Source: Paenibacillus hexagrammi | GTDB lineage: Bacteria; Bacillota; Bacilli; Paenibacillales; NBRC-103111 | NCBI RefSeq assembly: GCF_021513275.1 | Contig: NZ_CP090978.1 | Location: 1,364,001-1,428,000 of the forward strand | DNA: 64,000 nucleotides | Reading direction: 5' to 3' | In this document: piece after piece, positions 1-64,000 of the stretch | Layout: every line of letters begins with the position of its first letter | Position numbering within the stretch: position 1 is the first letter of the stretch | Notes under the pieces: generated by a model | Databases searched by the model: none | Told to the model about the DNA's origin: nothing | Seen by the model: only the letters and a program-made list of their open reading frames with translations | Program-made: the position numbers and the translations under genes

Positions 1-570
1 ATTATTTTCGATGAAAGTGAACGCCTGAATCGTCTGATCGGCGATATTCTGGAGCTTTCCAAGATAGAATCCAAGCGGATTCCAATGAATTTTTCACCTG
101 TTTATGTGCCTGAATTTTTAGATCGTACCGTTAACGTTGTCCGCACGGAGGCGGAGAAGAAGAACATAGAGCTTAACGTGCAGGTGGAGGATGATATTTA
201 CCTGGAGGCTGACGAAGACAGGCTTAGACAAATTTTTATCAATCTGCTTTCCAACGGCATTAGCTACACACAGGAAGGCGGCAAGGTGAGGATTAAGGTG
301 GAACCGCTCGATTTGAATGCCCAAGGGGATTATGAACGGCTTCGCTTTATCGTCTCCGATACAGGCATCGGGATTCCGAAAAAAGACCTGCCTCGCATCT
401 TTGAGAGGTTTTACCGTGTAGACAAGGCAAGATCTAGAAGCTCAGGAGGTACGGGACTTGGCTTGTCCATTGTTAAGCATCTTGTGGAGCTTCACAAAGG
501 GAACATCCGTGTGGATAGCGAGGTTGGACTCGGAACCAAGTTTATTATCGAGCTTCCCGTTATCCACTAA
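1..570 (+). CDS. Sensor histidine kinase, C-terminal part (cut by window edge)
   Basis: The reading frame is open from base 1, so the N-terminus (sensor and membrane segments) lies outside the window. What remains is the end of the HisKA dimerisation helix (ERLNRLIGDILELSKIES) and a complete HATPase_c domain. The N box is NLLSNGISYT, the G1 box DTGIGIP, the F box RIFERFYRVDKARS and the G2 box GTGLGLSIVKHL. This is the class I kinase layout of PhoR/ResE-type proteins, which autophosphorylate on His and pass phosphate to a response regulator. It ends 96 bp before a response regulator gene. Kinase-before-regulator order is less common in Firmicutes, so this kinase may belong to an upstream pair rather than to the regulator at 667. 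Identity as a kinase is certain; the signal is unknown. Confidence 0.9.
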   Translation: MIFDESERLNRLIGDILELSKIESKRIPMNFSPVYVPEFLDRTVNVVRTEAEKKNIELNVQVEDDIYLEADEDRLRQIFINLLSNGISYTQEGGKVRIKVEPLDLNAQGDYERLRFIVSDTGIGIPKKDLPRIFERFYRVDKARSRSSGGTGLGLSIVKHLVELHKGNIRVDSEVGLGTKFIIELPVIH

Positions 571-609
571 TTTACATCGAATTGATAAAAACTTTACAAT
601 CTCTTTACA
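571..609 (+). promoter_or_regulatory. Pho-box-like 11-bp periodic array
   Basis: Four hexamers stand at exact 11-bp steps: TTTACA at 571, TTGATA at 582, TTTACA at 593 and TTTACA at 604. PhoP of Bacillus binds TT(A/T/C)ACA-like direct repeats with 11-bp spacing. The array begins just after the kinase stop codon and ends 58 bp before the response regulator start, where an activator site would sit. The spacing is seen in the sequence. PhoP binding and autoregulation are inference. Confidence 0.55.
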
Positions 610-666
610 TTCTAGTGCTAACATGTACATATAGAGTATTAATATTCTGTAAATCCGGGGGATCCC

Positions 667-1383
667 ATGGCTCAAAAAATTTTGGTAATTGAAGATGAAC
701 CGACCTTGGCCCGATTACTCTCGTACAATCTTACGCAGGAAGGCTATCATACGAAAGTTGTCGATCATGGGGGAGATGGGCTTCAAGAGGCGCTGCAGCA
801 GTCTTACGATCTGATTGTATTAGATATTATGCTGCCGGGTTTAAACGGCTTTGAGGTGCTTCAGAAGCTTCGGCAAAAGGGCAGCACGACGCCGGTTATC
901 ATTTTGACCGCACGGAATGCGGAAGAGGAAGTGGTTCAAGGCCTGAAGCATGGAGCTGATGATTATATTACGAAGCCGTTCGGCGTCGCAGAGCTGTTAG
1001 CCCGCGTATCCGCTGTACTGCGCAGAACCCAGTCTGAAGATCCTTCAGCAGGGGGGGCGAAGTCGTCCGAGAAGGTCATTCAGGCTGGAGAATTGTATAT
1101 ATATCCGGAAAAGTATGAAGTGGTGCTGGGTGGTGAGTCGATCCCTCTTCGTCCCAAAGAGTTCGAGGTGCTGCTCTATCTGGTTCAGCGTCCAGGTGTT
1201 GTCGTGACCAGGGATGATCTGATGAATATCGTGTGGGGATTTGACTATATCGGAGGTCAGCGTACCGTAGACGTGCATGTAAGCTCGCTGCGCAAAAAGC
1301 TGGAAATGAATCAGCAATCGGTACAGATTGATTCAATCCGAGGCGTTGGATATAAATTGATTGCGAATCTTGTCAAAAAATAA
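667..1383 (+). CDS. OmpR/PhoB-family response regulator, PhoP-like
   Basis: This 238-aa protein has a receiver domain (about residues 3-118) and a winged-helix DNA-binding domain (about 140-235). The acidic pocket is E9-D10, the phospho-acceptor is D53 (VLDIMLPG) and the switch lysine lies in YITKPF. The C-terminal part carries the OmpR-type signatures LRPKEFEVLLYL and RTVDVHVSSLRKKLE. Length and sequence resemble Bacillus PhoP. It would be phosphorylated by a partner kinase and bind direct repeats, possibly the 11-bp periodic array in its own upstream region. A GGGGG Shine-Dalgarno run stands 6 bp before the ATG. A strong terminator follows directly. PhoP identity is likely but not proven, because other paralogues share these motifs. 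Confidence 0.88.
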   Translation: MAQKILVIEDEPTLARLLSYNLTQEGYHTKVVDHGGDGLQEALQQSYDLIVLDIMLPGLNGFEVLQKLRQKGSTTPVIILTARNAEEEVVQGLKHGADDYITKPFGVAELLARVSAVLRRTQSEDPSAGGAKSSEKVIQAGELYIYPEKYEVVLGGESIPLRPKEFEVLLYLVQRPGVVVTRDDLMNIVWGFDYIGGQRTVDVHVSSLRKKLEMNQQSVQIDSIRGVGYKLIANLVKK

Positions 1384-1430
1384 TGAGCCTGGGGCTGCTG
1401 AGAGGAAGGCGGCCCGGGCTCATTTTTGTT
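1384..1430 (+). terminator. Intrinsic terminator after the response regulator
   Basis: TGAGCCTGGG (1384-1393) pairs with CCCGGGCTCA (1413-1422) with one G-U pair, and a T-rich tract follows directly. It ends the response regulator transcript. Confidence 0.85.
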
Positions 1431-1584
1431 TCTCTGACGTTGCATGGACAGAAATGACACAATCGCATACAACTTGCGCCAGATCTGAAATATTCTTTTT
1501 TTCGATTTTGTTATACTTTGGTTGTACAAGGTAAATGATCATAACAAACCGACTTTTATGTACATAACCAAGGAGGAACTATAG

Positions 1585-2667
1585 ATGTCTAACACCTATC
1601 GGGTAGCCATTATTGGCTGTGGCGGTATCGCCAACGGCAAGCATATGCCCAGCCTGCAAAAACTGGAGCATGTTGAAATGGTCGCGTTCTGCGACATCAT
1701 TCCGGATCGAGCGCACGATGCGGCCGGTAAGTACGGCAAGGGAGAAACGAGTGTATATGAAGATTACCGCGAGTTGCTGAAAGACGGCTCCATAGACGTT
1801 GTGCATGTGTGCACACCGAATGACTCCCACGCTGAGATCACAATTGCAGCACTTGAAGCAGGAAAACATGTCATGTGCGAGAAGCCGATGGCGAAGACAG
1901 CCTCCGACGCTAGAAGAATGGTGGAAGCTGCTAAGCGAACTGGCAAGAAACTGACCATTGGTTATAACAACCGTTTCCGCAGCGACAGCCAGCACCTTCA
2001 CAAGCTGTGCGAAGAAGGAGACCTTGGTGAGATTTATTTTGCGAAAGCTCATGCGATTCGCCGCCGTGCCGTTCCGACATGGGGCGTGTTTCTGGACGAA
2101 GAGAAGCAAGGTGGAGGTCCTCTCATCGACATTGGTACACATGCGCTCGATTTAACGTTATGGATGATGAACAACTACGAGCCTAAGGTTGTCCTAGGGA
2201 CATCCTATCACAAGCTGTCCCAGCGTGAGAATGCTGCCAATGCGTGGGGGCCGTGGGATCCTTCCAGGTTTACTGTCGAGGATTCGGCATTCGGTATGAT
2301 TACGATGAAGAACGGTGCAACGATCATGCTGGAATCCAGCTGGGCGCTTAACTCACTGGAAGTGGATGAAGCCAAGTGTACGCTTTGCGGTACGGAGGGC
2401 GGAGCGGATATGAAGGAAGGTCTGCGCATCAACGGCGAGAAGCACAGCAAACTCTTCACGACGAATGTAGAGATGAACGCGGGCGGAGTAGCCTTCTATG
2501 ACGGAACCGAGGAGAATGCGCCTGACCTAGAAATGCGTTTATGGTTCGAGGCTATTGATCAAGATCTGGAGCCGGTCGTAACACCGGAGCAGGCTTGTGT
2601 CGTATCAGAGATTTTAGAAGCTATTTATGAATCCGCGAAAACCGGCAAAGCGGTTTATTTTGATTAA
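1585..2667 (+). CDS. Gfo/Idh/MocA-family NAD(P)-dependent oxidoreductase
   Basis: A 360-aa protein with an N-terminal Rossmann fold (VAIIGCGGIANGKHMPSL, dinucleotide-binding glycines) and the family motif CEKPMAKTASDARRM, whose Lys is the usual catalytic and cofactor-contacting residue. The C-terminal half is the family's alpha/beta substrate domain, with GGGPLIDIGTHALDL carrying the expected D and H. Members oxidise or reduce sugars, inositols and sugar-derived polyols; the substrate cannot be read from sequence. An AAGGAGG site stands 8 bp before the ATG. It is monocistronic, between terminators at 1384 and 2692, and close to other carbohydrate genes (uxaC, a second Gfo/Idh/MocA gene). Confidence 0.9.
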   Translation: MSNTYRVAIIGCGGIANGKHMPSLQKLEHVEMVAFCDIIPDRAHDAAGKYGKGETSVYEDYRELLKDGSIDVVHVCTPNDSHAEITIAALEAGKHVMCEKPMAKTASDARRMVEAAKRTGKKLTIGYNNRFRSDSQHLHKLCEEGDLGEIYFAKAHAIRRRAVPTWGVFLDEEKQGGGPLIDIGTHALDLTLWMMNNYEPKVVLGTSYHKLSQRENAANAWGPWDPSRFTVEDSAFGMITMKNGATIMLESSWALNSLEVDEAKCTLCGTEGGADMKEGLRINGEKHSKLFTTNVEMNAGGVAFYDGTEENAPDLEMRLWFEAIDQDLEPVVTPEQACVVSEILEAIYESAKTGKAVYFD

Positions 2668-2691
2668 AACTTTCCATTTCCTAGGAAATAA

Positions 2692-2736
2692 AATCCCTCC
2701 CAAGCCTAGAAGGGCGAAGGAGGGATTGTTGTATTT
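2692..2736 (+). terminator. Intrinsic terminator
   Basis: AATCCCTCC (2692-2700) pairs perfectly with GGAGGGATT (2719-2727), followed by a T-rich stretch. It closes the oxidoreductase transcript. Confidence 0.85.
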
Positions 2737-2876
2737 TCGCTTGTAGGTCGGCATACGATTTGTGCCCTATCTTTAGTCAAAAATAGAGCAAAAACGACAA
2801 CGATAATCGACTGACTCTCTACCGAGGCCGTGCTATTCTATGAAAACCAGCACTACTCATAGTGACGAGATAGGAG

Positions 2877-3101
2877 ATGATGTTTTTGGCAAAGATGAAC
2901 ATCTTATTTAACATGAAGGCAATTTCCGTATATTTTATCGGCACGGACCAGAAGCTCATCCCGGCGCTCATTCATGCGCTGCGCAACAACAAGCTGACAA
3001 TGCTAAAGATGATTCAATCGTTAGAAAGAGTGGACTTATTTCATAGTGAAGCTATCTTATATTCCAGTGATGGCAATAAAGCGAGAATTCCTATTTTTTA
3101 A
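2877..3101 (+). CDS. Small hypothetical protein (74 aa), uncertain
   Basis: An open frame in the 700-bp stretch between the oxidoreductase and the YdjO-type gene. A TAGGAG motif touches the first ATG, so the usable start may be further in (TTG at 2886 or ATG at 2895). The protein is basic, with the segment KAISVYFIGTDQKLIPALIHAL, and shows no signal peptide or metal motif. I do not recognise a family. It could be a genuine small gene or chance. Apart from this frame and the hairpin at 3178, I see nothing else in 2737-3370. Confidence 0.3.
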   Translation: MMFLAKMNILFNMKAISVYFIGTDQKLIPALIHALRNNKLTMLKMIQSLERVDLFHSEAILYSSDGNKARIPIF

Positions 3102-3177
3102 AACAGAAACACATGACATGATACGATAAACAACTCGCTACTTGATACATAGGCATTGTAACGGTGCCCGAGCAAAG

Positions 3178-3228
3178 AAAAGCTGTCGATCAGATCCTTA
3201 GCAGGATGTGAACACGATGGCTTTTTCT
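3178..3228 (+). terminator. Terminator-like hairpin
   Basis: An interrupted stem: AAAAGC (3178-3183) with GCTTTT (3220-3225), TCG with CGA, and an inner ATCCT (3194-3198) with AGGAT (3203-3207). It runs into a short T tract. It sits 76 bp after the small open frame, and could end that transcript or form part of the leader of the YdjO-type gene. Confidence 0.4.
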
Positions 3229-3370
3229 GATGAAAATCTATGTTATGAACCTATGGTTAATTATGTCGAGTTGTGACAAATGGCCAACCATTTATCTCGG
3301 GCACTTGCTATTCGTCTTGATCTGTATAATAATAAATAGTCTAGAAAATGAAATGAGAAACAGGGAGAAC

Positions 3371-3604
3371 ATGAGAGAAATGCCTACTTCAACTACAGAC
3401 GAACAGAAGCAAGAGCTGGAGCAGATCGAGATTTGGAAGTGCAAACAGGCCGATTGCAAAGCTTGGGTACGTAAAGAGTTTGTCACGGAAGAATTGCCTG
3501 CATGTCCGCTATGCAAGACACCAATGATTCGGAGCTATAAGCATGTTCCGGTTACGACAAAGAAGACGAACAAGAAGTTTATCATGGGTAAAAGACGGTT
3601 CTAA
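3371..3604 (+). CDS. YdjO-type cold-inducible small zinc-ribbon-like protein
   Basis: A 77-aa protein with the motif WKCKQADCKAWVRKEF followed by ACPLCKTPM. The four cysteines (CxxxxC and CPLC) form a likely zinc ribbon. The arrangement W-C-x4-C-x2-W-x-R-x2-F-CPLC-x2-M matches the cold-inducible YdjO family of Bacillus and Paenibacillus. The molecular function of that family is not established. The open frame extends upstream to 3230, but the ATG at 3371 is preceded by AGGGAG at a good distance and gives the usual family length. The upstream extension is hydrophobic and unlike the family, so it was left out. Confidence 0.75.
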   Translation: MREMPTSTTDEQKQELEQIEIWKCKQADCKAWVRKEFVTEELPACPLCKTPMIRSYKHVPVTTKKTNKKFIMGKRRF

Positions 3605-3795
3605 ATAAAGACCGCAGCAAGAAATGAGCTTTGTCCTCCGCTGTTTGACAGTAGAGGCGAAGTTCATTTTACGTTTTGGAGTCAAAATATGCATATTCCC
3701 AAATATAAAAAAGCAAGAAAGAACAAGATTTTTTATGGAGACTTGGTTACAATGAATAGCGAGCAATCAGGTTCAGAAAGGTGGAAGCCCGGATT

Positions 3796-5196
3796 ATGAA
3801 AACTTTTTTAAATGATAACTTTTTGCTGCAAACGGACACGTCTGTGCGACTCTTTCACGAATATGCGAAGGACATGCCGATTATTGATTACCATTGTCAC
3901 CTAAGTCCGAAAGAAATTTATGAAAATAAGCAATTTACCAATATCACGGAAGCTTGGCTGTACGGAGATCACTATAAATGGAGACTGATGCGCGCCAATG
4001 GCGTAGAAGAAACCAAAGTTACAGGTGATGCAAGCGATTATGATCGTTTCTTGGCTTGGGCGTCGACGATGCCGATGGCCATCGGAAATCCGTTGTACCA
4101 TTGGTCGCATATGGAGCTTCGCCGCTATTTTGACGTTCATGAGATCATCAATGCAGAGAATGCTCCGGTGATTTGGGAGAAAGTCAATGCGAAGCTGGCG
4201 GAAGGAAACCTGCGTGCCCGTGACTTCATTACAAAGTCGAACGTAACCGTGATCTGCACAACGGACGACCCTAATGATTCACTGGAATATCATATCAAAA
4301 TCAAGGAAATCGAAGGCTTCAACACACAAGTGCTGCCATCGTTCAGACCGGACAAAGGCTTTGAAATCAACAGACCGACCTTTGTGCCTTGGGTACGCCA
4401 ATTGGAGCAGGTCTCGGGCATCACGGTTAACAGCTATGACAGTTTCTTGGAGGCATTGGAAAGCCGCGCTGAATTCTTTAACTCCGTTGGCTGTAAAGTG
4501 TCCGACCATGCGCTGGATTACGTTCCTTATGCACCGGTTACACGGGAAGAAGCAGCCGTTATTTTCCAAAATGCGCTTCAAGGCTTGCCTGTTAGTCTGG
4601 AAGAAGAAAAGCAGTTCAAGACCTATACGCTTGTCTTCCTTGGCGGCGTGTATCATAAGCTGGGTTGGGCGATGCAGTATCATATTAACGCATCCCGTAA
4701 CAACAACGCTCATATGTTCAAATTGATCGGACCGGATACGGGCTACGATTCCATCAACGACAGCTCCGTAGCTGCAGGACTTACAGGACTGCTTTCCGAA
4801 TTGGCGCTTAACGAAACTCTGCCAAGAACGATTCTGTACTCCCTGAATCAGAAGGATAACGATATTCTTGCTACATTGATGGGCAGCTTCCAAGGTGACG
4901 GCATCCCTGGTAAAATGCAGCTGGGCTCCGCATGGTGGTTCAACGATACGAAGGACGGCATGGTACAGCAAATGAAGACTCTGGCCAATCTTGGGCTGCT
5001 GGGACGCTTTGTAGGAATGCTGACGGATTCCAGAAGCTTCCTCTCTTACACACGTCATGAGTATTTCCGTAGAATTCTTTGCAATATCATTGGCGAGTGG
5101 GTAGAGCAGGGCGAATTTCCGGAAGACGAAGCGCTGCTGAAACAGCTGGTTCAAGGTATTTCGTACAACAACGCATTAACTTATTTCGGTTTCTAA
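3796..5196 (+). CDS. uxaC: Glucuronate (uronate) isomerase UxaC
   Basis: A 466-aa protein of the usual UxaC length. The N-terminus KTFLNDNFLLQTDTSVRLFHEY leads to IIDYHCHLSPKEIYEN, whose H33-x-H35 is the metal-binding pair of the amidohydrolase fold. Further family stretches are WSHMELRRYF, CTTDDPNDSLEYH and GSAWWFNDTKDGM. It converts D-glucuronate to D-fructuronate and D-galacturonate to D-tagaturonate in the cytoplasm, the first step of hexuronate catabolism. The frame can begin at a GTG at 3781, but homologues start at MKxF and AAAGGTGG lies upstream of the 3796 ATG. It stands alone, with no uxaB/uxuA/kdg genes beside it. It faces the convergent AraC-type gene across a shared terminator. 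Confidence 0.95.
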   Translation: MKTFLNDNFLLQTDTSVRLFHEYAKDMPIIDYHCHLSPKEIYENKQFTNITEAWLYGDHYKWRLMRANGVEETKVTGDASDYDRFLAWASTMPMAIGNPLYHWSHMELRRYFDVHEIINAENAPVIWEKVNAKLAEGNLRARDFITKSNVTVICTTDDPNDSLEYHIKIKEIEGFNTQVLPSFRPDKGFEINRPTFVPWVRQLEQVSGITVNSYDSFLEALESRAEFFNSVGCKVSDHALDYVPYAPVTREEAAVIFQNALQGLPVSLEEEKQFKTYTLVFLGGVYHKLGWAMQYHINASRNNNAHMFKLIGPDTGYDSINDSSVAAGLTGLLSELALNETLPRTILYSLNQKDNDILATLMGSFQGDGIPGKMQLGSAWWFNDTKDGMVQQMKTLANLGLLGRFVGMLTDSRSFLSYTRHEYFRRILCNIIGEWVEQGEFPEDEALLKQLVQGISYNNALTYFGF

Positions 5197-5206
5197 ATAA
5201 AAGAAG

Positions 5207-5250
5207 AAGACCTGAGCATGCGGCTCGAACCGCTATCAGGTCTTTTTTCT
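5207..5250. terminator. Bidirectional intrinsic terminator
   Basis: AAGACCTGA (5207-5215) pairs perfectly with TCAGGTCTT (5236-5244), with an inner GCGG/CCGC stem. A T tract follows on the plus strand and an A-rich tract lies on the other side. It lies between the convergent uxaC and AraC-type genes and can serve both. Confidence 0.88.
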
Positions 5251-5253
5251 GTG

Positions 5254-6081
5254 TCATGATTTAGGCGCCCGCATCAGCTTGCGGCATTCAAGAGGTGTCT
5301 GCTTCGTTACTTGCTTGAAGACACGACCGAAATGCGCGATGCTGTCAAAGCCGGATAACTCAGCGATATCAATCACTTTGAGCTTGGTTTCCCGAAGCAG
5401 CTTCTGGGCCTCACGGACCCGGATATTGTTTAAATATTCGATGAACGAGAAGCCGCTCGTTTCTTTAAAAATACGGCAGAAGTAGCTCGAGCTAATGTAA
5501 AAGGTCTCCGAAATATGCGCTAATGTAAGCCGGTTTTTGAAATTCTGATTGATATAGCTGATAATTTCCAATATTTTATCGTTTGGCACATGAGGCTGTT
5601 CGGTAGAAGGTGCGGCCTCACTCAGTAGTCGAGAGCAAAAAATAAGCAGTTGAACGAGCATAGAGCGGCTGTTCAGCTCCCAACCCGGTCTTCGTTCTTG
5701 CTGCTCCTTCAGCAAGCTGAAAAGGATGTTCTCGACAAAGGAGCGATTCGTTGTCTGCAATGCGATGACCGGCTGCTTGCTTGCAAATGGAGTCCGAAGC
5801 AGCGCCGCCATGTCATCGCCCTGCACTTGATCAAACCAGGGGTCGTCCAAATGGAGCAGAATCCGTTCATGGTGAGGCGCTCCAGCATCATGGGTTCTAT
5901 GCAGATTATGCTTATCAATGAAAACGAGATTTCCTTCTTCAATGAGATAGTTCCGGTCTTGGATGAAATAATAACGGTTACCGTTTAACAAATAATACAT
6001 TTCATAAAAGTCGTGAAAGTGATGGATCGGCATGGAGAAACGTTCGTCTCTGCGCAACCGTTCGATTTCAAAACCGCTCAA
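5254..6081 (-). CDS. AraC-family transcriptional regulator with cupin sensor domain
   Basis: About 275 aa. The N-terminal cupin-like domain has PIHHFHDFYEMYYLLNG, and the C-terminal AraC/XylS domain has two helix-turn-helix motifs (LAHISETFYISSSYFCRIFKETSG and IAELSGFDSIAHFGRVFKQ). Such proteins sense a sugar or derivative and control nearby catabolic genes. The longest frame starts at an ATG at 6144 with no ribosome site. A TTG at 6081 is preceded by GAGAGGTGG at 7 bp and gives the usual family N-terminus, so I chose TTG. It is divergent from the second Gfo/Idh/MocA gene (6264), its most likely target, and convergent with uxaC. The ligand is unknown. Confidence 0.88.
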   Translation of the reverse strand: MSGFEIERLRRDERFSMPIHHFHDFYEMYYLLNGNRYYFIQDRNYLIEEGNLVFIDKHNLHRTHDAGAPHHERILLHLDDPWFDQVQGDDMAALLRTPFASKQPVIALQTTNRSFVENILFSLLKEQQERRPGWELNSRSMLVQLLIFCSRLLSEAAPSTEQPHVPNDKILEIISYINQNFKNRLTLAHISETFYISSSYFCRIFKETSGFSFIEYLNNIRVREAQKLLRETKLKVIDIAELSGFDSIAHFGRVFKQVTKQTPLECRKLMRAPKS

Positions 6082-6263
6082 GGGTTGACCACCTCTCAGT
6101 ATACATACATCATGTAGTTTCGTATAGTATATCAATATATGCAAAGAATGTCTTCAATAAGGTAATATTCGATTAGAAAATGATCAAATATTGTAATAAT
6201 CTTGAGATATACCAAATGCAGTTAACCAATCCAGTTCATCAGTGAAAGGGGAATATATATTCC

Positions 6264-7550
6264 ATGAAAAAGCGATATGTTCAGGTGGGAACAGGCGGAC
6301 GTGCAGAGTTTTTCTACGGAGCGATTGTGAAGGATTTTCAAGAGACCTCAGAGCTTGTCGCGATCTGCGACGTGAACCAAACAAGAATGGATTACACCAA
6401 CAGTTTGTTGGTGAATAAATACGGATATCACGAAGTACCAACGTATAAAGCGGATCAGTTCGAAGAGATGATTCGTGAGCATAAGCCGGATTATGTCATC
6501 GTCACTTCGGTGGACCGTACGCACCACAATTATATAATTAAAGCGATGGAGCTTGGCTGCGATGTGATTTCCGAGAAGCCGATGACGGTCGATGAGGAGA
6601 AATGCCAGGAGATTCTGGATGCAACGAAGAGAACAGGACGCAACCTGCGTGTGACGTTCAATTATCGTTATGCGCCGCATAATACGAAGATCCGCGAGCT
6701 CATTATGGACGGCGTGATCGGCGACGTGCATTCGGTTCACTTCGAGTGGCTGCTGAACACGCAGCATGGCGCTGACTATTTCCGCAGATGGCATCGTGAC
6801 AAGCGCAACAGCGGCGGTCTGCTTGTACACAAGTCGACGCATCACTTCGATTTGGTCAACTTCTGGCTCGGCTCCACTCCGCAAACCGTATTCGCAATGG
6901 GCGGTCTTATGTTCTATGGCAGAGAAAATGCGGAGAAGCGCGGTGTTACCCAGTTCTATCAGCGTGCTACTGGCAATGAAAACGCAAAGAACGATCCGTT
7001 TGCACTTCATTTAGATCAAAATGAGCATCTAAAGGGCTTATACCTCGATGCGGAGCATGAAGACGGCTACCAACGCGATCAGAGCGTATTTGGAGATGGA
7101 ATTAACATCGAGGATACGATGGGCGTAATGGTTCGCTATAACAACAAAGCGATTCTCACTTACTCGCTCAATGCTTACCTGCCATGGGAAGGCTTCAATG
7201 TCGTTTTCAACGGCAGCAAGGGAAGAATTGAAATGCGTGTCGTCGAGCAATCGTATGTAAACTCCGGCGGTAAGAAGGAAGATGAGGGTGCGCTGAAGGA
7301 GAAAACCATCAAAGTATTCCCGATGTTTGCGGCGCCTTACGCAGTGGAGATTGAAGAAGGTGTTGGCGGTCATGGTGGCGGAGACCCTGTTCTGCTTCGG
7401 GATATATTCGATAAGCCATCGGATGATCGTTTCCACCGCGCAGCTTCTCATGTTGACGGGGCTATGTCGATTCTGACTGGCATCGCGGGTAATATATCTT
7501 TACGTACCGGTCAGCCGGTTCAAGTGGATAAATTAGTGAAATTCGATTAA
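6264..7550 (+). CDS. Gfo/Idh/MocA-family oxidoreductase (second copy, longer type)
   Basis: A 428-aa protein. The Rossmann N-terminus is KRYVQVGTGGRAEFFYGAI, and the catalytic-lysine motif is ISEKPMTVDEEKCQEIL. Substrate-domain stretches include NSGGLLVHKSTHHFDLVNFW. It is longer than the copy at 1585 and clearly a different subfamily, so the two are not a recent duplication. It is probably a sugar or polyol dehydrogenase; the substrate is unknown. AAAGGGGA stands upstream of the ATG. It is divergent from the AraC-type regulator, with 182 bp between the two starts, which suggests local control by that regulator. A long perfect terminator follows. Confidence 0.9.
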   Translation: MKKRYVQVGTGGRAEFFYGAIVKDFQETSELVAICDVNQTRMDYTNSLLVNKYGYHEVPTYKADQFEEMIREHKPDYVIVTSVDRTHHNYIIKAMELGCDVISEKPMTVDEEKCQEILDATKRTGRNLRVTFNYRYAPHNTKIRELIMDGVIGDVHSVHFEWLLNTQHGADYFRRWHRDKRNSGGLLVHKSTHHFDLVNFWLGSTPQTVFAMGGLMFYGRENAEKRGVTQFYQRATGNENAKNDPFALHLDQNEHLKGLYLDAEHEDGYQRDQSVFGDGINIEDTMGVMVRYNNKAILTYSLNAYLPWEGFNVVFNGSKGRIEMRVVEQSYVNSGGKKEDEGALKEKTIKVFPMFAAPYAVEIEEGVGGHGGGDPVLLRDIFDKPSDDRFHRAASHVDGAMSILTGIAGNISLRTGQPVQVDKLVKFD

Positions 7551-7562
7551 TTCGAAGATTGG

Positions 7563-7612
7563 CAATAAGCCGCTTCCGCGTGATGAGTCACGAAGAAGCG
7601 GCTTATTGTTTA
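7563..7612 (+). terminator. Strong intrinsic terminator
   Basis: CAATAAGCCGCTTC (7563-7576) and GAAGCGGCTTATTG (7595-7608) form a perfect 14-bp stem, with a short T-rich tail. It ends the oxidoreductase transcript 7 bp before the insertion sequence. Confidence 0.9.
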
Positions 7613-7618
7613 CTTGAT

Positions 7619-7632
7619 ACATGAGTTATGCA
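7619..7632 (+). repeat. Left terminal inverted repeat of the IS
   Basis: ACATGAGTTATGCA, the exact reverse complement of bases 9274-9287. Confidence 0.85.
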
Positions 7633-7774
7633 GTTGAAGTAATTTATTGGTAGTTAATCTATGTCAAAAATCTTACGTCCAACTAAAAAAACACTTGACT
7701 TTTGAAAATCACCACAATAATTGCGAAGGATACCTTAACCAAGGTGTTACTTCAAAATTACAGGTGATTTTCCA

Positions 7775-9280
7775 ATGAAAGCGTTAAAAAAACCGAAATA
7801 TCGGGATTTACAATTGAGTGAATGTGCGGGCGCCCCTATCTTGCGTACCCTTTGGGAGAGGTTTGATATTTCGCTCCTCTTAACTCAGTCTGGCATGATG
7901 AAGCGTAGCGGAACGCCGTCCTGGTTGCTATGTTTTCTCTATGTGGTGGGTCTCATTTCTAATTGCTCTTCCGTTGTTCAAATGGCCGATTTGGCTCAAA
8001 AGGACTCTTTATTAAAAGTTATGTTTAAGCCATGGAAACTTGCGCAGTATACCATGAGCCGTTTTTTTACGACTTCGTTTCCATGGAAAACATTTGGTAA
8101 AAAGCGAATTGAGCGCCTTCAGCAGGATGGGCAAACAAGGCTGAAAGAAGGGGATGTCATAAATCTAGATGACACGCATTGTGCGCATCCGTATGCTAAA
8201 CAACTCCCTTTTTTATCATGGCTTTTTGATCATTCTACGAAAACATATTCATGGGCGATGAATTTGGTTGTCATTCAAGCTGTCTTACAAAGTGGGCTAG
8301 AGTATCCCTTGTTCTATTCGATTTGGCATAAACCTGAAACCAAAGGTGAGGGTCTTACGAAGTTGGATCTCGCCAAGCAAATGCTCTTGATGCTGCGTGA
8401 ATCCGTGAAATGCCGATTATGGGTAGCCATGGACCGTTGGTATTTGTGTAAGGATTTTTTCGTGTTCCTGGAGTCAAATCAGTTTGATTGGGTAACCAAA
8501 GCCAAGCGAAATACGGCTTTATTTCGAAGGGAAATCGAGCCTCTTACTCGAAGAGAGCGTTACGTACCGTTGACTCCCAATATGCTTATTCGAGAAGTGT
8601 TTAAGAAGCTAACAAGTCACAGAACATCAGGTCTGGTATCCATCGCAATTCCAGATATCTATATGAAACAGCCCTATACCGTAACCAATCGTAAAGGAAA
8701 ACAAGTCACCAAACAAAGATATGTTCAGATTGCCGCTGTTGCCGCCATGCGTTTAAAGGAAGACGAACTCTCGATACATGTAGAATCTACGGAAGATGAC
8801 GAATCCCCAGCTACATACAGAGGGGCTTATCTTCTCATTAGTAACCGCTACGATGCACCGAAGGAAGCTACACAGACGTATGTGAAACGCTGGCGTATTG
8901 AGGTGTTTTTTCGAACTGCTAAGCAGGAACTGGCTTTTGAAAAGTGCCACTCCGAATCCGAAGCGCATCACCATGCCCACTTCGAGCTATTATTTACAGC
9001 GGAGACCTTGCTGGGCGTTGCCTTATTTGAAATGAACAAAGAAAAAACGAGTGGAGATGAAGGCTGCACCCACGGCGAAATGGTCCGCAGCCTTTTCCAC
9101 ACTCGTTGCCAAACTCGCAAAAGAACCTACAAAGGTCATGAGCGAATCTACGTTGATTTTGACATAGAAGTGAAACGTTTTGCAAGACTTATTCGATTAT
9201 TTTGGCCACAGCATTATTTAATGCTTCTTTGGGTTACACCTAAACCACAAAATTACCAAGTGTTACCACGAGGTGCATAA
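7775..9280 (+). CDS. IS4-family DDE transposase
   Basis: A 501-aa transposase. Candidate catalytic acidic residues lie in DVINLDDTHCAH (first D, about residue 130), VAMDRWYLCKDFF (second D) and YVKRWRIEVFFRTAKQ, which fits the Y-(2)-R-(3)-E-(6)-K signature of IS4-type enzymes and supplies the E. The N-terminal region (WLLCFLYVVGLISNCSSVVQMAD) is usual for the group. It acts by cut-and-paste transposition on the 14-bp repeats. The frame is intact, so the element could be active. A 7693 TTGACT may serve as the -35 of its promoter. Confidence 0.9.
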   Translation: MKALKKPKYRDLQLSECAGAPILRTLWERFDISLLLTQSGMMKRSGTPSWLLCFLYVVGLISNCSSVVQMADLAQKDSLLKVMFKPWKLAQYTMSRFFTTSFPWKTFGKKRIERLQQDGQTRLKEGDVINLDDTHCAHPYAKQLPFLSWLFDHSTKTYSWAMNLVVIQAVLQSGLEYPLFYSIWHKPETKGEGLTKLDLAKQMLLMLRESVKCRLWVAMDRWYLCKDFFVFLESNQFDWVTKAKRNTALFRREIEPLTRRERYVPLTPNMLIREVFKKLTSHRTSGLVSIAIPDIYMKQPYTVTNRKGKQVTKQRYVQIAAVAAMRLKEDELSIHVESTEDDESPATYRGAYLLISNRYDAPKEATQTYVKRWRIEVFFRTAKQELAFEKCHSESEAHHHAHFELLFTAETLLGVALFEMNKEKTSGDEGCTHGEMVRSLFHTRCQTRKRTYKGHERIYVDFDIEVKRFARLIRLFWPQHYLMLLWVTPKPQNYQVLPRGA

Positions 9281-9287
9281 CTCATGT
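9274..9287 (-). repeat. Right terminal inverted repeat of the IS
   Basis: TGCATAACTCATGT, the exact reverse complement of the left end. It overlaps the transposase stop codon (TAA at 9278-9280). Confidence 0.85.
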
Positions 9288-9458
9288 TTGGTAAAAATCG
9301 TTGAATGATTTTAGTTATATTTACATATTAAAAATGTTTTGGAAGCGTGTTACATTATTTTAAGCTGTAAAACCATTATTACCTGGTTTGCAGAACAGAG
9401 GCAGTATCCGTCTCCTCAAGAGAAGACGAAAACGACGAAAAAGGATGTGCTAGGTTAG

Positions 9459-12400
9459 ATGCCCCCCATGAAACAAACCGTAGTTTATCCCCTCACTCAT
9501 GCACAGCGTAGAATTTGGTACACGGAACAATTGTATCCACAGACGGACTTGAATCGGATTATGGTTAGCAGTGAGACTGAACAAGTTATCAATTTCACTG
9601 TAATGGAGAAGGTCATTCGCTGTTTTATCCAGCAGCAAGATTCCTTTTGCCTACGATTAACGCGCGTTCATGATGAAGTTTGCCAATTTTACCATGACGG
9701 AAATGATTATGAATCTATTGAGACCCTTACGTTGGAATCTCAATCAAGCCTAGAGGAGCTGATAGCACGCAAAGAAGATTTCCAAATAAAGAGAGTGGAG
9801 TGTGCATTATACAAAATTTATTTGTACCAAATCGGTGAGCGAAGCGGGCTCATCGCAAAATTTCATCACATAATGGCAGACGGATGGTCCTCGGCTGTGT
9901 TCCTCGATTTCGTATGGAACGAATATATCAGACAGATGGAGGAAGAGGGAGGAGATACATTCAAGTCCCCGGAACGTATTCCTACGGGATCGTACCTCCG
10001 TTACATGGAAAGGGAACAGGAGTATTTGGCTTCAAAGCGTTTTAGCAAAAACGAGAGATTCTGGATGGATACATTCCAGACGCTGCCAGAGAACTGGCCG
10101 ACTCAACATCCAACCTTAGAAGCGGCAAGAAAGACCATCGCGTTGGATAAAACGAGGGAGGGAGCTGTTCGTAGTTTCGTCCAAAAGAAAGGGATATCGC
10201 AGCATGCTTTTTTCATGACGGTGTTCTATATCTATCTGAGCAGAGTGGAGCAATGCAGCGACCTCGTGCTAGTCACTCCTGTATTCAACCGTTCGGGACG
10301 GGAAGAGCGCGATTTGTTTGGCATGTGTACAAGCACGATGCCTACTAGGCTCAAGATCAGCTCGGATGAGCCTGTCAGCAAATGTTTTGAACAGGTGTCC
10401 GCTGAGCTCAAACGATGTTATTTTCATCAGAAATATCCTTTCGATCTCCTGGTTCCCTCTCTTAGAAAAAACGATCCCTCCTTGAATCAATTGTCCCACT
10501 ACGGGATCAACTATTTGAATCATGCTGTTGCTGACAGACTCAATGGAATTCCTATTGTTACGCGGTGGTATTCAAGCGGGTTTCAGCAGGAATCACTGAC
10601 CCTACACATCGTAGATATGTCAGGTGAGCATTTTCAAATCATTTACGATTACAAGACCGAGTTGTTTACGGAGCAGGATATGGATCTTATCCATGAAAGA
10701 CTGCAATCCATCATCGATCAAGTGGTCTGCGAATGCGGCCTTACAGTCAAGGATGTTGAGATTTTGTCTGATGAAGACCGAAGGCAGATTCAGGAGTGGA
10801 ATAACGATCCATTCAAGCTATATGCTGATGCCAAACCCGATGTTCCCGACATTCCGCAGACCACGATTCATCATCTCTTTGAAAAGCAAGTCGAGTCGAC
10901 GCCTGATGGAACGGCCTTTCTCTTCGGAGATAAAAGATGGACGTACCGCGAACTAAATACCAAAGCTGATTTGTTGGCAGCGCTGCTAATCAGGAAAGGC
11001 ATAGGGGCGGAGTCTGTCGTCGGTCTACTGTGCGAGAGATCGCTGCAAATGGCAGTCGGTGTGCTGGCGATCTTAAAAGCAGGCGGCGCCTATGTACCTC
11101 TCGATCCGGCACTGCCTATGGAGAGGCTTCAGTACATGGTGGAAGATAGCGGTGCTCGTCTTGTCATCGCACAATCACAGGTAACGGCCATTGATGGGAG
11201 TGTCCCACATCTTACTTTGGATGATGAAGCTCAAGCCGAGGAGCCAACCGCTGCCAACCTTCCTGCATTCGGCGAATACAAGCACGCTGATTCCAGATCG
11301 CTGGCTTATATCATCTACACCTCAGGTTCCACTGGAAAGCCAAAAGCGGTAGAGGTCGAGCATGGCGGAGTCGCTAATATGTTGGAGTGGAGAAAAGCCA
11401 GATACGGTATGGGACCTTCCGATAGGGCCTTGCAGCTCTTCTCTTTCGCGTTTGACGGCTTTGTGGCTAGCTTCTTCACGCCTTTGATTTCAGGCTCTTG
11501 CGTGGTACAGCCATCCGAGGAAGAGGTCAGAGACGCTGAAGCGCTTTGCCGCATGCTGCGCGACTACAAGGTCACCCACTTGATCTCAGTGCCATCTTTG
11601 TATAGATTGCTTCTTGAGCAGTCGAAGCCGGGAGAGTGGGACACACTTCGAAGCGTGACGCTGGCAGGAGAGGCTTCCCAGCCTTCTTTGATTGCGGCAA
11701 GCGCAGCCAAACATCCCCTGGTGGAGCTTGTTAACGAGTACGGTCCGACGGAGAACAGTGTACTTGCCACGGCCACACTCTTGGGCTTACAGCCTGGGAA
11801 GCGGGTCACCATCGGTAAGCCGATTGCCGGGGTGCATGTCTGCATATTGGATGATCGGCAGCGGATGCAGCCGATCGGAGTGGCGGGAGTGCTCTGCTTG
11901 GGCGGGCGAGGCCTTGCCCGTGGGTACCGGAACCGGCCGGATCTGACGGCGGAGAAGTTCGTACCGCATCCGCTCGTTCCGAGTGAGCGGATGTACCGGA
12001 CGGGCGACGTGGCTAGATGGCTGCCTGACGGTTCAATCGAATACCTGGGCCGGATCGACGACCAGGTGAAAATCCGCGGCTTCCGCATCGAGCTCGGGGA
12101 AGTAGAAGCACGGCTGTTGGAGGTAGCGGGCATCCGGCAGGCCGCAGCGGTAGTCCGGGAAGTGGATGAACACAACAGGTTATATGCTTATTATTCGGCG
12201 GACCGCATTTTTTCCGCAGCAGAATTGCGCGTGAAGCTTTCGGCGGTACTGCCGGATTATATGATTCCGTCGCAGTTCATCGGCATGGAACAGCTGCCGA
12301 TGACGGCCAGTGGCAAGGTGGATCGCAGAAGTCTTCCCCAATCGCTGGTGCATCAAGATAAGGGAGAATACGTGCCGCCATGCACCATCGTCGAGCGTCA

Positions 12401-15400
12401 GCTCGCGGCAATCTGGCAGGAGGTGTTGGATGTTCCGCAGGTCGGCTTGCGGGATCATTTTTTCGCGCTTGGCGGTCATTCGCTTAAAGCAATGACGCTG
12501 GTTTCTAGGATGAATCAGGCACTCGGCGCCGCAATTACCGTGCGGGATGTGTTCAATCACTCCGTTCTGGAGGAGATGGCGAAATTCGTGGAGCTTAGCG
12601 GAACCAGCTCGTATGCCTCTATTCCTCTGACACCTGCAGCTCCTTATTATCCGCTATCCTCTGCACAAATGAGGATGTATGTGCTGCAGCAACTGGAAGG
12701 AGTCGGCACATCCGTCAGCTATAATATGCCTGCTGCATTGCTGCTCGAAGGTGAGCTTCGAACGGAACGGCTGGCGGAAGCCTTCCGAGCCTTGGCCGTG
12801 CGCCACGATGCGCTGCGAACTTCGTTCCAAGAAGTGAACGGCAAACCGGTTCAAGTTGTGCATGATAAGGTAGAGCTGGAGTTGGAGATAATTCAACAGC
12901 CGATACAGGATCTGATGCCGGCTCCAGAGGAGACACAGGCACAGCAACTGCAAACACAACCATTATTTCCGGCTTCGGAGAAAGAGTCCGCAGAGCGACT
13001 TTTCCGAAGATTTATCCGACCGTTTGACCTTAGTCAGGCACCCTTGCTGCGGGTGGGACTGGTCCGGTTGGAGGAGAATCGGCACCTGCTGCTGATCGAC
13101 ATGCATCACATTGTGTCTGACGGGGTGTCGGTGGCCACGATTACCTCAGAGCTCGCAAGACTGTACGCGGGAATGGAGTTAGATGAGGTACGCATCCAAT
13201 ACAAGGATTACGCTGTATGGCAGCAGGCGTTCCTGCATAGCGAGGATTACCGCAAGCAAATGAGCTATTGGCAGAACAAGCTCACGGGTGATCTGCCTGT
13301 GCTTTCGCTGCCGGAAGACCGTCCGCGGCCGGCGAAGCGCAGCTACGATGGGGAGTCGATCCGCTTCTCGATCTCTGGAGAAGAAGCTGCGCGATTACAT
13401 AAGCTTGCGCAAGAACAAGGGGCAACGCTCTACATGGTGCTGCTCGCAACTTTCAGTATCCTGCTTTCCAAGCTGAGCGGACAGGAGGATATCGTCGTCG
13501 GTACGCCAGTAGCGGGAAGATCGCATGCGGAGCTGGAGGGTGTCATCGGTATGTTCGTCAACACGCTCCCGCTGCGTATGCAGCCGGAAGCCGGGAAGAC
13601 GTTCGCAGCTTATCTTCACGAGGTGAAGGAAACGGCTTTGTCCGGGTTCGATCACGGGGATTGCCCATTCGAGGAATTGGTGGAGCATTTGGGCGTCAAT
13701 CGGGACTTGAGCCGCAACCCGCTCTTCGATGCCATGCTGGTACTGCAGAATATGGAGAGCACCGAGCTGGAGCTGGACGGTCTACGGATCAGGCAGTACG
13801 CCTACGATCTGGCTGCTGCCAAATTCGATATAACGCTGACGGTGACGGAACGTAAAGAAGGTCTGGATTGCTCGCTGGAATACGCTTCTGCGCTGTTCGA
13901 TCGTTCGACGATAGAACGCTGGGCTGAATATTGGAAGGTGTTGCTAGAAGAAGCAGCGTCTAATCCGAACAATGAGATCGGATGGCTTGATATGCTTCCG
14001 GCATCGGAGAAAGAAGGACTGCTCAAGGAATGTACACTATCACAGCTCCAGGCTATGCCGCCCGCGACAATTCATCGTCTCTTCGAAGAACAAGTTGAGC
14101 GGACACCGGATGGAACGGCCTTCCACTTCGCAGAGCAGCGTTGGACGTACCGCGAATTGAATGACAAAGCCGAACGGCTTGCTGCGCTTCTAACCGAGAA
14201 AGGCGTCGGGGCGGAGTGCGTGATTGGTCTCCTGTGCGAGAGGTCGCTGGAGCTAGCGGTCGGTGTGCTGGCGATTTTAAAGGCTGGCGGCGCCTACTTG
14301 CCGCTTGATCCGAAGCTGCCGAAGGATCGTCTCCAGTATATGCTGGTGGACAGCGGCGCCAGGCTTCTGATTGCTCAGGGTCATATAACTAAGCTGAACG
14401 GCAGCGGTGTTCCGGCTCTTTATTTAAATAACGAGGCTGAGGCTGATGAAGCTGAGGTTGCTAAACTTCCTCTCCTCGGTGTGCATGCTCCGGCAGCTTC
14501 CAACTCGCTGGCTTACATCATCTATACTTCAGGTTCCACAGGACAGCCCAAAGCGGTAGAGGTGCAGCATGGCGGAGTCGCCAACATGCTGGAGTGGAGA
14601 AAAGCGAGGTACGGACTCTGCCCTTCCGATGTGACGCTGCAGCTCTTCTCCTTCGCGTTCGACGGCTTTGTAGCCAGCTTCTTCACACCTCTAGTCTCAG
14701 GCTCCTGCGTGGTACAGCCGTCCGAGGACGAAGCCAGGGACGGCACAGCCCTTGGCGGTATGCTAGCAAGCCTCAACGTCACTCACTTCATCTCGGTGCC
14801 ATCCTTGTACCGGGCGCTGCTTGATCAGTCGGAACCAGGAGCTTGGAGTAGGCTTCGAATCGTAACTTTGGCTGGGGAGGCAACTCAGGAATCTCTGGTT
14901 GCGGCAAGCTTGGCGAAACACGGCCATGTGCATCTGGTCAACGAGTACGGTCCGACGGAGAACAGCGTACTGGCTACCGCTACCCTAAATGGCGGCATGA
15001 AGCCTGGGGAACGGGTTACAATTGGCAAGCCGATTGCAGGGGTGCAGGCTTGTATTCTCGATAGTCGAATGCAGATTCAGCCCATAGGTGTGTCCGGGGA
15101 GCTATGCTTAAGCGGATTAGGGCTTGCCCGGGGTTATCTGAATCGCCCGGAGCTGACGGCGGAGAAGTTCGTGCCTCACCCGTATTTTCCGGGAGAACGG
15201 ATGTATCGAACAGGCGATTTGGCCAGAAGGCATTCTGATGGTTCCATCGAATACATGGGCCGTGTGGACGATCAGGTCAAAATCCGCGGTTTCCGCATCG
15301 AGCTCGGCGAGCTAGAAGCGAAACTGCTGCAAATCGGCGGCATTCGTGAAGCGGTCGCAGTCGCCGTATCCGTGCAGGGGGGCGACGGTCATAATCAGTT

Positions 15401-18101
15401 GTGCGCGTATTATACAGCGGAGCGTGCTATCAGCCCGAGCGAGCTGCGCAGTCAATTATCCGGTATGCTGCCACATTATATGGTGCCATCCTTTCTGCTG
15501 CAGCTGCCTAAGCTGCCGCTGAATATGAGCGGTAAAATCGACCGCAAGGCACTTCCCGCGCCTGACCCGCAGGAAATGAATCGAGACGAATACGTCCCTC
15601 CTCGTACTCCTGAGGAAAAGCTGCTAGCGAAGATTTGGGAGGAAGTATTGGCTGCCAAAGGGGTTGGCGCATCTCATCACTTCTTCGATTTGGGCGGAGA
15701 TTCAATCAAGTCTATCCAGATCGCAGCCAGGCTGCATCAGGCAGGATATAAGCTAAAGCTGACGGATATTTTCCGCAATCCGACGGTCGCAGAGATGAGT
15801 CTTTGTCTCGAGCCGACCTCCGTTACTGCCGATCAGGGGGAGATCCAGGGCAGCATTCCTTTAACGCCGATTTTCAAGTGGTTTTTGTCTAGTCAGAAGG
15901 ACATTCATCATTTCAATCAGAGCGTCATGCTATTTCACAGCGGCAGGTTCGATGAGTCTGCGCTTCGACAAGCGGCGGAAAAGTTGGCCGCTCATCATGA
16001 TGCACTTCGTCTTATCATCCGTTCTACCGACGGAAGCCACAAATTGTGGAACAGAAGCATTGATGACGGTGAACGATATGAGCTTGCCATCTTTGATTTG
16101 CGGGACATCTTGGATGTGGCGGGAGCGATCGAAGAAAACGCCAATCGGATTCAGAGCAGTATCGATCTGGAACGAGGCCCGCTATTCAAGCTTGGAGTGT
16201 TTCAGTGCAAGGACGGAGATCATCTGCTCCTCGTAATTCATCACGCTGCGGTTGACGGCGTGTCGTGGAGGATTCTTCTGGCGGATTTGCAGAGCGCTTA
16301 TGCTCAGGCGCTGCAGGGCAAGGACATCGCCCTCCCCGCCAAAACGGACTCCTTTCAGGCTTGGGCACAAGGAATTACCAACTATGCCGGTTCTGAGCAG
16401 CTTAGGCGGGAGCTTGATTACTGGCGCGACGAGATGCGAAAGCCGGTCGCCAAGTTGCCAAAAGACTTTGCCCAGGACGGACTACCCAAGCGACACGATC
16501 AATCTCTTAGCTTGCAGTGGACGGAAGAAGAAACGAGCCTGTTTCTGAAAACAGCTCACAGGGCGTATCGTACAGAAGCGAATGATCTTCTATTAACGGC
16601 TCTTTCCAATGCTGTAAGTGACTGGAGCGGTGAGGACGACATACGGATTACACTGGAAGGCCACGGAAGAGAGCCTATCGGGCAAAATCTGGATATTACC
16701 CGTTCCGTAGGCTGGTTTACCAGCATGTATCCTGTCACGCTGTCTCTGAGAGGCGTTCATGGCTTGAGGCAGCGGATCATTTCGGTGAAAGAACAGCTGC
16801 GCCGGATTCCAAATAAGGGGATCGGATATGGTGTCTTGCGCTATCTCTCTTCTTTCGGAGAGGGGTTGAACGGGGCGGAGGAGTCGGAGATTCTTTTCAA
16901 CTATCTGGGTCAAGGAGATTGGGAGCAGCAGGCCGGCAGCTTCAGCCTCTCCCCTCATAAGCCGGGCAGCTCGCAAAGCCCTCATGCGACAAAGCATCAG
17001 TCCCTCGATATCTCCGGTTGGATCATTCAAGGGAAATTGGAACTGACGATTTCATATAGCAGTGAGGAGTATCGTCAGGATACAGTGAAGAGGCTGGGGC
17101 AGTTGCTGCAAGCCTCGTTGAGTGAAATCGTTCACCACTGCGCGAACAAGGATCATCCGGAACTGACGCCAAGCGATCTTCTTATGAAGGGACTCAAGGA
17201 ACCGGTACTCGAGAAGCTGCTTCAGCGAACCGCTGCCGTCGGCAAAATCGAAGACATTTACCCGCTGACTCCGCTGCAGCAGGGTATGTTGTTCCATGCG
17301 ATAGCTGATCCTGGGGACAGAGCGTACGTCCAGCAAATGCGCATGACGCTTCATGGCAGACTGGACTGTGAATTACTGCGCTGCTGCTGGGATGAATTGC
17401 TGCTCAGGTACGACGCGCTTCGGATGAATTTTCTCCAAATGCCAGGCGAGCAGCCTTTAGGTCTGGTTTACCAAAATAGAAACATCGGATTTACCTTCGA
17501 AGACATTCGGAATTTTGACGAAAACGGCTGTAAGACGCATGAAGACCAACTGGCTGTGGAGTATTTGAAACAAGGCTTCGATTTGGAGTGCGATCCGTTG
17601 ATGAAGCTTTTGGTGCTTAGAACCGGAGATGAGCGTTACCGCATTCTCTGGACCTTCCATCACATCGTGATCGACGGTTGGTGTTTGCCGATCCTAATGC
17701 GAGAAGTCTTTCAATTGTATGAGGCGTACAGCAAGGGGAACTCCTCGCCGCTCCCTCAGCCTATCCCTTTTCGGGAATATGTCAAATGGCTGGATACGCA
17801 GGATGTTGAATCGGCTAAATCTTATTGGACGCAGTATGTGTCGGGCTATCAGGAAAGCTCGCTGATTCCGGGCAAAACCCGCGAATCCGGCCCTTATTAC
17901 GCCAAAAATCTCGTTCTGCCGGTTGGAGAGGACCTGAGTGCGAGATTGGTACAGCTCTCAAGGAACGTGGATTCACACTCAATACGCTGTTCCAGGCGGC
18001 TTGGGGGATTTTGCTGCAAAGATACAATCATTCCAATGAAGCCGTATTCGGCACTGTCGTATCTGGCCGTCCGTCGGAAATCGAAGGCATCGAATCGATG
18101 A
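9459..18101 (+). CDS. NRPS, fragment 1 of 4: Cstarter-A1-T1-C2-A2-T2-E-C3 (start)
   Basis: Domains in order: C1 (HHIMADG, residues 136-142), A1 (YTSGSTGKPK, about 620), T1 (GGHSLKA, pantetheine S1008), C2 (HHIVSDG, H1216), A2 (about 1690), T2 (GGDSIKS, S2082), an epimerisation domain (HHAAVDGVSWRIL, H2261; DITRSVGWFTSMYPV) and C3 (HHIVIDG, H2734). The N-terminus YPLTHAQRRIWYTEQLYP resembles lipo-initiating starter C domains, so a fatty-acylated peptide is likely. C3 follows E and fits the type accepting a D-residue. A1 and A2 share the same pocket residues (my reading D-G-A-S-T-A-E-V-L-K), nearest to a Tyr-type code I recall, so they probably use the same, perhaps aromatic, amino acid. The true frame is left near 17948 by a one-base deletion; residues after about 2830 are out of frame. 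Confidence 0.9.
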   Translation: MPPMKQTVVYPLTHAQRRIWYTEQLYPQTDLNRIMVSSETEQVINFTVMEKVIRCFIQQQDSFCLRLTRVHDEVCQFYHDGNDYESIETLTLESQSSLEELIARKEDFQIKRVECALYKIYLYQIGERSGLIAKFHHIMADGWSSAVFLDFVWNEYIRQMEEEGGDTFKSPERIPTGSYLRYMEREQEYLASKRFSKNERFWMDTFQTLPENWPTQHPTLEAARKTIALDKTREGAVRSFVQKKGISQHAFFMTVFYIYLSRVEQCSDLVLVTPVFNRSGREERDLFGMCTSTMPTRLKISSDEPVSKCFEQVSAELKRCYFHQKYPFDLLVPSLRKNDPSLNQLSHYGINYLNHAVADRLNGIPIVTRWYSSGFQQESLTLHIVDMSGEHFQIIYDYKTELFTEQDMDLIHERLQSIIDQVVCECGLTVKDVEILSDEDRRQIQEWNNDPFKLYADAKPDVPDIPQTTIHHLFEKQVESTPDGTAFLFGDKRWTYRELNTKADLLAALLIRKGIGAESVVGLLCERSLQMAVGVLAILKAGGAYVPLDPALPMERLQYMVEDSGARLVIAQSQVTAIDGSVPHLTLDDEAQAEEPTAANLPAFGEYKHADSRSLAYIIYTSGSTGKPKAVEVEHGGVANMLEWRKARYGMGPSDRALQLFSFAFDGFVASFFTPLISGSCVVQPSEEEVRDAEALCRMLRDYKVTHLISVPSLYRLLLEQSKPGEWDTLRSVTLAGEASQPSLIAASAAKHPLVELVNEYGPTENSVLATATLLGLQPGKRVTIGKPIAGVHVCILDDRQRMQPIGVAGVLCLGGRGLARGYRNRPDLTAEKFVPHPLVPSERMYRTGDVARWLPDGSIEYLGRIDDQVKIRGFRIELGEVEARLLEVAGIRQAAAVVREVDEHNRLYAYYSADRIFSAAELRVKLSAVLPDYMIPSQFIGMEQLPMTASGKVDRRSLPQSLVHQDKGEYVPPCTIVERQLAAIWQEVLDVPQVGLRDHFFALGGHSLKAMTLVSRMNQALGAAITVRDVFNHSVLEEMAKFVELSGTSSYASIPLTPAAPYYPLSSAQMRMYVLQQLEGVGTSVSYNMPAALLLEGELRTERLAEAFRALAVRHDALRTSFQEVNGKPVQVVHDKVELELEIIQQPIQDLMPAPEETQAQQLQTQPLFPASEKESAERLFRRFIRPFDLSQAPLLRVGLVRLEENRHLLLIDMHHIVSDGVSVATITSELARLYAGMELDEVRIQYKDYAVWQQAFLHSEDYRKQMSYWQNKLTGDLPVLSLPEDRPRPAKRSYDGESIRFSISGEEAARLHKLAQEQGATLYMVLLATFSILLSKLSGQEDIVVGTPVAGRSHAELEGVIGMFVNTLPLRMQPEAGKTFAAYLHEVKETALSGFDHGDCPFEELVEHLGVNRDLSRNPLFDAMLVLQNMESTELELDGLRIRQYAYDLAAAKFDITLTVTERKEGLDCSLEYASALFDRSTIERWAEYWKVLLEEAASNPNNEIGWLDMLPASEKEGLLKECTLSQLQAMPPATIHRLFEEQVERTPDGTAFHFAEQRWTYRELNDKAERLAALLTEKGVGAECVIGLLCERSLELAVGVLAILKAGGAYLPLDPKLPKDRLQYMLVDSGARLLIAQGHITKLNGSGVPALYLNNEAEADEAEVAKLPLLGVHAPAASNSLAYIIYTSGSTGQPKAVEVQHGGVANMLEWRKARYGLCPSDVTLQLFSFAFDGFVASFFTPLVSGSCVVQPSEDEARDGTALGGMLASLNVTHFISVPSLYRALLDQSEPGAWSRLRIVTLAGEATQESLVAASLAKHGHVHLVNEYGPTENSVLATATLNGGMKPGERVTIGKPIAGVQACILDSRMQIQPIGVSGELCLSGLGLARGYLNRPELTAEKFVPHPYFPGERMYRTGDLARRHSDGSIEYMGRVDDQVKIRGFRIELGELEAKLLQIGGIREAVAVAVSVQGGDGHNQLCAYYTAERAISPSELRSQLSGMLPHYMVPSFLLQLPKLPLNMSGKIDRKALPAPDPQEMNRDEYVPPRTPEEKLLAKIWEEVLAAKGVGASHHFFDLGGDSIKSIQIAARLHQAGYKLKLTDIFRNPTVAEMSLCLEPTSVTADQGEIQGSIPLTPIFKWFLSSQKDIHHFNQSVMLFHSGRFDESALRQAAEKLAAHHDALRLIIRSTDGSHKLWNRSIDDGERYELAIFDLRDILDVAGAIEENANRIQSSIDLERGPLFKLGVFQCKDGDHLLLVIHHAAVDGVSWRILLADLQSAYAQALQGKDIALPAKTDSFQAWAQGITNYAGSEQLRRELDYWRDEMRKPVAKLPKDFAQDGLPKRHDQSLSLQWTEEETSLFLKTAHRAYRTEANDLLLTALSNAVSDWSGEDDIRITLEGHGREPIGQNLDITRSVGWFTSMYPVTLSLRGVHGLRQRIISVKEQLRRIPNKGIGYGVLRYLSSFGEGLNGAEESEILFNYLGQGDWEQQAGSFSLSPHKPGSSQSPHATKHQSLDISGWIIQGKLELTISYSSEEYRQDTVKRLGQLLQASLSEIVHHCANKDHPELTPSDLLMKGLKEPVLEKLLQRTAAVGKIEDIYPLTPLQQGMLFHAIADPGDRAYVQQMRMTLHGRLDCELLRCCWDELLLRYDALRMNFLQMPGEQPLGLVYQNRNIGFTFEDIRNFDENGCKTHEDQLAVEYLKQGFDLECDPLMKLLVLRTGDERYRILWTFHHIVIDGWCLPILMREVFQLYEAYSKGNSSPLPQPIPFREYVKWLDTQDVESAKSYWTQYVSGYQESSLIPGKTRESGPYYAKNLVLPVGEDLSARLVQLSRNVDSHSIRCSRRLGGFCCKDTIIPMKPYSALSYLAVRRKSKASNR

Positions 18102-18718
18102 TCGGACTCTGTATTAACACGATCCCGGTCAGGGTCCGCTCCGATGAAGGAATGAAGGTGACCGACTTGTATAAGGCAATTCAGGAACAGGCGTTAGCCT
18201 CAAGTGCTTATGATACGTATCCGCTGTATGACATTCAGGCACAAGCCGAGCATAAACAGGATTTGATCAAGCATTTGTTTGTCTTCCAGAACTATCCTGT
18301 AGAAACTAGCATGAAAGGTACCATTGTGCAGGGGACAGATGGTATCACGCTTTCCGAAACGCAGATGCATGAGCAAACGAACTATCAGCTAAATGTGGTC
18401 GTTCTTCCCGGAGACAACTTCATGCTCCGTTTCTTGTATAATGCACGTATCTACGATATTCCCATGATCGAATCGATCAGAGGGCAGCTCGTTCATTTAC
18501 TCGAACAGATGGTGAAGAAACCGCACCTACCCGTGCAAGAGCTGGAGCTGCTGTCTCCAGAGGAGAAGGTCCGGTTGCTGCAAAGCGTTTATGCAGGCAG
18601 CGTAGAATCATCTCCTGCTACGATACAAGAGTTGTTTGAAGCTCAAGTTTCGAGAACACCGAACGCTTTAGCTGTCGTCTACCGGGAAAAGGGAGCTGAC
18701 TTATGCCGAGCTGAATGA
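17825..18718 (+). CDS. NRPS, fragment 2 of 4: end of C3 and start of A3
   Basis: From about 17951 this frame continues C3 (ALKERGFTLNTLFQAAWGILL, VFGTVVSGRPSEIEGIESM) and the inter-domain linker, and begins A3 (TIQELFEAQVSRTPNALAVVYRE). The stretch before 17951 is non-coding in this frame. The frame is lost again at 18691-18693, where GGG stands where GG would keep YREKELTYAELNE in frame. It is part of one continuous NRPS gene, not a separate protein. Confidence 0.8.
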   Translation: MDAVCVGLSGKLADSGQNPRIRPLLRQKSRSAGWRGPECEIGTALKERGFTLNTLFQAAWGILLQRYNHSNEAVFGTVVSGRPSEIEGIESMIGLCINTIPVRVRSDEGMKVTDLYKAIQEQALASSAYDTYPLYDIQAQAEHKQDLIKHLFVFQNYPVETSMKGTIVQGTDGITLSETQMHEQTNYQLNVVVLPGDNFMLRFLYNARIYDIPMIESIRGQLVHLLEQMVKKPHLPVQELELLSPEEKVRLLQSVYAGSVESSPATIQELFEAQVSRTPNALAVVYREKGADLCRAE

Positions 18719-18731
18719 ATCGGCCAACCGA

Positions 18732-19124
18732 ATGGCTCGAGTGCTGCAACATAGGGGCGTCACTCGCGGACAAATCGTTGGCCTTATCTTGGGCCGTTCG
18801 GAGCGATTTGTGCAATCCGTGCTTGCCGTGGTGAAGGCCGGCGCTACCGTGCTTCCAATCGATCCGGGGCTTCCAAAGGAACGTATTCGGTACATGTTGG
18901 AGAACAGTTGTCCAGCTCTCTTGATTGCGGAAGATGCCGAATTGAACCAAGAGTTCCATGCCATCGGTGGATTTTCATTCGATGCATGGCTTGCGTCAGC
19001 AGCTGATCAGGAAGTGTCCAATTTGAATCCTGGCACAACCTCCGATGGGCTGTATGTAATCTATACATCGGGTTCCACGGGAACGCCGAAAGGAGGTGCT
19101 TTTGGAGCAGCGCACCATGACTAA
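18732..19124 (+). CDS. NRPS, fragment 3 of 4: A3 N-terminal part
   Basis: Carries the A3 core motifs A2-A3 (VVKAGATVLPIDPGLPKERI, LYVIYTSGSTGTPKG). The coding signal in this frame begins near 18694. The frame is lost near 19095, where one extra G turns the expected KGVLLEQRTMTN into a premature stop 10 codons later. It is a continuation of the same adenylation domain. Confidence 0.8.
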   Translation: MARVLQHRGVTRGQIVGLILGRSERFVQSVLAVVKAGATVLPIDPGLPKERIRYMLENSCPALLIAEDAELNQEFHAIGGFSFDAWLASAADQEVSNLNPGTTSDGLYVIYTSGSTGTPKGGAFGAAHHD

Positions 19125-20400
19125 TCTGATTCTGGCGCAGAGGGAAGAAAATGACCCAGTGCCTTTGGGTTCCCGTGTGCTCCAGTTTGCCACGATTTCC
19201 TTTGATGTCTGTTACCAGGAAATATTCACGGCTTTGCTAAGCGGTGCGCAGCTGCACATAGCATGGGAGGAGCATAAGCAGCATCCGGAGAGACTGATTG
19301 AATTCGCAGTTGATTGCGGCATTCAAACGATGTTCTTTCCGACGTCCTATCTAAAGTTTTTGGCTTCGGAAAAAGGACTCCTGGAAAAGTTGGCGAAGGG
19401 ACACTTAAAGCACTTGGTCGTCGCAGGCGAACAACTGGTGGCGAACCATAATCTGAAGCGGTTTGTACGGGAAGCTGGGGTCGTGCTGCACAATCACTAC
19501 GGACCGTCGGAAACACATGTCGTCACCATAGCTTCACTGACAAGTCCCGATGAGAGCGGGCGGGACATCCCGGATGTGCCTACGATTGGAAAGCCGATTC
19601 AAAATACTCGCATCTATATGCTTGGCCCAAGCGGAAAGCTTCAGCCGAAGGGAGTACCGGGAGAGCTCTGTATAGCTGGCGTTTGCTTGGCCAGAGGGTA
19701 CATTGGTCTACCGAAACTGAATGCTGAAAAGTTTGTAGAAGACCCTTTCTTCCCGGGAGAGAGGATGTACCGGACTGGGGATTTGGCAAGATGGCTGCCT
19801 GACGGGACAATTGAATACTTAGGGAGAATGGATAATCAGGTTAAAATTCGAGGATATCGAATCGAACTGGGGGAAATCGAATCCCGATTGCTAGCAGTTG
19901 ACGGGATCAGAGAAGCGGCTGTTATTGCGAAGGAGGATAACACTGGTCAAAGCCATCTGTGTGCCTATTACACGGGCGACCGCCCGATTCGTCCAGGTGA
20001 ACTCAGATCGATTCTGTCCCACACGCTGCCCTCATACATGCTGCCTTCCTATATGATTCAGTTACCGCTCATGCCGTTGAACGCCAACGGCAAGGTAGAT
20101 CGCAGGGCGCTTCCGGAGCCGGACTTGTCGGCGTCTCTGACTGAATACAAGCCGCCTGTGACGGAGCTAGAGCGCAAGATTGTGGACATTTGGTCGCAAA
20201 TCCTCGGTATTGAACGCATCGGAATGCTGGATCATTTGGAAGATTTGGGGGTTAATTCATTAAGCTACATGCGAGCGATTGTTGCGCTCGAAGAGGAGTT
20301 TGGCTTCGAATTCGAGGATGGGGATATGAGTGCCGGGCGTTTTGTTACCGTCGCCGATGTCACGGCATCTGTGGAGAAGCGGATGCGTGTGAATGTGTAA
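19096..20400 (+). CDS. NRPS, fragment 4 of 4: A3 (Pro) and terminal T3
   Basis: Completes A3 and adds a carrier domain (LEDLGVNSLSYMRAI, Ser in LGVNS). The A3 pocket reads D-V-Q-F-V-A-H-V-V-K from FDVCYQE, MFFPTS, LVVAGEQ and NHYGPSETHVV. This is the known proline code DVQ(L/F)(I/V)AHVVK, so A3 very probably activates L-Pro. The protein ends after T3 with no thioesterase, reductase or further C domain. The product must therefore be released by another enzyme, passed to another protein, or remain attached. An Sfp-type gene starts 27 bp downstream. Confidence 0.88.
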   Translation: MLLEQRTMTNLILAQREENDPVPLGSRVLQFATISFDVCYQEIFTALLSGAQLHIAWEEHKQHPERLIEFAVDCGIQTMFFPTSYLKFLASEKGLLEKLAKGHLKHLVVAGEQLVANHNLKRFVREAGVVLHNHYGPSETHVVTIASLTSPDESGRDIPDVPTIGKPIQNTRIYMLGPSGKLQPKGVPGELCIAGVCLARGYIGLPKLNAEKFVEDPFFPGERMYRTGDLARWLPDGTIEYLGRMDNQVKIRGYRIELGEIESRLLAVDGIREAAVIAKEDNTGQSHLCAYYTGDRPIRPGELRSILSHTLPSYMLPSYMIQLPLMPLNANGKVDRRALPEPDLSASLTEYKPPVTELERKIVDIWSQILGIERIGMLDHLEDLGVNSLSYMRAIVALEEEFGFEFEDGDMSAGRFVTVADVTASVEKRMRVNV

Positions 20401-20427
20401 CGGCTTGGCCTCAAGGAAAGCTATCAA

Positions 20428-21114
20428 ATGACGACGCGAATTACGGTATTAAAGTTACCTGTTTCTTTGGATCCTCAATACTTGGAAATGCTTCTCCAAA
20501 AAGCAAGTGCAGAGAAACTGAATAAAATCAAAAAATTTCATAAGACTCCCGATTCCTATCGTTCGTTATTGGGAGACTTGCTTGTTAGGGCTATTGTATC
20601 TACGGAGTACAATCTGCCTAATGAACAGATCCACTTTGGCTATCATCCGTATGGGAAGCCCTATCTTCTTTATCAACCGCATTTCTCTTTTAATCTTTCG
20701 CATTCCGGCGATTGGATTGCCCTGATTTGGAATACAACGGGTTCAGTAATCGGAGTGGATGTTGAGCAGATAGGGACGGCCCATATAAATATTGCGAAAC
20801 AATTTTTTTGCCGTGATGAATATATGGATTTATTAAACAAGGATGGGATCGAACAAACGGAGTATTTTTTCAAACTCTGGACCTTAAAAGAAAGTTATAT
20901 GAAAGCAAGGGGGATGGGCTTATCCATCCCTATGAATTCATTCTCCTTTAAGCACAGCAAAGAAAACTTCTGGTTCTCACCTCAGGCTGATGACTATTAT
21001 TTTTACAGCTGTCACTTGGATGCAATGCATCTTCTTGCTGCTTGTACCCAAGAAGATGATCTGTCCCGCCAGATTGTTGAAGTTCCGCTAGCATTTATTC
21101 ATTGTCTTTGGTAA
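20428..21114 (+). CDS. Sfp-type 4'-phosphopantetheinyl transferase
   Basis: A 228-aa enzyme of usual Sfp length. Motifs are FNLSHSGDWIAL, GVDVEQIG (Mg-binding D and E) and FFKLWTLKESYMKARGMG (catalytic E and K). It transfers phosphopantetheine from CoA to the conserved Ser of NRPS and PKS carrier domains, and would be needed for the NRPS just upstream and the PKS downstream. AAGGAAAG precedes the ATG. It lies 27 bp after the NRPS stop, so it is probably the last gene of that operon; a bidirectional terminator follows. Confidence 0.95.
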   Translation: MTTRITVLKLPVSLDPQYLEMLLQKASAEKLNKIKKFHKTPDSYRSLLGDLLVRAIVSTEYNLPNEQIHFGYHPYGKPYLLYQPHFSFNLSHSGDWIALIWNTTGSVIGVDVEQIGTAHINIAKQFFCRDEYMDLLNKDGIEQTEYFFKLWTLKESYMKARGMGLSIPMNSFSFKHSKENFWFSPQADDYYFYSCHLDAMHLLAACTQEDDLSRQIVEVPLAFIHCLW

Positions 21115-21122
21115 TTCATAGG

Positions 21123-21185
21123 CTCCCCATAAAAAGGAGAAGACTTGTTAAATAGACTTCTTGCTTTTAGGGGAGTTTTCTTTTG
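21123..21185. terminator. Bidirectional terminator between sfp-type gene and loaP
   Basis: CTCCCC near 21123 pairs with GGGGAG near 21170. The stem is extended with interruptions by TAAAA/TTTTA and AGAAG/CTTCT pairs, and followed by TTTTCTTTT on the plus strand. It lies between the convergent sfp-type and loaP genes. Confidence 0.75.
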
Positions 21186-21190
21186 GCAGA

Positions 21191-21805
21191 CTATAAAGAA
21201 TTGATCAACTCAATGCCTACATCGACCAGTACTGTAGTATTGACCATGTTTAATAATATTTTTGCACGCTTCTTATGCTTATCGATCTTTTTGATAATTC
21301 CTTCTTTGCCTGTTAGGGGTCCAGATACAACGTGAACTTTTGTACCGTCAACGTATATTTTTGAATAATCGATTACATCATCATGATTTAATAAATTTAA
21401 AACGGTTGACATCTCTTCATCCGAAACTCGTTGAAAATAGAGCGCTTCATCAATGGGATCGTCGAACCGCAATTTTGGACATTCGGTAGAGTCCGGATTG
21501 CTTTGATTCATGTGGCTTCCTTCAGATATTTGCTTGTCCCGAGGATTTAAGTAATTTAAAAATTTGTATATGTAAGGGGCTTTGCATAATTGATAATAAA
21601 TGGAAAAAGTAATGGACGTCGTTTGTACAAAAACGTACCCAGGATAAAGGGTTTTAATGACATTATGAGTTTCACCTGATTTTTTCTCCGGCACTTTCCT
21701 TCGTGGAATCATGCATCGTACCCTGCTGGAATCAAAATACTTACTGATGTAGCTCTTGACTGTAAACTCTCTACCGCTTTGAACAAAGATAACATACCAA
21801 GCCAG
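21191..21805 (-). CDS. loaP: LoaP-type NusG paralogue, processive antiterminator
   Basis: About 204 aa. The N-terminal NusG (NGN) domain starts AWYVIFVQSGREFTVKSYI and has the family stretch TLYPGYVFVQT. The C-terminal KOW domain is KIYVDGTKVHVVSGPLTGKEGIIKKIDKHKKRAKILL. LoaP proteins sit beside large polyketide or polysaccharide operons in Firmicutes and let RNA polymerase read through terminators after recognising an RNA hairpin in the leader. Here it is divergent from the PKS operon, whose leader holds a large terminator-like hairpin. The start is unusual: the longest frame begins at an ATG at 21862 without a ribosome site. GAGGTG instead sits 6 bp before a CTG at 21805, exactly where NusG proteins begin (normally MAWYV). 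ATT at 21808 is an alternative. A rare start would keep expression low. Confidence 0.9.
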   Translation of the reverse strand: MAWYVIFVQSGREFTVKSYISKYFDSSRVRCMIPRRKVPEKKSGETHNVIKTLYPGYVFVQTTSITFSIYYQLCKAPYIYKFLNYLNPRDKQISEGSHMNQSNPDSTECPKLRFDDPIDEALYFQRVSDEEMSTVLNLLNHDDVIDYSKIYVDGTKVHVVSGPLTGKEGIIKKIDKHKKRAKILLNMVNTTVLVDVGIELINSL

Positions 21806-22034
21806 AATGATCACCTCGATAGTATTTCTCCATAAGCAAGTTTCGTAGATGAGAAAAAACATGGAATCATGAAAATCTTATCTGATAAATCAAGAAGAAT
21901 CAAGAAATAATACCATTTACAGGGATTTGGTCTCTTATTTCTTCGTGATCAACTTGAAGAAAGAGTCTGATTGACTAATCGAATTTTGTCAAAATTTCTA
22001 ATTTTAGGCAAAAAGAACTAGGACTTTCATAGAA

Positions 22035-22064
22035 TTGACGTCATTTTATTTCGATTTGTATAAT
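22035..22064 (+). promoter_or_regulatory. Sigma-A promoter of the PKS operon
   Basis: TTGACG (22035-22040), an 18-bp spacer and a perfect TATAAT (22059-22064) preceded by TG. The expected start is near 22071, giving a leader of about 330 nt before the first PKS gene at 22401. Confidence 0.8.
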
Positions 22065-22225
22065 AGACCCAAAGAAAGAATTACGGTTACTCTCCGTACC
22101 TCATAATCTTATATTAAGCAAATCGCTGTTTCGGCACGTTTGTATTTGGATAAGATTACATATTGTTACCACATGTAGTGTAGCTTTTTTTAGTACATGA
22201 AAGAGGGAAGCTATGCTCTTTGAAG

Positions 22226-22295
22226 TGCACCCCCTAGAATGGATATTGGATAACCACCTGGTTGATCCAAAACATTCTAGGGGGTGCATTTTTAT
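22226..22295 (+). terminator. Large leader hairpin with T tract, likely antitermination target
   Basis: TGCACCCCCTAGAATG (22226-22241) and CATTCTAGGGGGTGCA (22273-22288) form a perfect 16-bp stem, and TTTTTAT follows. Inside it, TTGGAT-AACCA and TGGTTGATCCAA form a second stem with one bulge, so the whole 63-nt element folds almost without a loop. Placed 155 nt into the leader of a LoaP-linked operon, it looks like a terminator that must be read through, or an RNA recognition element. The perfect outer arms could instead be remnants of a transposable element; no transposase lies between them. Confidence 0.7.
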
Positions 22296-22400
22296 GCCTG
22301 AAATGCAAACCAGGCTTATTTAAGTTTACAGGGTAAGATTACAGTATTGGCTTCAGCGAATAGTAGTCAAGTTTAGTTTACAAAGGAGAGTAATAAGAAG

Positions 22401-22748
22401 ATGGTTGCATTTATTTTCCCCGGTCAAGGCTCTCAAAGAAAAGGAATGGGCGGTACACTATTTGATGAATTTAAGGAATTGACGTTGCAAGCGGATCAAA
22501 TTTTAGGCTTCTCTGTTAAAGAATTATGTACGGAAGACCCTCATTTAAACTTGAATTTAACCCAATATACCCAACCTGCATTATACATAGTCAATGCGTT
22601 TAGTTATTTAAAAAGAATCAGGGAAACAGTAAGAAAACCAGACTTTGTTGCTGGTCATAGTTTAGGAGAATACAATGCCTTATTTGCAGCAGGCGCATTT
22701 AATTTTGAAACCGGATTGAAATTGGTCAAAAAGAGGGGGAACTCATGA
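22401..22748 (+). CDS. trans-AT protein (PksE-like AT-ER), fragment 1: AT N-terminal
   Basis: Malonyl-CoA:ACP acyltransferase start ([16 protein letters not shown]) with the nucleophile motif GHSLGE (S87). It loads malonyl units onto the carrier domains of the PKS proteins, which have no AT of their own. AAAGGAGAG precedes the ATG. The frame is lost at a run of five Gs (22735-22739); six would give [21 protein letters not shown], the family sequence. First gene of the PKS operon. Confidence 0.88.
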
Positions 22749-23377
22749 GTCGCGCCACCGGTGGTGGTATGGCAGCCGTTATTGGCCTAAGTGAAGAACA
22801 GGTAAAAGATGTGATAAGGAGGAATCATTTACAAAATATTGATATTGCGAATTTAAATTCGCCCTTTCAAATTGTGATTTCGGGACCTAAATCTGATATT
22901 GAATATTCGAAACCATTTTTTGAAGCAATACCTGAAGTTATTATGTTTACTCAACTTAAAACAAGTGGCGCATTTCATTCCCGGTATATGGAAGAGGCAA
23001 AAGATGAATTTAAAGAGTTCTTGGAAACGTTCACATTTTCCAGTATTCAAATACCGGTCATATCCAACGTTCATGCCAGACCCTATAAGCAGTCCGAGAT
23101 TAAACAGAATCTGGTTGACCAAATTACCCATCCTGTCAAATGGACTGAGAGTATCCGATATTTAATGGGCTTAGAGGAGTTTGAATTTGAGGAGATTGGA
23201 ACAGGCAATGTATTAACCGGACTCATCCAACGAATTAAGAGGGAAGCCGAACCATTAATAATTACTACTATGGAACATGATGAAAACTTTATCTTGGATG
23301 AAAAACCTCTACAGGTTGAAGCGCAGCCTGTTGATGATCAATCAACGGCTCCTGGTTCAGGCTTACCGGGAAATTAG
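22745..23377 (+). CDS. PksE-like AT-ER, fragment 2: AT C-terminal
   Basis: Continues the acyltransferase with [25 protein letters not shown] and the catalytic His in SGAFHSRYM, ending with [33 protein letters not shown]. After about 23300 it enters a linker and stops at 23377. One base less near 23368-23378 (for example GG in place of GGG) would run on directly into the enoyl reductase, as in the two-domain Bacillus PksE. A true end of a free-standing AT is the alternative. Confidence 0.85.
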
Positions 23378-23624
23378 ATTCGATGAAGAAGAGATATCAC
23401 CATTATCTTTAGGGAGTAGTGAGTTTAAAAAAGATTATAATCTGAGATACGCCTATGTAACCGGAGGCATGTATCGAGGGATTGCATCCAAAGAAATGGT
23501 AGTAAAAGTAGGGAAAGCCGGGATGCTGGGTTTCTTTGGGAGCGGGGGGTGCAGCTATCCCAAATTGAAGACGCCATTCAATATATCCAAAAGGAACTTT
23601 CACAAGGTCAAGCTTACGGGATGA
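23277..23624 (+). CDS. PksE-like AT-ER, fragment 3: ER N-terminal
   Basis: Real coding in this frame begins near 23370 ([19 protein letters not shown]), then [25 protein letters not shown] and [14 protein letters not shown], the N-terminal part of a PfaD/NPD-type flavin enoyl reductase. The frame breaks at six Gs (23544-23549); seven would give [19 protein letters not shown]. Confidence 0.75.
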
Positions 23625-24739
23625 ATTTCATTATGAATTTAAACGCTCCCGAAATGGAAGAAAAGACCGTTGATCTTTATTTGAGATACAACATCAAGCA
23701 TATTGAAGCCTCTGCTTTTATAAGCATGACTCCTGCTTTAGTGAAGTATAGGGCGAAAGGATTAACACGGGACCGGTCGGGGAATGTTATCTCTCTCCAT
23801 AAAATAATTGCGAAAGTATCTCGTCCTGAAGTGGCGGAGATGTTTATGAGCCCAGCCCCAGAAAGAATTGTTAATAAACTCTTAGCTGAAAATAAGATAA
23901 CAACGGAAGAGGCAGAGTTGCTCAAAGGAATTCCTGTAGCTGATGATATTTGTGTAGAGGCGGACTCCGGTGGACATACAGATGGCGGTGTTGCTTATGC
24001 GATGATACCCGCTATGATGAAAATTCGGGATAACATGATGGCGAAATATAAGTATCATAGGAAAATGAATGTTGGAGCAGCTGGAGGTATTGGAACACCT
24101 GATGCTGTTGCTGCCGCTTTCATTTTAGGGGCAGACTTCGTTGTGACCGGTTCCATTAATCAATGTACGGCGGAAGCTCATACAAGTAACGCAGTTAAAG
24201 ATTTACTGCAGCAGATTAATATTCAAGATACGGAATATGCACCGGCTGGCGATATGTTTGAGTTAGGCTCCAAGGTACAGGTCTTAAAGAAAGGTGTATT
24301 TTTTCCTGCTAGGGCCAATAAATTATATGATTTGTATTTTCATAATAATTCCATAGACGAAATCGATCCAAAAACGAAAGATCATATTCAAGAAAAGTAC
24401 TTTCAGCGTAGTTTTGATAAGGTGTATGAGGATTGCAAAGCATTTCATCCTCCACTAGAGATTGAGAAGGCGGAACGCAATCCCAAATACAAAATGGCTT
24501 TGATTTTCAAATGGTATTTTGGTCATAGCACGCAGTGGGCGCTTAAAGGCATGGAGGAGCATAAAGTAGATTTTCAAATACAATGTGGACCGGCACTTGG
24601 AGCGTTCAACCAATGGGTTAAAGGTACGAGCATGGAGAATTGGCAAAACCGTCATGTGGATGAAATCGGTGAAAAGCTAATGACGGAAGCAGCCAGACTA
24701 CTTCATTACAGAATGAGATCTATTGCATGCTTTAATTAA
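23549..24739 (+). CDS. PksE-like AT-ER, fragment 4: ER main part
   Basis: Bulk of a PfaD-type trans-acting enoyl reductase of the nitronate-monooxygenase-like flavin family. Motifs include [95 protein letters not shown] and [15 protein letters not shown]. It reduces alpha,beta-double bonds on carrier-bound polyketides at chosen modules. The sequence is close to the ER half of Bacillus PksE. A second, diverged PfaD-type ER is built into PKS B, so the two may act at different sites. The next gene starts 28 bp downstream. Confidence 0.9.
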
Positions 24740-24767
24740 TTCTATATATGAATACGAGGTGAAAGAG

Positions 24768-25550
24768 ATGAAATTAGAAATTTTAACATATGTACCTGAT
24801 GGAATCGCCAGTGAAACACCACTTCTTTTCGTCCATGGTGGAAGTCATGGTGCATGGTGTTGGAAGGAGCATTTTCTTCCGTACTTTTCATCAAAGGGTT
24901 TTCCTTCTTATGCGTTAAGCCTTCGGGGACATGGAGAAAGTGAAGGGAATGAACAAATTCATTCATTTTCATTGAACGATTATATGAATGATGTACTTGA
25001 GGTCATGCAGCTTATGAATAAGAAACCGGTTTTAATCGGACATTCCTTAGGTGGAGCGATCGTTCAAAAAATAATATGCTCGCATCCAGATAAAATTCAG
25101 GGTGCCGTTCTAATGGCTTCGATACCTCCGAATGGCATGTCTAGAGATATTCGGCGCTTGTTGTTTACACGTTTTAAAGAACTGTATCAAATTCGGCTAT
25201 TTGATAAGGGGAGAAGTCCTCATATGCCGTCTCGAGCTTTTTTATCTCCAGACTTACCTGATGAAAAGAGAGAAGAATACTTAGGGTTATTAAAACCGGA
25301 ATCAACAAAAGCTCAGCACGAATCAATGAGACGGTTCGTTCCTAAGTCAGTATCGACTAAGGTTCCAATGCTGGTCATGGGTTCCAGGCAGGACTGGTTT
25401 TTTCCAGAGAAGACAGTTCATAGCATTGGGAAGAACTATAACACGGAACCTGTCATCTTTAACGATATTTCTCACGATATGATGTTAGATCCAAAATGGC
25501 GCACAGTTGCCGATCAAATTGTTCCTTTTTTACAGAAATTGGCGCCTTAA
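24768..25550 (+). CDS. Alpha/beta hydrolase, possible stand-alone thioesterase
   Basis: A 260-aa alpha/beta-hydrolase-fold protein. The oxyanion region is LLFVHGGSHGAWCW and the nucleophile elbow IGHSLGGAIVQ (S93). The acid is probably D in GSRQDWFFP, and the His is H236 in NDISHDMMLDP. No signal peptide. The frame extends to 24723, but GAGGTG stands at a good distance before the ATG at 24768. Because no thioesterase domain is present in the visible PKS or NRPS proteins, this enzyme is a candidate for product release or for removing a starter or protecting group. Its role is inferred only from position. Confidence 0.85.
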   Translation: MKLEILTYVPDGIASETPLLFVHGGSHGAWCWKEHFLPYFSSKGFPSYALSLRGHGESEGNEQIHSFSLNDYMNDVLEVMQLMNKKPVLIGHSLGGAIVQKIICSHPDKIQGAVLMASIPPNGMSRDIRRLLFTRFKELYQIRLFDKGRSPHMPSRAFLSPDLPDEKREEYLGLLKPESTKAQHESMRRFVPKSVSTKVPMLVMGSRQDWFFPEKTVHSIGKNYNTEPVIFNDISHDMMLDPKWRTVADQIVPFLQKLAP

Positions 25551-25568
25551 ATCAAGGAGGACGTGTCC

Positions 25569-26150
25569 ATGAGTCAACAAGGTTCCTATCAAATCAGTAC
25601 GATTGCTAGCAATATCGAAAAAGAACTTGATCGATTAAAAGCACAGGTTGGATTATTTTGGGACAAGGAGCTAAAGCATTACAAAGAGTTTGGCTTGATC
25701 GATGGAATGTCTGTTGTAGAAATTGGTTCAGGGCCCGGATTTCTATCTGAAAAAATTTTGGAGCATTTCGGTAGTGTGCATATCACGATGATGGAGATTG
25801 ATCCGTTATTAGTGGATTATTCCAAGCGTTATTTGGCACAGAAACATGATACACGTTATGACATATCTCAAGGGTCGATTACGGAGACAGGGTTACCTGA
25901 GAATACGTTTGATTTTGCGATAATCAGACTTGTGTTAGAGCATCTGCCGGATCCGATCGATGCGGTTCGTGAAATTTTTCGGATTCTGAAGCCTGGTGGT
26001 AAGGCTGTATTTGTCGATAATGATTTTGAAATGCATATTATTACATATCCTCAAATTTTACAATTAAGAGAACTTTATGATGCGTATTGCAAGTCGAGGT
26101 ACTCCGAGGGAGGGAATCCGCGAATTGGCAGGAATTGCCGATGCTTATGA
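25569..26150 (+). CDS. SAM-dependent methyltransferase, main part (frame broken)
   Basis: Class I methyltransferase with motif I VVEIGSGPGFLSEKIL (about residues 50-65), an acidic residue after beta-2 (MMEIDPLLVDY) and post-I motifs FDFAIIRLVLEHLPDP and RILKPGGKAVFVDND. AAGGAGG stands 8 bp before the ATG; a GTG six bases earlier is less likely. The frame is lost near 26131, where GG stands for an expected GGG, and the protein continues in the next entry. As a free-standing enzyme beside a PKS protein that starts with an ACP, it could methylate the starter unit or tailor the product; the acceptor atom is unknown. Confidence 0.85.
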   Translation: MSQQGSYQISTIASNIEKELDRLKAQVGLFWDKELKHYKEFGLIDGMSVVEIGSGPGFLSEKILEHFGSVHITMMEIDPLLVDYSKRYLAQKHDTRYDISQGSITETGLPENTFDFAIIRLVLEHLPDPIDAVREIFRILKPGGKAVFVDNDFEMHIITYPQILQLRELYDAYCKSRYSEGGNPRIGRNCRCL

Positions 26151-26389
26151 AAAAAGGGGGATTTTCGAAGATCGATTTGGAAATTATTTGTGCTCATAGT
26201 GAAATTGTAGGGGAAGAGATTTTCTTTCAATCAGAGGGGATAGGTATTCCAACGAAATTAGTACAAGATGGATTCTTATCAAGTAAGTCACTAGGGGAAA
26301 TATCGATTGAATGGAGGAACATGATTAAAAGTAAAGAGCATGCTCTTGTTCGTCAACTGTATATGGCTGTTGGGGAAAAACCATTGTAG
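26087..26389 (+). CDS. SAM-dependent methyltransferase, C-terminal fragment
   Basis: From about 26133 this frame continues the methyltransferase (ELPMLMKKGGFSKIDLEIICAHSEIVGEE ... SLGEISIEWRNMIKS), with the family-typical GF after a helix. It ends 14 bp before PKS A. With one G added near 26131 the whole enzyme is about 273 aa. Confidence 0.7.
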   Translation: MQVEVLRGRESANWQELPMLMKKGGFSKIDLEIICAHSEIVGEEIFFQSEGIGIPTKLVQDGFLSSKSLGEISIEWRNMIKSKEHALVRQLYMAVGEKPL

Positions 26390-26403
26390 AGGAGCTGTAG
26401 GGT

Positions 26404-29400
26404 ATGCAATTGGATTCTCAGGAAGAGATCGAATTAAGTTTGATAACTATCATCACGGATTTGTTTCAGATTTCAAGGGATTCTCTGGATATGGAGAAAA
26501 GCTTTATAGAACTAGGCATGAATTCAGTGCTATCGGTAGATTTCATAGAAGCAATTAATCATAAGTTAGAGATTGATTTAGGAGTCGAAATTGTTTTTGA
26601 TTACCGAGGTGTTAGGGAACTAGCTGATTATATCCGTGCAAAATACGGAAACATGCAGGATCAGGACGTTCCTTCGGGCAAAAAGAACCAACCGGTTAAT
26701 AGAAAACAAAAAGTAAAGTCTGAGCGAAAAAAAGCCGAGGATCCATCTAAGGCGGAAGAGCTAGTACAAGCGGAAGACTCGCTAAAGGCTAAAGAGCCAA
26801 TTAAAGAAGAAAATGAAGCTCGCTTTTCTGATGAGGTTAAGCGGGATTCAGATATAGCCATAATTGGTGTTTCAGGCAGGTTTGCTGGTTCTGAAAACGT
26901 TGAACAATTTTGGGAGCACCTGCAGAACGGAGATTGCTGCGTAACAGAAATTGACCGAAGAGGCTGGGATCTAGAAGACTATTATGATCGTAATGCTGCC
27001 CGTAAAAATAAATCAACAAGCAAATGGGGCGGGTTACTTACAGATATCGATAAATTTGATACCGAATTTTTTAATATTACGCCCCGTGAAGCAGAGAGGA
27101 TGGATCCTCAACAAAGGTTATTTTTAGAGGAATGCTTTAAGGCCATTGAAGACAGCGGTTATTCGATTGAACAGATGGCGGGAAGAAAAGCAGGCGTTTT
27201 TGTTGGAGGGCGGAGCTCGGATTATAAAGAAAAGACGTTGTTAGCAAACGATATCAATGCACTTACATTCTTGGGTACGGATATGTCTATATTGGCTTCA
27301 AGAATTTCCTACTTTTTAGACCTTAAGGGGCCGAGTTTAGCCATCGACACAGCTTGTTCCTCCTCCCTTGTAGCCATCCATTATGCGTGTGAAAGTATCC
27401 GTAGAGGAGAATCTGAAGTTGCATTAGGCGGTGGAGTCTTCGTCATTAATTCACCGGAGTTTATGATTATGGCCTCCAAAACGGAAATGTTATCCCCTGA
27501 CGGGACATGTAAAACCTTTGATAACGATGCGAATGGTATTGTAGTAGGTGAAGGGGTAGGGGTTCTCCTATTGAAACGATTGGATGCGGCGATCCAAGAT
27601 AGAGATCATATTTATGGAGTCATCAAGGGTTCGGCCATTAATCAGGATGGCAGAACGCAAAGCATCACAGCGCCTAGTTCACTTTCGCAAAAAGCCTTGC
27701 TTGTTGAGGCATATCAGAAAGCGATGATTCATCCCGAAACCATTAGTTACATGGAAGCCCATGGTACGGGAACCAAATTGGGCGATCCCATTGAATTCAA
27801 AGCATTAACCGAAGCTTTCCAGATGTTTACCGATAAAACTCAATTTTGCGCGATCGGGTCTCATAAACCTAATTTCGGGCATACGATTATGGCTGCCGGA
27901 ATGGCTGGAGTTCTTAAAATTTTAATGGCGATGAAATATCGCAAAATTCCACCGACCATTCATTTTACCAAGGTTAATGAACATGTCGATTTTGATAGCA
28001 GCCCATTTTTCTTAAATACGGAATTGCTGGAATGGAAACGCAAGGAGGGGACCCCTTTAAGGGCGGGGATCAGCTCGTTTGGATTTAGTGGAACGAATTG
28101 CCACCTTATCATGGAAGAAGCACCTATGCACGAGAGCAGTCCCCATATGGATAGTAAGCCGTACTATCCTTTCGTTTTTTCTGCAAAAACCAAAACAGCC
28201 TTGCATCAAAAGCTGTTGGATCTTAGCACATGGTTGGAAAAGGAAGCGGAAAACTATCGATTTGAAGATATCGCTTATACATTGCTCATTGGACGAAGCA
28301 GTTTCCTGTTTCGCTGCGCTTTTATTGCCAAAGATGCAGCGGATTTAAAAGAGAAGCTTGTAGAGATTGTTCAAAATGGGACAACAACATATTACTTTAG
28401 CAACGATACCAATCAATCCCCCAAACGTGAGCCCGTACTAAAAGAATTAAAAGAATATGGTGAAAGTCTGCTTGAAGAATTAGGGGAATTCAGCGATATA
28501 TCTTCTGACTCTTATAAAGAAAAGTTATCGGTGTTGTTATATCTGTATATTCAAGGTTATTCCTTGAATTGGAACCATTTATTTATGAACGAGAACAACC
28601 ACAAGATTCCTCTACCTACATATCCGTTTAACAGAAGAAGTTTCTGGTATCCCGAACAGCCGCAAGCTGTCAACGCTACTCCAACATTTGAACAGGCCAT
28701 TCAACTGCCGAAAAGCCAAACGGAACTACAACCCATTTCATCTCATCCTCCATCCATACAGAAAGAGGAACAATCTGTAGTGGATACTTTAATAATCAGT
28801 CTGGCGAATACCTTGGGTATTCCAGCAAACGTCCTGGATATCGATACAAAGTTTGTGGATATGGGATTGGATTCGATTACTGGTGTTGAATGGGTTCGAG
28901 AGCTCAATGACAAGTTCGGACTTTCTGTCAAAACCACGAAAATCTATGATTATCCAACAATCAGGCAATTCGTCAAACTGTTCGAAAAAGAATCGAAAAC
29001 ACAAAAAACGGGATTGCTGCAAGTTTCGTATCCATCGTCTGCAATTCGTACAGATGCAGAAGCTGCATATGTCGAAAAGCCGAAAGGGATTGCTTTGAAA
29101 CCAATGAATGATGGACGAATTGATGCATTGGACATATCCAAGCCATCCGAGATGAATGTGGCAATAAACCGTCAGGAATCCATACCAGCTAACAGGTTAG
29201 AGGAAACGGTAATACACAGTTTGGCGAATATGTTGGGCATTGCTTCCGATGCCTTTGATCAAGATACCATGTTTGTGGATATGGGGTTGGATTCGGTTAC
29301 CGGTGTTGAGTGGATTCAGGAAATCAATAGCCAGTTTGGACTTTCCATCAAAACCACAAAAATATATGATTACCCCACTATTCGGGCTTTTCTGGGATTC

Positions 29401-29559
29401 CTGGAGAAGGAATTGAAAGAACAGAAGCGGAACACGCCGGAAATTCCTTCGCAAAAGTCTTCATCAAATTCTTTGCAATCACTGATCCAACAAGTTCATC
29501 AGGGGAAACTTGGAGCGGATCAAGCCCTGCAGTTTTTTAGCCTTGCTGAAAGAAGCTAG
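26404..29559 (+). CDS. trans-AT PKS A: ACP-KS1-ACP-ACP
   Basis: A 1051-aa intact protein. Domains: ACP1 (GMNSVLSVDF, S41), an acidic/lysine-rich linker (about 90-140), KS1 (DTACSSS, C318; EAHGTGTKLGD; KPNFGH for the usual KSNIGH), then two nearly identical ACPs, VDMGLDSITGVEW (S824) and VDMGLDSVTGVEW (S964). Both tandem ACPs have the flag tryptophan in DSxxxxxW, the mark of carriers that recruit an HMG-synthase cassette for beta-branching. There is no KR or DH, so the beta-keto group stays available for that chemistry. No AT domain is present. GAGGAG precedes the ATG. The protein begins with a carrier, so the starter is either loaded in trans or passed from elsewhere. The C-terminal segment LQSLIQQVHQGKLGADQALQFF looks like a docking helix for PKS B. 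Confidence 0.92.
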   Translation: MQLDSQEEIELSLITIITDLFQISRDSLDMEKSFIELGMNSVLSVDFIEAINHKLEIDLGVEIVFDYRGVRELADYIRAKYGNMQDQDVPSGKKNQPVNRKQKVKSERKKAEDPSKAEELVQAEDSLKAKEPIKEENEARFSDEVKRDSDIAIIGVSGRFAGSENVEQFWEHLQNGDCCVTEIDRRGWDLEDYYDRNAARKNKSTSKWGGLLTDIDKFDTEFFNITPREAERMDPQQRLFLEECFKAIEDSGYSIEQMAGRKAGVFVGGRSSDYKEKTLLANDINALTFLGTDMSILASRISYFLDLKGPSLAIDTACSSSLVAIHYACESIRRGESEVALGGGVFVINSPEFMIMASKTEMLSPDGTCKTFDNDANGIVVGEGVGVLLLKRLDAAIQDRDHIYGVIKGSAINQDGRTQSITAPSSLSQKALLVEAYQKAMIHPETISYMEAHGTGTKLGDPIEFKALTEAFQMFTDKTQFCAIGSHKPNFGHTIMAAGMAGVLKILMAMKYRKIPPTIHFTKVNEHVDFDSSPFFLNTELLEWKRKEGTPLRAGISSFGFSGTNCHLIMEEAPMHESSPHMDSKPYYPFVFSAKTKTALHQKLLDLSTWLEKEAENYRFEDIAYTLLIGRSSFLFRCAFIAKDAADLKEKLVEIVQNGTTTYYFSNDTNQSPKREPVLKELKEYGESLLEELGEFSDISSDSYKEKLSVLLYLYIQGYSLNWNHLFMNENNHKIPLPTYPFNRRSFWYPEQPQAVNATPTFEQAIQLPKSQTELQPISSHPPSIQKEEQSVVDTLIISLANTLGIPANVLDIDTKFVDMGLDSITGVEWVRELNDKFGLSVKTTKIYDYPTIRQFVKLFEKESKTQKTGLLQVSYPSSAIRTDAEAAYVEKPKGIALKPMNDGRIDALDISKPSEMNVAINRQESIPANRLEETVIHSLANMLGIASDAFDQDTMFVDMGLDSVTGVEWIQEINSQFGLSIKTTKIYDYPTIRAFLGFLEKELKEQKRNTPEIPSQKSSSNSLQSLIQQVHQGKLGADQALQFFSLAERS

Positions 29560-29643
29560 TACAATAACAGACCTTACTAGTGCCTTATATGGTATTTCAA
29601 ATGAAATAGACGGTTGTAGCATGTAAATAATGAGGTGGTCAAT

Positions 29644-32600
29644 ATGAATCCGGAAGAGATCTTCCAGGCATTGCAATCAGGGACGATGACTCCTGAGGAT
29701 GCTGAAAAGATGTTATTAAAATTACGGCCAACAGCACCTGACCAAGACACTTTCAATCCATCGAACGTAAAACCTGAGTTATTGGGAAATCCGATATTTC
29801 AAAAACGATATCATTGTAAATGGAGTTACTATGCGGGCTCTATGGGACGGGGAATCGCTTCGGAACCATTAGTCGTTGCTATGGGCAAAGCGGATCTATT
29901 AAGTATTTTTGGGAGCGCTGGGCTGAGTGTCAGCGAAATCGAGGAGCATATTACAAGCTTGCAAACTCAGCTTGGACCGGACAAGCCGTTCGGTATGTGT
30001 CTAATTCGCAATTTGGATCATATCGAAGAAGAATGGGAACGCGTAGAATTATTTCTAAAATATCAAATTCCGGTCGTAGAAGCATCGGCTTATGCTCAGT
30101 TAACCTTGCCATTAGTCTATTTTCGCACGAAAGGTCTCGTTCAGCATGGGAACAAGATTGTAATTCCCCGACGCATCATCGGTAAGTGTTCCCGACTGGA
30201 AGTAGCGCGATTATTTTTATCACCGCCTCCAATGCCTATCATTCGTGAGCTATTAAACGAAGGATTGATTAGCGATGAGGAGGCAAGGTTATCGCAATAC
30301 ATCCCTATGGCAGATGATCTTGCTGTGGAAGCCGATTCCGGAGGACATACAGACCAAGGAGTTTCGTTTTCATTAATCCCATCCGTTATTTCTTTAAAAA
30401 ATAGCTTACAGCGCCAATATCAATATCAAGAAGAGATTATGATCGGTTGCGGGGGCGGCATCGGCACACCTGAGGCTGCTGCCGCAGCCTTTACATTGGG
30501 TGCTGATTTCATTTTTACCGGTTCGATTAATCATTGTACCGTCGAAAGCGGCGCTCATCCAGTAATCAAAGATCTATTACATACCATTACAATCCATGAT
30601 ACGGCAATTACGATTGCCGGAGATATGTTTGAAGTTGGTGCGAAAGCACAAGTTGTTAAGAAAAGCACGCAGTTTCACGCACGTGCAAACCATTTATATA
30701 AATTGTACATGAATTACCATTCGCTTGAAGATATTCCACAGGCGATCAAGAATCAAATTGAAACCTTATATTTCAAGAAGACATTCGCTGAAGTATGGAC
30801 TGAGGTTTGTGAATATAAAAAAGGGAAAAAATCGGAACAGCTAAGGGAAGCCGAAGAGAATCCTCGATATAAAATGGCTTTGATCTTTAAATGGTATTTT
30901 GCCCATTGTAGTCAGGTCACCCGAAATGGTGATGAATCTGAGAAAGATAATTTCTTAATCCCATGCGGTCCGGCGATGGGCGCTTTTAATCAGTGGGTAA
31001 AAGGAACTCCCTATGAACATTGGAAAAATCGTCACGTAGATCAAATTGCTGAATGGCTAATGATGAAAGCTTGTGATCATATACGTTCCAAACCACTTAT
31101 GGGGGAAGAGGTATTATCCACAGAGGAACGCGTGGCAACAGATCATGAATATCCAGCGATTGCCATCATAGGGATGTCGGGACAATTTCCTAAGGCAAAA
31201 ACGGTAGCAGAATTTTGGGATAATGTGAGTCAGGGGAAGGATTGTATTTCAGAGATTCCATCAAATCGTTGGTCTATCGATGATTATTACGATCCTGAGT
31301 TGAAAACACCCGGAAAAACGAATTGCAAATGGCTGGGCGTTTTAGAGGATGTGGATGTATTTGATCCTCTATTTTTTAGAACTTCACCAACGGAAGCAGA
31401 GCTGATGGATCCCCAGCAGCGCTTGTTTTTGGAAAATTGCTGGCATTGTATTGAAGATGCTGGTTTGAATCCTGTCAGCTTATCAGAAAGCCGCTGTGGT
31501 GTTTTCGTAGGCTGTGGCCCCGGTGATTACAGACAGCATACACCTGAAGAAGAATTATCCGCTCAAGGTTATATGGGAAGTTCCATGGCGATTCTATCGG
31601 CACGCATCGCGTACTTCCTAAATTTGAAAGGTCCTAGTCTAGCGATCGACACCGCCTGCTCTTCTTCACTAGTAGCTATTGCGGAAGCATGTAATAACTT
31701 GGTCTTGAAAAATTGTGATATGGCCTTGGCAGGCGGGGTTAACTTATTTTTAAGCCCGGCAGGTTTTATCACCAATACAAAATCGGGCATGTTATCTCAA
31801 GATGGCCGTTGTTTTAGTTTTGATACACGAGCGAACGGTTATGTTCCAGGTGAAGGTGTAGGAGTTATCTTATTGAAACGGTTGGAAGATGCGGTTCGAG
31901 ACGGAGATCCGATTCATGGTGTGATTCGGGGATGGGGCGTCAATCAGGATGGAAAAACGAACGGCATTACCGCTCCCAGCGTGAATTCACAGATTCAATT
32001 AGAAAAAGAAGTTTACGAGCGTTTTGGTATTAATCCGGAAAGAATTTCTATGGTAGAAGCACATGGAACGGGAACAAAACTGGGGGATCCCATTGAGGTT
32101 GAGGCTCTGACTGAATCGTTTCAGTCCTTTACCGATAAGAAGAATTATTGTGCTTTAGGATCTGTTAAAAGCAATATTGGGCATCTCATTAAAGCGGCTG
32201 GAATTGCCGGTGTCATTAAAGTTTTAATGGCAATGCGACACCGTATGCTGCCGCCAACGATCCATTTTCAAACGTTAAATGAACATATTACCCTTGAAGA
32301 CAGCCCATTTTATATAAATACGGAATTACAACCATGGGAGGTACCAGCAGGACTGCCCCGTTGTGCCAGCGTGAGTTCTTTTGGGTTTAGTGGAACCAAT
32401 GCCCATATTGTGATTGAAGAATATCTTCAGGAGAACACATCCTGCGCAGTTCCGAACGGGGTAAAACCGGCTCAACCGCCCCTGTTTGTCCTATCTGCTG
32501 CAAGTAAAGAACAACTAAAAGCCTATGCCCAATCCATCAAGGACTTTGTAGAAATGAATAAATCGGTAAGCTTACACGATGTGGCTTACACTTTACAAGT

Positions 32601-34461
32601 TGGGCGATTGGCGATGGATTATCGACTGGCGTTATTAATCAATTCGAGGGAGGAATTACTTAAGGCCCTTGAAAGCTACATGACAGACCATGCATCGGAA
32701 TCTATACGTTTTAACCAGATTAAAAAGAGCAAACATGAAGCGGGGCTATCGAACACAGATGAAGATACATATAAGATCCTGCAAAGTTACATTCAAAAAG
32801 GCGACTACTGGAACATATTGGATTTGTGGATAAATGGGTTTGTATTTGACTGGAATCATCTATATGTTACCCAGGATCAACCAAGGCGTATCAACATTCC
32901 TACATATCCATTCGCAAGAGAACGTTATTGGCTGCCTGAAAATATCATACAAACCAAACCTACAGCATCCGTATCTGCTGCTTCGGTCATTCATCCGTTA
33001 TTACACCAAAATACTTCCAGCCTATTCACACAGCGATTTACATCCACATTTACAGGCAGGGAGTTTTTTTTGAACGACCACGTTGTAAGAGGGCAGCGCG
33101 TTTTGCCGGGAGTAGCTTACCTGGAGATGGCCAGAGCAGCTATAGAACAGGCCATGGAGGAATCCAGACCAACTTCCGTATGTTTGAAAAATATCGTTTG
33201 GTCCCGCCCGGTCATTGTGGACAATGAAAGGTATCCGCTGCATATTGAACTAAACGCGAATGAGCATGGAGAAATTGCCTATGAAGTGTATAGTAAACCC
33301 GATGAGGCTAATACCGAACCGATCGTGCATAACCAGGGTACCGCGATACTGAAACCTGCTGCGGAAAGAATCACCTTAGATCTAAAAGCAATACAATCCG
33401 AGTGCAGCCAAAGTATTCTTACACGGGAACAATGTTACGAAGTTTATCAAAGAAAGGGAATTGAGTATGGAATAGGTCATAAGGGGATTGAGAAGATATT
33501 TGTTGGAAAGGGACAAGTGCTGGCAATGCTCTCGCTACCGACCTCTCTCTCTCATACTGAAGAACAATATGTTTTGCATCCAAGTATCATGGATTCAGCC
33601 TTACAAGCTTCTATAGGTTTAACTCTAGATCAAGAAGAAATGGGTACAAAAAATTCTTTGAAATTATCGCTCCCGTTTGCTTTGCAAGAAGTTGAGATTT
33701 TTGGTGCTTGCACATCCGCGATGTGGGCCTTCATTAGACGTAGTAACAGCAATTCTCCCGAAGACAGGATTCAAAAGCTTGATGTTGATATCTGTGATGA
33801 TACAGGAAGCGTTAGAGTACGCATTCAAGCACTGACAAGCAGATTTGTAGAAGGTGAGCTGGGGGCAGGAGGATCTACGGAACCTTTTGGAACTTTGCTG
33901 CTTTCTCCTATTTGGAAAGAGCAAGCAATCTCTATCTCGGCAGAAGCATCGCAGTTGGATGATTATGACCATCATCATGTATTCCTTTGTGAGTTAAGTC
34001 AAAATCTACAGCGAAGCATCGAAGCTCATTTGAGGAGAGCTATGCCGGAAGTCCGCCTCCTGACCATGCAGGCCCCCTGCCAAGAGCCGGACAAGCGGTT
34101 TCAGGCGTATGCCATTCAATTATTTGAGGAGATCTATCGTCTCTTTAAAGAAAGACCAAGAGGCAAAACGTTTGTTCAACTTGTAACCGCCAATCATGAA
34201 CAACAACGAATCTTTTCCGGACTTGTGGGGCTGTTACGAACTGCTCATTTGGAGAATCCAAACTTTTTCGGGCAATGCATTGAAATAGAGACCACAGAGA
34301 ATGCTGAAGGAATTGTAGCGAAATTATTGGAGAATAGTCAAACTCCTTCTGATAAATGGATTCGATATCAAAATGATAAACGTATGGTTCATGGCTGGAT
34401 TGAATGTGAGACGATTCAAGTTGAAGCGAATATTCCCTGGAAAGAGGGGGGATTTATTTAA
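29644..34461 (+). CDS. trans-AT PKS B, fragment 1: docking-ER-KS2-DH2-KR2 (start)
   Basis: An N-terminal docking segment (EIFQALQSGTMTPEDAEKML) is followed by a complete PfaD-type enoyl reductase (about 45-480; [46 protein letters not shown]). Then come KS2 (DTACSSS, C672; H807; H847), DH2 (DHVVRGQRVLPG, H1146; HPSIMDSALQA, D1317) and the structural part of KR2. ER enzymes of this type are normally separate proteins in trans-AT systems, so the in-line position is notable; it would act on the beta-branched chain made by PKS A. The ATG at 29644 has GAGGTGG 5 bp upstream; a GTG at 29635 overlaps that site and was rejected. The frame ends at six Gs (34446-34451); seven would continue into KR2. 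Confidence 0.92.
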   Translation: MNPEEIFQALQSGTMTPEDAEKMLLKLRPTAPDQDTFNPSNVKPELLGNPIFQKRYHCKWSYYAGSMGRGIASEPLVVAMGKADLLSIFGSAGLSVSEIEEHITSLQTQLGPDKPFGMCLIRNLDHIEEEWERVELFLKYQIPVVEASAYAQLTLPLVYFRTKGLVQHGNKIVIPRRIIGKCSRLEVARLFLSPPPMPIIRELLNEGLISDEEARLSQYIPMADDLAVEADSGGHTDQGVSFSLIPSVISLKNSLQRQYQYQEEIMIGCGGGIGTPEAAAAAFTLGADFIFTGSINHCTVESGAHPVIKDLLHTITIHDTAITIAGDMFEVGAKAQVVKKSTQFHARANHLYKLYMNYHSLEDIPQAIKNQIETLYFKKTFAEVWTEVCEYKKGKKSEQLREAEENPRYKMALIFKWYFAHCSQVTRNGDESEKDNFLIPCGPAMGAFNQWVKGTPYEHWKNRHVDQIAEWLMMKACDHIRSKPLMGEEVLSTEERVATDHEYPAIAIIGMSGQFPKAKTVAEFWDNVSQGKDCISEIPSNRWSIDDYYDPELKTPGKTNCKWLGVLEDVDVFDPLFFRTSPTEAELMDPQQRLFLENCWHCIEDAGLNPVSLSESRCGVFVGCGPGDYRQHTPEEELSAQGYMGSSMAILSARIAYFLNLKGPSLAIDTACSSSLVAIAEACNNLVLKNCDMALAGGVNLFLSPAGFITNTKSGMLSQDGRCFSFDTRANGYVPGEGVGVILLKRLEDAVRDGDPIHGVIRGWGVNQDGKTNGITAPSVNSQIQLEKEVYERFGINPERISMVEAHGTGTKLGDPIEVEALTESFQSFTDKKNYCALGSVKSNIGHLIKAAGIAGVIKVLMAMRHRMLPPTIHFQTLNEHITLEDSPFYINTELQPWEVPAGLPRCASVSSFGFSGTNAHIVIEEYLQENTSCAVPNGVKPAQPPLFVLSAASKEQLKAYAQSIKDFVEMNKSVSLHDVAYTLQVGRLAMDYRLALLINSREELLKALESYMTDHASESIRFNQIKKSKHEAGLSNTDEDTYKILQSYIQKGDYWNILDLWINGFVFDWNHLYVTQDQPRRINIPTYPFARERYWLPENIIQTKPTASVSAASVIHPLLHQNTSSLFTQRFTSTFTGREFFLNDHVVRGQRVLPGVAYLEMARAAIEQAMEESRPTSVCLKNIVWSRPVIVDNERYPLHIELNANEHGEIAYEVYSKPDEANTEPIVHNQGTAILKPAAERITLDLKAIQSECSQSILTREQCYEVYQRKGIEYGIGHKGIEKIFVGKGQVLAMLSLPTSLSHTEEQYVLHPSIMDSALQASIGLTLDQEEMGTKNSLKLSLPFALQEVEIFGACTSAMWAFIRRSNSNSPEDRIQKLDVDICDDTGSVRVRIQALTSRFVEGELGAGGSTEPFGTLLLSPIWKEQAISISAEASQLDDYDHHHVFLCELSQNLQRSIEAHLRRAMPEVRLLTMQAPCQEPDKRFQAYAIQLFEEIYRLFKERPRGKTFVQLVTANHEQQRIFSGLVGLLRTAHLENPNFFGQCIEIETTENAEGIVAKLLENSQTPSDKWIRYQNDKRMVHGWIECETIQVEANIPWKEGGFI

Positions 34462-34532
34462 TTACTGGGGGACTTGGCGGGTTAGGGCTCATAGTTGCCA
34501 AAGAAATCGCAAAGCGAGTCAAGCATGCATCT

Positions 34533-35807
34533 TTGATTCTAACAGGCAGATCTCCGCTCAGTGAGGATATACATGCTAAACTGAAGGAATGGAACAGTAC
34601 AGATATCAGGATTGAATACAGGCAGGTCGATGTGTCCGATCTCAATGCGGTTAACGAGCTCATTCAAAACATTCGAGAATACTTCGGGGAACTTCATGGT
34701 ATTATCCATGGCGCTGGTGTAATCAAAGACAACTTCATCATTAAAAAGACAAAAGATGAATTCGCGGATGTACTAGCGCCTAAGGTAACAGGGCTGGTCA
34801 ATCTGGATCAAGCCAGTCAAGATGTTAAGCTGGACTTTTTTATTCTGTTCTCTGCTATCGCTGGAACGATTGGTAATGTTGGACAGGCTGATTACGCAAC
34901 TGCCAATGCCTTTATGGATGCTTATGCTAGTTATCGTAATCATTTGGCCCAATTGAACCAACGTCACGGGAAAACGTTATCGATCAATTGGCCGTTGTGG
35001 CGAGATGGCGGAATGCGCGTTGATCAAGAACGTGAGAAAATGATGGTTCAGAATACCGGAATGTTGGCTATGGAGACTGAAAGCGGAATCCTGGCTTTAT
35101 ATAGAAGTATAGCATCAGGTGAAAATCAAGTGATGGTGATGGAAGGCCAGCTCGCTAAAATGAAGCAGCAGCTGTTGGAAAACAGCCCTGTTTCCGTAAG
35201 GTCGATGAAGAAGGTTGCTGATAGTAACAATTTACAAGATCAAGTGCAACAAGATCTGATTAAAATGGTATCAGATTTACTTGAGGTAAATCCCGCAAAC
35301 ATCGATGTAACCGTATCGCTTACTGATTATGGATTTGATCCTTTCCGTGTGGCTGAATTAGCCAATAAAATCAGCGAGGAATATTCATTTGAGGTTTCCA
35401 CACATCTATTATTTGATCATTCAACGATTCATCACATTACCAGCTACTTGATAGATAAGTACGGTGATAGGCTCAAAAATACATATCGGATAGAGCATTC
35501 GGACCAACAATCTCCCGCTGCAGATGGTACAAGGACGGCAGTCGGAGAAGAACTGATTAATGAAAAAGTCGTTACTTATTTGAAAAGAGTGCTATCTACA
35601 GTCATCAAGCTGCCCGTAAATCGAATAGAAGCGGATGCCGAGTTGGAAAAGTACGGAATCGATTCGATCGTGGTGATGCAAATAACGAATCAATTAGAAA
35701 AGGATTTCGGTTCATTATCGAAAACTTTGTTCTTTGAATACCAAAATATTCAAGAGTTGGCCGGATATTTTATGGAGACACACAAGGAGCAGCTGCAAAA
35801 ATATTAG
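34533..35807 (+). CDS. PKS B, fragment 2: KR2-ACP2a*-ACP2b
   Basis: Coding in this frame begins near 34452 (YLITGGLGGLGLIVAKEIAKRV), before the first ATG. KR2 has the NADPH glycines and the catalytic Tyr in GQADYATANAFMDAY. VIKDN suggests the B-type stereochemical class. Two carriers follow. ACP2a reads DYGFDPFRVAELANKI: the Ser that receives phosphopantetheine is Pro (codon CCT, 35340-35342), so it cannot be loaded. ACP2b reads KYGIDSIVVMQ and is normal. The frame ends at five As (35797-35801); six would give LQKILGIENK and run into KS3. Confidence 0.85.
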   Translation: MILTGRSPLSEDIHAKLKEWNSTDIRIEYRQVDVSDLNAVNELIQNIREYFGELHGIIHGAGVIKDNFIIKKTKDEFADVLAPKVTGLVNLDQASQDVKLDFFILFSAIAGTIGNVGQADYATANAFMDAYASYRNHLAQLNQRHGKTLSINWPLWRDGGMRVDQEREKMMVQNTGMLAMETESGILALYRSIASGENQVMVMEGQLAKMKQQLLENSPVSVRSMKKVADSNNLQDQVQQDLIKMVSDLLEVNPANIDVTVSLTDYGFDPFRVAELANKISEEYSFEVSTHLLFDHSTIHHITSYLIDKYGDRLKNTYRIEHSDQQSPAADGTRTAVGEELINEKVVTYLKRVLSTVIKLPVNRIEADAELEKYGIDSIVVMQITNQLEKDFGSLSKTLFFEYQNIQELAGYFMETHKEQLQKY

Positions 35808-35866
35808 GAATAGAGAATAAAGTAACAGCAACGGTTCACCAGGAACAAGATCCAGTCGTATACAGT

Positions 35867-36238
35867 GTGATGATGGCTCCTAAAAGCCATACTCACAAGC
35901 GATTTACCTCGTTAAAACGATCTCCAGAAGAGAGAGAAAACGAGGTATTTGACGTTGCCATTATCGGAGTCTCAGGGCGGTATCCCGGGGCGAGAAATCT
36001 ACAGGAATTCTGGAACAATTTGCGGAATGGTCGGGATTGCATTACTGAAATTCCTAAAGAACGTTGGGATTCCAGCGTATACTTTGACGAAGATAAAACG
36101 AAATCCGGGAAGACATATTCCAAGTGGGGGGATTTTTGGAGGGGGTCGATCAATTCGACCCGCTTTTCTTTAATATCTCCCCCGCGAAGCGGAACTGATG
36201 GATCCTCAGGAACGATTGTTTTTGGAGTGCGTGTATGA
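35867..36238 (+). CDS. PKS B, fragment 3: start of KS3
   Basis: N-terminal part of KS3 (DVAIIGVSGRYPGARNLQEFWNNL, ITEIPKERWDSSVYFDED). Coding really begins near 35802. The frame breaks at six Gs (36126-36131; seven expected, giving KWGGFLEGVDQFDPLFF) and once more near 36177-36186, where comparison with KS4 and KS7 shows one base missing before REAELMDPQER. Confidence 0.75.
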   Translation: MMMAPKSHTHKRFTSLKRSPEERENEVFDVAIIGVSGRYPGARNLQEFWNNLRNGRDCITEIPKERWDSSVYFDEDKTKSGKTYSKWGDFWRGSINSTRFSLISPPRSGTDGSSGTIVFGVRV

Positions 36239-39200
36239 AGCCATGGAGGATGCGGGGTATACTCGCGAAACATTGGGTTCGAACCGTGAGTCAGGTCTGG
36301 ATGGAGACGTTGGGGTTTATGTAGGAGTCATGTATGAGGATTACCAACTTTTTGGAGTCGAGGAACAGACGCTGGGAAGACCGATAGCAGCTGGCGGAAC
36401 CTTAGCATCCATCGCTAATCGCGTGTCCTATTTCTTCAATTTACACGGACCGAGCATGGCTGTGGAAACGATGTGCTCCTCCTCATTAACAGCCATTCAT
36501 CTGGCTTGTCAAAGTATTCAGCGAGGCGGTTGTGAACTGGCCATCGCAGGAGGAGTGAATATCTCCCTTCATCCGAATAAATATTTGAAGCTCAGCCAAG
36601 GGAAATTTATTTCCAGCAAAGGAAGATGTGAAAGCTTTGGGGAAGGCGGCGACGGTTACGTACCCGGCGAAGGGGTAGGGGCCATATTGCTAAAGCCGCT
36701 ATCGAAGGCAATCGCAGACGGCGACCAGATCTATGGGGTTATCAAAGGGACAGCCATTAATCACGGAGGAAAGACCAACGGATATACGGTACCTAGCCCC
36801 AATGCGCAAGGTGACCTAATAGGTAAAGCTTTGAAAGAAGCTGGAGTCAATCCGCGGACCATCAGTTATTTGGAAGCCCACGGAACCGGAACAGAATTGG
36901 GAGATCCGATTGAAATTACCGGCTTAACCCGGGCGTTTGGCCGAAATACGCCTGACAAACAATTTTGTGCGATAGGGTCGGTAAAGTCGAACATCGGGCA
37001 TTGTGAAGGCGCAGCGGGGATAGCGGGACTAACCAAAGTATTACTGCAATTCAAACATGGCCAAATCGTGCCGTCGCTCCATTCAAAGGTATTGAATCCT
37101 TATATAGAATTTAAGGAAACTCCTTTTGTGGTGGAGCAAGAACTAAGGGAATGGAAGCGACCATGGATCGAAATCGACGGAGAGCTCAAAGAATACCCTA
37201 GACGGGCGGGAGTATCCTCTTTTGGAGCGGGAGGATCCAACGCCCATTTGATTATTGAAGAATACATGTCCGAAGTACGGGAACGTGCCGAATCTGCGGT
37301 TAGTCCCGAGAATACGGCGATTATTGTATTATCGGCTAAGAATGAGGAACGCCTGCAGGAGCAAGTGGTGCGATTGATTGCCGCTATTCAAGAACAGCCG
37401 CTCACCGAGAAGGATTTAATCGATACCGCCTATACACTTCAAGTAGGGCGGGAAGCGATGGAAGAACGTTTGGCCGTGATCGTAAGTTCTCTGAAGGACC
37501 TACAGGCAAAGCTGACAGGTTACTTGGAAGGCAAAGACGATATCGAAGGCCTGTACCGGGGACAGATCAAACGCAGTAAGGAGGCCGTGTCAGTTTTCAC
37601 AGCGGATGAAGACCTGCTTACAGCGATAGACGCCTGGATCAGTAAAAGGAAATACGGAAAACTGCTTGATTTATGGGTAAAAGGATTAAGTATAGACTGG
37701 AATCGGCTTTACCCAGGGACCAAGCCGCGCCGCATCAGCCTGCCGACGTATCCTTTTGCCAAAGAGAGATATTGGATTCCGGAAAGTCAGACTGGACTCG
37801 CCCATGGCACTGTAGCACCAATAACCGGCAGTGTGATTCATCCCTTATTGCATCAAAATACTTCCGATCTGACGGAACAACGGTTTAGCACAACATGGAC
37901 GGGGCGGGAGTTTTTCTTAACCGATCATGTGATCAAAGGACAACGGGTACTCCCGGGGGCAGCTTGTTTGGAGATGGCGCGTGCGGCAGTAGCGGAGGCT
38001 ACAAGAGAAGGAGACGAAGTCGCAATCAAACTGAAAAACGTCGTATGGACGCAGCCTATCGTCGTAGGAGAACAACCGCTTCGAATGCATATTGGGCTGT
38101 ATCCCGAAGATAACGGGGAGATTGAGTATGAAATCTATCGAGAGGATGAAGCGGACTTTGCCGAATCGGTCGTATACGGACAAGGCAGAGCTCTGCTAAG
38201 CCCAGTGAAGGAAAAGCAGATATTACATCTCAAAGATGTGCAGGAGGAGTGCAATCTAAGCATTCTCACATCCGAAGAACTGTACAAGACGTTTCGAATG
38301 ATCGGAATCGAGTACGGACCGGGGCATCAAGGAATTGAGAACGTATATTTGGGAAAAGATCAAGCGTTGGCAGAGCTGTCATTGCCAATGTCGATCCGGA
38401 ATACACAGGATCAGTATGTTCTCCATCCCAGCATCCTGGATTCTGCGCTCCAAGCGACAATCGGGCTTCGAATAGGCGGCGAAGACCTGAAGCCAGCGCT
38501 TCCTTTTGCCTTGCGGGAGATTGAAATTCTTGGCAGATGCACACCGAAGATGTGGGCATGGATTCGGAATAGTACCAACAGTCATGCGGGGGATCGTGTA
38601 AGAAAATTAGATATTGATGTATGTGACGAACAAGGCAATGTCTGTATACGGATGAAGGAGCTTTCCTCCAGAGCGCTGGAGGGAGAGAAGAATACGATCG
38701 AATCCGCGATCGCATCAGAGCTATTCATGCTTGAACCCGTCTGGGAAGAGCGATTGAATGCTCGCCAAAGTTCTGCTGCTGATTATGCTCAACATCTGAT
38801 TCTTTTATGTGAACTAAGTAACGTCACCTCAGAGGCTATTGAAGAGCGGATAAACGGGGTACGATGTGTCACATTGCATTCCCCGCAGCTCAGTATTGCG
38901 GAACGATTCCAACGTTATGCAGTCAGGGTATTTGAAGAAATTCAGAGCCTGGCAAAGTTGAAACCAAAGAAAGAAATACTCATTCAACTAGTAGTTCCAA
39001 ATCAAGGAGAAGAAAAACTCTTCTCGGGCTTGCTGGGACTTTTGAAAACGGCGCAAATTGAGAATCCCAAATTGATCGGACAACTGATTGAAGTGGAAGC
39101 GAGTGAAGGGGTAGAAGGGTTAAAAGTAATGCTGGAAGCCAGCAGCGCCATCAGAGAGCAGCACATTCGCTATCAATCAGGTAAGCAGTTGGTTACAAGA

Positions 39201-42200
39201 TGGAAGGAACTCGAGGTGCAACCTGAAGCGGGCGACCTCCCTTGGAAAGACCGAGGTGTGTATCTCATCACCGGGGGATTGGGCGGCTTAGGACTTGTAT
39301 TCGCGGAAGAGATTGCGGCGCGGGTTCAAGAGTCGGTGTTAATTCTAACCGGCCGTTCTTCGCTGAATGAGGTCAAACAAGCCCGATTGAAAAAGCTTGA
39401 AAACCTGGGAGCACATATCGTATATCGGCAAGTCGATGTAACGGATCAACAAGCAGTGACAGAATTGATACGAAGCCTTCACGAACAATTCGGTCATATC
39501 GATGGCATTATTCATAGCGCTGGATTAATTAAAGATAATTTTATTATTAAAAAGACGAAAGATGAATTTGTAGAAGTATTAGCTCCAAAGGTCACCGGAT
39601 TGGAAAACTTGGATCAGGCAAGTAAAGATTTGAGACTGGATTTCTTTATTCTCTTCTCTTCATTGACGGGGAGGTTCGGTAATATAGGGCAGGCGGATTA
39701 CTCAACCGCCAATGCTTTTATGGATGCATATGCCAATTACCGTAACCGAATGGTCCAGTTGAACCGACGACATGGGAAAACGTTATCGGTAAATTGGCCG
39801 TTATGGCGAGATGGCGGAATGGGTGTTGACCAAGAACGCGAAAAGATAATGACACAGAACACTGGGATGATCCCGATGCAAACACAGACAGGGATCCGCG
39901 CCTTGTACCAGGGCTTGGCATTGAGAAATGAGCAGGTCGTGGTGATGGAGGGGGACATCGGCCAGTTCCGAGCCAATCTTATCGAGCCAACCCATCACCA
40001 AGACAGAATGACAAATCAGAATACGGTTACCGGAGATGACTCAAAAGGCACAGCTCACAGTGAGGAATTACTTTACGAAAAAGCTATCAATTACTTAAAG
40101 AAAATGCTTGCTTCCGTCATCAAGCTCCCAAGTAATCGAATTGAAGCGGATGTCAAGCTAGAAGTATACGGAATCGATTCGGTTATGGTCATGCAAGTAA
40201 CGAATCTATTAGAAAAGGAATTCGGTTCATTATCGAAAACATTACTTTTTGAATACCAAAGTATTCAGGAATTGGCCGGATATTTGGTTGAGACACACCG
40301 GGAGCAGCTGCAGAAGATATGGGGTATTGAAGATAAAGCAGCGACCTCGATTACTCAGGATCAACGCACTGGAATAGACAATACAAAGATTGCGCCTAAA
40401 AGCCGTAGACGAAAACGGTTTGCCTCCTCTAAGGAATCTTCCGCAGAGAAAGGAAATGAGGCCTTTGACGTTGCCATTATTGGGGTTTCGGGGAGGTATC
40501 CGGGGGCGAGAAATCTTCAGGAATTCTGGAACAATTTGCGGGACGGAAAGGATAGCATTATTGAAATTCCTAAAGAACGCTGGGATTCCAGCGTATACTA
40601 TGACGAAGATAAAACGAAACCTGGAAAGATGTATTCCAAGTGGGGAGGATTTTTGGAGGGTGTCGATCAATTCGATCCGCTTTTCTTCAATATTTCCCCG
40701 CGCGAAGCGGAACTGATGGATCCTCAGGAACGATTATTTTTGGAATGTGTGTATGAAGCGATGGAGGATGCGGGATATACTCGCGAAACATTGGGTTCAT
40801 ATCGCGGATTGGGTCTGGAAGGCAACGTTGGGGTTTATGTAGGTGTCATGTATGATGAGTATCAGCTTTTCGGGGCTCAGGAACAGATGCTGGGAAGACC
40901 GGTCTTGTCGGGAGGAACCTTAGCTTCAATCGCCAACCGGGTGTCCTATTTCTTCAATTTCCATGGACCCAGCATGGCTGTGGAAACGATGTGTTCCTCC
41001 TCATTAACGGCCATTCATCTGGCTTGTCAAAGTATCCAGCGGGGTGGATGTGAACTGGCGATAGCGGGGGGAGTGAATGTATCTCTTCACCCGAATAAAT
41101 ACCTGAAGCTCAGCCAAGGGAAGTTCACTTCCAGTAAAGGAAGATGCGAAAGCTTCGGGGAAGGCGGCGACGGATACGTGCCCGGCGAAGGTGTAGGGGC
41201 CGTATTGCTAAAGCCGCTATCGAAAGCCATCGCAGACGGCGACCAGATCTATGGGGTTATCAAGGGGACTGCCATTAATCACGGAGGAAAGAATAATGGA
41301 TATACGGTACCTAGCCCTAATGCGCAAGGAGTTCTAGTGGGTCATGCTTTGAAAGAAGCTGGAGTCAATCCGCGGACCATTAGTTATTTGGAAGCCCACG
41401 GAACCGGAACGTCCTTGGGAGATCCGATTGAAATTAACGGGTTGACTCGGGCATTTGGCCAGGATATATCTGACAAGCAGTTTTGCGCAATTGGCTCAGT
41501 GAAGTCGAACATCGGGCATTGCGAAGGCGCCGCCGGTATAGCGGGATTAACGAAAGTATTATTGCAATTCAAGTATGGCCAAATCGTACCGTCTCTCCAT
41601 TCCAAGGTGCTGAATCCTCATATTGACTTTAAGGAGACTCCTTTTGTGGTGCAGCAGGAACTGACGGAGTGGAAGCGTCCATGGATCGAGATCGACGGAG
41701 AGCTCAGAGAATACCCAAGACGGGCGGGAATATCCTCCTTTGGGGCTGGAGGAGCTAATGCCCATATGGTCATCGAAGAATATGTATCGGAAGACGGGGT
41801 GAGGGCTGAACGTGCGGTAAGTCCCGACAATCCGGTCATGATTGTATTGTCGGCCAAGAATGAAGAACGCCTGAAGGAGCAAGTGGGGCGATTAATTGCT
41901 GCCATTCAAGAGCAGCCACTCAGCGAGAAGGATTTAATGGATACGGCCTATACGCTCCAAGTGGGGCGTGAAGCGATGGAAGAACGTCTGGCCATCATCG
42001 TAAGTTCCCTGAAGGAGCTACAGGAAAAGCTGACAAATTATTTGGATGGAAAAGACGATATTGAAGACCTGTACCGGGGACAGATTAAACGGAATAAGGA
42101 GACTATGGCCATCTTCGCTGCTGATGAAGACATGGTCCAGATAATAGACGCCTGGATAAGTAAACGCAAATATGGAAAGCTGCTTGATTTATGGGTGAAA

Positions 42201-44144
42201 GGTTTCAATGTGGATTGGAATAAGTTGTATCCGGGGATTAAGCCGCGCCGTATCAGCCTGCCGACGTATCCTTTTGCCAAAGAGAGATACTGGATTCCGG
42301 AAAGTGAGACTGGACTCGCCGGTGGCACAGTAGCACCTATTGCGGGTACTGTAATCCATCCCTTCTTGCATCAAAATACGTCCGACCTGACCGAGCAGCG
42401 ATTTAGCACAACATGGACGGGGCGGGAGTTTTTCTTAACCGATCATGTGATCAAAGGACAACGGGTACTCCCAGGGGCAGCTTGTTTGGAGATGGCGCGT
42501 GCGGCAGTAGCGGAGGCGACACGGGAACAAGACGGGGCTGTGATCAAACTGAAAAATGTGGTGTGGACACAGCCTGTCGTTGCAGGGGAACAACCGCTTC
42601 GGGTTCATATCGGACTGTATCCGGATCATGACGGGGAGATTGAATACGAAATCTACCGCGAGGATGAAGCAGACCCCAGTGAATCGGTCGTATACAGCCA
42701 AGGCCGCGCCGTACTTAGCCACATGGACGAAAAGCCGGTATTACCTCTGAAGGCTTTGCAGGAGGAATGTAGTCAAAGAAGTCTCTCATCCAACGAGCTG
42801 TATCAGGCATTCCGGGCGTTGGGAATCGAGTATGGCCCCGGACATCAGGGGATTGAGAAGGTAGATGTGGGAGAAGGTCAAGCTTTGGCGGAATTGTCAT
42901 TGCCTGTGTCTGTCAGGGACACCCAGGACCAGTATGTTCTCCATCCGAGCATCCTGGATTCCGCGCTCCAAGCGTCAATCGGACTGCGGGTCGGCAGTGA
43001 GGACCTGAAGCCAGCGCTTCCTTTTGCCTTGCGGGAGATTGAAATTCTCGGTGCATGCACGCCGAGAATGTGGGCATGGATTCGGAATAGTACCAACAGT
43101 CATGCGGGGGATCGAGTAAGGAAATTAGATATTGATATATGTGATGAGCAAGGCAATGTCTGCATACGGATGAAGGAACTTTCCTCCAGAGTGCTGGAAG
43201 CAGAGATGGATTCGACCGAACCTTCGGATGCACCGGAGCTTTTCATGCTTGAACCTGTCTGGGAAGAGCGATTAACTGCTCAGCAAAGTTCTGCTGCTGA
43301 TTATGCTCAGCATCTGATTCTTTTATGTGAACTAAGTAACGTCAACTCAGAGGCTATTGAAGAGCGGATGAACGGGGTACGCTGTGTCACATTGCAATCT
43401 CCGCAGCAAAGTATTGCGGAACGATTCCAACGTTATGCAGTCCGGGTATTTGAAGAAATTCAGAGCCTTGTCAAGGAGAAATCAAAGAAAGAAATACTCA
43501 TTCAACTTGTAGTTCCGAATCAAGGAGAAGAGGAGCTATTCTCGGGCTTGCTGGGACTTTTGAAAACGGCGCAAATGGAGAATCCCAAATTGATCGGACA
43601 ACTGATTGAAGTAGAAGCGAATGAAGGAGCAGAAGGGTTGGAAGTAATGCTGGAAGCCAGCAGCGCCACCAGAGAGCAGCACATTCGCTATCAATCAGGT
43701 AAGCAGTTGGTTACTAGATGGAAGGAAATCGAGGTGCAGCCTGAAGCGGGCGACCTCCCTTGGAAAGACCGAGGTGTGTATCTCATCACCGGAGGATTGG
43801 GCGGCTTAGGACTTGTGTTCGCGAAAGAAATTGCGGCGCGGGTTCAAGAATCGGTGTTAATTCTAACCGGCCGATCTTCGCTGAATGAGGCCAGCAGAGC
43901 GAAGTTGAAAGAGCTTGAAACACAGGGCGCAAATATCGTATATCGGCAAGTGGATGTAACGGATCAACAAGAGGTGACAGAATTAATACGAAATCTTCAG
44001 GAACAATTCGGTCATATCGATGGCATTATTCATAGCGCCGGAGTAATTAGAGACAATTATATGATGAATAAGACGAAAGATGAATTTATAGAAGTATTGG
44101 CCCCCAAAGGTTGCCGGATTGGAAAACTTGGACCAGGCAAGTAA
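36198..44144 (+). CDS. PKS B, fragment 4: KS3-DH3-KR3-ACP3-KS4-DH4-KR4 (part)
   Basis: Residue numbers are within this 2648-aa frame. KS3 (ETMCSSS, C93; EAHGTGT, H228; KSNIGH), DH3 (DHVIKGQRVLPG, H577; HPSILDSALQA), KR3 (GGLGGLG about 1025; GQADYSTANAF), ACP3 (YGIDSVMVMQ, S1328), KS4 (C1599), DH4 (H2083; HPSILDSALQA) and the first part of KR4 (about 2530). Both modules should make an alpha,beta double bond. The VETMCSSS form of KS3, KS4 and KS7 agrees with KSs that accept an upstream olefin. The two modules are near-copies offset by about 4.52 kb. The frame is lost at AAA (44106-44108), where AA would continue LAPKVAGLENLDQASKD. Confidence 0.92.
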   Translation: MDPQERLFLECVYEAMEDAGYTRETLGSNRESGLDGDVGVYVGVMYEDYQLFGVEEQTLGRPIAAGGTLASIANRVSYFFNLHGPSMAVETMCSSSLTAIHLACQSIQRGGCELAIAGGVNISLHPNKYLKLSQGKFISSKGRCESFGEGGDGYVPGEGVGAILLKPLSKAIADGDQIYGVIKGTAINHGGKTNGYTVPSPNAQGDLIGKALKEAGVNPRTISYLEAHGTGTELGDPIEITGLTRAFGRNTPDKQFCAIGSVKSNIGHCEGAAGIAGLTKVLLQFKHGQIVPSLHSKVLNPYIEFKETPFVVEQELREWKRPWIEIDGELKEYPRRAGVSSFGAGGSNAHLIIEEYMSEVRERAESAVSPENTAIIVLSAKNEERLQEQVVRLIAAIQEQPLTEKDLIDTAYTLQVGREAMEERLAVIVSSLKDLQAKLTGYLEGKDDIEGLYRGQIKRSKEAVSVFTADEDLLTAIDAWISKRKYGKLLDLWVKGLSIDWNRLYPGTKPRRISLPTYPFAKERYWIPESQTGLAHGTVAPITGSVIHPLLHQNTSDLTEQRFSTTWTGREFFLTDHVIKGQRVLPGAACLEMARAAVAEATREGDEVAIKLKNVVWTQPIVVGEQPLRMHIGLYPEDNGEIEYEIYREDEADFAESVVYGQGRALLSPVKEKQILHLKDVQEECNLSILTSEELYKTFRMIGIEYGPGHQGIENVYLGKDQALAELSLPMSIRNTQDQYVLHPSILDSALQATIGLRIGGEDLKPALPFALREIEILGRCTPKMWAWIRNSTNSHAGDRVRKLDIDVCDEQGNVCIRMKELSSRALEGEKNTIESAIASELFMLEPVWEERLNARQSSAADYAQHLILLCELSNVTSEAIEERINGVRCVTLHSPQLSIAERFQRYAVRVFEEIQSLAKLKPKKEILIQLVVPNQGEEKLFSGLLGLLKTAQIENPKLIGQLIEVEASEGVEGLKVMLEASSAIREQHIRYQSGKQLVTRWKELEVQPEAGDLPWKDRGVYLITGGLGGLGLVFAEEIAARVQESVLILTGRSSLNEVKQARLKKLENLGAHIVYRQVDVTDQQAVTELIRSLHEQFGHIDGIIHSAGLIKDNFIIKKTKDEFVEVLAPKVTGLENLDQASKDLRLDFFILFSSLTGRFGNIGQADYSTANAFMDAYANYRNRMVQLNRRHGKTLSVNWPLWRDGGMGVDQEREKIMTQNTGMIPMQTQTGIRALYQGLALRNEQVVVMEGDIGQFRANLIEPTHHQDRMTNQNTVTGDDSKGTAHSEELLYEKAINYLKKMLASVIKLPSNRIEADVKLEVYGIDSVMVMQVTNLLEKEFGSLSKTLLFEYQSIQELAGYLVETHREQLQKIWGIEDKAATSITQDQRTGIDNTKIAPKSRRRKRFASSKESSAEKGNEAFDVAIIGVSGRYPGARNLQEFWNNLRDGKDSIIEIPKERWDSSVYYDEDKTKPGKMYSKWGGFLEGVDQFDPLFFNISPREAELMDPQERLFLECVYEAMEDAGYTRETLGSYRGLGLEGNVGVYVGVMYDEYQLFGAQEQMLGRPVLSGGTLASIANRVSYFFNFHGPSMAVETMCSSSLTAIHLACQSIQRGGCELAIAGGVNVSLHPNKYLKLSQGKFTSSKGRCESFGEGGDGYVPGEGVGAVLLKPLSKAIADGDQIYGVIKGTAINHGGKNNGYTVPSPNAQGVLVGHALKEAGVNPRTISYLEAHGTGTSLGDPIEINGLTRAFGQDISDKQFCAIGSVKSNIGHCEGAAGIAGLTKVLLQFKYGQIVPSLHSKVLNPHIDFKETPFVVQQELTEWKRPWIEIDGELREYPRRAGISSFGAGGANAHMVIEEYVSEDGVRAERAVSPDNPVMIVLSAKNEERLKEQVGRLIAAIQEQPLSEKDLMDTAYTLQVGREAMEERLAIIVSSLKELQEKLTNYLDGKDDIEDLYRGQIKRNKETMAIFAADEDMVQIIDAWISKRKYGKLLDLWVKGFNVDWNKLYPGIKPRRISLPTYPFAKERYWIPESETGLAGGTVAPIAGTVIHPFLHQNTSDLTEQRFSTTWTGREFFLTDHVIKGQRVLPGAACLEMARAAVAEATREQDGAVIKLKNVVWTQPVVAGEQPLRVHIGLYPDHDGEIEYEIYREDEADPSESVVYSQGRAVLSHMDEKPVLPLKALQEECSQRSLSSNELYQAFRALGIEYGPGHQGIEKVDVGEGQALAELSLPVSVRDTQDQYVLHPSILDSALQASIGLRVGSEDLKPALPFALREIEILGACTPRMWAWIRNSTNSHAGDRVRKLDIDICDEQGNVCIRMKELSSRVLEAEMDSTEPSDAPELFMLEPVWEERLTAQQSSAADYAQHLILLCELSNVNSEAIEERMNGVRCVTLQSPQQSIAERFQRYAVRVFEEIQSLVKEKSKKEILIQLVVPNQGEEELFSGLLGLLKTAQMENPKLIGQLIEVEANEGAEGLEVMLEASSATREQHIRYQSGKQLVTRWKEIEVQPEAGDLPWKDRGVYLITGGLGGLGLVFAKEIAARVQESVLILTGRSSLNEASRAKLKELETQGANIVYRQVDVTDQQEVTELIRNLQEQFGHIDGIIHSAGVIRDNYMMNKTKDEFIEVLAPKGCRIGKLGPGK

Positions 44145-44560
44145 AGATTTAAGATTGGATTTCTTTATTCTCTTCTCTTCATTGACGGGAAGGTTCGGAA
44201 ATATAGGGCAGGCAGACTACGCAACCGCCAATGCTTTTATGGATGCATATGCCAATTACCGTAACCGATTGGTCCAATTGAACCGACGCCATGGGAGTAC
44301 GTTATCGGTAAATTGGCCGTTATGGCGAGATGGCGGAATGGGTGTTGACCAAGAACGCGAAAAAATGATGACACAACATACAGGGATGATCCCGATGCGG
44401 ACTCAGACAGGAATCCGCGCCTTGTACCAAGTCTTAGTATCGAGAAACGCCCAGGTCATGGTGATGGAGGGGAATCTGGCAAAAATGAAGCAAAAAATGC
44501 TTTCGACTCCCGCTGCACCAGAACCGAAAGTTGTTGTTAAAAGGCCTGAATCTTCGGCCA
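36198..44560 (+). repeat. Tandem near-identical PKS modules (modules 3 and 4)
   Basis: Bases from about 36198 to 40000 recur from about 40716 to 44520 with an offset of about 4518 bp, often identical over tens of bases (for example the KS start MDPQERLFLECVYEAMEDAGYTR region and the KR start). Parts of modules 6 and 7 (about 51700-53700 and 55760-57600) belong to the same repeat family. Such repeats promote recombination and can collapse in assembly. Confidence 0.8.
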
Positions 44561-46512
44561 GCGGCGTCACGAATAACTTGCTTGATCAAGTTCAGAAAGC
44601 GTTAGTGCAGATGATGTCGCAGTTGTTGAAGGTGAAGAGTGACGATATTAGCTTAGATGTTGTTTTGAATGAATATGGATTTGACTCCATAACATTTACG
44701 CAATATACCAATATGATCAACCAGGAATACCAGCTTGAACTTGCCCCAACCATATTTTTTGAATATTCCAGCTTGGAAAGTTTCTCTACCTACTTGATCC
44801 AGGAACACCAAGCCGCTTTAGCAAGTAAATTGGATGTAATAACGCACGCTGCGGTTCCAATGCCAGGGGAAGAAAAATCGAAAGAGGTTAAGCTTTCGGG
44901 TAAAAGACAGCGCTCGCGGTTTGTTTCAGCCCAGACCTTGCCCGTAACCAAATCCAATCCTATCATCTCCGAACCTATTGCGATTGTTGGCATGAGCGGG
45001 GCTTTTCCTATGGCTGAGGATTTGAAAGAATTTTGGAGTAATCTAGCGGCAGGGAAAGACTGTATCAGCGAAATTCCCAAAGAACGCTGGGACTGGCGTG
45101 AGTATTATGGGGATCCAATCCAAGAAGCCAATAAAACCAATATTAAGTGGGGCGGTTTTATGGATGGAATCGCTGATTTTGACCCGTTGTTTTTTGGCAT
45201 TTCGCCACGGGAAGCTGAGCTTATGGATCCACAGCAGCGCATGCTTATGACTTATGTTTGGAAAGCGATTGAGGATGCCGGATATTCGGCTCAAAGCCTT
45301 TCGGGAACTAAAACCGGCATATTTGTAGGAACGGCCAATAGCGGCTACAGCGGATTGATATCCCGAGCGAAAGTGTCAATCGAAGGGTACAGTTCGACCG
45401 GGTCAGTTGCTTCGATGGGACCGAATCGGATGAGTTATTTTTTAAATATTCATGGTCCAAGCGAACCCGTTGAGACCGCGTGCTCAAGTTCATTGGTAGC
45501 GATCCATAGAGCTGTGAACGCCATTGAGACAGGCAGCTGCGACATGGCGATTGTTGGCGGCATTAACACGCTCGTGACGCCCGAGCCTTACATCAGTTTC
45601 AACAAAGCTGGGATGCTCTGTGAAGACGGACGCTGTAAGACGTTTTCAAACCGTGCCAATGGTTATGTGCGAGGTGAAGGGGTTGGCATGCTCTTTTTGA
45701 AAAAGTTGGGGGATGCGGAACAAGCCGGCGATCATATTTATGGGGTAATCCGCGCCACGGCCGAAAATCACGGAGGTAGGGCCAATTCCTTGACGGCGCC
45801 TAACCCGAAAGCGCAAGCGGAGCTGTTGAAAACGGCGTACACGAAGGCTGGAATTGATCCGAGAACGGTTACTTATATTGAAGCCCATGGAACAGGAACT
45901 GAACTTGGCGACCCCATCGAAATCAACGGTTTGAAAACAGCATTTAAGGAGTTGTATCAAATCGCGGGAGATTCCGACAACATAGCTGCTAATTGCGGAT
46001 TGGGCTCAGTGAAGACGAATATCGGTCATTTGGAACTGGCAGCAGGAGTCGCAGGAGTTATTAAAGTATTGCTGCAAATGAAACACAAAGCGCTGGCTAA
46101 AAGCCTTCATTGTGAAACGGTTAACCCTTATATTCAACTTCAAGACAGCCCATTCTATATTGTGCAAGAAACCAAAGAATGGAGTTCTGTTCAGGATGCT
46201 CAAGGCCGAGAAGTCCCCCGCAGGGCTGGGGTTAGTTCTTTTGGATTTGGAGGAGCCAACGCCCATGTGGTACTTGAGGAATACATTCCTAAAGTGCGGG
46301 AACGTTCCAAATTAGCGGTTAGTCCCGAGAATCCGGCCATTATCGTATTGTCGGCCAAGAATGAGGAACGCCTGAAAGAACAAGTGCAGCGCTTGATGGT
46401 CGACATTCAGGAACAGCCATTTACCGACAAAGATTTGATCGATATCGCCTATACACTCCAGGTAGGGCGGGAAGTGATGGAAGAACGCCTGGCCATCATT
46501 GCCGGATCCTGA
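44119..46512 (+). CDS. PKS B, fragment 5: KR4 (end)-ACP4-KS5
   Basis: Continues KR4 from GLENLDQASKDLRLDFFILFSSLTG (catalytic Tyr in GQADYATANAF). ACP4 is NEYGFDSITFTQ, S190. KS5 follows (VETACSSS, C455; EAHGTGTELGD; KTNIGH). KS5 differs in sequence from KS3/KS4/KS7, but its downstream linker (SPENPAIIVLSAKNEERL) is shared with them. The frame is lost at CC (46508-46509), where CCC would continue AGSLKELQEKL. Confidence 0.88.
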   Translation: MENLDQASKDLRLDFFILFSSLTGRFGNIGQADYATANAFMDAYANYRNRLVQLNRRHGSTLSVNWPLWRDGGMGVDQEREKMMTQHTGMIPMRTQTGIRALYQVLVSRNAQVMVMEGNLAKMKQKMLSTPAAPEPKVVVKRPESSASGVTNNLLDQVQKALVQMMSQLLKVKSDDISLDVVLNEYGFDSITFTQYTNMINQEYQLELAPTIFFEYSSLESFSTYLIQEHQAALASKLDVITHAAVPMPGEEKSKEVKLSGKRQRSRFVSAQTLPVTKSNPIISEPIAIVGMSGAFPMAEDLKEFWSNLAAGKDCISEIPKERWDWREYYGDPIQEANKTNIKWGGFMDGIADFDPLFFGISPREAELMDPQQRMLMTYVWKAIEDAGYSAQSLSGTKTGIFVGTANSGYSGLISRAKVSIEGYSSTGSVASMGPNRMSYFLNIHGPSEPVETACSSSLVAIHRAVNAIETGSCDMAIVGGINTLVTPEPYISFNKAGMLCEDGRCKTFSNRANGYVRGEGVGMLFLKKLGDAEQAGDHIYGVIRATAENHGGRANSLTAPNPKAQAELLKTAYTKAGIDPRTVTYIEAHGTGTELGDPIEINGLKTAFKELYQIAGDSDNIAANCGLGSVKTNIGHLELAAGVAGVIKVLLQMKHKALAKSLHCETVNPYIQLQDSPFYIVQETKEWSSVQDAQGREVPRRAGVSSFGFGGANAHVVLEEYIPKVRERSKLAVSPENPAIIVLSAKNEERLKEQVQRLMVDIQEQPFTDKDLIDIAYTLQVGREVMEERLAIIAGS

Positions 46513-46604
46513 AGGAACTTCAGGAAAAGCTCACAAGCTTCCTGAAAGGTCAGGAAACTATCGAAAACCTATACCGGGGGCAGATTAAAGGTAATAAGCG
46601 AATC

Positions 46605-46967
46605 GTGTCCACCTCTACTACGAATGAGGATCTGGATAAAGCGATTGATTTGTGGATCAGCAATAAAAAGTACGAAGAGCTGCTTGATCTATGGGTGAAA
46701 GGAATGAGCATGGACTGGAACAGGCTATACCCGGGCATCAAGCCGCATCGAGTCAGCTTGCCGACGTATCCTTTTGCTAAAGAGAGATACTGGGTTCCCG
46801 AAAATAAGATTCAATCGGAAACCAACCCTATATCATCACAAAATAAAGCTCAACTGGATGATCTCTTATATGAACAATTAATTGATCAAGTGTTAGAAGA
46901 TTCCATTACTATCGATGTTGCGGTTCGGAAAGTAAAAGAATTTATGGAAGTAGGAAATGGGATTTAG
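46605..46967 (+). CDS. PKS B, fragment 6: KS5 linker and C-terminal docking segment
   Basis: Coding in this frame begins near 46510. It holds the post-KS linker (LLDLWVKGMSMDWNRLYPG, SLPTYPFAKERYWVPE) and a helical tail, DDLLYEQLIDQVLEDSITID, likely a docking element that joins KS5 to the DH5 at the start of PKS C. Splitting a module between KS and DH is common in trans-AT systems. The stop at 46967 looks genuine because a ribosome site and a new start follow within 20 bp. Confidence 0.8.
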   Translation: MSTSTTNEDLDKAIDLWISNKKYEELLDLWVKGMSMDWNRLYPGIKPHRVSLPTYPFAKERYWVPENKIQSETNPISSQNKAQLDDLLYEQLIDQVLEDSITIDVAVRKVKEFMEVGNGI

Positions 46968-46986
46968 TTCATTCTGGAGGTTAGCT

Positions 46987-49900
46987 ATGGATAGTTTTTT
47001 AACATACATTCTATCTGAGGTGAAAAACGGGCGATTATTGAAATCAGAAGCCTTACTTTTGCTGCGTCAATTGAATTCTCGAATTGCGAACGATGAGAAA
47101 TCGCATGTTTCCCATCCCTTCTTGCATCAAAATACTTCCGACCTGACTGAACAACGATTTAGCACAACTTGGACGGGGCAGGAGTTTTTCTTAACCGATC
47201 ATGTGATACAAGGTCAGAAGGTTCTGCCAGGTGTAGCCTGTTTGGAAATGGCGCGTGTGGCAGTGGCCGAAGCGACTAGAGCTAAAGACGGGGCTGCAAT
47301 CATATTGAAAAATGTTGTATGGACGCAGCCTATCGTTGCAGGTGAACAACCGCTTCGTGTGCATATCAGGCTGTATCCGGAAGGTAGCGGTGAGATTGGA
47401 TACGAAATCTACCGTGATGATGAAGCGAATCCTGCCGAATCGGTCGTATACAGCCAAGGCAGCGCCCTGCTGAGCTCTGATATGGATAGACCGGTGTTAC
47501 AACTAAAGACTATTCAGGAGGAGTGCAATCCAAGCAGTCTCACATACGAAGAGCTGTATGAGACGTTTCGGGCGATGGGAATCGAGTATGGACCCGGACA
47601 TCAGGGGATTAAGAAGCTCTATGTGGGAGAAAGTCATGCATTGGCAGAGCTGTCATTGCCTATGTCTGTCCGCGAAACCCAAGATCAGTATGTTCTCCAT
47701 CCAAGCATCATGGATTCAGCGCTCCAAGCGGTGATCGGGCTGCGAATTGGCGGCGAAGATCGGAAGGCATCGTTGCCCTTCGCCGTACAGGAGATACAAA
47801 TTATGGGCACATGCACACCGAAGATGTGGGCATGGGTTCGGAATAGTAGGAGCAGTCAAGCAGGGGATCGGGTAAGAAAATTAGATATTGATGTATGCGA
47901 TGATCAGGGTAAGGTCTGCATTCAAATGAAGGAGATTTCTTTCAGGGGAATGGAAGGGGAACTTCAAAACCATTCTGAGCCGCAAGTTGCCCTAGAGACT
48001 GCCATGTTAACACCTGTATGGGATGTCATTACGGAGAAACCAAGTCAAGCCTGTTCGTTCTCAAACGAGCAGGTTTTCGTTATTGGAGCAAATACAGGTG
48101 AGCAAAGTCGGATCGGGGAATATTTCCCTAATGCACATCGATTGGAAATTGGAATTGATGACAATGTGGAGGAAATCGCCAAAAAGATAGAGATGCACGG
48201 AACAGCAGATCATATCATATGGATTGCTCCATACGCTCCTTTAGGCTCACTCATGGAAGAGTCGTTCATTGAAAAGCAGAATCAAAGTATCCTCTCGCTA
48301 TTCAGAACGGTTAAAGCCTTGCTGAAGTTAGGCTACGGAGGAATAGACCTGAATTGGAGTGTAATTACCACTCAAGCTCAACCTGTTCATAAAAATGATC
48401 ATGTAAATCCAATTCATGCGGGAATTGACGGGTTCATCGGTTCAATGGCTAAAGAATACACGAACTGGAAAATACGTCTTCTTGATCTGGAAGCGGATTG
48501 CTCGTGGCCAATTGATGAAATGTTCGCGCTGCCATGGGATTCACGAGGCAACCCTGTGGCCTACCGAGGCAGGGAATGGTACAGCCAGAAACTGGTTGCC
48601 ATCCAGCCTGTTAACAGGGACCGAACTTCGTATAAGAAGGGAGGAGTCTATGTAGTCATTGGGGGCGCCGGCGGTATTGGCGAAATCTGGACGGACTACA
48701 TGATTCGTACCTATCAAGCACAGATCATATGGATTGGCAGACGGCCTAAAGATGAAGCGATACAGACGAAGCTGGATCAACTCGCAATTTTAGGAGTATC
48801 GCCGCATTACATGACAGCTGATGCGACGAACCAGAAGGAACTCCAGCAAGCTTATGAAGAGATCAAGCGGAAATATACGGGAATTGATGGAGTCATTCAT
48901 TCTGCGCTCGTACTTCATGATCAAAGCTTGGCAAACATGGAAGAAGAATCTTTTAGAGCCGGACTCGCGGCAAAAGTGGATATCAGTGTGCATATTGCTC
49001 AAGTTTTCCACCAGGAACCGTTGGATTTTGTCATGTTTTTCTCTTCGTTCAACTCATTTACAAAAGCTTTTGGACAAAGTAACTACACGTCCGGCTGTAC
49101 ATTCGCAGATACTTTTGCCCATCAGCTATCTTTGGAATGGCCATGTGCTGTGAAAGTGATGAATTGGGGATATTGGGGAAGTGTCGGTATTGTCGCTTCC
49201 AAAGCTTACCGGGAACGGATGGAACAGGCGGGCATCGGATCTATAGAACCACCGGAAGCCATGGCAGCCTTGGAAACACTTTTGGCAGGTCCTCTGGATC
49301 AAATCGGATTCATAAAGACTACAAAATCCATAGGTTTTGAGGCATTAGAATCCATGGAGGAACGGATAACAATATACCCGGATCGTTTGAAACCCAATCT
49401 GGAGAACATATCGAACAACTTGCCAAAACGAAACCAAGAGCTTGAAGTGTTGAAGAACACAGAAAACTTAGCCGTGAAAGAAATGGAGAACGTCCTCCAT
49501 AGACTGCTTTTGGGTCAATTACAAGCGTTGGGATTGTTGAAGTCAGGTGAATGGACATCCGGCAATCAAACGAAAACGGTTTTATTGGAGAAGTACGACC
49601 GTTGGTTGAAAGAAAGTTTCACAGTTTTGGAGACGAACCAATATCTTCGGTTTGACGGAGCACATGCCGTGGTAAATGAAGCCCCCTTAGAGGAAATAGA
49701 TTCGATATGGGAAGATTGGTTCAAAAAGAAGAACACATGGCTGGAAATTCCGAATTTGAAAGCCCAGGTGACTTTGGTAGAAGAGACAATGCGGGCTTTA
49801 CCCGCAATTCTTACCGGTAAAGTGCTTGCTACAGACATCATGTTTCCTGATTCATCTCTTGAATTGGTGGAAGGAATATACAAAAATAACTTGGTTGCAG

Positions 49901-52900
49901 ATTACTTTAATGGTGTGCTGGTGGATACAATTATTGCTCATATTGAAGACCGGTTGCACCAAGACCCGGCTGCGCGCATCCGGCTGATTGAGATTGGTGC
50001 TGGTACCGGAGGAACCAGCAGCATGATTTTTCGGAAACTTGAGCCCTATCGGGAACATATTCAGGAATATTGTTATACAGATATTTCGAAAGCGTTCATT
50101 ATGCATGCTGAAAACGTATACGGGGCTAGCCATCCTTATTTGACATACCAGCTTTTTAACGTGGAACAGCCTGCCGCCGGACAAGGAATTCGTGTGGGTG
50201 ATTACGATATTGTCATTGCCGCCAATGTCATACATGCTACCCCAAATATTCGGCAAACTATACGCAATCTGAAAGCAGTCGCTCGAAAAAACGGGTTGAT
50301 CTTATTAAATGAAATAAGCAGGAAGTCGCTATTCACCCATTTGACTTTTGGCCTTCTAGAAGGGTGGTGGCTGTATCAAGATCCGGAATTACGCATTCCG
50401 GGTTGTCCGGGCTTATCTTCTGAAACCTGGCGCAAGGTTCTGGAAAATGAGGGTTTCAAGTCGGTGTACTTTCCCGCTGAAACGGCGCATGATTTGGGAT
50501 TACAGATCATTGCGGCTGAAAGTGATGGAGTTGTCCGACAAAAACAGTTATCTCATTCAAATGCCATTCCTGGAAAACAGATAGCTAAAAAACAAACCGA
50601 AGAAGTCGCCTCAGATTTGCTTCGGGACAAAAGTACGTCGTACCTGAAAAGATTGATTGGAGAAACACTAAAGCTGCCCAGTCACAAGATCGATTCGACA
50701 GAGCAGCTGGAAAAGTACGGGATCGACTCCATTTTGGTTACACAGCTAACGAATAACTTGCGCAAAGTATTTGCGAATGTGAGTAGCACCTTATTCTTCG
50801 AATATCAAACCATCGATGCTTTAGTAGAACATTTTCTAATCACTCAAAAAGAGTCATTGATTGCTTTAGTAGGTTTAGAGCAGAAGGGGGAGGAAGAAAA
50901 GAGTTCAAGGATCGATCCAAAAGACATCTCGATTTCATCAACGCATAATCATTCGGGAATGAAACAAACCAGACGCTTTCTCCATATGGATGAGCCAAGC
51001 ATGACAAGACCGGAATCAACACGTTCAGCGGTGGAGGAGATTGCCATTGTTGGCCTTTCGGGGCGTTACCCTGGGGCTATTCATATGTATGAATTTTGGA
51101 ATCAACTAAAAGCGGGACAGAATTGTATCTCAGAAATTCCTGGCGAACGCTGGAACTGGAGACACTATTATCATGCCGAGAAAGGAAATAAAGGGTCCAT
51201 CTATACGAAATGGGGCGGATTTCTCGAGGATATTGATAAATTCGATCCGTTATTTTTCAATATTGCTCCTGCTGAAGCTGAGAAAATGGACCCTCAAGAG
51301 CGGCTATTTCTTGAAACCGCCTATGCTTGCATCGAAGACGCCGGGTACACAACGGCTAATCTAAGTGAAAGCCGTAAAGTTGGCGTATTTGTCGGTGTTA
51401 TGAATGGCAACTATCCTACGGGGCATAATTATTGGTCCATTGCTAACCGGGTTTCCTACTTATTTAATTTTCATGGTCCGAGCATCGCCGTGGATTCCGC
51501 TTGTTCCTCTTCATTGACAGCGATACATTTGGCCTTGGAAAGCTTGCATAGCGGTACAAGTGAATGTGCGATCGTAGGTGGTGTCAATTTAATTGTTGAT
51601 CCCGTTCATTATAAGAGACTATCAGCGAAGACGATGCTTTCATCAACGGATCAATGCAAGGCGTTTGGAGAGCATGCCGATGGATTTGTTGCCGGAGAAG
51701 GGGTAGGGGCCGTAGTACTGAAACCCCTATCCAAAGCAATCGCAGACGGGGACCAGATCTATGGAGTAATCAAAGGTACAGCCATTAATCATGGAGGAAA
51801 AACCAATGGATATACGGTGCCTAGCCCCAATGCGCAAGGCCATTTAATTAGCCAGGCTTTGAAAGATGCCGGAGTAAATCCACGGACTATCAGTTATTTG
51901 GAAGCTCACGGAACCGGAACGGTATTGGGAGATCCGATAGAAATTAACGGGCTGACCCGGGCCTTTGGTCAAGATACATGGGACAAACAGTTTTGCGCGA
52001 TTGGTTCTGTGAAGTCCAATATTGGGCATTGTGAAGGCGCAGCCGGAATAGCGGGATTAACGAAAGTGCTGCTGCAACTAAAGAATGGCCATATCGTGCC
52101 GTCGCTTCATTCCGAGGTACTGAATCCTAACATTGATTTTAAGGAAACTCCTTTTGTGGTGCAGCAGGAGCTGACGGAATGGAAGCGGCCGTTGATCGAG
52201 ATCGACGGAGAGGCCATCGAGTATCCAAGACGTGCGGGAATTTCCTCCTTTGGAGCCGGGGGAGCCAATGCTCATGTGGTCATTGAAGAATATATATCGA
52301 AAGACAGAAAGACGGCTGAACTTTCGGTTAGTCCTGAAAATCCCGCCATCATCATATTGTCGGCCAAGGATGAGGAACGTCTGCTGGAGCAAGTACGGCG
52401 ATTGATCGCTGCCATTCAAGAGCAGCCGCTCGCCGAAAAGGATGTAATCGATACCGCTTATACACTCCAAGTAGGGCGGGAAGCCATGGAAGAACGCTTG
52501 GCCGTCATCGTAAGTTCCCTGAAGGAACTGCAAGAAAAGCTGACAAGCTTTCTGGAAGGCAAAGATGATATCGAAGACCTGTACCGGGGACAAGTTAAAC
52601 GGAATAAAGAAACAATGGCGATTTTCAATGCGGATGAGGACATGCACCATACGATCGATGCCTGGATAAGCAAGCAGAAATATGGAAAACTGCTTGATTT
52701 ATGGGTGAAAGGTTTGAGCTTAGATTGGAACAGGCTTTATCCGGGCAGCAAGCCGCGCCGCATCAGCCTGCCGACGTATCCTTTTGCTAGGGAGAGATAC
52801 TGGGTTCCGGAAATGGCGGCGGGAGTCGCTGATATCGCCGGCGGGTTGTCGGGACCGACAGCCGTCACCGTGATCCACCCGTTATTGCATCAAAATACGT

Positions 52901-55900
52901 CCGATCTGACCGAGCAGCGATTTAGCACAACATTAACGGGGCAGGAATTTTTCTTAACCGATCATGTGATCAAAGGACAACGGGTACTGCCGGGGGCAGC
53001 TTGTCTGGAGATGGCGCGTGCGGCAGTAGCGGAGGCGACAAGGGGAAATGACGGGGCAGCGATCAAGCTGAAAAACGTGGTGTGGACACAGCCTGTCGTT
53101 GCAGGGGAACAATCTCTTCGGGTGCATATCGGGCTGTATCCGGCAGATGACGGAGAGATCGAATACGAAATCTACCGTGAAGATGAATCGGATCCTGATG
53201 AATCTGTCTTCTACAGCCAAGGCCGTGCCTTGCTAAGCCCGATGAAGGAAAAGCCGCTATTACATTTAACGGCTTTGCAGGAGCAGTGTAATCAAAGCAA
53301 TCTCTCATCTGATGAGCTGTATCAGGCATTTCGGGCGATGGGAATCGAGTATGGTCCCGGGCATCAGGGCATTGAGAAGGTATATGTGGGAGAAGATCAA
53401 GCCTTGGCAGCACTGTCATTGCCATTTTCTGTCCTTGATACCCAAGACACGTATGTTCTCCATCCCAGTATCATGGATTCCGCACTCCAAGCATCGATTG
53501 GGCTGCGGAAGGGCAAAGAAGAACTTAAAGCGGCGCTGCCTTTTGCATTGCAAGAGATTGAAATTTTCGGTGCTTGCACGCAGAAGATGTGGGCTTGGAT
53601 TCGCAGCAGTACCAACAGTCAAACGGGGGAACGCGTAAGGAAACTAGATATAGATCTATGCGATGAGCAGGGCAATGTCTGTATTCGGATGAAGGGGCTT
53701 TCTTCCAGAGCGCTGGAGGGTGAGATCGATTCTCCAGAATCCCAAGCAGTCTCAGAGCTTCTCATGCTTGAACCGGTCTGGGAGGAACAGGTGGCTGGAC
53801 ATCAAAGTTCTGCTATCGAGTATGCACAGCATCTGATTATTCTGTGTGAACTAAGTAGCGTCACCTCCGAAGCTCTGGGGGATCGGATAAATGGGGCACA
53901 TTGCATTTCATTACAATCTTACCAGGAAAGTATCGCGGAACGATTCCAAAGCTATGCAGTTCGAATATTTGAAGAAATTCAAGGCCTGGTAGATTCGAAA
54001 CCGAAGAAAGAAATTCTCATTCAAATTATAGTCCCGAACCAAGGAGAAGGGGAGCTTTTCAAGGGTTTGCTCGGACTTTTGAAAACGGCGCAAATTGAGA
54101 ATCCCAAATTGATAGGACAATTGATTGAAGTGGAAGTGCATGAAGGAACGGAAGGGATCAAGAAGATCCTGGAAACCAGCAGTGCCGCCAGGGAACAGCA
54201 TATTCGCTATCAATCAGATAAGCGGTTAGTTAGCAGATGGAAAGAGCTCGAGGAACAGCCTAAAGCGGTCGACTTACCGTGGAAAGACCGGGGCGTGTAT
54301 CTCATCACCGGTGGTACCGGCGGATTGGGACTTGTCTTCGCCGAAGAAATTGCCGAACGAGTTCAAGGAGCTGTTGTAGTATTAGCGGGCCGATCCTCGC
54401 TGAACGAGGCCAAACGAGCCCAATTGAAGCAGATTGAAAATCGGGGCGTACATATCGTATACCGTCAGGTCGATGTAACAGATAAACATGCAGTAGCAGC
54501 ATTCATACGCAGCCTTCAGGAACAATACGGAAGAGTCGATGGCATTATTCATAGCGCCGGAGTGATTCAGGATAATTTTATTTTGAATAAGACAAAGGAT
54601 GAATGTATAGAAGTATTGGCTCCTAAGGTTTGCGGTTTGGAAAACCTGGATCTAGCAAGCCAAGATTTGAGGCTGGATTTCTTCATATTATTCTCTTCCT
54701 TAACGGGAAGATTCGGCAATATGGGGCAGGCAGATTATGCAACCGCCAACGCCTTTATGGATGCTTATGCCAATTACCGTAACCGATTGGTCCAATTGAA
54801 CCGACGTCATGGGAAAACCTTATCGGTGAACTGGCCGTTATGGCAGGCTGGCGGAATGAGTGTTGTCAAAGAACGCGAAAAGATGATGATGCAGAATACC
54901 GGAATGGTGGCTATGCAGACTGAAACCGGCATCCGGGCTTTATATCAGAGCATAGCATCCGGAAAAGACCAGATCATGGTAATGGAAGGCCAACTCACGA
55001 AAATGAGACAGCAGTTGTTGGCATTCTCCCCAGCTCACGTAGCATCGATGAAGCTGGATGCCGTTAGTACCAATTTGCAGGATCAATTGCAACAAGATCT
55101 GATCCAAATTGCGGCTGAGTTACTCAAGGTGAATCAGACGAATATCGATGCAAACGTGGCGCTGTCTGAGTATGGATTCGATCCGTTCCATGTGACCGAG
55201 CTAGCCAATAAACTCAATGAGAAGTATGCATTTGAGGTTTCTCCGACCTTATTATTTGATCATTCAACGCTTCGTCATACTGCTGTTTACTTGATCGAAA
55301 CCTACGGCGATATGCTCAAAAATATATATCGGAATGAGAATTTGTATATAACTGTCTCAGCCGGAGAGAGTACAAAATCGGAAGCAGCCGATGAAGAATT
55401 GCTCTACGAAAAAGTCGTAAATTATGTAAAGAGAATGCTTTCTTCCATTATCAAGCTGCCCGCGAATCGAATTGAAGCGGACGCCCAGTTGGAAAAGTAC
55501 GGAATTGATTCGGTCATGGTTATGCAGTTAACAAATCAATTAGAAAAAGTGTTTGGTTCTTTATCGAAAACATTGTTTTTTGAATACCAAACCATTCAGC
55601 AATTAGCCAGATATTTTCTAGAGGCACATCGGGAGCAATTGCAAGAATTACTGGGGATTGAAGAAAAAGTTGCGGCTGCGACGAATCAGGTTCAAGACAT
55701 CGGGGCAGGCAGTGCAATGACTGCGACTAAACGTCATCGACGCCATCGGTTCGTCTCGTTGAAAGGATCTCCTGCCGAGAAAGATAACGAAGTGGTTGAC
55801 GTTGCCATCGTTGGGGTTTCGGGCAGGTATCCCGGAGCGAGAAATTTGCAGGAATTCTGGAACAATTTGCGGGATGGACGGGATTGCATCACTGAAATTC

Positions 55901-58455
55901 CAAAAGAGCGCTGGGATTCCAGCCTAAACTTTGACGAAGATAAAACGAATTCCGGCAAGACGTACTCCAAACGGGGAGGATTTTTGGAGGGAGTTGATCA
56001 ATTCGACCCGCTCTTCTTCCATATTTCCCCACGCGAAGCGGAGGTCATGGATCCCCAGGAACGCTTATTTTTGGAGTGTGTGTATGAAGCTGTAGAGGAT
56101 GCAGGATACACTCGTGACTCGTTAGGCTCGTACCGCGGGTGGGGACTGGAAAGAAACGTCGGAGTTTATGTAGGAGTCATGTATGAAGAGTATCAGCTAT
56201 ACGGAGCCCAGGAGCAGATTCAAGGAAGGCCGGTAACGGCGGGAGGGACGTTAGCGTCCATCGCCAACCGGGTGTCCTATTTCTTCAACTTCCATGGGCC
56301 GAGCATGGCTGTAGAAACGATGTGCTCCTCCTCATTAACGGCGATTCATCTGGCTTGTCAAAGTATCCAGCGGGGCGGATGTGAGCTAGCGATTGCTGGC
56401 GGAGTGAACATCTCTATTCATCCGAATAAATATCTGAAGCTCAGTCAAGGTAAGTTTATTTCCAACAAAGGAAGATGCGAAAGCTTCGGGGAAGGCGGCG
56501 ACGGATACGTACCCGGCGAAGGGGTAGGAGCCGTATTATTGAAGCCGTTATCGAAAGCGATCGCAGACGGAGACCAGATTTATGGGGTTATCAAAGGTAC
56601 AGCGATCAATCATGGGGGAAAGACCAATGGATATACGGTGCCTAACCCTAATGCGCAAGGAAATTTAATCAGCCAAGCCTTGAAAGATGCCGGTGTGAAT
56701 CCTCGGACCATCAGTTATTTGGAAGCCCACGGAACTGGGACGGTCTTGGGAGATCCGATTGAAATTACCGGTTTGACCCGGGCTTTTGGTCAAGATACGC
56801 CAGACAAACAGTTTTGCGCGATAGGTTCGGTGAAGTCCAATATCGGGCATTCTGAAGGCGCTGCCGGGATAGCGGGTTTAACGAAAGTTCTGCTGCAACT
56901 AAAGAATGGCCAAATCGTGCCGTCGCTTCATTCCAAGGTGCTGAACCCCCATATAGACTTTAAGGAAACACCATTTGTGGTGCAGCAGGAGTTGACGGAA
57001 TGGAAGCGGCCGTTGATCGAGATCGACGGTAAGGTCAAAGAATACCCAAGACGTGCGGGAATATCTTCCTTTGGAGCCGGGGGAGCCAACGCTCATGTGG
57101 TCATCGAAGAATATATGGCGGAAGATCGGAACAGAGCTGCGCATGCGGTTAGTCCCGATAATCCGGCCATGATTGTATTGTCGGCCAAGAATGAGGAACG
57201 TCTGAAAGAGCAAGTACAGCGATTGATCACTGCCATTCAAGAGCAGCCGCTCGCTGAAAAGGATCTAATCGATATCGCCTATACGCTCCAAGTTGGGCGG
57301 GAAGCCATGGAAGAACGTCTGGCCGTAATTGCAGGTTCGCTGAAGGAACTGCAAGAAAAGCTGACAGGTTACTTGGAAGGCAAAGATGATATCGATCTGT
57401 ACCGGGGACAAAGTAAACGCAATAAGGAGACTATGGACGTCTTTACGGCGGATGAAGACCTGGTTAAAGCCATCGATGCCTGGATAAGTAAAAGGAAATA
57501 CGGGAAACTGCTTGATTTATGGGTAAAAGGATTGAGTATGGACTGGAACAGGCTGTACCCGGGAAATAAGCCTCGTCGCATCAGCCTGCCGACGTATCCT
57601 TTTGCCAGAGAACGCTATTGGCTGTTTGGGAACGTCAAAAAAATTAGCAATCTGCCTGTTACAGAAATCACTTCTTCCAATCATAAAGAACACATTATCG
57701 ATCGTAAAATGTGTTTTCTGAAGAAGCAATGGGAACTATGTTCAGCCGCTTCAACTCGGGAAGCGGATTCTGTCATAGCCATCCTAATTACTAAAGAAAC
57801 AATGGGATTGGCAAATTTAATTAAGGAACATTTTCCAAAAGGTCAAATTCTGAATGTACATGATTTGGAGCCAGAGCTCCTGGAATCGCAGATAAAGCGG
57901 AACCAATATGACGGCCTTATTGATTTGATAGGTTGCGGAACGGATATAGATGACTCTCTTAACTGGATTCCTTTTGTCCAGCAGTTCATTGAACAGGGCG
58001 AAAAAGAGGGTCTCATGGCGTTATGTGTTACGAAAGGTTTAGAATCTTTTTACCATGCTGCCATAAACTTATCAGGTGCCTCTCGCGCAGGGTTGTATCG
58101 CATGCTGCAAAGTGAATATCGCCAACTGCGGTCACGTCATGTGGACATGGATCCGGCTGCTCAGGATCGCGAGTTGGCACAACAGATTGCTCTGGAGTTT
58201 CTAATGGAAAGTGAAGAGCCGGAAGTCTGTTACCGGAACGGACAACGATATCGTTCTTATTTGAAGGAATACCAAGGTGAGAATCAAGAGGCCCGACAAC
58301 TGGAGTTCCCTGAGAAACACGTGCTCTTGGTTACCGGGGGGACGCGAGGTCTTGGCTATTTATGCGCACAGCATTTTGTCGCCCAATATGGAGTCAAGCG
58401 TATAGTTCTTACTGGCCGAGAACAACTCCGCCGCGAGTTGAATGGAATGCAGTAA
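46987..58455 (+). CDS. trans-AT PKS C, fragment 1: DH5-KR5-cMT5-ACP5-KS6-DH6-KR6-ACP6a*-ACP6b-KS7-KR7 (start)
   Basis: Numbered from the ATG at 46987, which has GGAGG 6 bp upstream (the frame opens at 46957). Docking helix 1-35; DH5 (H72); KR5 (GGAGGIG, about 558); C-methyltransferase (LIEIGAGTGGTSS, about 1002); ACP5 (YGIDSILVTQ, S1248); KS6 (VDSACSSS, C1506); DH6 (H1993); KR6 (GGTGGLG, about 2441); ACP6a (EYGFDPFHVTEL, P2733 where Ser is needed); ACP6b (S2842); KS7 (VETMCSSS, C3113); and the first part of KR7 (VTGGTRGLG, about 3783), with no DH in module 7. Module 5 should give an alpha-methyl enoyl unit, module 6 an olefin and module 7 a beta-hydroxy intermediate. KS6 is a mosaic, distinct in its first half and almost identical to KS3/4/7 in its second. 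The frame is lost at CC (58428-58429). Confidence 0.93.
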   Translation: MDSFLTYILSEVKNGRLLKSEALLLLRQLNSRIANDEKSHVSHPFLHQNTSDLTEQRFSTTWTGQEFFLTDHVIQGQKVLPGVACLEMARVAVAEATRAKDGAAIILKNVVWTQPIVAGEQPLRVHIRLYPEGSGEIGYEIYRDDEANPAESVVYSQGSALLSSDMDRPVLQLKTIQEECNPSSLTYEELYETFRAMGIEYGPGHQGIKKLYVGESHALAELSLPMSVRETQDQYVLHPSIMDSALQAVIGLRIGGEDRKASLPFAVQEIQIMGTCTPKMWAWVRNSRSSQAGDRVRKLDIDVCDDQGKVCIQMKEISFRGMEGELQNHSEPQVALETAMLTPVWDVITEKPSQACSFSNEQVFVIGANTGEQSRIGEYFPNAHRLEIGIDDNVEEIAKKIEMHGTADHIIWIAPYAPLGSLMEESFIEKQNQSILSLFRTVKALLKLGYGGIDLNWSVITTQAQPVHKNDHVNPIHAGIDGFIGSMAKEYTNWKIRLLDLEADCSWPIDEMFALPWDSRGNPVAYRGREWYSQKLVAIQPVNRDRTSYKKGGVYVVIGGAGGIGEIWTDYMIRTYQAQIIWIGRRPKDEAIQTKLDQLAILGVSPHYMTADATNQKELQQAYEEIKRKYTGIDGVIHSALVLHDQSLANMEEESFRAGLAAKVDISVHIAQVFHQEPLDFVMFFSSFNSFTKAFGQSNYTSGCTFADTFAHQLSLEWPCAVKVMNWGYWGSVGIVASKAYRERMEQAGIGSIEPPEAMAALETLLAGPLDQIGFIKTTKSIGFEALESMEERITIYPDRLKPNLENISNNLPKRNQELEVLKNTENLAVKEMENVLHRLLLGQLQALGLLKSGEWTSGNQTKTVLLEKYDRWLKESFTVLETNQYLRFDGAHAVVNEAPLEEIDSIWEDWFKKKNTWLEIPNLKAQVTLVEETMRALPAILTGKVLATDIMFPDSSLELVEGIYKNNLVADYFNGVLVDTIIAHIEDRLHQDPAARIRLIEIGAGTGGTSSMIFRKLEPYREHIQEYCYTDISKAFIMHAENVYGASHPYLTYQLFNVEQPAAGQGIRVGDYDIVIAANVIHATPNIRQTIRNLKAVARKNGLILLNEISRKSLFTHLTFGLLEGWWLYQDPELRIPGCPGLSSETWRKVLENEGFKSVYFPAETAHDLGLQIIAAESDGVVRQKQLSHSNAIPGKQIAKKQTEEVASDLLRDKSTSYLKRLIGETLKLPSHKIDSTEQLEKYGIDSILVTQLTNNLRKVFANVSSTLFFEYQTIDALVEHFLITQKESLIALVGLEQKGEEEKSSRIDPKDISISSTHNHSGMKQTRRFLHMDEPSMTRPESTRSAVEEIAIVGLSGRYPGAIHMYEFWNQLKAGQNCISEIPGERWNWRHYYHAEKGNKGSIYTKWGGFLEDIDKFDPLFFNIAPAEAEKMDPQERLFLETAYACIEDAGYTTANLSESRKVGVFVGVMNGNYPTGHNYWSIANRVSYLFNFHGPSIAVDSACSSSLTAIHLALESLHSGTSECAIVGGVNLIVDPVHYKRLSAKTMLSSTDQCKAFGEHADGFVAGEGVGAVVLKPLSKAIADGDQIYGVIKGTAINHGGKTNGYTVPSPNAQGHLISQALKDAGVNPRTISYLEAHGTGTVLGDPIEINGLTRAFGQDTWDKQFCAIGSVKSNIGHCEGAAGIAGLTKVLLQLKNGHIVPSLHSEVLNPNIDFKETPFVVQQELTEWKRPLIEIDGEAIEYPRRAGISSFGAGGANAHVVIEEYISKDRKTAELSVSPENPAIIILSAKDEERLLEQVRRLIAAIQEQPLAEKDVIDTAYTLQVGREAMEERLAVIVSSLKELQEKLTSFLEGKDDIEDLYRGQVKRNKETMAIFNADEDMHHTIDAWISKQKYGKLLDLWVKGLSLDWNRLYPGSKPRRISLPTYPFARERYWVPEMAAGVADIAGGLSGPTAVTVIHPLLHQNTSDLTEQRFSTTLTGQEFFLTDHVIKGQRVLPGAACLEMARAAVAEATRGNDGAAIKLKNVVWTQPVVAGEQSLRVHIGLYPADDGEIEYEIYREDESDPDESVFYSQGRALLSPMKEKPLLHLTALQEQCNQSNLSSDELYQAFRAMGIEYGPGHQGIEKVYVGEDQALAALSLPFSVLDTQDTYVLHPSIMDSALQASIGLRKGKEELKAALPFALQEIEIFGACTQKMWAWIRSSTNSQTGERVRKLDIDLCDEQGNVCIRMKGLSSRALEGEIDSPESQAVSELLMLEPVWEEQVAGHQSSAIEYAQHLIILCELSSVTSEALGDRINGAHCISLQSYQESIAERFQSYAVRIFEEIQGLVDSKPKKEILIQIIVPNQGEGELFKGLLGLLKTAQIENPKLIGQLIEVEVHEGTEGIKKILETSSAAREQHIRYQSDKRLVSRWKELEEQPKAVDLPWKDRGVYLITGGTGGLGLVFAEEIAERVQGAVVVLAGRSSLNEAKRAQLKQIENRGVHIVYRQVDVTDKHAVAAFIRSLQEQYGRVDGIIHSAGVIQDNFILNKTKDECIEVLAPKVCGLENLDLASQDLRLDFFILFSSLTGRFGNMGQADYATANAFMDAYANYRNRLVQLNRRHGKTLSVNWPLWQAGGMSVVKEREKMMMQNTGMVAMQTETGIRALYQSIASGKDQIMVMEGQLTKMRQQLLAFSPAHVASMKLDAVSTNLQDQLQQDLIQIAAELLKVNQTNIDANVALSEYGFDPFHVTELANKLNEKYAFEVSPTLLFDHSTLRHTAVYLIETYGDMLKNIYRNENLYITVSAGESTKSEAADEELLYEKVVNYVKRMLSSIIKLPANRIEADAQLEKYGIDSVMVMQLTNQLEKVFGSLSKTLFFEYQTIQQLARYFLEAHREQLQELLGIEEKVAAATNQVQDIGAGSAMTATKRHRRHRFVSLKGSPAEKDNEVVDVAIVGVSGRYPGARNLQEFWNNLRDGRDCITEIPKERWDSSLNFDEDKTNSGKTYSKRGGFLEGVDQFDPLFFHISPREAEVMDPQERLFLECVYEAVEDAGYTRDSLGSYRGWGLERNVGVYVGVMYEEYQLYGAQEQIQGRPVTAGGTLASIANRVSYFFNFHGPSMAVETMCSSSLTAIHLACQSIQRGGCELAIAGGVNISIHPNKYLKLSQGKFISNKGRCESFGEGGDGYVPGEGVGAVLLKPLSKAIADGDQIYGVIKGTAINHGGKTNGYTVPNPNAQGNLISQALKDAGVNPRTISYLEAHGTGTVLGDPIEITGLTRAFGQDTPDKQFCAIGSVKSNIGHSEGAAGIAGLTKVLLQLKNGQIVPSLHSKVLNPHIDFKETPFVVQQELTEWKRPLIEIDGKVKEYPRRAGISSFGAGGANAHVVIEEYMAEDRNRAAHAVSPDNPAMIVLSAKNEERLKEQVQRLITAIQEQPLAEKDLIDIAYTLQVGREAMEERLAVIAGSLKELQEKLTGYLEGKDDIDLYRGQSKRNKETMDVFTADEDLVKAIDAWISKRKYGKLLDLWVKGLSMDWNRLYPGNKPRRISLPTYPFARERYWLFGNVKKISNLPVTEITSSNHKEHIIDRKMCFLKKQWELCSAASTREADSVIAILITKETMGLANLIKEHFPKGQILNVHDLEPELLESQIKRNQYDGLIDLIGCGTDIDDSLNWIPFVQQFIEQGEKEGLMALCVTKGLESFYHAAINLSGASRAGLYRMLQSEYRQLRSRHVDMDPAAQDRELAQQIALEFLMESEEPEVCYRNGQRYRSYLKEYQGENQEARQLEFPEKHVLLVTGGTRGLGYLCAQHFVAQYGVKRIVLTGREQLRRELNGMQ

Positions 58456-60956
58456 AGCAGCATAATAACACACTTGCACAAAAAATTCGCTCTATCGAAA
58501 ATTTGGAAGCCCAAGGTGTTGAGGTGCAGGTAAAAGCAGTTCAGTTGACGGATCGCCTGAGCGTACAAGAATGCATCAGGGAAATCAATCACACGATGGG
58601 GCCGATAGGGGGAGTCATCCACTGTGCGGGTTTCGTTGACCAGGAAAACCCTGCTTTTATCCGAAAATCAATCCTTGGAATCCAGCAGGTGTTAGATCCG
58701 AAAGTAAGCGGGCTGCAAATCCTTAATGAAAGTATTAAACATGAGCCCTTACAATTCTTTATCTTATTTTCGTCGGTATCAGGAATGATTCCGACTTTAG
58801 CAGCCGGACAGAGTGACTATGCTATGGCGAATACGTATATGGACTACTTTGCTGAGGCCAATGCCCAATCACTTCCTATTATCAGTATTCAATGGCCCAA
58901 TTGGAAAGAAACCGGCATGGGGGAGGTCAAAGGTCGAGCCTATGAACAAACCGGCTTATTAAGCCATACGAATGCGGATGGTTTACGTCTGTTGGATCAG
59001 GTATTAGCCCGTAGAATCGGTCCGGTGATACTTCCGGCAGTAGTTAATCATGATGTATGGCAGCCTGATCAGTTGTTATCGCGAACCATGCAAACACCAA
59101 TTGGATGGAAGAACGAGTCGCCACAGCGCCGCACCCATGTCGCGTCCGCACAGACTGCTGCCAATACAACCGCGAAATCGGCTGAAATGTATTTGATCGA
59201 ATTATTTGCTCGGGAATTAAAAATGGATCCTGAAAAACTCGAAGTAAGTGTTCCCTTTCAGGATTATGGAGTAAATTCCGTCTTATTAGCTCAAATATTG
59301 CAACAAATTAACAAATTACTCTCAGAATCATTGGATCCTTCAATTTTTTATGAATATTCAACAATTGAGTCATTTGCACAGTGGATGTCTCATACGTATC
59401 AAGCAGTTCTAGCTAACATATGGGGGGGCAATCCAATTGCGGAACATCGGGAGTCGACTCAAGATTCGCAGAATGCCGCCCATGCCTTCAGTCATGCGGT
59501 AAAGCCTCTATATCCAGGCGGTCCGAAATCGAGCACGCCATCGGATATTGCAGTAATCGGTCTTTCCTGCCGGTTCCCCGGGGCTGAAAATCTCGAGGAA
59601 TATTGGCAGCTATTATCGGAAGGGCGAAGTGCAATCGGCTCTGTACCAAAGGAAAGATGGGGACATTCAACCCACTTTTATGCCGGTTTGGTGGATCAAA
59701 TAAACCATTTTGATCCGGAATTCTTTTCCATTTCCAAGGAAGATGTCAGCTCCATGGATCCGCAGGCTTTGTTAGCTTTAGAGGAGTGTTTGCATTTATG
59801 GTATCACGCGGGGTATACGCACCAGGAAGTGAAGGGAAAACCAATCGGGGTTTATTTAGGAGCCCGAAGTCAACCTCAATCGAATCCGTTACCTTGGAGT
59901 GATACCCGAAATCCGATTATGGCTGTAGGACAAAATTATTTAGCCGCCAATATTTCACAGTTTTTTGATTTGCGCGGGCCTAGCCTTGTGCTGGATACAG
60001 CCTGTTCCTCCGCCTTGGTCGCGATGAAAATGGCGGTGCAAGCTTTGCAAATGGGCGAGATTACTTCTGCAGTCGTCGGAGGGGTGAGTTTGCTGCATAC
60101 AGATTCGGCGCACCGGCTGTTTCAGCAACGGAACATCTTAAGCCCCGAGCCTGTTTTTCATGTTTTCGATCAACGTTCCCAAGGAACTGTGCTAGGTGAA
60201 GGTGTAGGGATGGTTCTCTTGAAAACCGTTGATCAAGCCATTGCGGATGGAGACCGGATTTATGCAACGATCAAAGCAATTGCCGTTAATAATGACGGTC
60301 GCACGGCCGGACCTGCAACTCCCAATCTCCAAGCGCAAAAAGAAGTCATGAAACATGCTTTGGCTCAAAGCGGCAAAAAACCAGAGGAGATCAGCTATAT
60401 TGAGGCCAACGGTTCGGGTTCGGAGGTTACTGATTTACTGGAACTTAAAGCCATCCAATCCGTTTATCGTTCTTCCAACTCAGCAATTTGCGGGTTAGGG
60501 TCAATGAAACCCAATATCGGGCATCCATTATGCGCCGAAGGAATTGCAAGTTTTATTAAGGTCATCCTTATGCTTCAAAACAAACAAATCGTTCCATTCT
60601 TATCAGGCGAAATGGCAATGACACATTTTGATATGAAATCAACATCTTTTCATTTTTATCGCAATCTTACCGATTGGAGCGATTTGCAGCGGACTGCGGC
60701 CATAAACTGCTTTGCCGATGGAGGTACGAATGCCCATGTCATATTGGAGGCCTGGGAAGAGCCCGAAGAATTACATGTACATTCAGCTACACGACATCCC
60801 CTTCCGCCTCCGGAATTGAAACGATATGACGTCCGGAAGGAACAGTCAAAGGTTCTTGCTGAAACAACATCGAGACAGGAAGCTATGTCCAATAACCCCC
60901 AACAACAGGCATCGAACATCGTAAGTATTTGGAAAAGGAAAATAGCGGAGGAATAA
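58362..60956 (+). CDS. PKS C, fragment 2: KR7 (end)-ACP7-KS0
   Basis: Coding in this frame begins near 58430. KR7 continues with VIHCAGFVDQENPA and the catalytic Tyr in GQSDYAMANTYMDYF (Y153). ACP7 is DYGVNSVLLAQ (S306). KS8 keeps the nucleophile (DTACSSA, C548) and the second His (KPNIGH, H721), but the usual EAHGTGT is EANGSGS: Asn (N683, codon 60408-60410) replaces the catalytic His. This is the classic sign of a non-extending KS0, which only passes the chain on. With DH-ACP in PKS D it makes the second half of a dehydrating bimodule. The tail (QQASNIVSIWKRKIAEE) may dock to PKS D. The stop overlaps the next start (TAATG). Confidence 0.9.
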   Translation: MRTAFCRPIWSQAYSSYWPRTTPPRVEWNAVKQHNNTLAQKIRSIENLEAQGVEVQVKAVQLTDRLSVQECIREINHTMGPIGGVIHCAGFVDQENPAFIRKSILGIQQVLDPKVSGLQILNESIKHEPLQFFILFSSVSGMIPTLAAGQSDYAMANTYMDYFAEANAQSLPIISIQWPNWKETGMGEVKGRAYEQTGLLSHTNADGLRLLDQVLARRIGPVILPAVVNHDVWQPDQLLSRTMQTPIGWKNESPQRRTHVASAQTAANTTAKSAEMYLIELFARELKMDPEKLEVSVPFQDYGVNSVLLAQILQQINKLLSESLDPSIFYEYSTIESFAQWMSHTYQAVLANIWGGNPIAEHRESTQDSQNAAHAFSHAVKPLYPGGPKSSTPSDIAVIGLSCRFPGAENLEEYWQLLSEGRSAIGSVPKERWGHSTHFYAGLVDQINHFDPEFFSISKEDVSSMDPQALLALEECLHLWYHAGYTHQEVKGKPIGVYLGARSQPQSNPLPWSDTRNPIMAVGQNYLAANISQFFDLRGPSLVLDTACSSALVAMKMAVQALQMGEITSAVVGGVSLLHTDSAHRLFQQRNILSPEPVFHVFDQRSQGTVLGEGVGMVLLKTVDQAIADGDRIYATIKAIAVNNDGRTAGPATPNLQAQKEVMKHALAQSGKKPEEISYIEANGSGSEVTDLLELKAIQSVYRSSNSAICGLGSMKPNIGHPLCAEGIASFIKVILMLQNKQIVPFLSGEMAMTHFDMKSTSFHFYRNLTDWSDLQRTAAINCFADGGTNAHVILEAWEEPEELHVHSATRHPLPPPELKRYDVRKEQSKVLAETTSRQEAMSNNPQQQASNIVSIWKRKIAEE

Positions 60957-61279
60957 TGAAAATGAATGAACAATTTCTTATCGGCACCGATAATCCAATA
61001 CTTGGTAACCATAAGGTGTTTGGTCAGGCTTTACTGCCTGGCTTGGCTTATATCGATATGTTGTATCAACTTTTCCGCGAAAATGGTTTTGACTATCGAG
61101 AGCTTGAACTTCGTGATGTAACGATTTATAACCCTTTAATTGTGGAGCATGACCGTAGTGTCATGCTTCATGTTCAAGTCGCGGAAGTTCAAAAAGGACA
61201 GTGGAAGATTCGGATCGAAGGTCAGGAACAAGTGAATGGCAAGTTAGCATTGGAAAAAAAAACATTATATCAGCGCTGA
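60956..61279 (+). CDS. trans-AT PKS D, fragment 1: DH8 N-terminal half
   Basis: N-terminal hot-dog fold of a DH domain: DNPILGNHKVFGQALLPGLAYIDM carries the catalytic His (H19) and the G-x4-P pattern. The start is the ATG overlapping the PKS C stop, with GGAGG just upstream; an ATG at 60929 lies inside PKS C and was rejected. The frame breaks at nine As (61254-61262), where eight would give LEKKHYISAEMYQS. Confidence 0.82.
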   Translation: MKMNEQFLIGTDNPILGNHKVFGQALLPGLAYIDMLYQLFRENGFDYRELELRDVTIYNPLIVEHDRSVMLHVQVAEVQKGQWKIRIEGQEQVNGKLALEKKTLYQR

Positions 61280-61280
61280 A

Positions 61281-62204
61281 ATGTATCAGAGTGCCCCTGT
61301 GGAGTATAGTGAAAAATTAGACTTACATTTGATCCGACAGTCAATCCAAGTCAAATCACTCGACGCGATATATGAAAAATGCCGATGCCACGAATTGGTG
61401 CATTCCGGATTTATCAAAGCTGAGGGAACCATCTATACCTTGAGTAATGAGGTAGTCATTGATCTCTCACTCGGACAACATGCTCTTCCCAGCGCCTCCG
61501 AGTTTATGTTTCATCCTACCTTGATGGATGGAAGCGGAGTGGGTGCAAGCGACTTGATCGCAAGCGTACTTACCGAAACGCAGCAGCTTTTTTTGCCGCT
61601 GTTTTACAAGTCGTTTCGCGCTTCCGCGTTATTACAAAAAAAATGCTTGGCCCGAATTTCACGTTCATCTATCCAATCAAAAAATGAACTGATCTATTTG
61701 ACATTGGAATTCTTTGACGAATTCGGGAAAAAAGCAGGCGAACTGAGCGATCTGGCGGCTAAGCTAGTTCGAGAGCCGGCTATCATCCATCCTAGCCGCA
61801 AAAACAACGTACAACCATTGTTGGAACAGTCGGTCGCAGCTTCTCAGGAAGCAACCAGCAGCTCAGATCGCGTTCAAATCGCCCCCGCTGAGGTGGAGCG
61901 TTTCTTGCAACAATTGCTCGCAGACCAGGTGAAAAAGCCAGCCCATTTGATTCATATAAAGATCGAATATTATGAAATGGGATTGGATTCGTCCGGATTA
62001 ATGAGTGTTGTCGATGCTATTGAAGCCAAACTCGAGGTCAAATTACCGCCGACCTTGTTATTTGAATACACGACCATTGCAGAATTAGCAGCATATCTGA
62101 TCCAAAATTATGCACCGGAATTCAGTAGATACAACCAGAGAAAGCAAACGGACGAACAAACGGATCCGAAGCATCATGAGAAGCTATCGGAATCGCTTTA
62201 TTAG
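61281..62204 (+). CDS. PKS D, fragment 2: DH8 C-terminal half and ACP8
   Basis: Second half of the DH (FMFHPTLMDGSGVGASD, catalytic Asp in LMDG) followed by ACP8 (YYEMGLDSSGLMSVVDAIE, S237 of this frame) and a charged tail. DH8 receives the beta-hydroxy chain after transfer through KS0 and should dehydrate it. No KS, thioesterase or condensation domain follows, so the chain either moves to a protein outside the window or is released by a separate hydrolase. With the frame bridged the protein is about 415 aa. Confidence 0.88.
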   Translation: MYQSAPVEYSEKLDLHLIRQSIQVKSLDAIYEKCRCHELVHSGFIKAEGTIYTLSNEVVIDLSLGQHALPSASEFMFHPTLMDGSGVGASDLIASVLTETQQLFLPLFYKSFRASALLQKKCLARISRSSIQSKNELIYLTLEFFDEFGKKAGELSDLAAKLVREPAIIHPSRKNNVQPLLEQSVAASQEATSSSDRVQIAPAEVERFLQQLLADQVKKPAHLIHIKIEYYEMGLDSSGLMSVVDAIEAKLEVKLPPTLLFEYTTIAELAAYLIQNYAPEFSRYNQRKQTDEQTDPKHHEKLSESLY

Positions 62205-62227
62205 GATAGGACATTCGAATCCGATCA

Positions 62228-62941
62228 ATGAAAATTTACAGAAAGGAGGTGGGGATTAAGTTTCTTATGGATACCCATTCGGTGTACCCGTTAAAATTAC
62301 GAAACCGAAATTCTATAAATTATACATACGTGATCGTCGATCATACAACCAGACAGTTAGCCATCATCGACCCGGCGTGGGAATTGGCTAAAATCGAATC
62401 CACCATGCACATGTTGAATGGGCATCTTACAACGATTTTATTGACCCATTCTCACAACGACCATGTGAATCTAGTTCATCGATTATTAGAAAAGTACAAC
62501 CCGCAAGTATATCTGTCTCATAAAGAAATACATTACTATAATTTCGCTTGTGAAAACTTACATCCATTCGAAGATAACGATGTAATCATGCTTGGCGATA
62601 CGTCAGTATCATGTATGCTGACCCCAGGACACACATATGGAAGTTCTTGTTTTCTCATATCGAATGACTTGTTTACCGGAGACACGGTATTTATCGAAGG
62701 TTGTGGGCTTTGCGACACGGTTGGGGGAGATCCGGATAAGATGTTTCATAGCATCCAAAGGATAAAGTCAACCATTAAGCCGGAGGTTCAAATATTCCCT
62801 GGTCATTCCTATGGGAAAGATCCTGGATATACCTTGGAGTATCTGTTAAGGCACAATATTTACTTTCAATTCATAAACAAAGAACATTTTATTAATTTTA
62901 GAATGAGAAAAGGTCAAAAAAATCTGTTTAATTTTTGTTGA
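62228..62941 (+). CDS. PksB/BaeB-like metallo-beta-lactamase-fold hydrolase
   Basis: About 237 aa with the metal motif THSHNDH (H74, H76, D78, H79 from 62228), a later His in TPGHTYGSSCF, Asp in FTGDTVFIEG and a final His in FPGHSYG. It is close to the glyoxalase-II-like PksB/BaeB of the bacillaene cluster, thought to act on acyl thioesters. The start is uncertain: the strong AAGGAGG at 62243-62249 lies inside the frame, pointing to a start near ATT 62255 or ATG 62267 rather than ATG 62228. The conserved part begins at SVYPLKLRNRNSINYTY. Confidence 0.87.
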   Translation: MKIYRKEVGIKFLMDTHSVYPLKLRNRNSINYTYVIVDHTTRQLAIIDPAWELAKIESTMHMLNGHLTTILLTHSHNDHVNLVHRLLEKYNPQVYLSHKEIHYYNFACENLHPFEDNDVIMLGDTSVSCMLTPGHTYGSSCFLISNDLFTGDTVFIEGCGLCDTVGGDPDKMFHSIQRIKSTIKPEVQIFPGHSYGKDPGYTLEYLLRHNIYFQFINKEHFINFRMRKGQKNLFNFC

Positions 62942-62964
62942 ATCGTTCGAATTAGGGGGGAGAA

Positions 62965-63918
62965 ATGAAGAAACCTATCGTTTTTATGTTTTCTGGACAA
63001 GGATCTCAATATTATCAAATGGGAAAGGACTTATTTCATAACCATCCTGTATTTCGAAACTGGATGTTACACATGGATGATATAGTGCAGCGATTGATCG
63101 GCCGATCTGTTCTACATGAAATCTATAATGAACAACGGCGAAAAGAGGAAAAATTTGATCGCACCTTATTCACTCATCCGGCTATCTTTATGGTGGAATA
63201 TGCGTTGTCCCAAGTTCTAATAGAAAGCGGAATAAGGCCGGATTACGTATTAGGCACTAGCTTAGGCGAGTTTACGGCTATTGCTGTTTCCGAATGCATG
63301 AGCGTTGAGGATGTAATGGAGTGCGTCATCAAACAAGCTGAAGTTATCGAGTCTCATTGCCAGAAAAGCGGGATGCTAGCTATTTTGGATAGCGTTGACG
63401 TATATCATGAAGACCAGCTGATGTTTAAGCACATAGAGTTGGCATCGGTTAATTATCACTCCCACTTTGTAGTATCAGGGGAGAATGAACGATTAGCAGA
63501 AGTGGTTCAGTGGTTAGCGGAGAAAAATATACTATACCAATTGCTGCCGGTTTCATATGGATTCCATTCTTCATGCATGGATCCTGCTGAAGAGCAGTAT
63601 AGAAGTTTTTTAAGATCAATGTCATTCAATAAACCTGTTATACCCGTAATTTCTAGTCTGTTTGGAGCGCAGCTATTGGAAGTACCGAATTCGTATTTAT
63701 GGGAAATCGTGAGAAGTCCGATTCAATTCCAAGAAGCTCTTCTAGGATTAGAAAAGAGGTCAGGTTGTATTTATTTGGATGTAGGGCCAGCGGGAACCTT
63801 GGCAAATTTCACAAAATATAATCTTGCTAAGGATTCCGTATCTTCATTTTATCCAATCGTTACGCCATTCGGCCAGGATATGAAACATGTAATGAAAATC
63901 GAAAGCTTGCTGCGATAG
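62965..63918 (+). CDS. PksD-like acyltransferase/acyl hydrolase (trans-acting)
   Basis: A 317-aa FabD-fold protein: FMFSGQGSQYYQMGKDLF, nucleophile motif GTSLGEF (S99) and catalytic His in YGFHSS (H201). From memory it resembles Bacillus PksD, a member of the acyl-hydrolase branch (PedC type) that clears stalled acyl groups from carrier domains. It is less like the true malonyl transferase, which is the AT part at 22401. Thr in place of His in the GHSLGE position fits that branch. A GGGGGGAG site precedes the ATG. It is co-directional with the PksB-like gene, 23 bp downstream. Confidence 0.88.
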   Translation: MKKPIVFMFSGQGSQYYQMGKDLFHNHPVFRNWMLHMDDIVQRLIGRSVLHEIYNEQRRKEEKFDRTLFTHPAIFMVEYALSQVLIESGIRPDYVLGTSLGEFTAIAVSECMSVEDVMECVIKQAEVIESHCQKSGMLAILDSVDVYHEDQLMFKHIELASVNYHSHFVVSGENERLAEVVQWLAEKNILYQLLPVSYGFHSSCMDPAEEQYRSFLRSMSFNKPVIPVISSLFGAQLLEVPNSYLWEIVRSPIQFQEALLGLEKRSGCIYLDVGPAGTLANFTKYNLAKDSVSSFYPIVTPFGQDMKHVMKIESLLR

Positions 63919-63953
63919 TAAATTTTAAAACGATGAATGGGAGTGAATAGACG

Positions 63954-64000
63954 ATGCACGAAACGAAAGACGTTTATTTTAATAATGGGGATATCAAACT
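63954..64000 (+). CDS. Start of an unidentified gene (cut by window edge)
   Basis: An ATG with GGGAGTG upstream opens a frame reading HETKDVYFNNGDIK before the window ends. The spacing (35 bp after the acyltransferase) suggests the same operon. Too little is visible to name it; the stretch is compatible with the beginning of an alpha/beta hydrolase but this is weak. Confidence 0.5.
   Translation, partial: MHETKDVYFNNGDIK

Follow-up and report, generated by a model that had tools for sequence, protein, structure and literature searches.

Serine-less Acyl Carrier Domains in a Paenibacillus trans-AT Polyketide Synthase: Putative Structural Adaptors ahead of a Working Carrier

Two carrier domains of a Paenibacillus trans-AT polyketide synthase (PKS), hereafter abbreviated as psiACP 2a and psiACP 6a, have proline in place of the serine to which phosphopantetheine (Ppant) is attached, and on balance we favor the interpretation that such domains are retired carriers of the GFDS type, silenced but kept as structural adaptors. 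A more tentative proposal, drawn from sequence comparison, is that psiACPs form a distinct and repeatedly evolved class of non-carriers, which might act as a scaffold or gate keeping the ketoreductase (KR) aligned with the working ACP, selection silencing the first of two unlike carriers behind a KR. Single inactive carriers are already known, for example ACP9a of the phthoxazolin PKS, and what the present analysis would add is the recurring, preserved class. Because Pfam carrier models match the psi domains, annotation by profiles counts them as carriers; should they be silenced adaptors, treating them as carriers would make models of chain transfer, stoichiometry and module engineering wrong for such lines. 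If true, the silencing of the first member of an unlike pair would be a general rule of rewiring and a predictable part for engineering, and the form of the rule seen behind KR domains bears on the evolutionary repair of recombined assembly lines.

The Serine-less Carriers of the Window

The window, namely the whole stretch of 64,000 nucleotides analyzed here (positions 1364001-1428000 of the contig), lies inside a trans-AT PKS/NRPS cluster with carriers that extend downstream to about 1.468 Mb. Its relevant features are collected in table 1. Re-reading of the codons bears out the earlier note, in which GFDPFR of ACP2a and GFDPFH of ACP6a were reported to have Pro instead of the Ppant Ser; the rest of the carrier fold is retained, since the motifs ELANK and LLFDHST are found in both domains, and so is the common setting KS-DH-KR-psi-ACP with a normal ACP as partner in modules 2 and 6, the KR of module 2 being interrupted by an apparent frame break near 34.44 kb. 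ACP4 (GFDSIT) is indeed the nearest Ser-bearing carrier in the same genome, 38% identical to ACP2a and 41% to ACP6a, and the two psiACPs are 63% identical to each other over 83 residues. Although both of the Pro carriers counted previously are real, the count is too low for the cluster, for a third Ser-to-Pro carrier (GFDPYKAAE, codon at L008:17871) is present downstream of the window in a module of KS-DH-KR-psi-MT-ACP type. The remaining 13 of the 15 carriers listed for the line have Ser, encoded by TCN codons in all cases.

Table 1. Positions in the window of the psiACPs and of the domains with which they are compared
Feature	Coordinates	Strand	Details
psiACP 2a, carrier fold without Ppant Ser	35214..35468	+	Pro CCT 35340-35342; ortholog L064:9632 also Pro; dN/dS 0.30
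psiACP 6a, carrier fold without Ppant Ser	55057..55311	+	Pro CCG 55183-55185; ortholog L063:615 also Pro; dN/dS 0.24; AlphaFold model
ACP 2b, Ser-bearing GIDS-type partner of 2a	35538..35795 (ends approximate)	+	Ser codon 35664
ACP 6b, Ser-bearing GIDS-type partner of 6a	55384..55641 (ends approximate)	+	Ser codon 55510
Module-2 ketoreductase, C-terminal part	34536..35006	+	Pfam KR; frame break just upstream, near G run at about 34445
Module-6 ketoreductase, directly upstream of psiACP 6a	54292..54846	+	Pfam KR, ORF residues 2446-2630
ACP 4, GFDS type, straight after KR, no second ACP	44560..44814	+	Ser codon 44686
ACP 3, GIDS type, module 3	40053..40310 (ends approximate)	+	Ser codon 40179

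The open reading frame at 34533-35807 contains two carriers and two PP-binding stretches, and its best ACP_SdgA_C stretch (residues 232-314) coincides with the psi domain. Compared with the members of PF00550, both psiACPs have the predicted four-helix carrier fold and Pro at the position of the GxDS Ser. ACPs of beta-branching modules have Trp six residues past the Ser, a position that is occupied by Leu in both psiACPs and by Trp in carriers A1a and A1b of module 1. A conserved tryptophan is also mentioned in the available part of PMC9600693. Several apparent frame breaks occur in the PKS and NRPS genes of the window, some of them at homopolymer runs, and the psi domains themselves are unbroken.

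Distribution of Serine-less Carriers

The search suggested by the earlier note, namely for GFDPF-type carriers in other assembly lines, found them in four named Paenibacillus records: the pattern L[TS][ED][YC]GFDP[FY] matches 17 stretches in a collection of one genome per species (84,980 species, from which the genome of the window and close relatives may be absent), four of which encode relatives, in P. tianmuensis, P. maysiensis and two strains of P. tyrfis. Of 392 genomes of the order, 59 had a match at E 1e-9 in a profile search, and a search across the phylum (398 genomes, E 1e-12) gave a match in three, the window's own genome included.

The window and 80 hand-chosen stretches, 68 from the same order and 12 more, were then surveyed; since the stretches were picked by their matches to psi or psi-like queries, the fractions given below are inflated with respect to natural frequencies, and related clusters contribute rows that are not independent. 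The order-level survey (the window plus 68 stretches, the first 3 kb of L008 being dropped because they overlap the window) contains 360 carriers, of which 347 lie on open reading frames of at least 150 amino acids; the other 13 are omitted from positional counts. Ser is absent from 34 of these 347, replaced by Pro in 19, Gln in seven, Ala in six, Tyr in one and Thr in one, as well as from one truncated carrier, cut at the end of L124 and counted apart. The twelve further stretches (eight taken from plasmid records and four from a single genome of the same class) have 86 carriers, two of them Ser-less: GFDMIQLTA with Met (L138:13179), in a KS-DH-KR-psi-ACP module of the PKS on pTML1 (NC_015708.1), and a carrier with Leu in Streptomyces xanthii (L140:8550). 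The PKS on pTML1, which we take to be the thiomarinol producer, thus has the same module type as the window, and differs by having Met rather than Pro and by belonging to a gammaproteobacterium. No Ser-less carrier was found in stretches L137 and L146-L148, presumably bacillaene lines judging from their make-up. Coverage beyond the phylum consisted of plasmid records, 8 of the 22 with matches being examined and two of these having a Ser-less carrier. In all, the sample contains 36 untruncated Ser-less carriers (with Pro, Gln, Ala, Tyr, Thr, Met or Leu), and they recur in 14 groups of assembly lines, as assigned by hand from cluster likeness.

A single origin of psiACPs was considered and rejected, given that a 325-row tree including 32 psi domains needs nine changes, of which the starred branches force at least three; the long branches make this tree unsure.

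Position and Pairing

Between each of the 36 Ser-less carriers and the next KS there is a carrier with Ser. Straight after a KR, with ACP or MT-ACP following, is the location of 21 of the 36, while 13 stand straight after a KS and the remaining two have their upstream part outside the stretch. Among the tandems of the order-level survey, defined as two carriers of the same strand separated by less than 480 bases (which means that some Ser-Ser pairs join separate genes), the first member is silenced in 18 of 41 and a later member in none of 42. When the Ser site is masked, the closest active carrier of any other genome belongs to the GFDS or GFES type for 32 of the 36 psi domains and to a non-GF type for four. 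The next carrier, present within 1600 bases in 26 cases, is of the GIDS type in 21, GFDS in two, GLDS in one, GVDS in one and partly unreadable in one. Trees of KR and DH domains, in which the nearest neighbors are mixed, do not reveal a chimeric origin of the psi modules with DH-KR from GFDS-type modules.

The members of psi-Ser tandems are only 0.19-0.33 identical (19 pairs), versus a median of 0.61 for Ser-Ser tandems (39 pairs). The low values among the latter (0.12-0.26) come from seven pairs made up of a GANS-type and a PKS ACP and from one unlike pair of L140, which has both Ser intact and is located behind a KS. Just three Ser-Ser tandems stand behind a KR, and their identity is 0.56-0.74. 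As far as this sample goes, therefore, unlike pairs behind a KR are those with a silenced first member and like pairs are those with both members active, even if the low identity of psi-Ser pairs could be the result of silencing and not its cause.

Orthologous Clusters and Selection

A cluster orthologous to that of the window is present in a genome with another family code, G330, which has Pro at all three sites (GFDPITVAE twice and GFDPIKAAE once). The best long protein matches between the two clusters, taken at 60% identity or above, are 69-82% identical, and a protein of G330 matches the module-2 KR of the window in two frames. (The genome G082 has the same family code as the window genome.)

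The dN/dS ratio, calculated by the Nei-Gojobori method over 86 codons, is 0.42 for the third psi ortholog pair, that is higher than for 2a and 6a (table 1), while five active carriers compared between the same clusters give 0.05-0.20. Four further psi ortholog pairs range from 0.18 to 0.40, the pair at 0.18 having saturated dS, and the active carriers of those clusters give four values of 0.07-0.29 and one undefined. With longer ends the ratios become 0.31-0.45 for the three psi pairs versus 0.08-0.23 for the five active carriers. In all seven psi ortholog pairs pN is lower than pS (p from 4e-7 to 0.024), and their alignment has no stop codon and needs no gap. By these ratios the psi domains are constrained, less so than working carriers.

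The earlier note argued that conservation in two modules of one line speaks against random decay, and this conclusion is upheld, even if the reason is weak because the copies are related. In G330 the identity between 2a and 6a reaches 94%, suggestive of gene conversion, versus 62% in the window; since copies within one line exchange sequence, the likeness of 2a and 6a does not constitute independent evidence. Decay by chance is instead ruled out by the orthologs, in which Pro and the fold are retained at dS of about 0.7-1.0, together with the recurrence in 14 groups. Every one of the 325 Ser codons in the order-level survey has the form TCN, from which Pro is one T-to-C transition away; Ala and Thr are likewise one change away, Tyr can be reached by a single change from TCC or TCT, and Gln takes two. 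One isolated case of Ser-to-Pro could thus be due to chance, an explanation that does not extend to the conserved set of sequences.

Constraint and Structure

After removal of rows more than 80% alike, we compared 28 psi domains with 67 active carriers of the GF type. Positions +1 to +4 show a mean rise in column entropy of 1.11 bits in psi, and loop 2/helix III one of 0.91 bits; the change amounts to 0.32 for helix IV, 0.14 for loop 1, 0.13 for the remainder of helix II and -0.05 for helix I. When each group is represented by a single row, the values become, in that order, 0.90 (0.45 to 1.41), 0.99 (0.63 to 1.28), 0.38 (0.17 to 0.60), 0.20 (-0.02 to 0.40), 0.27 (-0.01 to 0.56) and 0.09 (-0.09 to 0.28), the intervals reflecting resampling (300 draws of 14 psi groups versus 14 of the 23 active groups) rather than a model of descent. 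On this measure the face of the Ppant site is released, while helix I and loop 1 keep their constraint. Some constraint is lost from helix IV as well, a point that we count against the adaptor reading.

The residue preceding the Ser site is D or E in all 34 distinct psi domains (identical rows removed). Trp at -7 was considered as a hallmark of psi domains and discarded: it occurs in 13 of the 34 versus five of 372 active carriers, all five of the GFDS type, so that we read it as a mark of lineage.

The AlphaFold model of psiACP 6a, built with eight sequences, has a carrier fold (pLDDT 86.6, pTM 0.77), and its best matches among solved structures by Foldseek are carrier proteins, namely 4hkg with TM 0.82 and VirA ACP5a with 0.81. 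Helix II of the model spans residues 43-57 and starts at Pro43, behind Asp42. Proline is well accommodated in the first turn of a helix, and aspartate at its cap. A model of KR-psi-ACP (pLDDT 66, pTM 0.52) is of too low confidence to reveal whether KR and psiACP touch. An interface between ACP and KR has been mapped, according to the accessible part of PMC8549798.

Relation to Known Inactive Carriers

The closest known case is module 9 of the phthoxazolin PKS of Streptomyces avermitilis, in which ACP9a has no Ser and the ACPs are termed "inactive-type and active-type" in the part of the report available (PMC5764310). As in the window, the first of two ACPs of a trans-AT module is Ser-less and is followed by an active ACP; the difference is that ACP9a was reported as a single case, and the likeness rests on its description. 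Other carriers described as non-functional are an "Inactive ACP0" in the aur pathway (PMC6916388), the ACP of Pks13 upstream of the TE (PMC11649247) and the ACP0 of PMC7619045, but these are single cases in other positions, and the available portions of the three papers give no recurring position or carrier type for them. Tandem ACPs of trans-AT PKSs are, as far as the accessible text of PMC7618002 goes, generally highly alike and identical in function, sometimes with unlike roles. The psi pairs share with them the presence of two carriers in a row per module and differ by being unlike (identity 0.19 and 0.28 in the window) and by having no Ser in the first member. The accessible parts of PMC7930024, PMC10952193, PMC9600693, PMC6113372 and PMC10098928 contain nothing on Ser-less carriers. 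Our literature search, which left most subscription papers outside its scope, returned the phthoxazolin case and general mentions and no description of a recurring class, which may nevertheless be in print.

Proposed Function and Alternatives

The interpretation that we favor runs as follows. The psiACPs would derive from acyl carriers of the GFDS type, in these lines located most often directly behind the KR, and the downstream GIDS-type ACP would now bear all chemistry of modules 2 and 6. If a non-matching upstream carrier had a Ppant arm too, it would load malonyl or a chain that the next KS refuses, a dead end that loss of the Ser would remove. Proline fits as a replacement, given that helix II of the model starts with it, just after the Asp that is kept, and that it is a single T-to-C transition away from every TCN codon. 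The domain would stay because, through its side with helix I and loop 1, it forms a folded adaptor that links KR (or KS) to the working carrier, as suggested by where constraint remains. The earlier suggestion of a structural role is favored by this location of the kept constraint, the adaptor role itself being our inference. Traces of module copying, also suggested earlier, account for the likeness of 2a and 6a and not for the retention of the domain.

Among the alternatives, a rather unlikely one is that psiACPs are passive remnants, second carriers left by a recombination or duplication joint that lost their Ser and persist since a misfolded insert would harm the megasynthase; purifying selection may indeed reflect merely the need to fold inside it. 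(A common recombination site of trans-AT PKSs lies near the KS C-terminus, according to the part of PMC11260071 available.) The unlike carrier pairs, the variety of replacement residues and the relaxed yet present constraint all suit a remnant, as does module 3 of the same line, a KS-DH-KR-ACP module without psiACP, which indicates that the module type does not strictly need a psi domain; moreover, an ACP0 is called an "evolutionary structural remanent" in the portion of PMC7619045 available. However, each of two sets of orthologous clusters has kept all three sites with no deletion, constraint is uneven, helix I and loop 1 being held to about the same degree as in active carriers of the GF type, and the silenced member of a tandem is always the first.

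It also seems unlikely that the Ser-less carrier is a docking platform recruiting a trans enzyme, for instance a trans enoylreductase or acyltransferase, while not competing as a carrier; a docking surface was also among the suggestions of the earlier note. In the gladiolin line the kind of ACP is described as a key factor in recruiting the trans ER (PMC10921412, available in part), and an ER domain adjoins module 2 of the window. The conservation of two positions is in line with docking, V at -18 being present in 25 of 28 psi domains versus 33 of 67 active GF-type carriers and D/E at -5 in 28 of 28 versus 55 of 67. The KS domains downstream are similarly suggestive: a tree of 305 KSs, 31 of them behind a module labeled psi, has 23 label changes versus a mean of 29.65 in 200 shuffles, the lowest of which has 26. 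A distinct KS class behind psi modules was nonetheless rejected, because psi and psi-less modules are intermixed on this tree; the KSs in question are interspersed with KSs from psi-less modules of similar composition, without pointing to one distinct product chemistry. Partner enzymes usually read the ACP face at the N-terminus of helix II and at helix III, where psiACPs have lost constraint, and the thiomarinol psi module, which we assume to be the maker of the 10,11-alkene and thus not enoyl-reduced, counts against docking as well.

Acyl carriage through another residue is highly improbable, given that the replacement varies among seven residues, most of them without a suitable nucleophile. 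Practically negligible is the probability of sequencing or assembly error, or of a dead and decaying cluster, for which the frame breaks of the window might speak: independent genomes rule out error as the cause of the Pro codons, as G330 has its three Pro sites within long open frames and GFDP carriers are present in the four named Paenibacillus records.

Sequence features and likeness of the Ser-less carriers

In the carrier domains that lack the phosphopantetheine Ser (psiACPs), a Trp at position -7 from this site, as in WSEYGxDP, is frequent, being present in 13 of 34 distinct psiACPs; among active carriers it is rare, with 5 of 372, all five being of the GFDS type. Within G330, a genome with an orthologous cluster, the counterparts of psiACP 2a (L064:9632) and 6a (L063:615) share 94% identity as against 62% for the two domains in the window, a difference suggestive of gene conversion between copies within a single line. 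In another surveyed genome, G382, two psiACPs (L101:180 and L102:2118) are identical to each other over the 88 residues displayed.

Besides their main placement after a KR, Ser-less carriers are found directly after a KS at the sites tabulated below, the one in L028 lying between a KS C-terminal region and a match to a KS-DH linker.

Ser-less carriers placed directly after a KS
Fetched stretch	Position
L028	764
L076	6468
L080	5437
L090	10670
L092	11526
L093	12393
L106	5891
L107	4214
L108	16272
L111	3045
L111	17328
L121	6095
L140	8550

Integrity and other features of the cluster

Apparent frame breaks occur in the PKS and NRPS genes of the window near 18.0, 18.7, 34.4, 35.8-36.1, 44.1, 46.5 and 58.4 kb, and may reflect either sequencing error or a decaying cluster. 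Inspection of the DNA revealed homopolymer runs at some of them (34.4, 36.1 and 44.1 kb), and the G330 proteins, compared at 34.4, 35.8-36.1, 44.1 and 46.5 kb, show no interruption there.

The tandem ACPs of module 1 (28873 and 29293) carry the Trp that flags beta-branching carriers. Further downstream, at 3899 of the overlapping stretch L008, there is a short ORF for an ACP (GANSIDRAD); the assembly line thus probably also performs beta-branching.

Just upstream of the NRPS/PKS genes lies a 501-aa ORF (7775-9280) that by eye resembles a transposase.

Follow-up and report, generated by a model that had tools for sequence, protein, structure and literature searches.

Carrier domains at the locus

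The window, 64,000 nucleotides of the genome of the soil-type bacterium Paenibacillus hexagrammi, contains modules of a trans-AT polyketide synthase (PKS) assembly line, in which modules 2 and 6 each contain two carrier domains in tandem (Table 1). In the first domain of each pair, the codon for the phosphopantetheine attachment serine is replaced by a proline codon. ACP2a reads ggatttgatcctttccgt from position 35331 (GFDPFR, with cct at 35340-35342), and ACP6a reads ggattcgatccgttccat (GFDPFH, with ccg at 55183-55185). Direct reading therefore agrees with the initial annotation, made from the window alone, that both domains lack this Ser and that ACP4, which reads GFDSIT at 44677, is a normal counterpart. 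The DH-KR-ACP*-ACP setting given there for modules 2 and 6 was also right.

Table 1. Positions of the Ser-less carriers (psiACPs), their partners and surrounding domains in the window
Feature	Position	Strand	Remarks
Second PfaD-family enoylreductase	23549..24739	+	TIGR02814 609.8 bits; profile matched from position 53, ORF without start
PfaD-family enoylreductase domain fused to front of module 2	29770..31086	+	TIGR02814 550.3 bits, residues 46-484 of ORF at 29635
DH of module 2	32986..33858	+	
KR of module 2, directly upstream of psiACP	34437..35147	+	Frame broken near start, 34461/34533
psiACP of module 2 (ACP2a), GFDPF	35253..35465	+	Pro codon 35340-35342; PF00550 49.8 bits
ACP2b, intact partner, GIDSI	35577..35786	+	
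ACP3, carrier of psiACP-less DH-KR module 3 (comparison)	40092..40301	+	
KS after module 3	40470..41786	+	89-90% identical to KSs after psiACP modules 6 (own) and 2 (P. sinensis)
ACP4, Ser-bearing GFDS-type carrier of own line	44599..44811	+	Has T+4, N+8, N+11
KS5, after ACP4	44977..46287	+	KS type following most tested Ser-bearing GFDS carriers
DH of module 6	52870..53724	+	
KR of module 6, directly upstream of psiACP	54280..54990	+	
psiACP of module 6 (ACP6a), GFDPF	55096..55308	+	Pro codon 55183-55185; PF00550 51.8 bits; predicted fold pLDDT 91.2
ACP6b, intact partner, GIDSV	55423..55632	+	
KS after psiACP module 6	55801..57117	+	

The rest of the fold is kept, as had been proposed: ELANK and LLFDHST are present in both Pro domains, which score well above the PF00550 cut-off of 20.8 bits, and six psiACPs score 49.4-53.6 bits. 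Pro occupied the place of the attachment Ser in all copies read, and the alignment revealed no conserved substitute Ser or Thr within three residues on either side of it. An ACP fold was predicted for one psiACP model (pLDDT 91.2, pTM 0.82), with helix II (residues 40-54) starting at Pro40; among the PDB matches listed for this model, most were, by title, carriers (ACPs, PCPs) or carrier-containing synthases. A structure model of the KR-ACP*-ACP segment, based on three sequences, had a mean pLDDT of 48.9 and was unusable.

Recurrence and phylogenetic position

A third Pro carrier, GFDPY, belongs to the same cluster but lies ~15 kb beyond the window, in the setting DH-KR-psiACP-MT-ACP, where the MT separates the two carriers. 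The search for GFDPF carriers elsewhere that the initial annotation had suggested returned further Pro forms. The orthologous cluster of Paenibacillus sinensis has Pro in all three psiACPs, the module-2 psiACP recurs as GFEPF in another Paenibacillus (protein P0002), and GFDPY is found in a different assembly line in P. tianmuensis, P. maysiensis and two P. tyrfis genomes. Conservation in two modules of one line, as first described, thus holds but understates the extent, since a third copy lies beyond the window and other species carry Pro here too. The argument that conservation speaks against random decay is supported. Since Pro recurs in relatives, sequencing error and recent decay are unlikely causes of it.

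E-value-limited searches of overlapping genome sets (30 from the genus, 104 from the family, 392 from the order, 398 from the phylum and 100 from the genus of genome G330) returned Pro forms only in the genome under study and in G330, the remaining matches read being Ser-type; such limits may miss Pro forms like that of P. tianmuensis. A contig scan with two query sequences, its patterns drawn from the domain's N-terminal part, found no relative, while seven query sequences gave seven loci, four of which carry GFDPY as well as a GFDSI ACP (tblastn match). A profile search of a protein database with a short alignment returned just two small ACPs, both Ser-bearing, and among the five proteins from another protein search a GFDP carrier was present only in the P. 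sinensis query protein itself.

We compared 57 carriers, taken from the P. hexagrammi and P. sinensis clusters, P0002 and related GFDS carriers. The Ser column holds Pro in eight and Ser in 49, and Pro at this column is more frequent than chance would give. In the ACP tree that had likewise been suggested, the Pro carriers group among GFDS-type ACPs, and seven of the eight form one clade when the motif columns are left out (support 89/86; 86/90 with a wider sampling); the other one, unrelated to them, is inserted in a KS linker. The AU test on the wider tree did not separate a single from a double loss of Ser (p 0.43). P. sinensis ACP6b was excluded from the trees because of unknown letters, and the second tree was built after removal of four rows, L047 and three with long branches. 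Beta-branching was set aside as a reason for the psiACPs: GLDSxxGVEW carriers, which we take to be the beta-branching type, fall apart from them in the trees.

By signature residues, the GFDS-type ACPs match the clade h carriers of modules served by a trans-acting enoylreductase (ER). PMC8549798 describes clade h ACPs (e.g. PksJ ACP3a/3b) with conserved T66, N70 and N73 alongside Ser62, in a unit DH-KR-KS with a trans ER. GFDS carriers here have T, N and N at matching distances from Ser: T+4/N+8/N+11 is present in 22 of 24 GFxS rows compared with 0/27 G[IV]xS and 0/15 GLxS rows, some places in these and in the KS-type counts being entered twice or being near-copies. A tandem in locus L046 also has the I-21 and V+5 of clade h. 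The psiACPs group with the signature-bearing GFDS carriers, which points to ER-type ancestry on the basis of a signature match to one paper, the tree holding no named clade h (bacillaene) sequences. Unlike clade h carriers, psiACPs have no Ser, eight of nine have no T+4 (N+8 is kept in five, N+11 in six), and one of the nine Pro forms has all three signature residues.

None of them stands directly before a KS either. Among 45 distinct GFx carriers, the next modelled domain was an ACP for all nine Pro forms, so that 0/9 directly precede the KS of an ER unit; for the Ser forms it was a KS in 31, an ACP in three and the end in two. This order was taken from models of ACP, KS, KR and DH only, with MT and AT passed over; four of the 31 Ser rows with a following KS, and the two that reach the end, come from P0009 and P0010, both of them with AT domains.

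Selection, copying and the type of the following KS

Selection on the psiACPs is purifying: dN/dS values were 0.22, 0.18 and 0.29, with bootstrap upper limits of 0.35-0.58 and all 4000 bootstraps below 1. The constraint is partial, because psiACPs evolve faster than working Ser-bearing ACPs (pooled dN/dS 0.231 vs 0.124; 95% interval of the difference 0.018-0.221). Faster evolution than in the partner ACPs would fit passive relics of recombination, that is, functionless first carriers whose loss is pending. So would copying between modules, seen in P. sinensis as a tract of ~600 nt, including the psiACP, that is 93-100% identical between modules 2 and 6. We nevertheless regard such relics as unlikely in view of the dN/dS values, the open frame in all psiACP copies read, and the presence of psiACPs in two different lines and three module types. 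Module copying, one of the explanations first offered, thus did contribute, as the P. sinensis tract shows, but copying alone is insufficient: the KRs of modules with a psiACP fall into more than one clade in the tree, the third psiACP has a KR before it and an MT after it, and the dN/dS values are far lower than 1.

An adaptor role, in which the psiACP would bind a trans ER and bring it to the chain carried by the adjacent ACP, splitting binding from carrying, seems to us improbable. It would agree with descent from ER-type carriers, with purifying selection and with the two PfaD-family ERs of the cluster, one of them fused to module 2, and Passmore et al. can be cited in its support. Seven aligned psiACPs also share residues that 14 GFDS carriers lack or rarely show (with Ser as +1, A at -23 in 6/7, V or A at +4 in 7/7 and A at +5 in 6/7). 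However, the P. tianmuensis psiACP departs from this pattern, with L at +4 and S at +5, and its module has no DH match and hence would offer no enoyl to an ER. By identity, the KSs that follow psiACP modules lie nearest to those after psiACP-less modules (89-90%, 74-76% and 73%), not to KS5 (47-49%). The link between GFDS carriers and one KS type is loose: one of 21 rows in one comparison set does not fit, and L014 and five of eight testable rows of a second set match KS5 best, at only 46-50% identity, with other KSs at 41-44%. The docking surface for a trans enzyme proposed initially is therefore compatible with the data but unsupported as a general role, because of the KS types and the psiACP module without a DH match.

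Nor do we readily credit a working switch for enoyl reduction, in which an ER-type carrier binds without carrying. The psiACP would then withhold the reductase from the chain, or hand the ER over without a covalent link, and an inactive domain would do the programming.

A proposed reading: retired ER-type carriers as spacers

With moderate confidence, we favour the reading that psiACPs are ER-type carriers that dropped out of the chain path on re-plumbing of their modules, and were then kept as folded spacers. In its favour are the lost Ser, the predicted fold, the tree position, the recurrence in relatives, the purifying selection and the setting, including following KSs that resemble those of psiACP-less modules; the partial constraint and the loose link of GFDS carriers to one KS type speak against it. 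The ancestor would have been the ACP type of modules served by a trans-acting ER. In the likely order of events, a module received a second, different carrier with a matching KS (or MT-ACP-KS), and the old carrier then lost its attachment Ser. The three psiACPs would keep the ACP fold but, with phosphopantetheinylation impossible, remain in the apo state and be bypassed, chain loading and modification then necessarily taking place on the second ACP. Ser loss would block malonyl loading on a carrier unmatched to the new KS and, in the ER logic of this scheme, keep the chain off a carrier type that the ER recognises; ER use in gladiolin and etnangien is described as depending on the ACP (PMC10921412). 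The psiACP would be retained as a folded spacer between the KR and the working ACP. The structural role suggested in the initial annotation fits the evidence and may apply in this form.

A PUFA synthase offers an engineered parallel (PMC5067506). A Ser-to-Ala fifth ACP brought output to ~250% of the 4-ACP enzyme, and an unrelated sequence in its place gave ~3% of the inactive-ACP enzyme. There a non-carrying carrier can raise output over the enzyme without it, so its fold matters; unlike psiACPs, these domains are man-made, stand in a row of tandem ACPs and are less productive than an active ACP in place (~30% of the output with five active ACPs).

Natural Ser-less or inactive PKS ACPs found in the accessible open-access literature are phthoxazolin ACP9a and the Pks13 psiACP; none was found in the accessible text of PMC10952193. 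ACP9a, in module 9 of the phthoxazolin trans-AT PKS of Streptomyces avermitilis, is Ser-less and presumed inactive by its authors (PMC5764310). It shares with modules 2 and 6 a tandem of a Ser-less first and an intact second carrier in a trans-AT PKS, a likeness by description. It is a single domain whose module has a non-elongating KS, whereas here there are several psiACPs per line, in several species, with Pro and probable ER-type ancestry. The Pks13 psiACP (PDB 6C4V; PMC9210659, PMC11649247) likewise has an ACP fold without the catalytic Ser in a type I PKS, but precedes the TE of an iterative PKS, while our psiACPs lie between KR and ACP or MT-ACP. Single Ser-less ACPs are thus already known, and several conserved Pro carriers per line are a new variation.

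If retirement of ER-type carriers is the correct reading, trans-AT lines can alter module output by putting one carrier out of use and gaining a second, with no domain removed, and product prediction from sequence must not treat a psiACP as an ER-type carrier. The natural pairs with and without a psiACP allow the role of an inactive carrier to be addressed. For annotation, passing the PF00550 cut-off does not guarantee a carrier.

That the sequence is wrong, or the cluster decaying in this strain with Pro as part of that, is hardly credible: several PKS frames are broken in the assembly (KR2 at 34461/34533, the KS after ACP2b at 35807/36198), but Pro is present in separately sequenced relatives with frames running through where covered, P0002 reading through both of these places, and frame breaks also occur outside the cluster. 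Beyond the cluster, an AMP-binding gene lies in two adjacent pieces and two more matches are partial, so the frame breaks are not peculiar to this cluster.

Serine-less carriers in the window and in related genomes

The initial annotation had described two ACPs, in modules 2 and 6, with Pro in place of the phosphopantetheine Ser (psiACPs). Reading of the sequence confirmed a Pro codon at both sites, and GFDSIT in ACP4, named as the closest normal form. Domain search placed each psiACP after DH and KR and before an intact ACP (GIDSI in module 2, GIDSV in module 6), in keeping with the DH-KR-ACP*-ACP setting claimed. When the P. hexagrammi genome was searched with the two psiACP sequences, a third copy was found beyond the window (E 1.7e-17). 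It reads CGFDPY and stands in the order DH-KR-psiACP-MT-ACP, with 432 residues between it and the next ACP; methyltransferase families are present in P0007, the P. sinensis counterpart.

Features of the cluster, in window coordinates unless stated
Feature	Position	Pro codon	Basis
psiACP of module 2, GFDPFR	35253-35465	cct 35340-35342	domain search
psiACP of module 6, GFDPFH	55096-55308	ccg 55183-55185	domain search
Third psiACP (L008)	about 78,765-79,001 (G000:C1:1442765-1443001)		search of own genome
DDE transposase ORF (PF01609), directly upstream of the NRPS/PKS genes	7775-9280		
GLDSxxGVEW-type carriers	28786, 29206, 86469, 86869		
Presumably HMG-synthase-like ORFs	66329-67588, 69205-70470		
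ORF presumably resembling the transformylase part of PurH	97539-98711		

The proposed search for GFDPF-like carriers elsewhere returned Pro forms in P. sinensis, in the partial Paenibacillus PKS P0002 and in a different line of P. tianmuensis, P. maysiensis and P. tyrfis. P0002, found in a protein database search, has GFEPF at the module-2 position. An order-wide search gave matches at E 1e-20 or better in 7 of 392 genomes; the three from P. sinensis HN-1 (G330) all carry Pro (GFDPI) and by domain search occupy the three equivalent modules, and the other genomes' matches that were read carry Ser. Scanning 84,980 species (one genome each) with the pattern L[TS][ED][YC]GF[DE]P[IFY] yielded 112 stretches and seven related loci, three of them from P. 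sinensis. The remaining four (P. tianmuensis, P. maysiensis and two from P. tyrfis; L037, L038, L040, L041) all read GFDPY in the order KS-KR-psiACP-ACP-KS and belong to another trans-AT line, in whose psiACP module domain search found no match to DH; where the locus extends further, three GLDS carriers come after the next KS. Given the pattern scan and the genome searches, the Pro form is rare yet not limited to one strain or one line.

A carrier-like insertion with Pro for Ser (GVEPV) was also observed in the linker after a KS of P. sinensis (contig C239, oriented 37605-37811; ORF at 35985), and residues 2206-2268 of Methylovulum P0003 hold a like insertion with Thr for Ser (GLDTV). These insertions form one clade (99/98); the P. 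hexagrammi orthologue has none in its KS linker.

Descent of the psiACPs

An ACP tree had also been proposed. With the motif columns left out, the seven psiACPs of this line form a single clade (89/86; 86/90 in a second tree) within the GFDS-type ACPs. The best tree places the P. tianmuensis/P. tyrfis pair elsewhere among these ACPs; all nine psiACPs were together in 0 of 200 bootstrap trees, and a common clade was not rejected (AU p 0.43). Ser may have been lost once or twice. Numbering Ser as +1, the alignment of seven psiACPs shows P at +1 (7/7), V or A at +4 (7/7, versus 0/14 GFDS carriers) and A at +5 (6/7), where T is found in 14/14 GFDS carriers. KRs from psiACP modules fail to group as one clade, so the psiACP is not simply co-travelling with one KR. 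In P. sinensis, modules 6 (L030) and 2 (L031) are 93-100% identical across five 120-nt blocks including the psiACP, a tract of about 600 nt; the starts of their KRs differ. We read this tract as recent copying between modules, so these two psiACPs are not independent in P. sinensis; the third falls outside it.

Clade h ACPs, e.g. PksJ ACP3a of bacillaene, have been assigned to a unit comprising DH, KR and KS with an ER acting in trans; T66, N70 and N73 are described as highly conserved around Ser62, contact with KR was postulated, and I41 and V67 are listed for PksJ ACP3a (Passmore and colleagues, PMC8549798). With Ser62 as zero, the three conserved residues fall at +4, +8 and +11. All three were present in 22 of 24 GFxS rows, in none of the G[IV]xS (0/27), GLxS (0/15) or mixed remaining rows (0/10), and in one of nine psiACPs, which keep N+8 in 5/9, N+11 in 6/9 and T+4 in 1/9; the rows of this count include near-copies. 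The tandem pair of L046 also shares I and V of PksJ ACP3a. Because the clade h residues of GFxS carriers are partly retained in them, the psiACPs appear to derive from ER-type carriers, with Ser lost and T lost in eight of nine.

Downstream domains and a proposed route to the psiACP

In a set of 21 rows of GFDS carriers with Ser, some places fetched twice among them, the following KS matched the KS after ACP4 (KS5) or its P. sinensis counterpart best in 20; 19 of these show 68-80% identity and L014 about 50%, and L047 is the exception. In a second set, KS5 was best in all eight testable rows, two of which repeat known places. Five of the eight reach only 46-48%, with 41-44% for other KSs, so the KS type after GFDS carriers is not uniform. 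Among 45 deduplicated GFx carriers, the next modelled domain was another ACP after all nine Pro forms, two of which have about 420-430 residues (MT) ahead of it; after Ser forms it was KS in 31, ACP in 3 (tandems of GFDS carriers) and the sequence end in 2.

The KS that follows psiACP-less module 3 shares 90% identity with the one behind psiACP module 2 in P. sinensis (our own copy of the latter, split by a frame break, was left out) and 89% with the one behind psiACP module 6 in our line. KSs behind the psiACP-MT module show 74-76% identity to those behind psiACP-less MT module 5, and in P. tianmuensis the KS behind the psiACP module shows 73% to that behind a psiACP-less KR-ACP module of our line. 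Compared with KS5, each of these KSs from behind psiACP modules reaches 47-49%. Since trans-AT KS phylogeny is reported to follow the incoming intermediate (PMC7930024), the likeness of these KSs suggests that the psiACP leaves the class of its module's product unchanged.

The simplest account would be displacement followed by Ser loss. The arrival of a second carrier together with a different KS (or as MT-ACP-KS) may have separated an ER-type carrier from the KS that it used to precede; on then losing Ser, the ER-type carrier would remain apo and be bypassed, the chain passing only over the second carrier. ER action is described as ACP-dependent in gladiolin and etnangien (PMC10921412). KR-ACP pairs of trans-AT PKSs are described as specific (PMC8549798), so an unmatched working carrier would be costly.

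Fold, constraint and neighboring observations

PF00550 scores of six psiACPs were 49.4-53.6 bits, versus 59.6 for ACP4 and 62.1 for ACP6b, the intact partner in module 6. AlphaFold2 (alignment of 22 sequences) modeled psiACP6 as an ACP-like helical bundle (pLDDT 91.2, pTM 0.82), in which one helix spans residues 40-54, starting at the substituted Pro. The first turn of a helix tolerates Pro well, so the change is predicted to cost the nucleophile but not the fold. Among the PDB matches listed for the model, most were by title carrier proteins or synthases containing them, and four reach E 0.001. Between P. hexagrammi and P. sinensis, the three psiACPs gave dN/dS values of 0.22 (bootstrap interval 0.08-0.44), 0.18 (0.07-0.35) and 0.29 (0.13-0.58); pooled values were 0.231, versus 0.124 for 15 Ser-bearing ACPs. 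These ratios indicate constraint weaker than on working carriers, and such residual purifying selection would fit a folded spacer. In a PUFA synthase, a version carrying an inactive fifth ACP was reported to reach about 250% of the 4-ACP enzyme and about 30% of the five-active-ACP enzyme; replacing the inactive ACP by unrelated sequence left about 3% of the inactive-ACP enzyme (PMC5067506).

Single Ser-less natural ACPs are known already, namely ACP9a of phthoxazolin (PMC5764310) and the Pks13 psiACP (PMC9210659, PMC11649247). In the open literature searched for Ser-less or inactive ACPs in PKSs, neither a recurring family with Pro at this site nor its link to ER-type carriers was described.

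PKS reading frames are interrupted at 34461/34533, 35807/36198, 44119/44144 and 58362/58455, affecting among others KR2 and the KS after ACP2b, the intact ACP of module 2. P0002 and P. sinensis both read through the first two sites, and P. sinensis also reads through the third; the fourth lies outside the coverage of the relatives' sequences. Outside the cluster, an AMP-binding gene is likewise split, into two neighboring pieces, and a further two matches are incomplete, so the breaks are not restricted to the PKS cluster; assembly errors are a likely explanation.

The two presumed HMG-synthase-like ORFs suggest beta-branching. P. sinensis has an ORF similar to the PurH-like one at the equivalent position (C239, oriented 32284-33459).
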